Positions 1-41,875 of a DNA stretch of 41,875 nucleotides are shown piece after piece. The position numbers and the translations under genes were made by a program. The stretch is taken from positions 1-41,875 of the forward strand of contig JAKSNK010000014.1 in NCBI GenBank assembly GCA_024399835.1. The letters are read 5' to 3'. The stretch is from Paludibacteraceae bacterium. GTDB taxonomy: Bacteria; Bacteroidota; Bacteroidia; Bacteroidales; Paludibacteraceae. A model generated the notes under the pieces. That model was not told the origin of the DNA, did not search any database, and saw only the letters and a program-made list of their open reading frames with translations. Each line of letters starts with the position of its first letter. Within the stretch, counting starts at the first letter, position 1.

Positions 1-597
1 GACGAGAGCGACCGTTCCAATACTTGCTTCTTCAATATTATGATGATTGCTGATTTGTATAATCCTTATCAGGGCGATGCTACGGTAGATACCGCATATA
101 CCTTCAACGCTGCTCGTGAAGATGTCATCAATACGACAATGTTTGAGAAGTATGGAGTATTCATTATTGATGCTTACGATGAAAACCGTCCGTGCGAATT
201 TTATGCTATGGTGATGGCTAATACAATGGATCCTACTTACCTCATTCCGTTGGATAGTTATGAAATCACGGACGAGGAAGTTGCTCCTTGCATGATTGCT
301 TCTTCCGGCTATGATTCTGATTACAGCGAGCCGATGCCTTCTTTCTTCATGACCGCCAACAATATTTGGTACATGGTAGAAGGAACGATGACGATGGCTA
401 CTGACAAGATGACCGTCGTTGCTCTCAACTCGAACGGCAATAAAGTGAATATCACCATCAACTTTGTTCCGAGCGACTTGAGAGAGGTAATGGACAACGC
501 TGCCAATAACCATATCAACAAACTGATGCACAGAAATCACTTGTACATCCTGCGTGATGGCAAACTATTCAATGTGCTTGGTGCTCGTATGAAGTAA
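1..597 (+). CDS. Secreted protein of unknown function, C-terminal part (5' end outside window)
   Basis: The frame is open from base 1, so the start lies upstream and 198 residues are visible. I do not recognise a catalytic domain. The visible part is acidic and beta-rich, with a segment around EGTMTMATDKMTVVALNSNG that resembles repeated beta modules of Bacteroidales surface proteins. It ends in YILRDGKLFNVLGARMK, a tail that aligns without gaps with the ends of three other proteins in this window (13774, 25269, and the minus-strand gene ending at 40589). This suggests export and a shared sorting or anchoring signal, which is inference. Codon use favours GCT, GGT and AAG, as in the 11135 gene, and may mean high expression. 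A strong terminator follows 24 bases after the stop. Confidence 0.8.
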   Translation, partial: DESDRSNTCFFNIMMIADLYNPYQGDATVDTAYTFNAAREDVINTTMFEKYGVFIIDAYDENRPCEFYAMVMANTMDPTYLIPLDSYEITDEEVAPCMIASSGYDSDYSEPMPSFFMTANNIWYMVEGTMTMATDKMTVVALNSNGNKVNITINFVPSDLREVMDNAANNHINKLMHRNHLYILRDGKLFNVLGARMK

Positions 598-620
598 TAC
601 GGCAATTGCCCAAAGCTGCA

Positions 621-657
621 AGCCGCCTGACCGATGTGTCAGGCGGCTTCTTTTTTC
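621..657 (+). terminator. Rho-independent terminator
   Basis: A perfect 10-bp stem (AGCCGCCTGA at 621-630 pairing with 639-648) with an 8-nt loop is followed by TCTTTTTTCT. It sits 24 bases after the stop of the first gene and should end that transcript. Confidence 0.93.
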
Positions 658-660
658 TCT

Positions 661-735
661 TCCTCTAACTGTAGGCGCTTGCGCTGTCCTCTAAACTGTA
701 GGCAGCCCTTCTGCCGTCCTCTAATTCTCGGGTCT
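661..735. repeat. Imperfect direct repeats of 26-30 bp, each with a small hairpin
   Basis: TCCTCTAACTGTAGGC at 661, TCCTCTAAACTGTAGGC at 687 and TCCTCTAATTCTCGGG at 717 begin three successive copies. The first two are followed by different short palindromes (GCGC-TT-GCGC and GGCAG-CCCTT-CTGCC), so the stem is kept while its sequence changes. The third copy runs into the headed 11-bp repeat. Function unknown. Confidence 0.6.
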
Positions 736-771
736 TTGCCGACAGTCGACCGACGGTCGACCGACGGTCGA
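730..771 (+). repeat. Headed 11-bp tandem repeat, copy 1
   Basis: The 14-nt head GGGTCTTTGCCGAC (730-743) leads into units of the form GGTCGACCGAC that repeat every 11 bp up to 771. The same head followed by the same unit family occurs at 878-919, and in reverse orientation inside the GT9 gene (27881-27957). Confidence 0.85.
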
Positions 772-805
772 ATATAAGATGCGTATGAGTTTGCCGAGTG
801 GTTTT

Positions 806-970
806 GCTTCCTTTTCGCTTCCTTTTCGCTGTCGTTTCGCTGTCGTTTTGGGTATGTGTCTTGTATGTGTCTTTTGTGGGTCTTTGCCGACGGCGGACCG
901 ACGGCGAACCGACGGCGAAAGCAGAGGTTAAGCATGGGTCGGGCATAGGTCGGACATCGGTCAATCATAC
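806..970. repeat. Fifteen-unit 11-bp array whose unit changes along its length
   Basis: Cutting every 11 bases from 806 gives 15 units without a phase slip. They begin as GCTTCCTTTTC (twice), GCTGTCGTTTC, GCTGTCGTTTT, continue as GGGTATGTGTC, TTGTATGTGTC, TTTTGTGGGTC, then TTTGCCGACGG, CGGACCGACGG, CGAACCGACGG, and end as GTCGGGCATAG, GTCGGACATCG, GTCAATCATAC. Neighbouring units resemble each other while distant ones do not. The second headed repeat (head 878-891) lies in phase inside it. Confidence 0.85.
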
Positions 971-984
971 CCTCTGCTTTTTTT
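918..984. terminator. Long-loop inverted repeat with T run, possible terminator
   Basis: AAAGCAGAGG (918-927) pairs perfectly with CCTCTGCTTT (971-980), and four more T residues follow. The 43-nt loop consists of units of the 11-bp array. It resembles a rho-independent terminator, but the loop is unusually long and the transcript it would end is unknown. Confidence 0.45.
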
Positions 985-1095
985 GCAGAAGTTGAAAACT
1001 TCCGTAATTATCTAATTATCAGTTGTGAAAGAACTGTTGGAAATGTTTATATCGTGTTGAAAACTATGTTTATAACTCTCATAACTCATTATATA

Positions 1096-1127
1096 TTTGG
1101 AAGTCTCAATTATTTTTCGTATCTTTG
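1096..1127 (+). promoter_or_regulatory. Bacteroidota primary-sigma promoter for the dcw operon
   Basis: A -33 element TTTG (1096-1099) and a -7 element TATCTTTG (1120-1127) are separated by exactly 20 bases, matching the known Bacteroidota consensus. Only 18 bases separate the -7 element from the rsmH ATG, so the leader should be about a dozen nucleotides. Confidence 0.88.
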
Positions 1128-1145
1128 CAACGCTAATTGGTATAT

Positions 1146-2057
1146 ATGCACGAAACCTATCACATACCGGCATTATTGGACCCCACTATTCGCGGTTTGA
1201 ACATCCGCCCCGATGGCATTTATGTGGATGTCACTTTCGGCGGTGGAGGGCATAGTCGTGCCATTATGCGGCAATTGGGTGACAAGGGGCAGTTGTATTC
1301 GTTTGACCGGGATGCCGATGCGTATGCCAACGAGCAGCAACGGGGCGAATTGATTAACGACCCGCGGTGGCACTTCGTGCACGGCAATTTCAGGTACTTG
1401 TCCAACTTCATGGACTACTGCGGAATTACGCAAATAGATGGACTGTTGGCAGATTTAGGCGTCAGTTTTCATCATTTTGACGATGCACAACGGGGGTTTA
1501 GTTTCCGGTTTGAAGGACCGCTGGATATGCGTATGAATCAGCAAGCCGGTATGACCGCTGCCGATATCGTGAATACCTATAGCGAAGAATCCTTGGCGAA
1601 TGTGTTGTATTTGTATGGCGAACTGAAGAACTCGCGCAGTATAGCGCATCGCATTGTGGCGGAACGGCAACGGGAACCCGTTTTGCGGACGGAGCAGTTG
1701 GCACACCTGTTGGGGGATGACAAGAAAACGCTCACACTGGTCTTTCAGGCGTTGCGTATTGAGGTCAATGACGAATTGGCGGCACTCCGTCAGTTGCTGA
1801 CTTCTGCGGTCGGATTGCTTGCCCCTGCGGGTAGAATAGCCATACTGACTTACCATTCGCTGGAGGACCGCATTGTGAAGAATTTCTTCCGCTCCGGGCA
1901 GATAGACGGACAGATACAAAAAGACTTTTATGGCAATGTCGTCACCCCGTTTCGTGTTATTGAGAAAGGTTTAGTACCCACTACGGAAGAAGTCAATCAG
2001 AATCCCCGTGCACGCTCAGCCAAATTGAGAGTTGCCGAAAAAATAGTATCGATATGA
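1146..2057 (+). CDS. rsmH: 16S rRNA (cytosine(1402)-N(4))-methyltransferase RsmH (MraW)
   Basis: The 303-residue protein methylates N4 of C1402 in 16S rRNA using S-adenosylmethionine. The N-terminus MHETYHIPALL matches the usual start of the family. The SAM-binding loop FGGGGHS is at residues 31-37, and the later segments GLLADLGVSFHHFD and YHSLEDRIVKNFF are characteristic. I chose ATG 1146 over the in-frame TTG at 1137 because the protein family begins here and the TTG falls at the predicted transcription start. The stop overlaps the start of the next gene in ATGA. It is the first gene of the dcw operon; no mraZ lies in front. Confidence 0.97.
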   Translation: MHETYHIPALLDPTIRGLNIRPDGIYVDVTFGGGGHSRAIMRQLGDKGQLYSFDRDADAYANEQQRGELINDPRWHFVHGNFRYLSNFMDYCGITQIDGLLADLGVSFHHFDDAQRGFSFRFEGPLDMRMNQQAGMTAADIVNTYSEESLANVLYLYGELKNSRSIAHRIVAERQREPVLRTEQLAHLLGDDKKTLTLVFQALRIEVNDELAALRQLLTSAVGLLAPAGRIAILTYHSLEDRIVKNFFRSGQIDGQIQKDFYGNVVTPFRVIEKGLVPTTEEVNQNPRARSAKLRVAEKIVSI

Positions 2058-2374
2058 GTGAAAAAAAACGAATTACATTTAAGGAGGTCCTGAGCGGCGA
2101 TATCCTGCTGAGGGAGTGGGTTCGAGACCAATTCCCCCTGTTGTGGCTGATTGTCGGCTTAATCTGTATCTATATTCTTTTGGGCTATCAGGCACAGGCA
2201 CAACAAAAGCACCTGACGGACTTGCAAAAAGAACTGCAGGATAAGCACTATAAACAGCTGTTTATTGAGTCCGAAGTAACCCAACGCACACGGCAGTCGC
2301 AAATCGTGCAGGAACTGGAGCAGCGTGGCAGTACAATCAAGGAGAATAAAAAACCTGTTATAAATATTCCGTAA
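2054..2374 (+). CDS. FtsL-like cell-division membrane protein
   Basis: This 106-residue bitopic protein has a short basic cytoplasmic N-terminus, one membrane helix at about residues 28-46 (LLWLIVGLICIYILLGY), and a periplasmic heptad-like helix rich in Q, L and K (about 48-90). Size, topology and position between rsmH and ftsI are those of FtsL, which in the divisome bridges FtsQ/FtsB to FtsW/FtsI. Sequence conservation in the family is low, so the call rests on topology and context. It overlaps both neighbours (ATGA with rsmH, TAATG with ftsI), indicating translational coupling. Confidence 0.8.
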   Translation: MSEKKRITFKEVLSGDILLREWVRDQFPLLWLIVGLICIYILLGYQAQAQQKHLTDLQKELQDKHYKQLFIESEVTQRTRQSQIVQELEQRGSTIKENKKPVINIP

Positions 2375-4224
2375 TGATAACAAAAAAAGATCAAATAGTT
2401 ATTCGGTTTGCAGTTATTTTCATAACTCTTACTGTAGCTGCTTCCGTCGTCATTATCTCCAAGATTTGGAAAGTGCAGCACAATGAGAATGAAGAACTCA
2501 AATGGAGCAAAATCGAGAAAAGCCAGGTTCGCACCAATCAGCCCGTTGAGCCCATGCGTGGAAATATCTACGATGCCAATAGGCAGTTGTTGGCAAGCAG
2601 TTTGCCCGAATACATCGTGCGTATGGATACGCGTGTAGAGGCATTGCATTTGAAAAATGACTCGTTATTTAAGCGATACATCGACTCTATTTCCATCGGG
2701 TTAAGCAATATCATAGGCGACAAATCTCCGCAGGAATATAAGAAGATAATCAAAACTGCATTCTATAGCGAGCGCGAAGAAGTCAAATACCACGATATCC
2801 GTTTGCACAAAGGGCGAATCAATTATTTGCAAAAGAAGGAAATTGAGCAATTGCCGTTGATTAATAGGGGTGTCTATAAGAGTGGTGTTTACTTTACGGA
2901 ACAACATGTGCGAGTCAATCCTTATGGCGATTTGGGGCGTCGCGCCATTGGTACTACTGATAAGGAATCCGGTCAGGGTGACTTGGGATTGGAATACAGT
3001 TTTAATGATGTCTTGACGGGTACTCCCGGTGTTGCCACTTATATGCGCGTCGCAGGGAGACAGTCGATGGTACCTGTGAAGGACGCCATTGACGGATGCG
3101 ATGTGATTACTACCCTCGATGTGAACCTGATGGATATATGCGAAAAGACATTACGCAGTAAAATCGAGGCAGTGGAGGGCGATTGGGGATGTGTCATCCT
3201 TATGGAAGCGCACTCCGGTCAAATCAAGGCAATGGTCAATCTGGACCGCCAGTCCGACGGCACTTATGCCGAAACCAACGATCATACCATCAAGCGTGTC
3301 GAACCGGGTTCGACCTTTAAGACCATCGCCATGATGGCTGCCATTGACGAAGGACGAATACAGATAGACGACACTTTCCGCATTACGGTCAAACCGTGGG
3401 AATACCACTCCTTGAAACATACCGATTCGCACAAAAAAGATACTGTCCTGACGGCGCGCAGCGCATTGGCTATCAGTAGCAATATCGCATTGGCAAAGAT
3501 GATAGTTAAGGCATATCATGGCGATCCGGAACCGTTTATACAAAAGTTGGAGAAGATGGGACTGACACAGGGTTTCTATTCGGAATTGCCCAAGGCGCAT
3601 AAGCCGAAGATTGCCGTTCCTGACAACAAAGTGACTATCAGCAAGATGGCATACGGATATTCGGTTGAATTGTCTCCCTTGCAGATTATGGCATTCTACA
3701 ACGGAATTGCCAATGACGGTAAAATGATTCGCCCCTATTTGGTCAGTCGGATAGAGCGTGACGGAGTTGTATTGCAGGAGTTTGATACCGAAACAATCAG
3801 CACATTGTGCAGCGCTTCTACACTGCGGGACATTCGTGGCGGTTTGCACGATGTGGTATGGGACAATAACCTGCCCGGAACGGCTGCTCCTTTTGCCGGA
3901 CATAACAAGGCGCAAAGCGAACTCGTACATATAGCCGGTAAGACGGGAACTGCCCAATTGCTGCTCAAAAACGAGTTCAACCGATGGGAATATCAGTCCC
4001 GCAAACACCGTATGACTTTCGTGGGATATTTCCCCGAAGAGGACCCGCAATATACCTGTATTTGCATGATTGAGCATCCTAAAAGCATGGTGAACGGTGT
4101 TACGCGTGGCTACGATGCAGGGCGTGACTGTGGTGAAGTGGTGCGTAAGATTGCCGAGCAGACCATCGCATACAGTTGGGTGTATGAAATAGAGAACGGA
4201 CAAAAAATATTCAAGAAGAGATGA
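2374..4224 (+). CDS. ftsI: Peptidoglycan D,D-transpeptidase FtsI (class B penicillin-binding protein)
   Basis: The 616-residue protein cross-links septal peptidoglycan in the periplasm. A single membrane anchor spans about residues 10-30. The dimerisation domain begins with MRGNIYDANRQLLA near residue 60. The transpeptidase domain carries the three active-site motifs: STFK (S313-K316, nucleophile S313), SSN (368-370) and KTGT (523-526). The sequence ends about 90 residues after KTG with no clear PASTA domain, which as I recall is present in many Bacteroidota FtsI proteins. It overlaps murE by the ATGA arrangement and would act with FtsW, encoded further along the operon. Confidence 0.96.
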   Translation: MITKKDQIVIRFAVIFITLTVAASVVIISKIWKVQHNENEELKWSKIEKSQVRTNQPVEPMRGNIYDANRQLLASSLPEYIVRMDTRVEALHLKNDSLFKRYIDSISIGLSNIIGDKSPQEYKKIIKTAFYSEREEVKYHDIRLHKGRINYLQKKEIEQLPLINRGVYKSGVYFTEQHVRVNPYGDLGRRAIGTTDKESGQGDLGLEYSFNDVLTGTPGVATYMRVAGRQSMVPVKDAIDGCDVITTLDVNLMDICEKTLRSKIEAVEGDWGCVILMEAHSGQIKAMVNLDRQSDGTYAETNDHTIKRVEPGSTFKTIAMMAAIDEGRIQIDDTFRITVKPWEYHSLKHTDSHKKDTVLTARSALAISSNIALAKMIVKAYHGDPEPFIQKLEKMGLTQGFYSELPKAHKPKIAVPDNKVTISKMAYGYSVELSPLQIMAFYNGIANDGKMIRPYLVSRIERDGVVLQEFDTETISTLCSASTLRDIRGGLHDVVWDNNLPGTAAPFAGHNKAQSELVHIAGKTGTAQLLLKNEFNRWEYQSRKHRMTFVGYFPEEDPQYTCICMIEHPKSMVNGVTRGYDAGRDCGEVVRKIAEQTIAYSWVYEIENGQKIFKKR

Positions 4225-5657
4225 TACTTACAACCCTTTTACAAGGACTTCCCGTGCAAGTGTTCGGACCAACCGACATAGATATCACGGGTATTCAGTT
4301 TGACTCTCGCAAAGTGCAAACGGGTAATTTATTTGTGGCACAGGTGGGCACTACTATGGACGGACACAATTTTGTGGACAACTGTATTGCACAGGGTGCC
4401 ACCGCTATCGTTATCAGCAATCCTGCCTATCGGCGCGAAGGTGTGACAACAATTATAGCCGACAATACGGACTATATTCTCGGCATGATGGCACATCGTT
4501 GGTTCGGTTGCCCCTCGGAGCATCTTACCTTGGTCGGCGTAACGGGCACCAACGGCAAGACGACCATTGCCACCTTGCTCTATAAGATGACACGGGCACT
4601 CGGGCACAAAGCAGGACTGCTATCTACGGTGGTTAATTACATCGACGACCAATCTGTTCCCTCTACTCATACTACCCCTGATGCGATAGAACTGAACGGG
4701 CTGCTGCGGCAGATGGTGGATGCTGGATGCGAATATGCTTTTATGGAGGTCAGCAGCCACTCGATTGCCCAAGAGCGCATTGCCGGACTGCACTTCAACG
4801 GTGCTCTCTTTACCAACCTCACGCGCGACCACTTGGATTATCATAAGACTTTTGATAATTACCGCGATACGAAAAAGCGACTCTTTGACAATCTCGCGAA
4901 AGGGGCTTTTGCTGTCACCAACAAGGACGACAAGAACGGCTTGGTCATGACACAAAATACCCCTGCTGAGGTAAAAACCTATTCGACACGCACTTTGGCG
5001 GACTTTAAGGCAAGTATATTGGAAGAGGGCTTTGACGGCATGTTGCTCTCTGTCAATCGGCAGGAAGTTTTTGTTCCTTTGGTAGGCAGGTTTAACGCCA
5101 GCAATATATTGGCTATTTATAGTGCGGCTATTTGTTTAGGATTTGACAATGCGGAAGTTCTACGCGTGCTGTCTACCTTGACCGCCGTGAATGGGCGGTT
5201 TGAGACTATTCATAGTGAGCATAAGGGATGGACTGCCATTGTAGATTACGCCCATACGCCCGATGCGGTGGATAATGTCATTCAAACAATCAACGAAATC
5301 CGCAAGGGCAAACTGATTACCGTAGTGGGCTGTGGTGGCAATCGGGACAAGGGCAAACGCCCGATGATGGCACAGATAGCCAAGCATGGTAGCGACCAAC
5401 TCATTCTTACCAGCGATAACCCGCGCGACGAAGAGCCGGCAGATATCCTACGGGACATGGCTGCGGGACTGACCGAAGAGGAGTTGCACCAAACGCTGAT
5501 TATTGAAGACCGCGCTGCGGCTATTCAAACCGCCTGCACCCTGGCGCAAGCCGACGATGTCATTCTCATTGCCGGCAAAGGGCATGAAGATTATCAGATT
5601 ATCCGTGGGGTCAAACACCACTTTGATGACCACGAGATGGTTCGTAAATTTTGTTAA
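4221..5657 (+). CDS. murE: UDP-N-acetylmuramoyl-tripeptide synthetase MurE, meso-diaminopimelate type
   Basis: The enzyme adds the third stem-peptide residue to UDP-MurNAc-L-Ala-D-Glu in the cytoplasm with ATP. The 478-residue sequence has the Mur-ligase ATP loop GVTGTNGKTT (106-115), the HTTPD segment that binds the UDP-sugar region, and DNPR at 399-402. In characterised MurE enzymes DNPR marks meso-diaminopimelate rather than lysine as substrate, so the peptidoglycan is predicted to be of the DAP type. Its start overlaps the ftsI stop, and it ends 12 bases before mraY. Confidence 0.97.
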   Translation: MILTTLLQGLPVQVFGPTDIDITGIQFDSRKVQTGNLFVAQVGTTMDGHNFVDNCIAQGATAIVISNPAYRREGVTTIIADNTDYILGMMAHRWFGCPSEHLTLVGVTGTNGKTTIATLLYKMTRALGHKAGLLSTVVNYIDDQSVPSTHTTPDAIELNGLLRQMVDAGCEYAFMEVSSHSIAQERIAGLHFNGALFTNLTRDHLDYHKTFDNYRDTKKRLFDNLAKGAFAVTNKDDKNGLVMTQNTPAEVKTYSTRTLADFKASILEEGFDGMLLSVNRQEVFVPLVGRFNASNILAIYSAAICLGFDNAEVLRVLSTLTAVNGRFETIHSEHKGWTAIVDYAHTPDAVDNVIQTINEIRKGKLITVVGCGGNRDKGKRPMMAQIAKHGSDQLILTSDNPRDEEPADILRDMAAGLTEEELHQTLIIEDRAAAIQTACTLAQADDVILIAGKGHEDYQIIRGVKHHFDDHEMVRKFC

Positions 5658-5669
5658 TTAATTACTGCT

Positions 5670-6941
5670 ATGTTATATCAATTATTTTCTCAACTTAGTG
5701 ATTTTCCCGGCGCACGGCTTTTTACCTACATTTCTTTCCGTGCCATTGTTGCCAATGTGTTGGCTTTGTTGGTCAGTATTCATTTTGGACGCTATTTTAT
5801 AGGTCTGCTTAAGCGCAAACATATATCCGAAACGCAGCGCGATGTTAAACTGGATCCCTTCAATACAGAGAAAAAAGGTGTCCCCACAATGGGTGGCATC
5901 GTTATCATTGTCAGTATTCTGCTTCCGTGTCTGTTGATGGGCAATTTGAGCAATGTCTATATGTTGCTTATGCTGATTACCACGCTGTTGTTGGGCGCAC
6001 TGGGTTTTGCAGACGATTACATCAAGACCTTCCGCAAAAACAAGGCAGGAATCAACGGATGGGTTAAAATCGCCGGACAGGTGCTGTTGGGACTGATTGT
6101 CGGCTTGACATTGCGTTATAGTCCGATGGCAACCATGAACGAACGCGTAGATACGGTGATAGAAAACAATGTGACCGTCGTACATAAATCGCCCGAGGTC
6201 AAATCGACACGCACTACCATTCCTTTTGTCAAAAACCATAACTGCAACTATGCCGATATGTTCGCTTTCTTGGGCGAGGAAAATATGTATCGTGCAGGGT
6301 GGATTTTCTTTGTCATCCTGACTGTTCTGGTTGTTGCTGCTGTCAGCAACGGTGCCAACCTCAACGACGGTATGGACGGCATGTGTGCCGGCAATTCGGC
6401 GATTATAGGCGCGGCATTGATTATATTGGCATATATCAGCGGCAATGTGATTTTTGCAGACTATTTTGATGTGATGTACATCCCTGGCTCGGAAGAATTA
6501 GTAGTCTTCCTGAGTGCTTTTGTGGGGGCATTGGTCGGTTTCCTGTGGTGGAACGGTTTCCCTGCACAAATCTTCATGGGCGATACGGGTTCGCTGACCA
6601 TTGGCGGTATTATAGGTGTTTGTGCTGTGATTATACACAAGGAACTCCTGCTGCCTATCTTGTGCGGCATCTTCCTCTTGGAGAGTGTCAGCGTTATCTT
6701 GCAAACGCAAGTGTATAAGTTTATGAAGAAGAGAGGTGTCCACTACCGTATATTTAAGCGCACACCTTTCCATGACCAATTCCGTACATCCATGGAGAAG
6801 GCGCTCGAGAACGATCCCACTTGCAGTTTCCTTTTCAAGGGAAGTCCCGAACTGCACCACGAAACCAAGATTGTTCTTCGTTTCTGCATTGTTACACTCA
6901 TTTTGGCAGCAATCACCATTTTGACACTCAAGATACGATGA
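5670..6941 (+). CDS. mraY: Phospho-N-acetylmuramoyl-pentapeptide transferase MraY
   Basis: MraY transfers phospho-MurNAc-pentapeptide to undecaprenyl phosphate, making lipid I at the inner membrane. The 423-residue protein has about ten hydrophobic segments. Conserved catalytic and magnesium-binding motifs are visible: FADDYIK (D115, D116), NLNDGMDG (D233, D236) and the late HYRIFKRTPFH loop. A hydrophilic insertion of roughly 50 residues (about 150-200) follows the fifth helix; the Bacteroidota enzymes I recall are also longer than the roughly 360-residue E. coli enzyme. The stop overlaps the murD start (ATGA). Confidence 0.97.
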   Translation: MLYQLFSQLSDFPGARLFTYISFRAIVANVLALLVSIHFGRYFIGLLKRKHISETQRDVKLDPFNTEKKGVPTMGGIVIIVSILLPCLLMGNLSNVYMLLMLITTLLLGALGFADDYIKTFRKNKAGINGWVKIAGQVLLGLIVGLTLRYSPMATMNERVDTVIENNVTVVHKSPEVKSTRTTIPFVKNHNCNYADMFAFLGEENMYRAGWIFFVILTVLVVAAVSNGANLNDGMDGMCAGNSAIIGAALIILAYISGNVIFADYFDVMYIPGSEELVVFLSAFVGALVGFLWWNGFPAQIFMGDTGSLTIGGIIGVCAVIIHKELLLPILCGIFLLESVSVILQTQVYKFMKKRGVHYRIFKRTPFHDQFRTSMEKALENDPTCSFLFKGSPELHHETKIVLRFCIVTLILAAITILTLKIR

Positions 6942-8401
6942 AACGCATAGTTATTCTCGGGGCAGGCGAAAGTGGCGCAGGAGCGGCTATTCTCGCCCAA
7001 GAAAAAGGGTTTGATGTCTTTGTCTCCGATATGGGAGTTATCAAGCCCGAATATCAGGCGCTCCTGAACGAACATCATATTGCCTTCGAAAGCGGGCAGC
7101 ACACTCCGTCGCTCATTCTCAATGCCGACGAAGTCATCAAATCGCCGGGTATTCCGTTGAATGCGCCGCTTATTCAGCAATTGACTGCCCAACATACGCC
7201 GGTCATTTCCGAAATAGAGTTCGCGGCGCGTTATACTTCGGCTAAAATGATTTGCATTACCGGTTCAAACGGCAAGACCACTACCACCTCGCTCATTTAT
7301 GATATGTTGCGCCGTGCCGGACTGAATGTCGGCTTGGCGGGCAATATAGGCAACTCGTTGGCGTTGCAGGTGGCACACGAGCAGCACGATTATTATGTGA
7401 TTGAACTCAGTTCGTTCCAGTTGGACAACATGTACGATTTTCGTGCCGACATAGCCATTTTGCTCAATATAACGCCCGACCATTTGGATAGATACGACTT
7501 TCAGTTCCATAATTATGTCAATGCCAAGTTCCGTATTACCCAAAACCAAACTCCTAGGGATGCGTTTATCTATTGGGCAGAAGACCCTGTTATCAATCAG
7601 GAGATAGAGCGCATTCAGCCGCAAGCCACCCTTTATCCGTTTGGTTCCAATGCCCACAATGTGGCATATACCGATGGCAAGAACATGGTCGTTTCTGCGC
7701 GCCCTGCGTGCGAACCCTTGTCTGTCGGGCTGGACGAATTGTCCCTGCGGGGCAAGCACAACCAACTCAATTCGATGGCGGCATCGTTGGCGGCACAGAT
7801 CTTGCAAATCAAGAACGATGTTATTCGCGAGAGTTTGACTCAGTTTGCCGGAGTGGAGCATCGTCTGCAGTATGTCGCTACGATTCGTGGCGTGCGCTAT
7901 ATCAACGATAGCAAGGCAACCAATGTCAACTCCTGCTGGTACGCCCTTGAGTCCATGACAACGCCTACCGTGCTCATTTTAGGGGGCAAGGACAAGGGAA
8001 ATGACTATTCGGAGATTGACGATCTCGTCCGTCAGAAGTGCCGTGCACTCGTGTTCATGGGTTTGCACAACGAGAAACTGCATGAACATTTTGACCACCT
8101 TCTCGATTCCCCGACTCCCCGCTCCCCCGATTCCCCAATTCACCGGTCTCCCGATTCCCCGATTAACCGATTCTCCGATTCCCCGATTCATCGACTCCCC
8201 GATTCCCCGACTCCCCGATTCCCCGATTCCCCGATAAAAATCATCGATACCGACAATCTGCACGATGCCGTTCAGGCGTGCTACAATATAGCAGAGGATG
8301 GGGACACGGTGTTGTTGTCGCCCTGTTGCGCCAGTTTTGATTTGTTTCATAGTTACGAAGATCGTGGAGAGCAGTTTATGGCTGCCGTCAGAGCATTATA
8401 G
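6938..8401 (+). CDS. murD: UDP-N-acetylmuramoylalanine--D-glutamate ligase MurD, with repeat-encoded insertion
   Basis: MurD adds D-glutamate to UDP-MurNAc-L-alanine using ATP. The Rossmann-like N-terminus KRIVILGAGESG, the ATP loop GSNGKTTT (109-116), the central NITPDHLDRYD segment and the C-terminal LLSPCCASFDLF and EDRGEQF segments are all present. I chose ATG 6938 because it begins the family N-terminus and overlaps the mraY stop. The 487 residues exceed the usual 440-450 by about the length of a low-complexity insertion at residues 390-433. This is encoded by an 8-bp DNA repeat and lies in the C-terminal domain, between the strand-helix ending NEKLHEHFDHL and the strand IIDTDNL. Flanking domains are intact, so the enzyme is probably active. 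Confidence 0.96.
   Translation: MKRIVILGAGESGAGAAILAQEKGFDVFVSDMGVIKPEYQALLNEHHIAFESGQHTPSLILNADEVIKSPGIPLNAPLIQQLTAQHTPVISEIEFAARYTSAKMICITGSNGKTTTTSLIYDMLRRAGLNVGLAGNIGNSLALQVAHEQHDYYVIELSSFQLDNMYDFRADIAILLNITPDHLDRYDFQFHNYVNAKFRITQNQTPRDAFIYWAEDPVINQEIERIQPQATLYPFGSNAHNVAYTDGKNMVVSARPACEPLSVGLDELSLRGKHNQLNSMAASLAAQILQIKNDVIRESLTQFAGVEHRLQYVATIRGVRYINDSKATNVNSCWYALESMTTPTVLILGGKDKGNDYSEIDDLVRQKCRALVFMGLHNEKLHEHFDHLLDSPTPRSPDSPIHRSPDSPINRFSDSPIHRLPDSPTPRFPDSPIKIIDTDNLHDAVQACYNIAEDGDTVLLSPCCASFDLFHSYEDRGEQFMAAVRAL
8104..8231 (+). repeat. 8-bp tandem repeat (CGATTCCC type) inside murD, 16 units
   Basis: Sixteen 8-bp units run in perfect phase: mostly CGATTCCC and CGACTCCC, with variants CGATTAAC, CGATTCTC, CGATTCAT and CAATTCAC. 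The tract encodes an 8-residue cycle seen as PDSPIHRS, PDSPINRF, SDSPIHRL and PDSPTPRF. The single CGATTAAC unit contains TAA, but the murD frame reads it as ATT-AAC, so no stop arises. Confidence 0.95.
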
Positions 8402-8404
8402 AAT

Positions 8405-9664
8405 ATGAATTTAAAAGATTTCAAACCTCAATTCCTCGGAGACCGCAAATATGTTGACAAGACATATTGGATTCTGTTCAGCATCTTGGTCGGTGTCTCC
8501 ATTATTGCGCTGTTTAGTGCTGCCAGTACCAAGGCATTTGAGCATCCGGGACGAATCCTCAGTCCTATTTTCGGGCACACTTGCTATCTCATTATGGGTA
8601 CTGTCTTTGCGTTTATCATCCAGTTGTTCCCGACACCGATGCTGCGTAAATGTGCATACATTGTGTGGGGATTGTCTTTCCTGTTTTTGGTCTTGTTGCT
8701 TTTCCCCGGCATGCCTTGTGCAGTTACTTTGAATGGTGCTACACGCTGGATTAGATTTGGTGCGGTACAGTTCCAGCCGTCCGAGTTTGCCAAGTTGGGA
8801 CTGATTATGGTCGTGGCAGACCAATTGTCCCGTATCAGTTCGGAGGAAGAATCTAAAAAGCGATTTTGGATTACTTTAGCTGTAGCGGGAGTGACTATTT
8901 TGTGTATTGCTCCCAGCAATCTTTCTACTGCTATTTTGATAGGAGGCATTGTGTTCCTTATGTGGATAATTGCCGACATCAATTGGAAATACTTGGTGAC
9001 TATCGCCGGTGTTGTGATGGTACTGGGAACATCGGGCTATTTCTATGTGGATAAAAAATATGTGCAACCGGATATCAAGATGGCGCATTGGGATCGTGCC
9101 CGTGTGCAGGTCAAGCGTATCAAAACGATGTTTGCCCCCGATGTGCCGGCTGAAGATTTTAAGTTAACCGACGAGAACCGCCAACGCTCGCTGGCGAATG
9201 TTGCCGTTTGGCGTGGTGGAAAAAGTCTCATTGGCGTCTTGCCGGGCAATAGTAGGGAGAGAGATTTCCTGCCGTTGGCGTATGAGGACTATATCTTCTC
9301 CATTATTGTGGAGGAGAGCGGTATCCTTGGGGCGATTCTTCTCATCTTGGTGTATGTGAGTATTCTCTTTAGGGCATGTTTGGCGTGCAGTAAATACGAA
9401 GACCACGCTTCCATGTTTACGACTATGGGACTGGCGTTAATGATTGTTTGTCAAGCGTTTATCTCCATGATTATTGCCAGTGGCTACGACCTTGTCACGG
9501 GTCAGCCGTTGCCGCTTATCAGTCGTGGCGGCAGTAGCGTGTTGGCTACTTGTATGTGTTTTGGTGTCATTTTTGCTGTCGCTCGCGAACAGAACGAACT
9601 GCATGCCCGTACGCAACAGAGTATTGAAGCCAATTTGACTGACGGTCCGAAATTAAATTTGTAA
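8405..9664 (+). CDS. ftsW: Septal peptidoglycan glycosyltransferase FtsW (SEDS family)
   Basis: FtsW polymerises lipid II into glycan strands at the septum together with FtsI. The 419-residue protein has about ten membrane segments after a short cytoplasmic N-terminus. The SEDS signatures are visible: WIRFGAVQFQPSEFAKLG around residues 113-130, the large extracytoplasmic loop after the central helices, and GQPLPLISRGGSS near residue 370. RodA is the alternative SEDS protein, but position between murD and murG identifies FtsW. It starts 3 bases after the murD stop and is followed after 14 bases by murG. Confidence 0.95.
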   Translation: MNLKDFKPQFLGDRKYVDKTYWILFSILVGVSIIALFSAASTKAFEHPGRILSPIFGHTCYLIMGTVFAFIIQLFPTPMLRKCAYIVWGLSFLFLVLLLFPGMPCAVTLNGATRWIRFGAVQFQPSEFAKLGLIMVVADQLSRISSEEESKKRFWITLAVAGVTILCIAPSNLSTAILIGGIVFLMWIIADINWKYLVTIAGVVMVLGTSGYFYVDKKYVQPDIKMAHWDRARVQVKRIKTMFAPDVPAEDFKLTDENRQRSLANVAVWRGGKSLIGVLPGNSRERDFLPLAYEDYIFSIIVEESGILGAILLILVYVSILFRACLACSKYEDHASMFTTMGLALMIVCQAFISMIIASGYDLVTGQPLPLISRGGSSVLATCMCFGVIFAVAREQNELHARTQQSIEANLTDGPKLNL

Positions 9665-9678
9665 CTGATAGATATTTT

Positions 9679-10851
9679 ATGCGTTATTTGATTTCAGGCG
9701 GAGGCACAGGCGGACATATTTTCCCTGCTGTCAGTATCGCCAATGCACTCAAAGAATTAGACCCGCAAGCCGACATTCTCTTCGTCGGCGCGTTGGGTAG
9801 AATGGAAATGGAACGCGTGCCGCAGGCAGGATATAAGATTATCGGCTTGCCCGTGCGCGGTTTTAATCGTGCCCAACCGTGGAAGAACATCAGCGTGCTG
9901 TGGGACTTGTGGCGCTCTATGCGCATGGCTAAGAAGATTATTCGTGACTTCCGTCCGCAGGTTGGAGTAGGGGTTGGCGGATATGCCAGCGGAGCGGCGA
10001 TGAAAGTGGCTGCACAAATGGGTATTCCTATCTTGCTGCAGGAGCAAAACGGATTCGCCGGTGTCACCAACAAACTGCTCAAAGATGTTGCTGCCAAGAT
10101 TTGTGTGGCCTACGAGGGAATGGAACGCTTCTTCCCCAAGGAGAAAATCATTCTCACGGGCAATCCTGTCCGCCAAAACCTCACTATGGGCAAGCGCGTG
10201 GATAATGGGCGTAAGACGCTGCTCATTATTGGCGGCTCGTTGGGAGCACAAACGATTAACGACGCTATCAAGGCGGGTCTCCCTGCCCTCGCTGCGGCGA
10301 ATATAGATGTCGTTTGGCAAACCGGCAAATACTACTACGAAGATTGCCAATCCGCCCTCAATACCTTCCACTCCTCCGATTCCCCGACTCACCAACTTCC
10401 CGATTCACCGATTCCCCAACTCCCCGATTCCCCGACTCACCAACTCCCCGATTCCCCAATAGAGTGCCTCCCCTTCCTCTCCGACATGCCTGACCGCTAT
10501 GCACAGGCGGATTTGGTTATCTCGCGTGCCGGTGCTTCGTCTATTTCTGAGATTTGCCTGCTGGGCAAAGCAGCTATCTTAGTGCCTTCGCCCAATGTGG
10601 CAGAAGACCATCAGACGCACAATGCCATGGCACTTGTCAATAAGGACGCGGCTGTCCTCGTGCGCGATGCCGATGCCACAGGAGAGGTTACATACAATGG
10701 TATTCCTACCAGTACATTGGTACAGACGGCGCTTGAACTTATCGGTAATGACGAACGGCTTGCCACTTTGAGCAATAATGTGCGTCAATTGGCACAAACG
10801 GATTCGGCTAAGCGCATAGCAGAGGAAGTTATCGCCCTCGCCCGTAAATAG
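9679..10851 (+). CDS. murG: Undecaprenyldiphospho-muramoylpentapeptide beta-N-acetylglucosaminyltransferase MurG, with repeat-encoded insertion
   Basis: MurG adds GlcNAc to lipid I, giving lipid II on the cytoplasmic face of the inner membrane. The lipid-binding loop GGGTGGHIFPA (7-17), the QEQNGFAG segment, the second glycine-rich motif IIGGSLGAQTIN and the UDP-GlcNAc site RAGASSISE are present. At 390 residues it is about 25 longer than usual. The excess is a low-complexity stretch at about 234-261, encoded by ten 8-bp repeat units, between GKYYYEDCQSAL and LPFLSDMPDRYAQADLV in the C-terminal domain. MurG is the last dcw gene here; murC, ftsQ, ftsA and ftsZ do not follow. Confidence 0.96.
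   Translation: MRYLISGGGTGGHIFPAVSIANALKELDPQADILFVGALGRMEMERVPQAGYKIIGLPVRGFNRAQPWKNISVLWDLWRSMRMAKKIIRDFRPQVGVGVGGYASGAAMKVAAQMGIPILLQEQNGFAGVTNKLLKDVAAKICVAYEGMERFFPKEKIILTGNPVRQNLTMGKRVDNGRKTLLIIGGSLGAQTINDAIKAGLPALAAANIDVVWQTGKYYYEDCQSALNTFHSSDSPTHQLPDSPIPQLPDSPTHQLPDSPIECLPFLSDMPDRYAQADLVISRAGASSISEICLLGKAAILVPSPNVAEDHQTHNAMALVNKDAAVLVRDADATGEVTYNGIPTSTLVQTALELIGNDERLATLSNNVRQLAQTDSAKRIAEEVIALARK
10377..10456 (+). repeat. 8-bp tandem repeat inside murG, 10 units
   Basis: Ten 8-bp units in phase (CGATTCCC, CGACTCAC, CAACTTCC, CGATTCAC, CAACTCCC and repeats of these) encode the 8-residue cycle DSPTHQLP, DSPIPQLP, DSPTHQLP. The unit family and strand are the same as in murD. Confidence 0.95.
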
Positions 10852-10880
10852 TCATCAAACACTTCTAATTGTGTGGTTAT

Positions 10881-10924
10881 TACGGTACATATACGGTACA
10901 TATACGGTACATATACGGTACATA
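10881..10924. repeat. Four perfect copies of an 11-bp unit downstream of murG
   Basis: TACGGTACATA occurs four times head to tail without any mismatch, starting 30 bases after the murG stop. The unit holds the palindrome GGTACC-like core TACGGTACA only in part, and the sequence is unrelated to the GGTCGACCGAC family, but the 11-bp period is the same. The rest of the 283-bp gap holds a weak promoter and leader for the next gene. Confidence 0.92.
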
Positions 10925-10999
10925 ACCGAGATGTTACTGAGATTTTACACTGTACTGACCTGACCGTTATAAGGGTTCTGTGCACTCTTTTCGTCAATT

Positions 11000-11035
11000 T
11001 TTGCACATATATGTGCGCGAAAAGTTGTAATTTTG
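11000..11035 (+). promoter_or_regulatory. Probable promoter with a 14-bp palindrome in the spacer
   Basis: A -7 element TAATTTTG (11028-11035) is followed by C, as in Bacteroidota promoters. The best -33 candidate, TTTG at 11000-11003, lies 24 bases upstream, longer than the usual 19-21. The perfect palindrome GCACATATATGTGC (11003-11016) fills part of the spacer and could be an operator for a dimeric regulator. Confidence 0.5.
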
Positions 11036-11039
11036 CACC

Positions 11040-11058
11040 GTGAAAAACTATTTTTCAC
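11040..11058 (+). other. Hairpin at the predicted mRNA 5' end
   Basis: GTGAAAAACTATTTTTCAC forms a perfect 8-bp stem with a 3-nt loop, beginning about 5 bases after the -7 element. The transcript would therefore start with a hairpin, followed by an unstructured A-rich leader to the ATG at 11135. A 5' hairpin of this kind can slow mRNA decay; that role here is inference. Confidence 0.55.
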
Positions 11059-11134
11059 ACATACACGAATAAGTACGGTCTTTTACGAACCGACTTTTAA
11101 TATCAACAAAAACAACTAAAAAACAACAAACAAA

Positions 11135-13774
11135 ATGAAAAAAATTAAACTTTTTGCTCTTGCTATTATGGCAATGATGACAATGGGTGCTACGGCAGAG
11201 ACTGTAGTCATCAGCAACGCTGATGCTTCATTTTTGCCAACGCCAGAGGAGGGTGTTGTTACACCTAAAGTTGTAAAAAAGAACTCTGCTGATGGATACA
11301 AGTTTGGCAGTACAAACGACTACATTCAGTGGGTTTTAGAGGAATCAATTATCAAATCTGCATCATTTTCAGGATGGATTAATTCAAACAATACAACCTA
11401 TATGTTTGGAGTCCAATTTACAGTTGATAATGGTGCCAATTGGGGTACAACAATTCAAATAGCATCTGATGGCACAAAAAAGGAAGCCACTTACGCTGTA
11501 GCTGCTGAAAATATTCCAGATGGTGCAAATGGTATTCGTATAAGTCGCATTTCTGGAACATCTACTTATGTATGCAGCATCACTTTGGAGTATGGTAGTA
11601 CTGCTGCCTACCCCTTTGTTAAATCTTTCACAATGGGTGATGTAGAGGCAGTGGTAGATACTACTGCTAAGACTATTGTTGCAGAGTTGCCTTATGGCAC
11701 AGACCGTGCTGATGCTATTGCAAATGCAGAAGTTGTTATGGGTGGTACTGCCAAAACATTTAGCATTACTGGTGATGTTTTGACTGCAATTGATAGTGTG
11801 GATACTGGCAAAAACATCGACTACGATTTGACAGGTATCGTTGTTGCAGAAAACCCAAGTGATGATGCTACTTTGAGCATGATTACCATCAATGGTGTTG
11901 ACATGGCTGGTTTCGACCCTGCAGTACTTAACTACTCCATGGTTGCAACCGAAATTCCTACAGTAGATGCTGTTGTGAACGATCCAAACGCAGAATATCA
12001 AGTAAATGCTGCTCTGGAGTTCCCTGGCATGACCGAGATTTTCGTTACGGCACAAGATGGTGTTACCAAACTGACCTATTCTATCAACTTCACCTCTGCT
12101 GACAAAGTTTGCGGTATGATTGCTCGCGCTACTGCTACTGGTGAAAACAAAGCTGACTATTCAGGTGCATTGGCAGGTACTGCTGACGCGAAAATTAAAG
12201 GTGCTGTTACCAAATATGGAGAAACAGGTTACAAACTGAATAGTAGTGGTTACTACCTAGGTGTTAACCTTACCGAAGGTGCTTTCCGCGCTGGTGACAT
12301 GGTAAATGTATTCATCACATCTGTCAATAACGCCGAAAAGACTTTCCAATTCTTCTCTGGCAACACTTCTGCTGATGTACTTTTCACTTCTAATGTAGTT
12401 GCTGTAGATAGCATGAACCACATTATCCTGCCTGCAGAAGCCGATGGTGCTACTTCTTTGTATATCGTTCGTACCGATGCCAACAACTTGAACCCCAATA
12501 TTGCTTACATCGAGGTTGTTCGTGACTGCGAACCTAAATTGCTTGCCTTCTCTATGAAGGGTATTGATGCTGAAATCGACCAAGAAGCTAAAACCGTAAC
12601 TGCTGAACTGCCTTATGGTACTGTACTTGAAGATTCCGATTGGAACAACGCATACACCCTCAATGGTGCTGCTACCGGTGCCGAATACGGAGCCGAACAT
12701 GCGACTTTGGCAGTTAAGGGCGGAGAAGAAGATGTGGTTTACACTTTGGCTATCTCTATCGCTCAAAGCGCAAGTTCCAACGCTAACTTAAGCGAAATCA
12801 CCGTAAACGGCAAAGCTATTGCCGGTTTCCGTGCTGACTCGTTGGAATATGCTTTCGAGTTGGCTAACGGCACTACTGAATTGCCTGTTATCGCTGCTGT
12901 TGCAGAAGATATCACCGCAGAAGTGGCTATTGACGAAATTACTGCACTTGACCAACTTGTAAACATCGTTGTTACTGCTCAAGACGGCGTAACCGTATTG
13001 ACATACAAGGTTCAACTCTCTGTAGCTTCTGCTCCTAAATACCTCTACGAAGCTGTGTTTAGCAATGGTGCAAAAGGTGCTATCGACAACAACGCTGCTG
13101 CTATCATAGTTCCTTATTTGGACGGCGAAGCATATCCTACTTTGGTTAGCGACTCTGTTACTCCTGGTGCTTCTGCTGCTATGGAAGGTGACGACAAACT
13201 GATTATTACCGGCTCAGATATGAGCACCAAAGAGTTCTCTATCGAGTTCCGCGCACTTTCTGCCCCTTCCTTCGTTGCTGATACTATCACCTTCGATGGT
13301 GGCGAAAGCTATATCTATGGTGCTTACGCTTGGGACGCTGAAAAGGGTGTTAAATTTGCCAAAGCCGTTAACGAGGATGGCAACATGCGTATTACCACCG
13401 GTAAGACCCGCGTTTACATGGCTCTGCCTGCTTGCTACCAAGTATCCTTAATCTCTGGCTCTGGTGGCGCACGCGACATCAAAGTTTCTATCAATGGTGG
13501 CGATCCCGTTGCTATGAAGACCGCAGCTAAAAATGCTGGTATGGACATCTTGCTGAACACGGCTGATGTTAACTTCGTGGCTATCGAGAGCAACCAAACA
13601 GGTGGTGACGGCGGATTCGTTAAGATGGTACTTTCTCTCACACAACCTCAACCTACCAATTTGGCAGAAACGGCTATCCGTGCTAAAGCTGACAAATTTA
13701 TGTTCAAGGGTGCTGTTTACTTCCGTCACAATGCGAAAGTATTCAACATGATGGGACAGGAAATCCGTTTCTAA
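11135..13774 (+). CDS. Secreted multi-domain protein with cadherin-like beta-sandwich repeats
   Basis: The 879-residue protein begins with a clear signal peptide (MKKIKLFALAIMAMMTMGATA). Two long repeats follow a non-repeated N-terminal domain. Each has a half with AELPYGT (residues around 185 and 490) and a half resembling the cadherin-like beta-sandwich domain, beginning LSMITINGVDMAGF or LSEITVNGKAIAGF and ending VTAQDGVTKLTYSI or VTAQDGVTVLTYKV. A carbohydrate-binding-like C-terminal region precedes the end VYFRHNAKVFNMMGQEIRF, one of the four shared tails. No catalytic site is evident, so a structural or binding surface role is likely. The start is fixed by the signal peptide and A-rich leader. 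It has its own promoter and terminator and codon use suggesting high expression (GCT, GGT, AAC preferred). Confidence 0.85.
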   Translation: MKKIKLFALAIMAMMTMGATAETVVISNADASFLPTPEEGVVTPKVVKKNSADGYKFGSTNDYIQWVLEESIIKSASFSGWINSNNTTYMFGVQFTVDNGANWGTTIQIASDGTKKEATYAVAAENIPDGANGIRISRISGTSTYVCSITLEYGSTAAYPFVKSFTMGDVEAVVDTTAKTIVAELPYGTDRADAIANAEVVMGGTAKTFSITGDVLTAIDSVDTGKNIDYDLTGIVVAENPSDDATLSMITINGVDMAGFDPAVLNYSMVATEIPTVDAVVNDPNAEYQVNAALEFPGMTEIFVTAQDGVTKLTYSINFTSADKVCGMIARATATGENKADYSGALAGTADAKIKGAVTKYGETGYKLNSSGYYLGVNLTEGAFRAGDMVNVFITSVNNAEKTFQFFSGNTSADVLFTSNVVAVDSMNHIILPAEADGATSLYIVRTDANNLNPNIAYIEVVRDCEPKLLAFSMKGIDAEIDQEAKTVTAELPYGTVLEDSDWNNAYTLNGAATGAEYGAEHATLAVKGGEEDVVYTLAISIAQSASSNANLSEITVNGKAIAGFRADSLEYAFELANGTTELPVIAAVAEDITAEVAIDEITALDQLVNIVVTAQDGVTVLTYKVQLSVASAPKYLYEAVFSNGAKGAIDNNAAAIIVPYLDGEAYPTLVSDSVTPGASAAMEGDDKLIITGSDMSTKEFSIEFRALSAPSFVADTITFDGGESYIYGAYAWDAEKGVKFAKAVNEDGNMRITTGKTRVYMALPACYQVSLISGSGGARDIKVSINGGDPVAMKTAAKNAGMDILLNTADVNFVAIESNQTGGDGGFVKMVLSLTQPQPTNLAETAIRAKADKFMFKGAVYFRHNAKVFNMMGQEIRF

Positions 13775-13800
13775 TCCTTACAAACATACTCTTACAAAAA

Positions 13801-13836
13801 GAGGGGTTATCCGCACGGGTAACCCCTCCTTTTTTA
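13801..13836 (+). terminator. Rho-independent terminator
   Basis: GAGGGGTTA (13801-13809) pairs perfectly with TAACCCCTC (13820-13828), and CTTTTTTAC follows. It lies 26 bases after the stop of the 879-residue protein gene and isolates it from the next promoter. Confidence 0.93.
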
Positions 13837-13874
13837 CTCTAAATAGATAATAAATCTATTTTTACTTGCAAATA

Positions 13875-13906
13875 TTTGCATAATTGGCTTTTTTTTTGTA
13901 TCTTTG
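13875..13906 (+). promoter_or_regulatory. Bacteroidota primary-sigma promoter, near-leaderless
   Basis: TTTG (13875-13878) and TATCTTTG (13899-13906) are spaced by exactly 20 bases, a perfect match to the Bacteroidota consensus. The ATG of the next gene is only 8 bases after the -7 element, so the mRNA should be leaderless or nearly so. Confidence 0.88.
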
Positions 13907-13914
13907 CGCCACTT

Positions 13915-14850
13915 ATGAAAAGAGTATATCTGATATTTTTGTTGATTATTGTCCCAATATGTTTGTTCGCGCGTTCGCGCAGAGGCATAGATGATAACTA
14001 TCATTTTGGGTATATTTCGTTTGCAGGAGGATATTCGTCTCTTAGCCAAAATGTCAGCAATGTCAGCACGACGGGAGATTTCGGATACTTGGTCGGCTTG
14101 GGCTACGAGTTCCGCCGCAGTTCGTTTTGGCTGAGTGTGGGGGCACAGTACTTGCAGGAGAAATCACGCACCGAGATAGACGAGTTTTCCTACATTCCGC
14201 CGTTCAAAGGTATTGACGACCAAAAAAAGAATGTTGACTTTTATCGCTATACCATTCGTCAAGCCGACCAACAGGAATGGAAGACCGTAGATGTACCCAT
14301 TATGTTGGGGTATTACTACAACGGATTCTATGTAGGTGCCGGTGCTAAAGTGGGCTTCTCGATGAGTTCGGTTATCCGCACCAACGGCGAATACGACCTG
14401 AGCGCCCAGTACGAAGCATACATAGACGAGTTCCGCAATGTCAATTACTACAAAGGATATGTTCTTCCGGAGCAGAGTTTTGAATGCCAATTGCGCCCGC
14501 AGTTCTCGCTGTTGGGCGAAATAGGGTACGATCTGCTGTCGTCCGTGATGACCAACCAGCGCGTTTGTCATGTGCTCAAGATTGGCTTTTATTTCGAATA
14601 TGGTCTGCGTACCGTTCGTCCCGAAGGGTCGATGAGTTTGATTTCCATACAAGGCATGACACCCGAAGAGGCAGCAAAGCAGGGCGCAAGCATCAAAGAG
14701 CCCGTAACTCTCAATCCGTATTATCTGAGCGAAGCCACAGAGGGCAAACGCATAGTTCCCTACTTGGTCGGACTGAAATTAACCTATATGTTAGGCGGTA
14801 ATCGCAATGCCGCTGGCACTTGGCATAAAGGATGTATGTGTTATCAATAG
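13915..14850 (+). CDS. Outer-membrane beta-barrel protein
   Basis: The 311-residue protein has a signal peptide (MKRVYLIFLLIIVPICLFA), then alternating aromatic and polar strands typical of a small outer-membrane barrel (GYLVGLGYEF, FWLSVGAQYL, VPIMLGYYYNGFYVGAGAKVGF, LKIGFYFEYGL, LVGLKLTYML). It resembles the PorT-like or OMP beta-barrel families of Bacteroidota, but I cannot assign a subfamily. I chose ATG 13915, not an upstream in-frame TTG at 13876, because the signal peptide begins here and the upstream codons overlap the promoter. The gene ends 11 bases before the giant repeat protein, suggesting the barrel may help export or anchor that protein; this is inference from context. Confidence 0.8.
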   Translation: MKRVYLIFLLIIVPICLFARSRRGIDDNYHFGYISFAGGYSSLSQNVSNVSTTGDFGYLVGLGYEFRRSSFWLSVGAQYLQEKSRTEIDEFSYIPPFKGIDDQKKNVDFYRYTIRQADQQEWKTVDVPIMLGYYYNGFYVGAGAKVGFSMSSVIRTNGEYDLSAQYEAYIDEFRNVNYYKGYVLPEQSFECQLRPQFSLLGEIGYDLLSSVMTNQRVCHVLKIGFYFEYGLRTVRPEGSMSLISIQGMTPEEAAKQGASIKEPVTLNPYYLSEATEGKRIVPYLVGLKLTYMLGGNRNAAGTWHKGCMCYQ

Positions 14851-14861
14851 TAGAAGAATAA

Positions 14862-17800
14862 ATGAAGAAATTATATTACATATTGATTCTCTTGACATGG
14901 TTTGTCAGTGGTCCTGTTTGGGCGCAAGAGATAGGACCTGAATTACCACCCGAATTGCCACCCGAGGTAGAACCGGAACTCGTCAAGGAGTATGTCGCTT
15001 TAGACACCGCGAGAGTGGAAATGTACTACTCGCAGTTGCCTTATCTTTGGCGCAAATTCAGCATCATGGAAGAGGGCGTATATGTGGATACCGTGAAGGT
15101 GGAAGATCCTGCCGTCAAGGATACGATATACGCATTACAGTTCAATTACAAAAAAGAATATATCACTCGTGATACGGATGAGGTGGGCAAGTATCCCGCC
15201 GAATTGCCCTTTGAGTGGCATAATCAGTCTCTGACATCCAACGGCACTTATATCGACACGGTCAAAAGTGGTGATATTACGGTTGCCGATACCATATACA
15301 CACTCCGCCTGACCGTCAAGGAATATGTTGTCTTGCCGACCGAATACCTTGGCAAATACCCTACGGAAATGCCGATAGAGTGGCACAACCGGACAATTAC
15401 CGCATCCGGCACTTATATTGATACAATCAAGAATGCCGATTTTGCCATTGCCGATACGATTTATACATTACAACTGACGGTAAAAGAATATGTGACTCTT
15501 CCTGTTGAGAATGTCGGCAAGTATCCTACGGAAATGCCGATAGAGTGGCACAACCAAACGATTACCGCATCAGGCACTTATATTGATACAATCAAGAATG
15601 CCGATTTCGCCATTGCCGACACGGTTTATACCTTGCAGTTGACAGTCAAGGAATATGTGCATAAGACCACGCAAAGCGTGGGCATTTATCCCACACAAGT
15701 GCCGTATAGTTGGCGAGGAAAAGCATTCACCCAATCAGGCACCTATCAGGATACGGTTAAACTGCCTTCATTTGCAGACAAGGATACCATCTATTCGCTG
15801 AAATTGACTATTAAAGAGTATCTTGAGATTCCTAAGAAAACGGACAAATGGTGCTCGGATAACTTGCCGTATAAATGGAGAAACAAAAAATACTTTGTCA
15901 GCGGTACTTACCGGGATACGGTCAAGATGAAGAACTTCTCCGTCAAAGACACCGTTTATACATTGCATTTATCCATCGGTGAACCGTTTGAGCAACTGCA
16001 ACATTTCGAATTGTGTCCGGGTTCGTTTGTAACTTACCGTGGGCGCAAATATACCCAATCATGCTTGGATACGATTCCTTTGCCGTCGTCCAGTGGATGC
16101 GATAGTTTGATTATCGTGCAGGTGGTGGCTCATCCTAACTACTTGTTCACACAGGATGAGTCCTTGTGTCGTGGCGGTAAATTTACATGGGAGGGGCACT
16201 TGAACGATACCATTCTGTCCAAACCGGGAATTTATTACGACAGTTTGACTACTGTCAACGGGTGTGATAGTGTGTATGAACTGCGGTTGTTCGTCGGTGA
16301 ACCGGACTTGCACAAAGATACCGTTGCCGTGTGTGAGGAAAATTTACCGTATCTGTTTGGTGGACATTGGTTGACCGAGACAGGTGTGTATTTTGACACC
16401 ATCCAACGCGGAGCACACAAGTGCGACAGCATCATCCGCTTGGCATTCACGGTACTGAAAACGCAACGCGAAACCAAAACAATCACTTTCTGCGAAGGCA
16501 CAGGTGTGCGACATAACGGAGGAGAGATGTTTTACGATGCACGCACATTCATAGACACTACGCTCACACGCGAAGGTTGCTACCGTATAACGACCACCGT
16601 TTATACTCCCGGTCCGCAATATAAGATGGAAGACTGGAGACGCCGTCGTCCCGAAGAAACGAATTACGAGTGGCACGGACAGATTTATACCAAAGACGGC
16701 ACTTATCAGCAGAAACTAATCAACAAGGATGGATGTGACAGTATTTGGATACTGCACTTGGTTACGGAATACGATGTATATGTAGATTCTACCATGTGTC
16801 AGGGAGATACGCTCTTCTATAAAGGCGAGATTATTTCGGATAACAGGACCTTCACGGACACATTGGTCAGCAAAAACGGAGGCGACAGTATCGTTCACCT
16901 CAGTTTCCGTTTCCTGCCTCGCTACTACTTTATCGAAAAGACCTCTTTGTGCAGCAACGAGTATATACCGTGGCCAGGACACGAACATATCATTCTGCAC
17001 GAAGCAGGAGCGTACTTTGACCGCTACACCACTCAATATGGTTGCGACAGTATATACGAGATAGATGTTACCCAGCATAAGTCGTTCTCTAAACGGGAAT
17101 TTAAGGCGGTCAGTGCTTATCATGCTGTGGATTCATTGCCGTATATCTGGTACGACGGACACAATAAAAAGCATGAGTTGATGTTTGATACGCTCATCAT
17201 TGATACCTTGGGACACACTCCGCACGAAACGGCACAGGACTTCTGGGACGGCGATGTATGGCATCGTGCCTTGTCGGGCGGTTGTGACAGTACGGTAAGC
17301 ATTGAGTTCATGGTGGTTCGCAAGTACTCGTTTGACACCATTCCGTTATGTCCTAACGGGTATGTAATCGTAGATGGGCGCAAATATACTCAACCGGGAG
17401 ACTATGAACATTGGTTGCTCGCGTCACGGTACTCGTTGCACAAAGACAGTATTCACTATTTCCATATTTACGAGGCAGAGACTTACGATAGCGAGGCATA
17501 CGACGAAGATACGGTTTGCAGCAACGAATTGCCCTATCGATGGCATCATCGTGTATGCTATGCTGCCGGCGAATATGCCGATACGCTGCAAACGATATTC
17601 GGATGCGACAGCATTATTCACTTGCACCTGAAAGTCAAACCGGCATACTACAAAGAGGAATTGTATAAGATTTGCGCAGGTGACTCGTTGTGGATTCGTG
17701 GCAAGAACTACACGAAAACAGGTGTGTATTACGATAGTTTGTTTACCAAATCGGGGTGTGACAGCGTCTTCCAGATTACCATCAATGTGGTGCGCAGTTA

Positions 17801-20800
17801 TCACTTTGACGAAACGCAACACTTCAATCAGGGCAGTTCGTACCGTTGGCATCGTGACGGAAAACCTTGGATTTTGACCAAACCGGGCAGTTATACCGAC
17901 AGTTGCAAAACCGTAGTGGATGGATGTGACAGTATTTACCACCTTACGCTGATAGAGGACAAAACCTACTTCTATACCGATACGCAAACCACCTGCCAAA
18001 ATGAACTGCCGTATCATTGGCATGACATGGTTATCTACAAGACAGGTACTTATTACGACAGCTTGCAGACGGTATATGGCATGGATTCGGTATATGAACT
18101 TAACCTGACGGTTTATCCCAATTATATGGAGGAACGCCGCGAACGCATTTGCCCCAACGAGGCATTTGAAATCAATGGTCAACTCATTACCTCTTCCGGC
18201 ACTTATCGGGATACGATGCTCACCGAGCACGGGTGCGACAGCATCATCGTCTATCATATCAATTTGGTGCCCGGGTATCTGAAGGACGAACAACTGCACA
18301 TGGGACCGAAAGAACAGATTGAATGGCACGGTCATATATTAACACAGCCGGGTGTGTATTTCGACAGCTTGAAAACCACCGAAGGGTGCGACAGCGTTTT
18401 CCGCCTGACATTAGTGGCTGATCCCACCTACCATTTCTACGATACCGTACGCATTTGCCGTAACGAGATACCGTATCGTTGGCAAGGGGCGGATTATTAT
18501 GCTTCAGGCGACTATACGCGCCCGTATTTCTCCAAATTCAAGATGGACTCCATTCACTATCTGAATTTGACGGTAGATCCTATCTACGAGACTACGGAAC
18601 GCATTGACCGCTGTATGGGAGATTTCTATATTTGGAATGGCAAGACTATCTCTAAATCGGGTATTTATTCGGACACATTGCTTACCTCGTTGGGATGCGA
18701 TAGTATAGCGCATACGATTGTTAATTACCATCCCTCTTTCTTCGAGCATGATACGATGCACCTCGTTAACGGTATGTCGGTAACATGGCATGGAATGGAA
18801 CTGACGGAAGCGGGTACTTATTACGACAGTATGCTGACGGTCATCGGGTGCGACAGTATTTATTGCCTGCACTTGGCATTGGCAGATACTTTCTCAATGA
18901 CCGAAAGTCGCACGGTTTGCCAAAGCGAATTGCCCTATTTGTGGCACGGACAGTCCATCATGGAAAGTGGTGACTATGCGGACAAACATCGGTCTGTATT
19001 GGGGGCAGACTCCAGTTATTACTTGCACTTTACGGTAGCACCGGTTTATTTTGAAACTTATCAAGCATCTTTGTGCCACGGTGGACAAATCAATTATTTC
19101 GGCAAGGTGATACGCGAACCGGGTGTCTATAACGATACCTTGGTATCTGTGTACGGCTGCGATAGTGTACAACAACTGATTGTCAACTGGAGCGAAGAAA
19201 AACACGGAGAGCAGACGATTCAATTATGCTACGGAGAGTCGTATAGCGTGAATGGTAAGACTTTCTCGCAAAGCGGTGTTTATGACGATACGCTGCGTAC
19301 CGCTGACGGATGCGATTCCATTGTACGCTATTCGGTACAAGTCATGCAGCACTATTTCTATGACGAGCAGAAATCCATCAATCCGGGAAATGAATATGTT
19401 TGGACAGGTCACTTGAACGACCAACCGCTAAAACAGGAAGGTGTGTATTTCGATAGTTTGCAATCCGTTGACGGCTGTGATAGCGTCTTCCGTTTGACAT
19501 TGCATATCAATCCGCAGTATTTGACATTTACCAATGTTGATATTTGTGCCGGTGAGAGTCCGTATTTGTGGAGAGGAAAATACTACGACGAAAGCGGTAT
19601 TTATGACGATACGCTGCGTACTGCATTGGGTTGCGACAGTATTTTCCGCCTGACTATTCAAATTCATGATACGACGATGCGAGAGCAGTATTATGATTTC
19701 TGTATGGGGCAAACCATCGGATTGGGTAGTAAGACATTCTCCACAAGCGGCATCTATTACGATACTGTTGTATCTCAATACGGTTGCCCGCAAGTGACGA
19801 AACATGTTATTCGTTTCCACCCTGAATACCGCATTACGAAAACCGTCCATTTGAGCGCTGGCGAAGAGTATGATTTCTATGGGCGCATTTTAACTCAACC
19901 CGGTACCTATACGCACAATATTCCTACCGGATTCGGTTGTGACAGTATGATTGTGCTGACGATTACTTTCTGCTCGCCTAAGACGGAGACTTTGGTAAAC
20001 TTGCGCTTATGCACGGGCGATACCGTTCAAATCGGAGATACCGTCATTACGCAACCGGGACAGTATTATCGCACCTTCCCCTCGAAATACGGATGCGATA
20101 GTGTTGTACACTATGTAGTGCAGGCATATCCTACTTACCACTGGACGACACATGCTACCTTCTGCATCAATGAGTCGTTCCGTTGGGACGGGCACTATAA
20201 TGACACTATATTGACTAAACCCGGCAAATACGAGGATAGTTATAAGACGGTTGAGGGATGCGATAGTGTCTATACGCTTATTTTGGAGGCGTTGCCGTCA
20301 TTCCTGCACGATACGACTATTTACCGTTGTGCAGATGAAGTCCCGTATGTACACAACGGACATGAATATTACACCGATATGGAGTTCCGTGATACATTGC
20401 GCGCGCAAAACGGTTGTGATAGCGTGTGCGTAACGCATTATCACCTGCATGAGCATTGCTCGGATATTGACTATATCACGCGTTGTAAGGGTGATTTGTT
20501 GGTGATTGACGGACGGACAATCATAGAGGACGGCGAATATCGGTTCCAAATAGGCGGCGACTCGATACACCGCTTCAATGTGTTGTCTTATCCTGTATAT
20601 GATTATTCTCTCAATATAGGCAGTTATTGCGATAGTGTATTGTATGAAGGGACAACCTATTATGCCCGTGGAGAGGGTAAGGAGACCTTTACCGTGGATC
20701 GCTACTTGCGCACCATACACGACTGCGACAGTATAGAGCATGTTACGATGACTTTGTACCAATCTGCCAAGACTTTAGAGCATACACAGACCATATACGA

Positions 20801-21914
20801 CTATGCTTCCGTATTGTTTGGCGGACAACTGTACAACAAGACAGGAACTTATGTCCGTCAGTATCACACTGTACACGGCTGCGACAGCACTGCCATTCTG
20901 CACTTGAATGTTATTCCTACCGATTCTACAGGTGCCATGCATTTCTATTATTGCTATGCCAATCCTGATAATATAGAAGTGTTCGGTAAATTGTATCATC
21001 CGGCAAAGGATACGATTATCTTCGATACGACGGCTATTCCCGATGTAGGTATGTGGATTATCAAAAAAGCGATTGTATTGGTGACTTATCCGTTTACGGT
21101 CAATAATGTGCAGGCGGAAACAGAGGTCTGCGCTACCAATAGTATTGCGTTTGATATAGTACTGAATTTGACCGGCTCATACCCGGAGAAATATAGTTTG
21201 GACTTCTTGCCGTCCGAGTTAAGTATATCACCCACTCACCAGGAGGGTCCTATGCACGGAACGAATACGATCAATGTTATCATGGACGGTCGGGGATTGT
21301 GTGTCAATCCTGGTACTTATCCCTATCGCCTGACATTGACGGCAGCAGACTGTCACATGTCGGATACCATCATTGACAGTTCCATCACGGTGCGTTATCC
21401 GTCGGATATAATGGAAGCCAACTGGAATAATGTGGTGGCACTGACCAATGCATCCCATAACGAGGGCAGGTGGCAATTCACACCGCCGTATAATTGGCAG
21501 GTTTGGAATGAGTCAGGACAAGATAAGACCGCATTGGTATCTCCCAATCCGGGATTGTCGTATTTGTATTCGGATTATTTGGAGTCGGGCGACCGTATCG
21601 TAGTGTCGCTCAAGCGTGAGGGATATGATTACTTAGTGCCGTCATGCGAGTTTACTTTCTATCCTGTCGGTACCGACGGGCGTGTGCCAATCTTGGTTTA
21701 TCCGACGGCTGCACGCAAAGCCGCGCCAATTACGATAGAGGCGACTACAAATGGCGAATATACACTCTATACCACCTCGGGCATATTGGTAGAGAAGGGC
21801 ACATTCAGCGATGGTAAACAGCATGTCAATATGCCTGCCGTATCCGGCTGCTATCTGTTGCAACTCAACCCGGATAATAACGCCACACAAATCAAACGCA
21901 TTGTCGTCTATTAA
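14862..21914 (+). CDS. Giant secreted repeat protein (2350 residues) with T9SS type A sorting domain
   Basis: A signal peptide (MKKLYYILILLTWFVSGPVWA) precedes about five modules of 55 residues marked by YPTEMPIEWHN, SGTYIDTIK and DTIYTLQLTVKEYV. About 31 modules of roughly 50 residues follow, marked by a first cysteine before an acidic turn (ICxGE or CxNELPY), a tryptophan plus glycine, SGxYxDTL and GCDSI. The two cysteines per module suggest disulfides. After about residue 2060 non-repeated domains follow, then a canonical T9SS type A C-terminal domain ending YLLQLNPDNNATQIKRIVVY. This predicts export by T9SS and surface anchoring, probably as an adhesin or stalk. It belongs to the run of genes started by the 13875 promoter and lies 4 bases before mlaE. 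Confidence 0.9.
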   Translation: MKKLYYILILLTWFVSGPVWAQEIGPELPPELPPEVEPELVKEYVALDTARVEMYYSQLPYLWRKFSIMEEGVYVDTVKVEDPAVKDTIYALQFNYKKEYITRDTDEVGKYPAELPFEWHNQSLTSNGTYIDTVKSGDITVADTIYTLRLTVKEYVVLPTEYLGKYPTEMPIEWHNRTITASGTYIDTIKNADFAIADTIYTLQLTVKEYVTLPVENVGKYPTEMPIEWHNQTITASGTYIDTIKNADFAIADTVYTLQLTVKEYVHKTTQSVGIYPTQVPYSWRGKAFTQSGTYQDTVKLPSFADKDTIYSLKLTIKEYLEIPKKTDKWCSDNLPYKWRNKKYFVSGTYRDTVKMKNFSVKDTVYTLHLSIGEPFEQLQHFELCPGSFVTYRGRKYTQSCLDTIPLPSSSGCDSLIIVQVVAHPNYLFTQDESLCRGGKFTWEGHLNDTILSKPGIYYDSLTTVNGCDSVYELRLFVGEPDLHKDTVAVCEENLPYLFGGHWLTETGVYFDTIQRGAHKCDSIIRLAFTVLKTQRETKTITFCEGTGVRHNGGEMFYDARTFIDTTLTREGCYRITTTVYTPGPQYKMEDWRRRRPEETNYEWHGQIYTKDGTYQQKLINKDGCDSIWILHLVTEYDVYVDSTMCQGDTLFYKGEIISDNRTFTDTLVSKNGGDSIVHLSFRFLPRYYFIEKTSLCSNEYIPWPGHEHIILHEAGAYFDRYTTQYGCDSIYEIDVTQHKSFSKREFKAVSAYHAVDSLPYIWYDGHNKKHELMFDTLIIDTLGHTPHETAQDFWDGDVWHRALSGGCDSTVSIEFMVVRKYSFDTIPLCPNGYVIVDGRKYTQPGDYEHWLLASRYSLHKDSIHYFHIYEAETYDSEAYDEDTVCSNELPYRWHHRVCYAAGEYADTLQTIFGCDSIIHLHLKVKPAYYKEELYKICAGDSLWIRGKNYTKTGVYYDSLFTKSGCDSVFQITINVVRSYHFDETQHFNQGSSYRWHRDGKPWILTKPGSYTDSCKTVVDGCDSIYHLTLIEDKTYFYTDTQTTCQNELPYHWHDMVIYKTGTYYDSLQTVYGMDSVYELNLTVYPNYMEERRERICPNEAFEINGQLITSSGTYRDTMLTEHGCDSIIVYHINLVPGYLKDEQLHMGPKEQIEWHGHILTQPGVYFDSLKTTEGCDSVFRLTLVADPTYHFYDTVRICRNEIPYRWQGADYYASGDYTRPYFSKFKMDSIHYLNLTVDPIYETTERIDRCMGDFYIWNGKTISKSGIYSDTLLTSLGCDSIAHTIVNYHPSFFEHDTMHLVNGMSVTWHGMELTEAGTYYDSMLTVIGCDSIYCLHLALADTFSMTESRTVCQSELPYLWHGQSIMESGDYADKHRSVLGADSSYYLHFTVAPVYFETYQASLCHGGQINYFGKVIREPGVYNDTLVSVYGCDSVQQLIVNWSEEKHGEQTIQLCYGESYSVNGKTFSQSGVYDDTLRTADGCDSIVRYSVQVMQHYFYDEQKSINPGNEYVWTGHLNDQPLKQEGVYFDSLQSVDGCDSVFRLTLHINPQYLTFTNVDICAGESPYLWRGKYYDESGIYDDTLRTALGCDSIFRLTIQIHDTTMREQYYDFCMGQTIGLGSKTFSTSGIYYDTVVSQYGCPQVTKHVIRFHPEYRITKTVHLSAGEEYDFYGRILTQPGTYTHNIPTGFGCDSMIVLTITFCSPKTETLVNLRLCTGDTVQIGDTVITQPGQYYRTFPSKYGCDSVVHYVVQAYPTYHWTTHATFCINESFRWDGHYNDTILTKPGKYEDSYKTVEGCDSVYTLILEALPSFLHDTTIYRCADEVPYVHNGHEYYTDMEFRDTLRAQNGCDSVCVTHYHLHEHCSDIDYITRCKGDLLVIDGRTIIEDGEYRFQIGGDSIHRFNVLSYPVYDYSLNIGSYCDSVLYEGTTYYARGEGKETFTVDRYLRTIHDCDSIEHVTMTLYQSAKTLEHTQTIYDYASVLFGGQLYNKTGTYVRQYHTVHGCDSTAILHLNVIPTDSTGAMHFYYCYANPDNIEVFGKLYHPAKDTIIFDTTAIPDVGMWIIKKAIVLVTYPFTVNNVQAETEVCATNSIAFDIVLNLTGSYPEKYSLDFLPSELSISPTHQEGPMHGTNTINVIMDGRGLCVNPGTYPYRLTLTAADCHMSDTIIDSSITVRYPSDIMEANWNNVVALTNASHNEGRWQFTPPYNWQVWNESGQDKTALVSPNPGLSYLYSDYLESGDRIVVSLKREGYDYLVPSCEFTFYPVGTDGRVPILVYPTAARKAAPITIEATTNGEYTLYTTSGILVEKGTFSDGKQHVNMPAVSGCYLLQLNPDNNATQIKRIVVY
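15186..15845 (+). repeat. 165-bp in-frame repeats in the giant gene, two nearly identical
   Basis: Module starts fall at 15186, 15351, 15516 and 15681, a period of exactly 165 bp (55 codons). The copies at 15351 and 15516 are nearly identical over about 130 bases, differing mostly at third codon positions. This indicates a recent duplication, while the outer copies have diverged. Confidence 0.85.
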
Positions 21915-21918
21915 GCGT

Positions 21919-22656
21919 ATGAAGATACTACAACATATCGGAGAATATTTTGTTTTGATGGGTCGTGTTTTTCGTCGTCCCGACAGGTGGCGTATGTTCT
22001 TTCGTCAATATGCCAAAGAGGTGGAGAAGCAGGGACTGCAATCGCTGCCGATTGTGATTATTATATCCGTCTTTATCGGTGCTATTTTGACTATTCAAGC
22101 CAAGATAAATACCGAGAACCCGCTATTGCCCACCTATACAACGGGTTTGCTCACTCGCGAAACACTGCTGTTGGAATTTTCGTCCACCATATTGTGCCTG
22201 ATATTAGCCGGGAAAGTGGGTTCGAATATCGCATCCGAAATCGGCACAATGCGTATCACGGAACAGATAGACGCCATGGAAATAATGGGTGTCAATTCTG
22301 CCAATTATCTGATAGCCCCCAAGATTGCTGCGCTGATGACTATGATGCCGTTTTTGGTTATCATATCGATTGCCGTCGGATTGGTCGGCGGTTGGGGAGT
22401 AGGCGCGTTTACGGATGTAATCACCGTGGCAGATTATGTAATAGGTATTCAATATGCCTTTAACCCGTATTTTGTAGTTTACGGGTTGATTAAGTCGGTC
22501 GTCTTTGCCTTTATCATCACCAGTTTGAGCAGTTACTACGGTTACTATGCCAAGGGTGGCGCGTTGGAAGTCGGTGTGGCGAGTACCAATGCCGTGGTAA
22601 ATTCAAATATACTGATTTTGTTTGGAGACTTAATTTTAACCAAATTGCTATTATGA
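21919..22656 (+). CDS. mlaE: MlaE-type ABC transporter permease (phospholipid transport)
   Basis: The 245-residue protein has the MlaE/YrbE fold: an N-terminal amphipathic region, then about five membrane segments, with LPIVIIISVFIGAILTIQ and the conserved GSNIASEIGTMRITEQIDAMEIMG coupling segment in the middle (given here as read, residues about 95-120). It works with MlaF to move phospholipids between inner and outer membranes. I chose ATG 21919, 4 bases after the giant-gene stop, because upstream in-frame codons overlap that gene. Its stop overlaps mlaF in ATGA. Confidence 0.92.
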   Translation: MKILQHIGEYFVLMGRVFRRPDRWRMFFRQYAKEVEKQGLQSLPIVIIISVFIGAILTIQAKINTENPLLPTYTTGLLTRETLLLEFSSTILCLILAGKVGSNIASEIGTMRITEQIDAMEIMGVNSANYLIAPKIAALMTMMPFLVIISIAVGLVGGWGVGAFTDVITVADYVIGIQYAFNPYFVVYGLIKSVVFAFIITSLSSYYGYYAKGGALEVGVASTNAVVNSNILILFGDLILTKLLL

Positions 22657-23414
22657 TTGCCATCAAAGATATTGTAAAGAGTTTTGAGGGCAATGTAGTC
22701 CTCAATCATATCAACACCGAAATGCGTGACGGTTGTGTGAATATGATAATCGGTCAATCGGGGTCGGGCAAAACGGTGCTGATGAAGAGTTTGATAGGTT
22801 TGCACAATGTCGATAGCGGACGAATCGAATATGACGGACGCAATCTGCCGGATATGAAAGAGAAAGACATGCATGCTTTACGGCGTGAGATGGGCATGCT
22901 GTTTCAGGGGTCGGCTCTGTTTGACAGTTTGAATGTGATAGAGAATGTGATGTATCCGCTGGAGATGTTTTCGGATATGAGTTCCGGGCAAATGGAGGAG
23001 CGTGCCCGATTCTGCCTGGAGCATGTCAATATGCCGGAGCATGTGTATCACTTGATGCCCAGCGAAATCAGCGGCGGTCAGCAGAAACGCGTCGCCATCG
23101 CGCGTGCCATTGTGCTCAATCCCAAATATCTGTTCTGCGACGAACCTAACTCGGGACTTGACCCCAAGACCTCGCTGGTGATAGACCAGTTGATACATGA
23201 TTTGACTCAAGAATTTAATATGTGTACGATTATCAACTCGCACGATATGAATTCTATTATGGAAATAGGCGACCATATCGTGTTCCTGAAAAACGGCACA
23301 TTGGAGTGGGACGGCAGTAAAGATACGATTTTTGATACCGATAACGAGGCGTTGGACGATTTTGTCTTTGCGAGCAACCTGTATAAGAAAGTAAAAAGCG
23401 CACATGCCAAATAA
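22653..23414 (+). CDS. mlaF: MlaF-type ABC transporter ATP-binding protein
   Basis: The 253-residue ATPase powers the MlaE permease. Walker A GQSGSGKT (34-41), the Q-loop region GMLFQGSALFDSLNV, the signature ISGGQQKRVAIARA and Walker B YLFCDEPNSGLDP are intact. SALFDSLNVIENV is typical of the Mla subfamily. The start overlaps the mlaE stop. An MCE-domain substrate-binding gene (mlaD) normally follows in this transporter class, but here the next gene is a secreted protease, so the MCE component must be encoded elsewhere if the transporter is complete. Confidence 0.93.
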   Translation: MIAIKDIVKSFEGNVVLNHINTEMRDGCVNMIIGQSGSGKTVLMKSLIGLHNVDSGRIEYDGRNLPDMKEKDMHALRREMGMLFQGSALFDSLNVIENVMYPLEMFSDMSSGQMEERARFCLEHVNMPEHVYHLMPSEISGGQQKRVAIARAIVLNPKYLFCDEPNSGLDPKTSLVIDQLIHDLTQEFNMCTIINSHDMNSIMEIGDHIVFLKNGTLEWDGSKDTIFDTDNEALDDFVFASNLYKKVKSAHAK

Positions 23415-23415
23415 T

Positions 23416-25269
23416 ATGAAACATTGGATTAGTATATTGTTGTTATGTATGGCTGCCATAGGTGCAGCTCAGGAGTTGCGTGTCCCTGCACGCCGTACTC
23501 CTGTTACGCGTCATCAGCCGAATGGGGATAGTGTGACGGTGCTGTTACGCGGAGACGAGTGGAAACATTGGATGATAACCTTGGACGGCTGGCAGGTACG
23601 CGAGAACGACAAGGGAGTAATCTGCTACTTGCAGCAACCCAAAAACCGATATAAAGACAACAATGCAACTGTCAGCAAAAAGCAGGCACATAATGCCGAG
23701 TTCCGTAAGTTCGGCGAGCGTTGTTGGTTGAAAAGACACGGTGTATTGAAAGAACCAATCCGGCAAGCACATCTGTGTCCTCCGCGTATAGCTCCTAATG
23801 CTACGGCAGCAGAGCGTGAGCAAATAATGCGCCATTTTGCACGCACGATGTCCGCTGCTACTGCTCAAACCGAGCAAATGATGGCAATCAATACACCACG
23901 AACCTTCCCTCGTGTGCCGGTGATATTGGTTAATTTCAAGAATTTGACTTTCAGTAAACCCGGTATTCGGGCACAGGTTGATAGTATGTTTAATGCCAAG
24001 AACTATTCTACATGGGTAGGAGAGTCCTATTCTGTTAGTCAGTACTTTGCAGAGCAGAGCGATGGACAATATACACCTATATTTGATATCTATGGTCCTG
24101 TTACCGTTGACTCGGTGTATAGTTATTATGGGAAGAATAAATCTTCTTCTACTAATTCAGATTCTCGTCCCGGTCATTTGGTAACGGAGGCATGCAAACT
24201 GATGAATGACTCATTGGATTTCAGCCAGTATGATTTGAACGGCGACAGCAAGGTTGACATGGTTTATATCATTTGCGCCGGTCCTCCAGCCAGTGATAGA
24301 GTTTATATCAGTAAATCATGGATAAAGAACCCCGATGATTTAATATGGCCGCATTATGGTACAATTTCTAAAATCGGTTGCGGTTCCAATCCAAAGAAGT
24401 TTGACAATACGACCGTTGAGGATTATGAAATCAGTTGTGAGTTGGACGGTTATTTCTCGTATAATGCGGAGGAGGATTTTGAGAACGAAGCCGTATTGGC
24501 AGGCATTGGTGTCCCTTGTCACGAGTTCAGTCACGGCATGGGATTACCCGACACCTATAAGACATGTGCGGGCAGTTGGAAAACATTGGGGATGTGGGAT
24601 CTGATGGACTACGGGTGCTATAATGGAGGTTCGTTTTATCCTGCAGGTTATACGGCTTATGAGCGCTGGTTTATGGGGTGGAAGACGCCTCGGCTGATTA
24701 ACAGTCCCGAAAATGTCACCCTTCAACCGTTGACTGCAGACAATAGTGAGAGTTTGCTGATTTCCACTACAGGCACGCACAACATGAATTGCCAAGCTCC
24801 TAATCCTGCGACTTTTTATCTGTTGGAGAACCGTCAGCAAGTGGGAAGTGATTACTATTTGGACGGACACGGATTGCTGATTTATAAGATTCAGTTCAAT
24901 TCCTCTAATTGGACTTACAACAATGTGAATAACACCTCCGATAAAATGGGAATAGACCTATTAGAAGCAGACGGCTTAGCCCCACAAGAAAATCCCGCTG
25001 ACCCCTACAATGGTTTTAATGGCAAAGAGGGCGATGCCTTTCCTACAGGTGCCACTTCGTGGACTTTGTTGCAGGACTATCCGATTACGGATATTACCGA
25101 GAATAACGGGGTCGTTTCGTTTAAGTTCAAGGGGGGTGCTACTACGGATTTGCCTACTATGCAACCGGCAGAAGGCGAGGATGGGCTGATGTTGCACAGG
25201 CACACCATTTATATCCGTAAGGGGAACAGATTATATAATGTATTAGGTCATGAAGTTCATTTCTTATAA
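23416..25269 (+). CDS. Secreted M6-family zinc metalloprotease
   Basis: This 617-residue protein begins with a signal peptide ([19 protein letters not shown]). The catalytic domain (about 150-450) contains [11 protein letters not shown], with zinc ligands H369 and H373, catalytic E370 and the downstream aspartate typical of M6 (immune inhibitor A-like) peptidases. A beta-rich region follows, and the end [19 protein letters not shown] belongs to the shared 21-column tail family. I prefer ATG 23416 over 23404 because it begins the signal peptide directly after the mlaF stop. The last 20 bases overlap the start of xth. The protein is presumably exported, perhaps to the surface; its substrate is unknown. 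Confidence 0.88.
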
Positions 25270-26011
25270 TGTCAACGGTATTCGTTCTGCGATAGACAAA
25301 GGTCTGTTGGAATGGTTGCAGCAAAGCGACCCGGATGTGTTTTGCATCCAAGAGTCAAAAGCGCAGCCGGAGCAGATAGACACGCGCGCCATGCGTGCGC
25401 TGGGGTACCATAGTTATATCCATTCGGCAGAGAAAAAAGGTTATTCGGGTGTGTGTATCTTCTCCAAACGCGAACCCGACTATGTGCAGGCAGGTATGGG
25501 TATTGACCGCTACGATAGTGAAGGGCGTGTTTTACGGGTGGACATCGGTAGTATATCGGTAGTAGATGTATATGTGCCAAGCGGCACAACAGGAGATGTG
25601 CGTCAGGAGTTTAAGATGGACTTTTTGGAAGTGTTCCTTAAATGGCTGTCGGAATTGAGAAAAGAGCGTCCGAATGTAATCGTCTGCGGCGATTTCAATA
25701 TCTGCCACAAACCCATTGACATTAATCACCCTGAGCGCCAAGTGGGTGTGAGCGGCTTTTTGCCGGAAGAGAGGGAATGGATGGACCGTTGGCAAGAGAG
25801 CGGAATGGTAGATACATTCCGGGAGTTTGACCAAAGTGCCGAGAAATACAGTTGGTGGAGTTACCGTTTCCGTGCGCGTGAACGCAATGCCGGCTGGCGA
25901 ATCGACTATTTTTGGGTGAGCGATACCCTAAAAGATAAATTAGATAATGCAACAATCATGACAGAGGCGGTGCATAGCGACCACTGCCCGGTATGCTTAT
26001 GGATACATTAA
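25250..26011 (+). CDS. xth: Exodeoxyribonuclease III (AP endonuclease family)
   Basis: The 253-residue enzyme cleaves DNA at abasic sites and removes 3' blocking groups in base-excision repair. The family motifs are in order: [14 protein letters not shown] (N7), IQESK with the metal ligand E35, [10 protein letters not shown], and the C-terminal SDHCPV with D244 and H245. Length is standard. The start lies 20 bases inside the M6 protease gene and the end overlaps lptB by 19 bases, so a repair gene is embedded among envelope genes, probably by translational coupling. Confidence 0.96.
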
Positions 26012-26760
26012 GAACAGAACATTTGATAAAGAAATATGGTAAGCGCACCGTAGTGAACGATGTGTCTATCCGATTGGAACAGGGAGAAATTGTGGGCTTG
26101 TTAGGTCCGAACGGGGCAGGCAAGACCACCACTTTCTATATGACCACGGGCTTGATTACCGCCAATAACGGCAAGATTTTCCTGAATGACCAGGATATAA
26201 CCCTGTTGCCAATGTACCAGCGCGCCAAGTTGGGCATCGGCTATTTGCCGCAGGAGGCAAGCGTATTCCGTAAACTGAGCGTGGAAGACAATATCCGCGC
26301 CGTATTGGAATTGACCAATTTCAGCAAGGAATATCAACAGCAAAAGTTGGAACAACTTATCAAAGAGTTTAACCTCAATCATGTCCGTCATAACTTAGGC
26401 GATCGCCTGAGTGGCGGAGAACGCCGCCGTACGGAGATTGCACGCTGTCTGGCAATTGAACCTAAGTTTGTGATGCTGGACGAACCCTTTGCCGGGGTCG
26501 ATCCGATTGCCGTGCAGGAGATACAGGATGTTGTATGGAGTTTGAAGGACAAGAATATCGGCATATTGATTACCGACCACAATGTGGACGAAACACTAAT
26601 GATTACCGACCGCGCTTACTTGCTGTTTGAGGGACGCATCCTGTTTCACGGTACGCCCGAAGAACTGGCAGCCAACCCGACCGTGAGAAAGAACTACTTA
26701 GGTCGCGACTTCGAACTCAAGAAAAAAAGCCGTCCCGAACAAACCGAACAACCCGATTAA
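25993..26760 (+). CDS. lptB: LPS export ABC transporter ATP-binding protein LptB
   Basis: LptB drives extraction of LPS from the inner membrane by LptFG. Walker A GPNGAGKT (38-45), the segment [20 protein letters not shown] typical of LptB, the signature [14 protein letters not shown] and Walker [14 protein letters not shown] are present; length is 255. ATG 25999 is an alternative start two codons in. The C-terminus (PEQTEQPD) and the stop codon are formed by the first unit of an 8-bp repeat that continues into the spacer. Confidence 0.96.
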
Positions 26761-26793
26761 CCGATTCACCAAATAACCGATTCACCAAATAAA
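26754..26793 (+). repeat. 8-bp tandem repeat spanning the lptB stop codon, 5 units
   Basis: Five exact 8-bp steps: CGATTAAC, CGATTCAC, CAAATAAC, CGATTCAC, CAAATAAA. The TAA of the first unit is the lptB stop. The tract occupies nearly all of the spacer before the DUF4254 gene at 26804 and is on the same strand as the murD and murG tracts. Confidence 0.93.
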
Positions 26794-26803
26794 CAATATA
26801 ATC

Positions 26804-27409
26804 ATGAACTTTGCAGAATTAAGTAACGGCATTTTCAGTCAAGCCGTTATCGATTATCACAAGACAGACAATGTAGATGCTCCCATTCACAACCCATACG
26901 CTGAAGGGACTATCGAAAATGATTTATACCAAAAGAACTGGATAGATGTTGTGCAATGGCACTTGGAAGATATTATCCGTGACCCGCACATCAATCCCGT
27001 GGATGCCTTGGCACTCAAGCGCCGAATAGACAAGAGTAACCAGGACAGAACGGATTTGGTAGAGCGTATCGATTCGTATTTTTGGGAGAAATACCACCAT
27101 GTTGCCCCGCAAGAGGGTGCGCGTATCAATACGGAGAGTCCTGCATGGGCTATTGACCGGCTGAGTATTCTGCATGTCAAGATTTATCACATGACCGAAC
27201 AGGTTGAGCGAGTGGATGTTACACCCGAACATCACGATAAATGCCTGCAAAAATTAGCCGTTCTGAAAGAGCAACTCTGCGATATGACTACGAGTATTTC
27301 GCAATTGCTGGACGACTATGCCAACGGCACTCGCGTGATGAAAGTGTACCGTCAGATGAAGATGTACAACGACCCGTCGTTGAATCCGGTATTATACGAA
27401 AAGAAGTGA
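26804..27409 (+). CDS. DUF4254 domain protein
   Basis: The 201-residue soluble, mostly helical protein matches the DUF4254 family from memory: an N-terminal NPYAEGTIENDLYQKNWIDV segment, then WHLEDIIRD, LKRRIDKSNQDR and RIDSYF. The family commonly lies directly before a family 9 glycosyltransferase in Bacteroidota, as here (GTGA overlap), so a role in LPS core assembly is likely but its reaction is not known. The spacer in front is filled by an 8-bp repeat. Confidence 0.88.
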   Translation: MNFAELSNGIFSQAVIDYHKTDNVDAPIHNPYAEGTIENDLYQKNWIDVVQWHLEDIIRDPHINPVDALALKRRIDKSNQDRTDLVERIDSYFWEKYHHVAPQEGARINTESPAWAIDRLSILHVKIYHMTEQVERVDVTPEHHDKCLQKLAVLKEQLCDMTTSISQLLDDYANGTRVMKVYRQMKMYNDPSLNPVLYEKK

Positions 27410-28476
27410 AAAAACTACTGGTCATACGCTTTTCCGCGCTGGGCGATGTGGCGATGGTAGTACCTGTCGTCAAGGCGTTAGCCGCTGCGTACCCCGAATG
27501 GGATATTACGATGCTCAGCAAAAAGCAATGTGCCCCCTTGTTTCAAAACCTGCCGGACAATGTGCATTTCTTTGGCGCAGATTTGAGGGGTAAACATAGC
27601 GGATTGGCAGGTTTGAACCGTCTGCTGCACGATTTGCGTTATCGCGAATTTGACGCGGTAGCGGATTTGCATGCCGTATTGCGTTCCCTCTACCTTCGTC
27701 ACCGCTGTCTGTGGCGCGGTAAACGCGTAGCACATATTCACAAAGACAGATACCAAAAGTGGTTGCTCGTTCGTCATTTTTATCAGTATAAGCACCCGTT
27801 GCAATCCACCGTTTCCCGCTATCGGACCGTATTCGAAGAACTGGGCTTTGAGGTACCTCTATGGGATAGCGATCCCATACTTCGCCGTCGGTTCGCCGTC
27901 GGCTCGCTGTCGGTCGACTGTCGGTCGACCGTCGGTCGACCGTCGGCAAAGACCCTTGACAAACACGGAATAGGTATAGCACCTTTTGCTGCCCACAAAG
28001 GTAAGATTTATCCAATAGGTAAAATGGAGGAAGTGGTAAGGCAGTTGAGCGAACAAATGCAGGCACGCGGAGAGACGATTTATCTGTTCGGCGCAGGTGA
28101 CAAAGAAAAAGAAGTGCTGCAAGAGTGGCAAGAGTTATATCCTAATGTGGAATGCCTGGTAGGCAAATACAGCATGGACGAAGAAATACGCTTTATGTCC
28201 CGATTGCGGCTGATGATAACGATGGACTCGGCAAATATGCACTTTGCATCGCTGGTTGGCACGCGCGTACTGAGTATATGGGGTGCAACCCACCCGTGGG
28301 CAGGATTCCTGGGCTTCGGGCAATCCGAAGACGACTGTATTCAATTGTCCATCCCCTGCCGTCCCTGCTCCATTTACGGCAATCGCCATTGTCGCTACGG
28401 CGATTATCCGTGTCTGAACATTGACCCCAAAACCATCGTGGAACGGGTAATGGGCGCATTAACCGTGAACGAATGA
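27406..28476 (+). CDS. Family 9 glycosyltransferase (ADP-heptose:LPS heptosyltransferase-like), with repeat-encoded insertion
   Basis: The 356-residue protein is a GT-B fold enzyme that adds a heptose-type sugar to the LPS core. The N-terminus KKLLVIRFSALGDVAMVVP is diagnostic. IGIAPFAAHKGKIYP opens the second domain, and MDSANMHFASLVGTRVLSIWG with HPWAGF contains the donor-binding site. I chose GTG 27406, which overlaps the DUF4254 stop (GTGA), because upstream codons lie inside that gene. Residues about 159-184 are encoded by an 11-bp DNA repeat and read FAVGSLSVDCRSTVGRPSAK. They fall between the two Rossmann domains, where a linker can tolerate extra length. Confidence 0.92.
   Translation: MKKLLVIRFSALGDVAMVVPVVKALAAAYPEWDITMLSKKQCAPLFQNLPDNVHFFGADLRGKHSGLAGLNRLLHDLRYREFDAVADLHAVLRSLYLRHRCLWRGKRVAHIHKDRYQKWLLVRHFYQYKHPLQSTVSRYRTVFEELGFEVPLWDSDPILRRRFAVGSLSVDCRSTVGRPSAKTLDKHGIGIAPFAAHKGKIYPIGKMEEVVRQLSEQMQARGETIYLFGAGDKEKEVLQEWQELYPNVECLVGKYSMDEEIRFMSRLRLMITMDSANMHFASLVGTRVLSIWGATHPWAGFLGFGQSEDDCIQLSIPCRPCSIYGNRHCRYGDYPCLNIDPKTIVERVMGALTVNE
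27881..27957 (-). repeat. Headed 11-bp tandem repeat inside the GT9 gene, copy 3 (reverse)
   Basis: Seven 11-bp units run in phase: TTCGCCGTCGG, TTCGCCGTCGG, CTCGCTGTCGG, TCGACTGTCGG, TCGACCGTCGG, TCGACCGTCGG, CAAAGACCCTT. Read on the minus strand the tract begins with the exact head GGGTCTTTGCCGAC (27955-27942). It then contains both the GGTCGACCGAC unit of copy 1 and the GGCGAACCGAC unit of copy 2. Confidence 0.93.
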
Positions 28477-29216
28477 CAGTCATTCAACCCCAATATGAGC
28501 ATTTGCGCGAATGGATAGCATCCATGCCGGACACTTTCTTTCAACAGGGAGAGATTATCTACAATGCCCGTAACCAAATTCGTGTGATGACGGCGCCGGA
28601 CGGGCAGCTGTACAATGTGAAGCGTTTCTGTATGCCTAAATGGTATAACCGATTGGTTTATAGTTGGTTCAGGACTCCCAAGGCACAACGCGCCTATACC
28701 AACGCCATGATGTTGCAGGAACGCAATATAGCCACTCCGCCAGCCGTGGCGTATATCTTATGCGGAAAGATATTGCGCGAATCGTACCTGATAACCAAAC
28801 AGTTAACCTACCAACACCGGTTGTACGAATGGGGCGACGGACTGACTGAAGGGCGCGAGGAATGTATGCGCGCTTTCGGCAGATTTACGGCACGGATGCA
28901 CCTGGCAGGTGTGCTACATAGAGATTATTCGCCCGGAAATATACTGTTTGACAAGGTCAATGACCAATGGCAATTTGCCGTAGTGGATATCAACCGTATG
29001 CGTTTCGGCACGGTGGATGTGCCTGCAGGATGCGCCAATATGGGGCGTTTGTGGGGCGAAGAGGATGTCTATCGCCTGATAGCAGAGGGGTATGCAGCCG
29101 AACGCGACATTCACCCGGACGAGTGCTATCAACGCATGTGGCACGCCCATCAGCAATTCTGGAAACACAAAATCAAACCTATTGAATATCAATCTAAAGT
29201 ACACAACAATGGATAA
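28473..29216 (+). CDS. LPS core kinase-like protein (InaA/WaaP/Kdo-kinase family)
   Basis: The 247-residue protein has a eukaryotic-like kinase catalytic loop LHRDYSPGN (catalytic D151, N156) followed by VVDINR (metal-binding D172), the pattern of the lipopolysaccharide kinases InaA/WaaP/KdkA. It probably phosphorylates an LPS core sugar in the cytoplasm before export. A lysine in the N-terminal lobe (YNVKRF) is a candidate ATP-binding residue. It overlaps the GT9 stop (ATGA) and the next gene by 8 bases, which supports a role in LPS core assembly. Confidence 0.85.
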   Translation: MTVIQPQYEHLREWIASMPDTFFQQGEIIYNARNQIRVMTAPDGQLYNVKRFCMPKWYNRLVYSWFRTPKAQRAYTNAMMLQERNIATPPAVAYILCGKILRESYLITKQLTYQHRLYEWGDGLTEGREECMRAFGRFTARMHLAGVLHRDYSPGNILFDKVNDQWQFAVVDINRMRFGTVDVPAGCANMGRLWGEEDVYRLIAEGYAAERDIHPDECYQRMWHAHQQFWKHKIKPIEYQSKVHNNG

Positions 29217-30489
29217 GTACCTACATTGGATTAAACAAGCCAACTATTTTATGTTCCTGGTCTTGGTGGCAAGTTTCCCCCTGCCGCGCAATATCATGCA
29301 GTGGTGCTGGATTATATGGGCAGTCACCTGGCTGTTGGAAATGCGGTTTCTTCAGCCGACCAATATGCAATGGGGCAAACGGATGATTCCTTCGCTCTTT
29401 CTGTTAGGGTGGTTATTGTGGGAATGCCTTTCCCTAATTTGGGGCAGGAACATCGGCGAAGGCGGACGGTTCCCCGATTACCATGCGTCGCTGTTCTTCT
29501 TCCCGCTGATAGCGCTGTACGGAGTAAACGAGTTGTACGACTGGCGGAAGATAGCCAAAGTGTTTATTGTCAGTTGTGTATGTTCGTTCTTCGTGTATTG
29601 CTGGCTGCTCTATTGGGTTGCCAATTATGACTATGTGATTATTCGCAACGGGGACGGTCCGCATTTGCATTTCCAGTTGAGTTATTTTGACAGCGTCTTG
29701 TCTCCCATCAAGCACCGTATGCTCTATTGCAGCGCGCTGGGAGTGGCAGTCATACTGCTGTTCGTATTGCGTAAACACTTTATCGAACAATGGGGCAAAT
29801 GGAAGGCGTATCTGTTCTTTTTCGGCAGTTTGGGCGTATTGATGACGGCTATTTTAGCCACAGGTTCGCGTGCCAACCTGCTGACACTGGTGGCATTGGG
29901 GGCACTGGCATGGATGCTGCAAATCAAGCGTCACCGTGTGCTGATCATATCTCTGATAGTGATTGGCGGAATAGGTTGCTGCCTGGCTATTTGGAAGTTG
30001 CACCCCCGTATGAAATACCTGACTATAGACCAACTGACACATGTAGAGGAGCACTATTACGACCCGGCTATGCAGCCGCGCGTGGTGATTTGGCACTTGG
30101 CACTGCAAGATTATCAGGACTATATAGCCAAAGGTCTCGGCATAGGCAATGCCAAAGGATATATGGGCGAGAAATATGAAGCCGTCAATCTGACCCACTA
30201 CAAAGACCAGCGTTACGGCGCTCATAACCAATATCTGTATGTATGTATGGAACTGGGTTTGGCGGCAATGATACTGTTTATCGTCTTTTGGTACGGTATG
30301 CCGCTCTGCTTCCCTAAAAACAGTCAAGCGCGCATGTTCATGCTCTATTTCGTCCTGCTGTTCGGCATCAATATGCTGACGGACGACAATCTGTCCCGTA
30401 TAGAAGGTGTTATCTATACTTGCACATTCCTGCTATTGGCAGATGTAATGGCTAAATCAGAGACGAATAAAGCGTTATCAGATTGTTAG
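29209..30489 (+). CDS. O-antigen ligase family membrane protein (WaaL/Wzy_C-like)
   Basis: The 426-residue protein has roughly 10-12 membrane segments and a large hydrophilic loop at about residues 270-350. In that loop lie the conserved RVVIWHLALQDY and GIGNAKGYM and a late HNQYLYVCMELGL segment, where the histidine is the usual functional residue. This pattern fits the Wzy_C/O-antigen ligase family, which joins O-antigen to the lipid A core in the periplasmic leaflet. An O-antigen polymerase is the alternative. I chose ATG 29209; upstream codons lie inside the kinase gene. Its last 38 bases overlap the end of the opposing glycosyltransferase gene. Confidence 0.87.
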   Translation: MDKYLHWIKQANYFMFLVLVASFPLPRNIMQWCWIIWAVTWLLEMRFLQPTNMQWGKRMIPSLFLLGWLLWECLSLIWGRNIGEGGRFPDYHASLFFFPLIALYGVNELYDWRKIAKVFIVSCVCSFFVYCWLLYWVANYDYVIIRNGDGPHLHFQLSYFDSVLSPIKHRMLYCSALGVAVILLFVLRKHFIEQWGKWKAYLFFFGSLGVLMTAILATGSRANLLTLVALGALAWMLQIKRHRVLIISLIVIGGIGCCLAIWKLHPRMKYLTIDQLTHVEEHYYDPAMQPRVVIWHLALQDYQDYIAKGLGIGNAKGYMGEKYEAVNLTHYKDQRYGAHNQYLYVCMELGLAAMILFIVFWYGMPLCFPKNSQARMFMLYFVLLFGINMLTDDNLSRIEGVIYTCTFLLLADVMAKSETNKALSDC

Positions 30490-31468
30490 CGACCGTCGGG
30501 TCGTCAAATCGCGCTGCTTGCGCAAATCCCTTGGCAATCATCTCCTGACGGAGGTGATTGTCTGTTAGTATGTGCTGCAGTTGCTCGCCTATATGCTCCG
30601 GGGATGAAGGGTCTGCGTACATGGCAGCGTCGCCTCCCGTTTCGGCAAAGCAACTGCCGGTGGAAGTCAAAACGGGCGTGCCTACGCACATTGCCTCTAA
30701 GATAGGAATGCCAAAGCCCTCGAAAATACTGGGATAGCAGAGTACCCGTGCGCCCGTGTAGATAGCAGGGAAGTCGGCAAAAGGTACTTGATGCCTGAGT
30801 ATCAACCGTACGCCCAACTGCTTTGCCAAAACAGCCGCCTCGTCGGCATATTGCGAGTGCCCGCCAATAGCGACCAGAGGCAAATCTATGTGTGCCGCAG
30901 CCATGGCGCGAATCAGATTGTGCAGGTTCTTGCGCGGTTCGATGGCTCCAACATCCAGCAGGTAATCGTCGGGCAAACCGTATTGCTGCCTGACGGCAGT
31001 CACCTGCTCGGGTGAGATTGGCTGGCGAAAGGTGTTGCTGCAACCCTGATAGACCACTTTGATTTTGCTTTCGTCGGCGTGAAAGAACTCTATCATGTCG
31101 CGTTTGGTCTGCTCGGAAATGGCTAATATACAATCGGCAACGCGGCAGGCGTATTGCACTTTTTGCGTAAAGAGCCACCTGTAAGTAGGGCTGTACAATT
31201 GCGGATAACGAATGAAGATAGCATCGTGCATGGTGACTATACTGCGCATGCCCTGATGCTGAATGCGGAAAGGCAACTCTCCACTCAAGCCATGGTAAAT
31301 GTCGCATGCCGGTACGCGCATGAAAGAGCGTGCCAAGCCGGACTTGTCTATCAAGTCCAATTGCCAATCGGGGGCGTACTCGCGCAACAAGCGCACGACA
31401 TCGCGGCTGTAGTTGCCTAATCCGCGACTGTTGTGGTAATATCGTTTGGCATCAAAGCATATCTTCAT
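30452..31468 (-). CDS. Family 4 glycosyltransferase
   Basis: The 338-residue GT-B protein has an N-terminal domain beginning MKICFDAKRYYHNSRGLGNY, a typical glycine-rich acceptor loop. The second domain holds LLDVGAIEPRKNLHNL and the nucleotide-sugar motif EGFGIPILE (E250 and E258, the E-x7-E pair). It most resembles mannosyl- or glucosyltransferases of surface polysaccharide synthesis; donor and acceptor cannot be told from sequence. Its start overlaps the preceding membrane glycosyltransferase gene by 17 bases, and it converges on the O-antigen ligase gene, with no terminator between them. Confidence 0.92.
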   Translation of the reverse strand: MKICFDAKRYYHNSRGLGNYSRDVVRLLREYAPDWQLDLIDKSGLARSFMRVPACDIYHGLSGELPFRIQHQGMRSIVTMHDAIFIRYPQLYSPTYRWLFTQKVQYACRVADCILAISEQTKRDMIEFFHADESKIKVVYQGCSNTFRQPISPEQVTAVRQQYGLPDDYLLDVGAIEPRKNLHNLIRAMAAAHIDLPLVAIGGHSQYADEAAVLAKQLGVRLILRHQVPFADFPAIYTGARVLCYPSIFEGFGIPILEAMCVGTPVLTSTGSCFAETGGDAAMYADPSSPEHIGEQLQHILTDNHLRQEMIAKGFAQAARFDDPTVANNLITLYSSLI

Positions 31469-32642
31469 AGGAGCGAGTCAGCATTTCGTATGTTAATTGA
31501 AACCATATTATTGCAACGGGCAATGCCTTGAGCGCATAGGGCTGCACCCATTCGTGGCGGATATAGGCAGGGAAGAGGTCGCTGGGGGATAAACTCGTCA
31601 GTATAAAGCAGAAGACCATCAGCGCAATGTCCCATTTAGTACGCTGCCAAGGGGCAGCCGTGAACCACAAGACAACTCCCACCAAAGCAATGATATAACT
31701 GCTTGACTCCGTGCCGGTGGAGAACAGGCATACAAACATAAGAACGGACGCCAATAGTGTCTGTTGGAATGCCAAGTGACCGTATTGCTTCAGCCGTACA
31801 TACGGCGCGAAGAACAGGAGCAACCCGGGAAGGATAACCCATAAGTCGCTGTAGGTATGCCATACGGCAGCGCCGGAGACGGCTACGCCGACTTTGCGGA
31901 TAATGCCGAGCAGGGAGATGTTTTGCATCAAGCTCAGCAGGTTGTCGGAGTTCTTGCCCATCAGGCAGGTCAGCCACTCTTGATAAGTGGAACAGATGTA
32001 TTCGGGCGAAGAGATAACCATCGGCAAGGCGAACAGAAGGGCTGTCCAACCGATTAGCGAGAGGATGTATTTGCCCTTGTGCCTGGAGAAAAAGAAGAAT
32101 GCCAACCCCACAATGCCGTACAGTTTAACCAAAGTGCCGATGACGATTGCCAAGGTTGCCCAAATGTCTTTTTCCTGCCGTACGAACGCAAAACTGAGCA
32201 GAATGAGTGCAACGGTAGCCACATTGAACTGCTGCATAAAGAGGGCAGTCAATAGTTCGTGGGCGCAGAACCACAACATAAAAATATGCTGATAGCGCGT
32301 GAGTTGCAGTTGGCGAATTGCCCAATAGAGCAGCATAGCCAATGCCGTGTTCCATAGAATCAGCCCTGCCCAATCGGGTAAGAGTGCGAAAGGTGCGATA
32401 ATGAGAGAGAACAGCGGACCGTAGTGGTTGATATCGCCGTACTCCAAGGGATATTCGGCAAAGAGGGGCAGTTGATGCCATACATGCCAAAAGACACCTT
32501 TGTAAATAAGGTAATTGTTGTGGCGTTGTACGGACATTTTGGTGACGGCACTCAGTATGCCGACCAATGCCCATAACCCTGCCATTACCCGTTCGTCGGA
32601 GAGGAAAGTTTTGATTTTTGCCCAAGCGCTTTTGCAGTCCAT
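31452..32642 (-). CDS. DUF2029-like (GT87) membrane glycosyltransferase
   Basis: The 396-residue protein has about ten membrane segments. An early extracytoplasmic loop contains HQLPLFAEYPLEYGDINHYGPLF, with the aspartate and acidic cluster typical of the C-fold transferases of the GT87/DUF2029 group, which use polyprenyl-phosphate sugars. It therefore probably modifies a glycan on the periplasmic side. The hit is by pattern and not certain to subfamily. The stop lies 17 bases inside the GT4 gene, and its start is 3 bases after the preceding gene, consistent with one transcript. Confidence 0.75.
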   Translation of the reverse strand: MDCKSAWAKIKTFLSDERVMAGLWALVGILSAVTKMSVQRHNNYLIYKGVFWHVWHQLPLFAEYPLEYGDINHYGPLFSLIIAPFALLPDWAGLILWNTALAMLLYWAIRQLQLTRYQHIFMLWFCAHELLTALFMQQFNVATVALILLSFAFVRQEKDIWATLAIVIGTLVKLYGIVGLAFFFFSRHKGKYILSLIGWTALLFALPMVISSPEYICSTYQEWLTCLMGKNSDNLLSLMQNISLLGIIRKVGVAVSGAAVWHTYSDLWVILPGLLLFFAPYVRLKQYGHLAFQQTLLASVLMFVCLFSTGTESSSYIIALVGVVLWFTAAPWQRTKWDIALMVFCFILTSLSPSDLFPAYIRHEWVQPYALKALPVAIIWFQLTYEMLTRSYEDML

Positions 32643-32645
32643 TGA

Positions 32646-33521
32646 TTAGTTTCTCTTCGTGTTTTTAAGTATATCGACCTGATAGGCAAAACCTACTCGA
32701 AGCTGGTGAAAGGGGTAGTCCTGTATGCCGTATTGGTAGCCGATAAACGGTTCGCAGCCCTTGATTTTCCCCCGCAGTTCCGCTTTGATGCTCATAGGTT
32801 TGTCGCCTCCGCATGTTTCCCACCCTTTGTAGCCGGAGAAGCATACGCGGGCACGAATATGAGGGGCATCCATTTGTGCGGTCACGCCGTATAGCCACGC
32901 ATCGTTTTGGCAGCCGGTGGTCGTTTGCCAGCATAGGAAGCCCCAATCGACTGCCAAACGCAGTTCCACATTTTTGACCATGAACCCTTTGCCGACGGAC
33001 AAGTCGCACCAGTAACCGGGATCGTCGAAGTGACGGCGCAGGTAGTATTGCCCTCCGCTGGCAGTCTTGAAAGCGGCACGAACGGCTATATCGGGCCACC
33101 AACGGCGTCCCTGCAACAGTTGTATATCCGTAGAGACATACACATCGCCGGCTCCATGACCGGTAACAGCCATCGTGTCCTGCATCTCGCATTGGCGCTG
33201 ACGGTCCAAGGTCATCCAATAGCCCTCTACAACAGGCATCCATATAGTAAGGTTAACGCGAGGCGTAAAAAGCGGTATGCGCGTACGCAGAAAGAGGTCC
33301 GCAGTCTTGTCTTGTGCAAAGCCGTGGTAATAATCGCCGGCTACCTCGATTTGCAGCGTGGGGCATGTCCTGCCGTCCAACATGTCGGGAATAGGGAAGG
33401 CGTTAGGTCCGAAGTATGCCGTAGAAATATGCGTGTTGGAATTTTCTCCCATCGGTGCAACTGCACCAACCCGGAGAACCACCCCAACACAAGTTATTAC
33501 CAAAGCAAGGATTTTTTTCAT
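32646..33521 (-). CDS. Putative outer-membrane or surface beta-rich protein, unknown function
   Basis: I do not recognise the family. The 291-residue protein has a signal peptide (MKKILALVITCVGVVLRVGAVA), then a sequence with amphipathic strands and many aromatics (LQIEVAGDYYHGFAQDKTADLFLRT split across strands, VNLTIWMPVVEGYWM, IAVRAAFKTAS, VELRLAVDWGFLC, LRVGFAYQVDIL). This is compatible with an outer-membrane barrel of 12 or so strands. It lies 3 bases downstream of dnaJ and upstream of two glycosyltransferases, so it is probably co-transcribed with the chaperone genes. Confidence 0.6.
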   Translation of the reverse strand: MKKILALVITCVGVVLRVGAVAPMGENSNTHISTAYFGPNAFPIPDMLDGRTCPTLQIEVAGDYYHGFAQDKTADLFLRTRIPLFTPRVNLTIWMPVVEGYWMTLDRQRQCEMQDTMAVTGHGAGDVYVSTDIQLLQGRRWWPDIAVRAAFKTASGGQYYLRRHFDDPGYWCDLSVGKGFMVKNVELRLAVDWGFLCWQTTTGCQNDAWLYGVTAQMDAPHIRARVCFSGYKGWETCGGDKPMSIKAELRGKIKGCEPFIGYQYGIQDYPFHQLRVGFAYQVDILKNTKRN

Positions 33522-33524
33522 CCT

Positions 33525-34691
33525 TTATCCGAACAGGTTCTTAAAGAAGTTCTTTTTATCCGCCGACCCGGGGCGTATGTTTTCGCTGTCCTGCAGTTTT
33601 TCAATCAGCGCTTTTTCGTCTTTGTTCAGCCGTTCGGGGATATACACGCCCACATTGATGAGCAGGTCGCCAACGCCGTATTGGCGTGCGTATTGGTCGA
33701 TTTGCGGTAAACCTTTTCCTCGCATACGCAGCACTTTGCCCGGCTGTGTACCGGGAGTGATGGTAATCTTTACCTCGCCGGTGAGAGTAGGTATTTTGAC
33801 CTGTCCGCCCAAGATAGCCGTCGGCATGTCGAGCAACAGGTTGTAAACGAGGTCGTTGCCGTCGCGCAGGAGATTAGGATGCTCCTCTTCCTCTATCAGT
33901 ACCAGCAAGTCTCCCGGAATACCGCCACGGGGGGCAGCGTTGCCCTTGCCCTCGATAGGTATCTGCATACCTCCGCATACGCCGGCAGGAATTTTAATGG
34001 TCACTATTTCTTCGTCGCGAATGACGCCTTCGCCCTGACATTTTGGGCACTTGTTTCTAATCACTTTTCCTTCGCCGTGACAAGTGGGACATGCCTCCTG
34101 TACCTGCATCATACCGAATATGCCGCGTTGTGCGCGTACCACGCGCCCTGAACCGTGACAAGTGGGACAGGTCTCTCCGTCGCGTCCGTCGGCACTGCCA
34201 ACGCCGTTACATTGCGGACATTGTACCAATTTGCGCACCTTGATTTTCTTCTCGACACCGGTGCTTATTTCCTCTAAAGTGAGGCGTACTTTGACACGCA
34301 GGTCTGTTCCGCGACGCACACGGCGACCGCCGCCGTTGCCGCCTCCGAAGAAACTGCTAAAGCCGCCCATGTTGCCGCCTACTCCCCAACTCTCGAACAG
34401 GTCGCCGAATTGGGAGAAGATGTCTTCCATGCTGAAGCCACCGCCGCTGAAGCCGCCTGCCCCGCTCATGCCTGCATGTCCGAACTGGTCGTAACGCTGC
34501 CGTTTCTGAGGGTCAGAAAGAACTTCGTATGCCTCGGCTGCTTCTTTGAATTTCTCCTCGGCTTCCTTGTCGCCCGGGTTCTTGTCGGGGTGATACTGAA
34601 TCGCCTTTTTGCGATACGCCTTTTTTATGTCGTCGGCGCTGGCGTTCTTTTCGACGCCAAGTACCTCATAGTAATCTCTTTTTTCAGCCAT
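33525..34691 (-). CDS. dnaJ: Molecular chaperone DnaJ (type I)
   Basis: DnaJ stimulates the ATPase of DnaK and binds unfolded proteins. The 388 residues show a J domain with HPD at 34-36, a Gly/Phe-rich segment (about 70-125), and four zinc-binding CxxCxGxG motifs starting at C158, C175, C201 and C215, followed by the C-terminal substrate-binding domain. All type I elements are present. It lies downstream of grpE, separated by a 62-base spacer made mostly of 8-bp repeats, and should be transcribed from the sigma-54-like promoter before grpE. dnaK is not in the window. Confidence 0.98.
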
Positions 34692-34708
34692 ATTAAAATC
34701 TATAATTT

Positions 34709-34748
34709 CGATTCACCGATTTACCGACTCACCGATTCACCGATTCAC
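34709..34748 (+). repeat. 8-bp tandem repeat in the grpE-dnaJ spacer, 5 units
   Basis: Five 8-bp units in phase on the + strand: CGATTCAC, CGATTTAC, CGACTCAC, CGATTCAC, CGATTCAC. They fill most of the 62 bases between the two minus-strand genes. On the mRNA strand the unit reads GTGAATCG, which contains stop codons in every frame. Confidence 0.95.
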
Positions 34749-34753
34749 CTCTT

Positions 34754-35272
34754 TTATTCTCCTACTACCACTTTTGCGTAGCGAATAACTTTTTCGCCCA
34801 GTTTGTATCCTTTTTGTGTGCAGTCAATGACTTTCCCTTTTTTGTCCTCGCCTGCGGCAAAGGTTGTAATTGCCTCGTGCTCGTCGGTGTTGAAGTCTTT
34901 GTCTTCGGTCTCGATGACGCTGACTTTGTTGTCGGAGAGGAACTTGCTAAATTTGTCGAAGACCAGTCGTGCGCCTTCCTTGAGCGAAGCGACATCGTCG
35001 TATTTGTCCATTGCAGCCATCATGCGCTCCCAGTCGTCCAAGAGTGGAAGCATGTCCGTAAAGATGCGCTCGCCGGCATTGTCGATGAGTTCAAGCTTCT
35101 CCTTGTTGGTACGACGGCGGAAATTGTCAAACTCAGCCATTTGGCGCAGTTTGATATCTTCGAGTTCTTGAATTTTCTGTTCCAATTCCTGATTCTTCTG
35201 TTCAAGTTCGTGAATCGTTTGCTCCAATTCGGCACTTTTTCCTTTTTGTTCTTTATTTTCTTTTTTTGCCAT
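34754..35272 (-). CDS. grpE: Nucleotide exchange factor GrpE
   Basis: GrpE releases ADP from DnaK in the chaperone cycle. The 172-residue protein has a long N-terminal coiled coil (about residues 10-60, heptads such as LEQKNQELEQKIQELE), then the conserved AEFDNFRRRTNKEK and the C-terminal beta domain ending KGYKLGEKVIRYAKVVV, which contacts DnaK. It precedes dnaJ in the same orientation. A close sigma-54 consensus lies 28 bases upstream of its ATG. Confidence 0.96.
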   Translation of the reverse strand: MAKKENKEQKGKSAELEQTIHELEQKNQELEQKIQELEDIKLRQMAEFDNFRRRTNKEKLELIDNAGERIFTDMLPLLDDWERMMAAMDKYDDVASLKEGARLVFDKFSKFLSDNKVSVIETEDKDFNTDEHEAITTFAAGEDKKGKVIDCTQKGYKLGEKVIRYAKVVVGE

Positions 35273-35299
35273 AATCGATAATTTTTTCTATTGCTTATC

Positions 35300-35315
35300 A
35301 GCAACTACCGTGCCA
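35300..35315 (-). promoter_or_regulatory. Sigma-54-type promoter upstream of grpE
   Basis: On the minus strand TGGCACGGTAGTTGCT (35315 to 35300) matches the sigma-54 consensus TGGCACG-N4-TTGCW at every position, with GG and GC at the required 12-base distance. Transcription should begin near 35289, giving a 5' leader of about 17 bases before the grpE ATG at 35272. It lies in the only intergenic gap of the region, between the HAD and grpE genes. An activator site would be expected upstream, inside the HAD gene. Confidence 0.72.
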
Positions 35316-35337
35316 AAGGCGCATTACTGCCACTTTG

Positions 35338-36051
35338 TCACAATATATTCAGTACATCTGCCAAAGCTGTCACTTCGTAAGTTGCCGTTTGTTCGTCGGG
35401 ATGGGGATGCCCGTAGGTAATCCATATTTGGTCAATGCCGGCGCTTTGTGCGCCTTGTATGTCGGACGAGAAACTGTCGCCTATCATGACTGCTTCGTCG
35501 GGTGCAACGCCGTTGCGCCGAAGGGCTTCCAGGTAGATGCCCGGCTGCGGCTTGTTGATGCCTATTTCTTCGCTGATGATGATGTGCCGGAAGCAGGACT
35601 GCAGTTCGGAATGCTGAATCTTGTAGTACTGCACTTCGCCGAAGCCGTTGCTGACGATGGTCAGCGGGTATTTGTCCGCCAACCGGGTGACGACCTCTTT
35701 GGCATCGGGCATCAAACAGAAATAGTGGTTAGTCAGGGCTAAGAACTCCGTTCCCATGGTATCTGCCAGTGCAATCATCGGTTGCGGAGCGAAAGGTAGA
35801 TTGAGAATATGCAACAGGGGATAGAGAAAACGCTCGCGGTGCAAGTATTCCTTGCAGATTTCTCCGTTGCCGTACTGTAGCCAGAGGGCGGTATTACGCT
35901 CCTTGTAGATGGCGAAGTACTGTTCGAACGAATCAAACCATTCCTGCAAGTAGTGATTGGCATACAGATCACGCAAGGCATTGTATTCGGCTGTCTCCCA
36001 GTCGCCGATGGTCTGATCCCAGTCGATTAATATGGCTTTGTATTGCTTCAC
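35338..36051 (-). CDS. HAD-superfamily hydrolase, YjjG-like nucleotidase
   Basis: The 237-residue protein has the HAD nucleophile motif in LIDWDQT (D10 nucleophile, D12 acid/base), a helical cap with WFDSFEQYFAIYKERN, the motif II segment TIVSNGFGEVQ, and the C-terminal MIGDSFSSDIQGAQSAGIDQIWI metal site. This layout fits the YjjG group, which hydrolyses noncanonical pyrimidine nucleoside monophosphates. Substrate is inferred from the group. It follows ruvB by 18 bases and ends just before the grpE promoter. Confidence 0.88.
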   Translation of the reverse strand: MKQYKAILIDWDQTIGDWETAEYNALRDLYANHYLQEWFDSFEQYFAIYKERNTALWLQYGNGEICKEYLHRERFLYPLLHILNLPFAPQPMIALADTMGTEFLALTNHYFCLMPDAKEVVTRLADKYPLTIVSNGFGEVQYYKIQHSELQSCFRHIIISEEIGINKPQPGIYLEALRRNGVAPDEAVMIGDSFSSDIQGAQSAGIDQIWITYGHPHPDEQTATYEVTALADVLNIL

Positions 36052-36069
36052 GAGTGCGACGCGAATTGG

Positions 36070-37086
36070 TTAGAACAGAGTCGGGTCGTTGGTCCGAAAG
36101 GGCGTTTTGTGCAGGTGCTTGTACGCCAATTCGGTTGCTTCGCGCCCACGGGGAGTACGCTTGATAAAACCCTCTTTGATCAGGTAGGGCTCATATACAT
36201 CTTCGATGGTGCCTGCATCTTCGCCCATTGCAGTGGCAATGTTGTTGACTCCGACGGGTCCTCCCTTGAATTTGTCGATAATAGTGAGCAGGAGTTTGTT
36301 GTCTATTTCGTCCAACCCGAAAGTATCTATGTTGAGTGCTTCGAGTGCGTAGCGGGCTATTTCGAGGTTGATATATCCGTCGCCTTTGACTTGTGCGAAG
36401 TCTCTGACGCGCCGCAGCAGAGCGTTGGCGATACGGGGAGTGCCGCGACTGCGGCGTGCTATCTCGGCAGCTGCGTGACTGTCGATGTCAATGCCGAGCA
36501 AGCCGGCAGAGCGTGCAACGATGCCTGACAGGATGTCGGCGTCGTAGTATTCCAAGTGGCAATTGATGCCGAACCGCGCACGAAGAGGTGAAGTCAGCAG
36601 TCCGCTGCGGGTGGTGGCACCGATGAGTGTAAAGTGGTTAAGGTCAATCTGAATAGTGCGCGCGGAAGGACCTTTGTCTATCATGATGTCGATGCGGTAG
36701 TCCTCCATGGCGGAATAGAGGTATTCCTCTACCACGGGAGAGAGACGGTGTATTTCGTCAATAAAGAGCACATCGTTTTCCTCTAACGAGGTGAGCAGTC
36801 CGGCAAGGTCGCCCGGCTTGTCCAGTACGGGACCCGAGGTGACTTTGAAGCCGACCCCCAATTCGTTGGCGATGATGTTGGAGAGCGTCGTTTTGCCCAG
36901 TCCCGGAGGACCGAACAGGAGCACATGGTCCAAACTCTCGTGTCTCATGCGTGCTGCCTCGACAAAGATTTTGAGGTTGCTGACTATCTTGCTCTGTCCG
37001 GCAAAGTCGTCAAAGCGCAGAGGGCGCAAGGCGTTGTCCTGCTCCTTCTCCGTCATTTGCGTGCGTATATCAAAATTCTCTTCCAT
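36070..37086 (-). CDS. ruvB: Holliday junction branch migration ATPase RuvB
   Basis: RuvB is the hexameric motor of RuvABC, driving Holliday-junction branch migration. The 338-residue protein is full length. Walker [10 protein letters not shown] (59-67), Walker B FIDEIHRL (D110, E111), the [18 protein letters not shown] sensor and arginine-finger region, and the C-terminal winged helix with [10 protein letters not shown] and FIKRTPRGR are all seen. It starts 3 bases after the ABC transporter gene and belongs to the same transcript. Confidence 0.98.
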
Positions 37087-37089
37087 GGG

Positions 37090-37755
37090 CTATTGGGTGC
37101 ATGTAGCAAATAATTGTTCCAAGTTGTCTATTTCGCTTATCATCCTGTCGGCTTTTATCTCTCCGTGGTCAAGTATGACTACCCGGTCGCACATCTCGCG
37201 TACCTCCTGCAGTATATGCGTAGACAGGATAACGGTGCATTGTGCGTTGTGCGCGGTCAGCCCTTTGATTAACTGGCGTATCTCCACCAGCTGATTGGGA
37301 TCTAACCCGGTGGTCGGTTCGTCGAGTATGAGCAGTTGCGGCTGGTTGAGCAGCGCCTGTGCCAGTCCTACGCGCTGTTTGTACCCTTTGCTCAGTTCGC
37401 GGATGCGTTTGTTGGCTTCGGGTCTTAGTCCGACGCGGTCAATCAGCGCTTCCACATCGTCTTGGGCATGTGTCAGTCGGCAGAGCATGAGCAGGAATTC
37501 GCGCACATACATCTCCGTGTACAGGGGGTTGAGTTCGGGCAGATAGCCGATGCGCTCGGGCACCTGAACGGGTGCGGCGGAGGGTTGCGTATCGGCATCC
37601 CATACGCCGGTCATTATCTTCATAAGGGTCGATTTACCGGCGCCGTTGGGTCCAAGCAACCCCACTATCTGCCCTTTGGGGATAGCGAGGTTGATGTCTT
37701 TCAGCACATGCTGTTGTCCGATATGTTTATTCAGATGCGCTACTTGGACGAGCAT
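37090..37755 (-). CDS. ABC transporter ATP-binding protein
   Basis: The 221-residue ATPase has Walker A GPNGAGKST (35-43), the signature LSKGYKQRVGLAQA, Walker B LLILDEPTTGLDP and a switch histidine in STHILQEV. RELSKGYKQRVGLAQALL and the motif PSAAPVQVPERIGYLPELNPLY resemble ABC-2 or gliding-motility GldA-type ATPases, though those usually carry an extra C-terminal domain of about 80 residues that is lacking here. No permease gene is adjacent, so the partner is unknown. It starts 1 base after the rubrerythrin stop. Confidence 0.9.
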   Translation of the reverse strand: MLVQVAHLNKHIGQQHVLKDINLAIPKGQIVGLLGPNGAGKSTLMKIMTGVWDADTQPSAAPVQVPERIGYLPELNPLYTEMYVREFLLMLCRLTHAQDDVEALIDRVGLRPEANKRIRELSKGYKQRVGLAQALLNQPQLLILDEPTTGLDPNQLVEIRQLIKGLTAHNAQCTVILSTHILQEVREMCDRVVILDHGEIKADRMISEIDNLEQLFATCTQ

Positions 37756-37756
37756 A

Positions 37757-38299
37757 TCAGAAGTTCTGCTTGCTGATTTCGAAATACGATTGCGGATGAG
37801 CGCAAACGGGGCATTCGGCGGGAGCGGCTACTCCGATAACTATATGTCCGCAGTTGCGGCATTCCCAAATGCGGATGTCGCTCTTTTTGAACACTTCGTC
37901 CAATTCGATGTTGTTGAGGAGTGCGCGATAGCGTTCTTCGTGTCTTTTCTCGATGGCGGCTACACCGCGGAAGCGCTCAGCCAGTTCGTGGAAGCCCTCT
38001 TTGTCGGCGGTTTCGGCAAATCCTGCATACATGTCCGTCCATTCGTAGTTTTCGCCTTCGGCGGCGGCTTTGAGGTTGTCGGGGGTAGAAGCGACACCGT
38101 CGTGCAGTTCTTTGTACCACAGTTTGGCGTGTTCTTTCTCGTTGTTGGCAGTTTCCTCGAAGATGGCTGCTATTTGTTCAAAGCCGTCTTTTTTTGCTTT
38201 GGAAGCGAAATAGGTGTACTTGTTGCGAGCCATTGATTCGCCTGCAAACGCTGTCTCAAGATTTTTTTCGGTTTGTGTACCGGCATACTTATTAGCCAT
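37757..38299 (-). CDS. rbr: Rubrerythrin
   Basis: Rubrerythrin reduces hydrogen peroxide in anaerobes. The 180-residue protein has a ferritin-like diiron domain with EKEH (E54, H57) and EKRH (E117, H120) ligand pairs, then a rubredoxin domain with CRNC (C147, C150) and CPVC (C163, C166). It points to an anaerobic or microaerobic lifestyle. It lies between the HIT and ABC genes in the same orientation, with 27 bases after HIT and no visible promoter. Confidence 0.95.
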
Positions 38300-38326
38300 A
38301 ATGAAATAGATTTAGTAGTTGATTAA

Positions 38327-38758
38327 TTAATGATTGATTGCATTGAGCAGTTGCTGTTTCATCTGCTCATATTCCGTGTCGGCGAGATAGACTTTGCCGG
38401 GGTTCATTTGGAATGTTCCTCCGTAGTCGGGTCCGTCGATGTATTTGGGTGCGAGGTGGACATGCAGGTGCGAGAGCTTGTCGGCGTACATGCCGTAGTT
38501 GATTTTCTCGGGGTTGAAGACCTGCTGCATGGCTTTGGTCACGCGGCAAACATCGTCCATAAAGTCGTTACGCTCCTGTTCGGACAGTTCGTTGATGTCG
38601 TTGACATGCTTGTCGTACGCTACGAGGCATCGTCCGCGGTAAGTCTGTTCACGGAAGATAAAAGCGCGTGAGACACGCAGATGACAGATTTCTATCATCA
38701 GGTCGTGCAGTGTTTGGTTGTTGGTGCAATAGAGGCACTGAGAAGGGTCGGAATACAT
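38327..38758 (-). CDS. HIT-family protein
   Basis: The 143-residue protein has the histidine triad SHLHVHLAPK (H97, H99, H101) characteristic of HIT nucleotide hydrolases and transferases, with an N-terminal CLYC pair (C8, C11) that, with a histidine, may bind zinc. Substrate is not evident; HINT-like phosphoramidases and dinucleotide hydrolases are possibilities. The 26-base spacer separating it from the phosphohexomutase gene is filled by a 7-bp repeat. Confidence 0.9.
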   Translation of the reverse strand: MYSDPSQCLYCTNNQTLHDLMIEICHLRVSRAFIFREQTYRGRCLVAYDKHVNDINELSEQERNDFMDDVCRVTKAMQQVFNPEKINYGMYADKLSHLHVHLAPKYIDGPDYGGTFQMNPGKVYLADTEYEQMKQQLLNAINH

Positions 38759-38784
38759 GATAGTTGACAGTTGATAGTTGATAT
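38759..38784. repeat. 7-bp tandem repeat filling the HIT-phosphohexomutase spacer
   Basis: TAGTTGA, CAGTTGA and TAGTTGA follow one another (38761-38781), with partial copies on both sides. The tract takes up the whole 26-base gap. On the transcribed minus-strand sense (TCAACTA) it is free of stop codons and lies directly in front of the HIT ATG. Confidence 0.85.
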
Positions 38785-40560
38785 TTAGATGCCTAACGAA
38801 GCTTTGATAGCCGGGACGCGTGCGTCGGCAGCGGCGGTGGCGGCATTGTAGTCGGCAGGAGATTTCATTTCGGCAGGAATCTCGAAGTAGTATTTAATTT
38901 TGGGTTCTGTGCCTGAGGGTCGTACGCTGACTTTGAGTCCGCCTTCGGTGAAGTACTGCAGTACATTGGACTTGGCATCGAGCGCCATGTGAATCTCTTT
39001 TTCCTGCCACTTGCCGTTGACGAGGTTGCGCTCGATGGACAGCTGGTAGTCCTTGATGCAAATGACTTTTTCGCCGTCTATTTCGGTTGGCGGATTGTTG
39101 CGGTAATTAGCCATCATGGCAGCAATCTCTTCGGCTCCGGATTTACCGGGTCGCACGATATTGACGGTCGATTCGCGCTGGAAGCCGTACTCCATGTAGA
39201 TATTGAGCAGGTACTGGTAGAGCGACATGCCGTGGTCTTTGGCGTACGCTGCTATTTCGCAAATCAGGCAGATAGCAGAAGGCGAGCACTTGTCGCGAAC
39301 GGCATCGTAAGCCATAAAGCCGAAACTCTCCTCGCCGCCGCCGATGTACTTGCGTTGTCCCTCCCACAGGCGTATGCGGTTGGCAATCCATTTGAAGCCC
39401 GTGTATTCGTCGGTGAGTGTAACACCCTGGCGGTCGGCAATGCGGCGGATGACCTCGCTGGTGACGATGGTCTTGACGAGGTACATGTCGGGTGTGAGTT
39501 TGCCGAGTTTTTTCATATTGTTGATGATGTAGTAGCAGTACATCATGCAGGTTTGGTTGCCGTTGATGATGACCCATTCGTTCTTGTCGTTTCGTACAAC
39601 GATGGCGATGCGGTCGGCGTCGGGGTCGGAAGCGATAACGAGGTCGGCATTGAGTTTAGTGCCGAGAGCCATACCCATAGTCATTGCTTCGGAGTTCTCG
39701 GGGTTGGGCGAGACGACTGTAGGGAAATTGCCGTCAATCACCATTTGCTCGGGAACGACATGTATATTCTGGAATCCCCACGAGCGCAGGCACATGGGAA
39801 TGATTTGCCGTCCCGTGCCGTGTAGGGGAGTATAGACGATATTGAGGTCTTTTTGGCGGTTGATAACCTCCTGGTCAATCATGACGGATTTGACTGCCAT
39901 CATATAGTCGTAGTCCATTTCACCGCCGATGATCTGTATAAGGTCGGGGCTGCCTCCTGTTTTGACATCCGCCATAGTGACCTTGTTGACCTCGTCAATG
40001 ATGCCTTGGTCATGTGGTTGTAGCACTTGTGAGCCGTCCTCCCAGTACGCTTTGTAGCCGTTGTACTCTTTGGGGTTGTGCGAAGCGGTGACATTGACAC
40101 CGCCCTGGCAATGGAGGTGGCGTATGGCGAAACTGACTTCGGGTGTCGGTCTCAGCGACTCGAACAGATAGACCTTGATGCCGTTGGCGGCGAACACATC
40201 GGCAACCGTTTCGGCGAAGAGGCGTCCGTTGTTGCGGCAGTCGTGTCCGACGATTACAGAAACCTGTCCGCCCTTGGACAGAGTAGTGAAACCGCCCTGT
40301 CGGGCAATCTTATTGAGGTAATTGGCATAGCCCTGAGTGGCTTGTGCGACGATGTACTTGTTCATCCGGTTGGTGCCGGGTCCCATGATACCGCGCAGTC
40401 CGCCCGTACCGAATTCGAGTGTGCGATAGAAAGAGTCAATGAGCAGGGACTTGTCGTCGCTGTCGATCATCTTTTTGACCTGCTGTTTGGTTTCGTCGTC
40501 GTAATTTCCGTCAAGCCATGTTTGTGCTGTGGCAAGGATTTGTTTTAATTCTTCAGTCAT
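38785..40560 (-). CDS. Phosphoglucomutase/phosphomannomutase (phospho-sugar mutase)
   Basis: The 591-residue enzyme moves phosphate between the 1 and 6 positions of a hexose phosphate, feeding nucleotide-sugar synthesis. The active-site serine S160 lies in TASHNPKEYNG. The metal loop DPDADR is at 312-317, the sugar-binding GGGEESFG at 407-414, and the phosphate-binding RPSGTEPK near the C-terminus. The length and insertions fit the large PgcA/PGM2-like group of Bacteroidota. Glucose versus mannose specificity cannot be assigned. It is followed by HIT and preceded after 28 bases by the end of a secreted protein gene. Confidence 0.95.
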   Translation of the reverse strand: MTEELKQILATAQTWLDGNYDDETKQQVKKMIDSDDKSLLIDSFYRTLEFGTGGLRGIMGPGTNRMNKYIVAQATQGYANYLNKIARQGGFTTLSKGGQVSVIVGHDCRNNGRLFAETVADVFAANGIKVYLFESLRPTPEVSFAIRHLHCQGGVNVTASHNPKEYNGYKAYWEDGSQVLQPHDQGIIDEVNKVTMADVKTGGSPDLIQIIGGEMDYDYMMAVKSVMIDQEVINRQKDLNIVYTPLHGTGRQIIPMCLRSWGFQNIHVVPEQMVIDGNFPTVVSPNPENSEAMTMGMALGTKLNADLVIASDPDADRIAIVVRNDKNEWVIINGNQTCMMYCYYIINNMKKLGKLTPDMYLVKTIVTSEVIRRIADRQGVTLTDEYTGFKWIANRIRLWEGQRKYIGGGEESFGFMAYDAVRDKCSPSAICLICEIAAYAKDHGMSLYQYLLNIYMEYGFQRESTVNIVRPGKSGAEEIAAMMANYRNNPPTEIDGEKVICIKDYQLSIERNLVNGKWQEKEIHMALDAKSNVLQYFTEGGLKVSVRPSGTEPKIKYYFEIPAEMKSPADYNAATAAADARVPAIKASLGI

Positions 40561-40588
40561 AGTATTTCGATAATAATTAGTTGTATTG

Positions 40589-41875
40589 TTAATTCATCTT
40601 GATTCCCAGGATGTTGTAAATTCTATTTTGTTGTAAGATATATATCCGTCCGTTTCGTAGTTGCTTTTTTGTTTGCTTGCGGTTGTCGGATGTTTCGATG
40701 ATTTCGGTTGGCATGGAAGGTGTTGTGTTTATGCCTCGTACATTTGACCACGGCGAACGCCCTTGGCTATTCACGGCTTGTACGCGCCAATAGAGGATAC
40801 TATTGTCGGGCAGAACCATGGATGTGGCAGTGTCGGTGAGTAGCTCTTGGTGCAAACAGGTGTTGAACTGTCCGTCGTCGCTTAGTTGGAAGATGTATTG
40901 TGTAGCATCTTCGCATTTATCCCAATTAAAGACGGCTAAGTCGCCGTTGTAGATAGTCGATTGGTTGGCAGGGGCAATCAAGTTGGGCTTGGACATGCGA
41001 TAAGTGGTGGTGAAATAGCGAGGTGTTGTCCAATCGCTGATGTCCTTGGAATGAATGTCTCGTATTCGCCAATAGTAAGTAGTGCCGTAGAGGAGATTGT
41101 TGTTGGGCGTTACATACGCGTATTTTTGGGCACTGGCTTCTTTCACGCGATGGGATTCAAACAAAGGAGAGTCGAAAAGGATGGCGGTGTCCAACTGAAC
41201 TTCCACGGAATCAATATAATTGCGGTATGCATAATACAAATCTGGAGTGACAGATACATTGGTTTCTCCTTTTGCGATAGAATAAGAAGTGCTGTATGCC
41301 CCCTTCTCTATGGTAGTGAATGAACGAATCGGAGACCAATCGGTTGTGTCGTGGGGCAGGCACTCGCGCACACGGCGATAATATCGCGTGCCAAAAAGCA
41401 AATCAATGAAAGAATGGTAATTATAATTGGAACCGGATGCCCCTGTAGACATCTTTGTTTCACACAGTGGTGAATCGAAAGAAGGGGTTGTGTCAATCTG
41501 TTGTTGATAATTGGAAACACCTGTCGCATAGGTAAAATACAACTCAGGTGATGTGCTCACATTGGTAGCACTGTCTGTGGGTGTAGTGTTTAGATTACAA
41601 TGACGATAAGTTTTGAAACAACGTGTTTTAGACCACTTGCTTGTATCATTCTTGTGGCACTCGCGTACACGCCAATAGTACCACTTCCCAAAATATAGCT
41701 GTGAATACGAATAGTACGCATTGTCGTCGTTGCCGGCAGATTCTAATTTAGAGATTAAAACGGGCGAATTGAAAGTCGGTACGGTATCCAACTGCACCTG
41801 ATAGGTGGAAATGCCCTTACTATACCTCCAAGATATTTTACCTGATGTATAACGATTGACGGCACTATCGCTTGG
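40589..41875 (-). CDS. Secreted protein with fibronectin-like repeats, C-terminal part (5' end outside window)
   Basis: The minus-strand frame is open to the window edge, giving 428 residues of a longer protein. About four modules of roughly 100 residues contain YQVQLDTVPTFNSP, FGKWYYWRVRECH and DTSKWSKTRCF, repeated with variation (YQQQIDTTPSFDSP, GTRYYRRVRECLP, DTTDWSPIRSFTT and so on). Spaced W and Y pairs and WSxxRxFTT endings are typical of fibronectin type III-like repeats in Bacteroidota surface proteins. The protein ends YILQQNRIYNILGIKMN, one of the four shared C-terminal tails. It is probably exported; binding partner unknown. Confidence 0.8.
   Translation of the reverse strand, partial: PSDSAVNRYTSGKISWRYSKGISTYQVQLDTVPTFNSPVLISKLESAGNDDNAYYSYSQLYFGKWYYWRVRECHKNDTSKWSKTRCFKTYRHCNLNTTPTDSATNVSTSPELYFTYATGVSNYQQQIDTTPSFDSPLCETKMSTGASGSNYNYHSFIDLLFGTRYYRRVRECLPHDTTDWSPIRSFTTIEKGAYSTSYSIAKGETNVSVTPDLYYAYRNYIDSVEVQLDTAILFDSPLFESHRVKEASAQKYAYVTPNNNLLYGTTYYWRIRDIHSKDISDWTTPRYFTTTYRMSKPNLIAPANQSTIYNGDLAVFNWDKCEDATQYIFQLSDDGQFNTCLHQELLTDTATSMVLPDNSILYWRVQAVNSQGRSPWSNVRGINTTPSMPTEIIETSDNRKQTKKQLRNGRIYILQQNRIYNILGIKMN

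Follow-up and report, generated by a model that had tools for sequence, protein, structure and literature searches.

The window, by which we mean the whole stretch of 41,875 nucleotides analysed, carries three copies of a headed short tandem repeat, two of them near its left end and the third in-frame within a GT9/heptosyltransferase-like gene (Table 1). The 14-nt head GGGTCTTTGCCGAC lies at 730-743 and 878-891 on the forward strand and at 27942-27955 on the reverse strand, and allowing up to two mismatches added no further site in the window. Shuffled versions of the window hold 0.26 such sites on average, and none of 100 shuffles reached three. The first array consists of CCGACAGTCGA followed by two CCGACGGTCGA units and the second of CCGACGGCGGA followed by two CCGACGGCGAA units, while the third has six units in the order A, A, a, b, B, B, within an open reading frame (ORF) that is open throughout its length. 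These results bear out the initial annotation, which had reported three headed 11-bp arrays and the presence of both unit variants in the GT9 copy. The true start of the GT9 gene is probably nearer 27400 than 27241.

Table 1. Repeat copies and associated features in the window
Feature	Position	Strand
Copy 1, head block (TCGGGTCTTTG)	728..738	+
Copy 1, core: three type-A 11-bp units, code aAA	739..771	+
Copy 1, tail: three degenerate 11-bp blocks, phase-9 T at 780, 791 and 802	772..804	+
Adjoining 11-bp arrays with other unit sequence (TTTCGCTTCCT / TTTCGCTGTCG / GTATGTGTCTT)	801..878	+
Copy 2, head block (GTGGGTCTTTG)	876..886	+
Copy 2, core: three type-B units, code BBB	887..919	+
Copy 2, tail: 11-bp blocks AGCAGAGGTTA AGCATGGGTCG GGCATAGGTCG GACATCGGTCA, all with phase-9 T	920..963	+
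Second-family member (TACGGTACATA, four units) with T-phased tail	10882..10924	+
GT9/heptosyltransferase-like gene, copy 3 in-frame	27241..28476	+
Copy 3, tail blocks	27848..27880	-
Copy 3, core: six units, code AAabBB	27881..27946	-
Copy 3, head block, within the GT9 gene	27947..27957	-

The genome of the window (G000) is an 85% complete MAG of 1.76 Mb in 46 contigs. It contains 19 copies of the exact head and none of the motif read backwards. A head equally common without units had been named beforehand as the observation that would speak against the element; in all 19 cases the head runs on into the remainder of one or more 11-bp units. Two wider patterns gave 78 matches (a two-unit pattern) and 45 matches, with 0 and 2 for the reversed controls. 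Merged with the head search, they define 42 array places, a count that covers arrays matching the head or a wider pattern and misses any others. Two unit types make up this CCGAC family: type A is CCGACGGTCGA, with a variant a, CCGACAGTCGA; type B is CCGACGGCGRA, in the forms CCGACGGCGAA/GGA/GAG, with a variant b, CCGACAGCG... The window shuffles and the reversed motifs rule out a chance origin, and the 42 places rule out a single-locus VNTR.

The head block has the consensus (C)CG(G/T)GTCTTTG. It had been described as fixed, but it varies: directly before the first unit, the exact GGGTCTTTG stands in 18 of the 42 places, TTTG in 36 and TT at positions -3 and -2 in all, and a G is found at -9 in 40. 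In 20-kb samples, the head motif CCGKGWNTTT gave 15 matches, few of which adjoin 11-bp repeats, and the reversed motif gave 23. The sequence that follows the array is degenerate, yet a T is kept at phase 9 of successive 11-bp blocks. In G000, tail blocks 1 to 3 have this T in 40, 38 and 27 of the 42 places, against a background of 0.28 (p = 6e-20, 5e-17 and 1e-6, respectively), and block 4 in 14 only. The runner-up combination of base and phase reaches a mean of 58% over the three tail blocks, versus 83% for the phase-9 T. Genic and non-genic copies of G000 have it alike; so do the arrays of two relatives, with 100, 90 and 52% of 29 arrays in G132, an incomplete (83%) MAG, and 71, 71 and 57% of seven arrays in G131. 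The 11-bp register thus runs about two blocks upstream and three blocks downstream of the array, and some intergenic copies have longer, ragged flanks in common (for example 151 bp at 95% and 184 bp at 78%). The element first proposed is therefore retained as a dispersed repeat whose head recurs and whose 11-bp units vary in number, found in genes as well as between them. The defined boundary attributed to it is not, given the extended register, the ragged flanks and the variable head; alignment towards the far boundary shows a pattern that fades after about three blocks with no sharp end.

A second family has the unit TACGGTACATA (TACGG family). The pair of units has 28 matches in G000 and none when reversed, and the family occupies 14 places, none of them within an ORF of at least 250 codons. 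Within 44 bp upstream of the array, seven of these places carry the motif GTGTCTTT; the seven are not all independent, some copies sharing longer flanks, and the member in the window has no such motif in its preceding 44 bp. In all seven, the middle T of GTGTCTTT falls at phase 9, and the motif ends 1, 12 or 34 bp short of the array, that is, in 11-bp steps. After the array, a T stands at phase 9 in 14, 12 and 5 of the 14 places in blocks 1 to 3, the same phase as in the CCGAC family. Since head and phased T accompany both families, neither is tied to the CCGAC unit.

The single copy inside a coding gene noted at the outset describes the window but not the genome, where 18 of the 42 places lie in-frame within long ORFs and 24 elsewhere. 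The 18 exclude four open-frame arrays at loci C13 and C44 that we judged to be leaders, the signal peptide beginning, by eye, after the arrays. Family matches were obtained for 16 of the 18 hosts: valS, an AmiC-like amidase, IspG, DapA, a RecD2-like helicase, a muramoyltetrapeptide carboxypeptidase, ObgE, a protein with Mur ligase domains that comparison with a solved homologue identified as FolC, DsbD, PrmC, an NRPS, MnmA, IleS, PAP2 and a serine dehydratase, and GT9, whose match is below the curated cut-offs. The two hosts counted without a family match are a polyprenyl synthase-like protein, recognised by eye and not scanned, and the product of C22, which gave no match. Several of these genes are usually essential. 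All three sense frames are used, and the cores tested are free of stop codons in six frames, as are 28% of random 11-mer arrays. Compared with the best PDB matches, 30 residues replace 5 in DapA, a net 25 amino acids or 75 nt that equal a 9-nt head plus 6 x 11; 54 residues replace 29 in FolC (net 25) and 34 replace 6 in IleS (net 28). A model of the GT9 protein, built from a 12-row alignment, has a mean pLDDT of 80. In it the insert, residues 155-181, links two domains and falls below a pLDDT of 50, as do the short C-terminal stretches 317-326 and 328-332. The GT9 array encodes a low-confidence loop that is probably disordered. By hand count, arrays whose unit number is divisible by three occupy 12 of the 18 genic places and 12 of the 24 others (p = 0.35), so that selection on unit number for reading frame is unsupported. 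The genic copies are mostly laid in sense (15 sense, 3 antisense in G000; p = 0.008). An automatic count gave 18 sense and 3 antisense in G000, including the four leader arrays and missing one genic array, and 16 and 3 in G132. Copies outside ORFs tend to lie 3' of a gene on the same strand (15 of the 20 in G000 whose left gene is known, one of the 20 being the polyprenyl synthase copy counted elsewhere as genic, and 8 of 9 in G132; p = 0.04 each). The orientation counts of the two genomes are not independent, as their sites are partly orthologous.

The pattern TTG plus two unit starts was then used to follow the distribution of the repeat. Of 178 genomes in the genus, 10 contain it: G000 has 43 matches, G132 has 18, G131 has 5 and the other seven have one or two each. 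It was found in none of 112 genomes from 32 other genera of Paludibacteraceae. In the genome_contigs collection, from which records near the window may be absent, head plus unit gave four stretches: two in Paludibacteraceae MAGs from horse feces and two lone matches with no array (Phycisphaerales, Planctomycetota). Three matches to the element were found among viral contigs, none with a tandem array. This distribution bears on the proposal that the repeat serves as a DNA or RNA site that is read 11 nt at a time, in nucleoid organisation, segregation or the control of mRNA, the phase-9 T being a point of contact. The persistence of that T in G000, in G132 and in the TACGG tails, and the sense orientation 3' of genes, speak for such a site. 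However, a repeat present in so few genomes of the genus and in none of those from other genera is not essential, and the copies share descent, so that part of the T conservation may be inherited. RNA folding of five stretches was also not consistently better than that of shuffles (z = -0.5, +0.6, -3.0 for a composite, -2.0 and -1.2), and a general RNA structure is therefore not supported. We regard a functional site as improbable.

We then compared 13 genic loci, by flank search and alignment, with those of six relatives, considering at each locus only the genomes with a flank match; the relatives were chosen because five of them hold at least one match to the element. A CCGAC-family array was present at 8 of 11 compared loci in G132, 2 of 6 in G131, 1 of 11 in G130, 1 of 8 in both G017 and G051, and 0 of 7 in G100, which has one in GT9. 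By eye, sites that lack the array in places hold another short repeat: an 11-bp GTACGGGAATA repeat in GT9 of G017 and G051, an 11-bp TAGGAACCTCA repeat in C22 of G130, and 7-8-bp repeats at the ileS and carboxypeptidase sites of relatives. The valS array is found in G000 only of the seven genomes, where it aligns without gaps to the native codons of the six relatives; about 50 bp downstream, G000 has a 12-nt deficit relative to four of the six. G000 and G132 resemble each other downstream of the array in folC and dapA, and we therefore take these sites as shared, yet the order of A and B units is opposite; it is also opposite in prmC. More generally, close composites, with at most one odd block between unit types, run from A to B in 6 of 6 cases in G000 and from B to A in 6 of 6 in G132 (p = 0.002). 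With looser composites included, G000 has six A-to-B and three B-to-A, and G132 none and nine (p = 0.009); G131 has one of each order. We read these opposite orders as concerted evolution within genomes.

The organism might be prone to tandem duplications of 7, 8 or 11 bp, and similar arrays would then arise repeatedly by independent slippage in situ. Tandem matches in the window are nearly all spaced by 8 or 11 bp or by multiples of these, and of 12 genomes sampled from the genus, 9 have at least one array of period 11, with many unrelated units. Their rate over 26 stretches of the genus is 4.8 per 100 kb, versus 1.0 in 15 stretches of other genera, where both arrays come from one genome. Period 7 is commoner still (9.2 per 100 kb; 2.0 for period 8 and 0.2 for periods 10 and 13), and 11 is therefore not the sole favoured period. 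In the flanks of other 11-bp arrays the T phase is weak: of 31 arrays, 10 score 5 of 6 (12% expected) and none 6, and the flanks match themselves at lag 11 with a frequency of 0.35 versus 0.26-0.29. The other 11-bp repeats that relatives carry in these loops of GT9 and C22 also point to slippage. However, slippage cannot account for a head, units and tails shared by 42 unrelated places, nor for a composite order specific to each genome. Slippage alone is thus an improbable origin, although it probably still sets the number of units in the CCGAC family.

Alternatively, the repeat could be a non-autonomous transposable element of the MITE, RPE or REP kind, mobilised by an enzyme encoded elsewhere, with the head and the T-phased tail as recognition ends. 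Both do recur at unrelated sites, and presence or absence among related species, the sense bias and a habit of residing in genes like that of the Rickettsia palindromic elements (RPE) are consistent with this. After clean transposition, the ends should be fixed and would often show inverted repeats and duplicated target sites. Over the 42 places, no terminal inverted repeat was found, the longest inverted match between head and tail averaging 4.2 nt versus 4.4 nt when partners were swapped, and by eye no target-site duplication was seen at the 13 genic loci, whose loops are hypervariable. The variable length, the ungapped valS replacement and the ragged flanks also argue against it. Neither Y1_Tnp (PF01797, RAYT) nor the reverse transcriptase RVT_1 (PF00078) was found in the incomplete MAGs G000 and G132, in a search that covered these two families; each was present in one of nine genomes (G131 and G002, respectively). 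Given the variability of the loops and the incompleteness of the MAGs, a target duplication or a transposase may nevertheless exist. Altogether, a transposable element seems to us possible but unlikely.

The explanation that we favour, at about an even chance, is that templated copying has spread and homogenised a repeat in an 11-bp register, which is tolerated in disordered loops. Copies would move from site to site through ectopic gene conversion or template switching at short matches, accompanied by slippage of units, and not through clean cut-and-paste insertion. Their persistence would be helped by a core that is free of stop codons in six frames and encodes hydrophilic, disordered loops. 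Templated copying with slippage is preferred because lengths vary, flanks are ragged, ends are not inverted and the valS array replaces native codons, and because slippage alone gives no shared head. This choice is based on one genome per species, and valS is a single case. The 12-nt deficit of G000 near the valS array and the three looser B-to-A composites of G000 count against it. In our reading, the element is a selfish or neutral sequence and not a host device. Gene conversion leaves unexplained the phase-9 T, the head common to an unrelated unit family and the sense bias. For this reason we also keep a bolder and rather doubtful proposal, in which the CCGAC and TACGG families form one modular class of genome-invading repeat, with a shared head 11-mer, a swappable 11-bp core and a tail with one T per 11 bp. 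A machine copying or reading DNA or RNA in 11-nt steps would lay such repeats mostly in sense, replace loops of conserved genes and re-homogenise the copies in each species.

Short repeats dispersed in and between genes are known from other bacteria. The STRR of cyanobacteria are dispersed short tandem heptanucleotide units, in and between genes like the present arrays but with a period of 7 bp instead of 11; we know of no shared head or phased tail among them. In REP/BIME, which are extragenic, a short head stands beside a GC-rich, partly palindromic core. REP/BIME with RAYT resemble our repeat in this layout, but many copies here are genic and no Y1_Tnp match was found in the incomplete MAGs G000 and G132. 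The absence of a reverse transcriptase match from these two MAGs also separates the repeat from retro-element or DGR-type copying, as does the absence of terminal inverted repeats at the 42 places from MITEs. To our knowledge, no known system explains an 11-bp register with a phased T. RPE (eRPE-4 and also WPE) are reported to exist as dozens of short dispersed copies, many in-frame in conserved genes, with solvent-exposed inserts that can differ between orthologues at one and the same site (PMC10969869, PMC3767692, PMC2229807). The arrays described here are likewise in-frame in unrelated conserved genes, in 18 of 42 places and with family matches for 16 hosts. RPE, however, are palindromes of about 100-150 bp with terminal inverted repeats and a long stem-loop, from Rickettsia and Wolbachia. 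Terminal inverted repeats were not found here, and two of the five stretches folded gave z of -2.0 or below; the present element has instead an 11-bp register, a modular head, a T-phased tail and a variable length, and belongs to Bacteroidales (Paludibacteraceae). RPE are thus a close functional analogue, which differs in defining architecture and in taxon. PARCEL are reported to be coding repeats in tandem that show dyad symmetry and have been shuffled within genomes (PMC2996958); they encode a 25-residue protein motif. Our arrays differ in using all three sense frames and in having over half of their places outside long ORFs. Text searches of the literature found no named class of exactly this form, and to that extent the initial view that the repeat belongs to no named class stands, with RPE as a close functional analogue.

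We therefore file the element as a dispersed intragenic repeat with a new architecture. If so, repeat DNA would lie in-frame in usually essential genes beyond Rickettsiales. The data also suggest that intragenic repeats evolve in concert throughout a genome. The hosts include single, well-studied enzymes, so that tolerance, spread and function are directly testable. Annotators are also warned that hypervariable loops in proteins of this genus can be repeat filler.

Two genes of the window, named by eye as MurD-like and MurG-like, carry short-period arrays in frame. In the former, about 16 tandem CGATTCCC-like units encode repeats rich in SPD/SPI, and the array of the latter encodes HQLPDSP repeats. 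Period 8 may behave in a similar way to period 11. One more short-period array lies at the end of a gene and another between ORFs, and a 2350-aa ORF contains long direct repeats.

Short-period arrays, direct repeats and ORFs carrying arrays (window coordinates)
Feature	Position	Period or unit length
MurD-like ORF	6821-8401	
Array in MurD-like ORF	8104-8235	8 bp
MurG-like ORF	9679-10851	
Array in MurG-like ORF	10370-10457	8/24 bp
Direct repeats in 2350-aa ORF	15351-15746	165 bp
Array at gene end	26735-26792	9/8/16 bp
Array between ORFs	34709-34749	8 bp

In a sampled stretch of another genome (L258 of G082, positions 381-571), three distinct 11-bp arrays, GAGGGTACTGT, TGACACGGTAG and AGCGGGAAGAT, adjoin one another, resembling the mosaic at window 739-963. 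A single 20-kb stretch of a further genome (L329 of G133) holds 10 period-7 arrays, which suggests that the preferred period varies between species.
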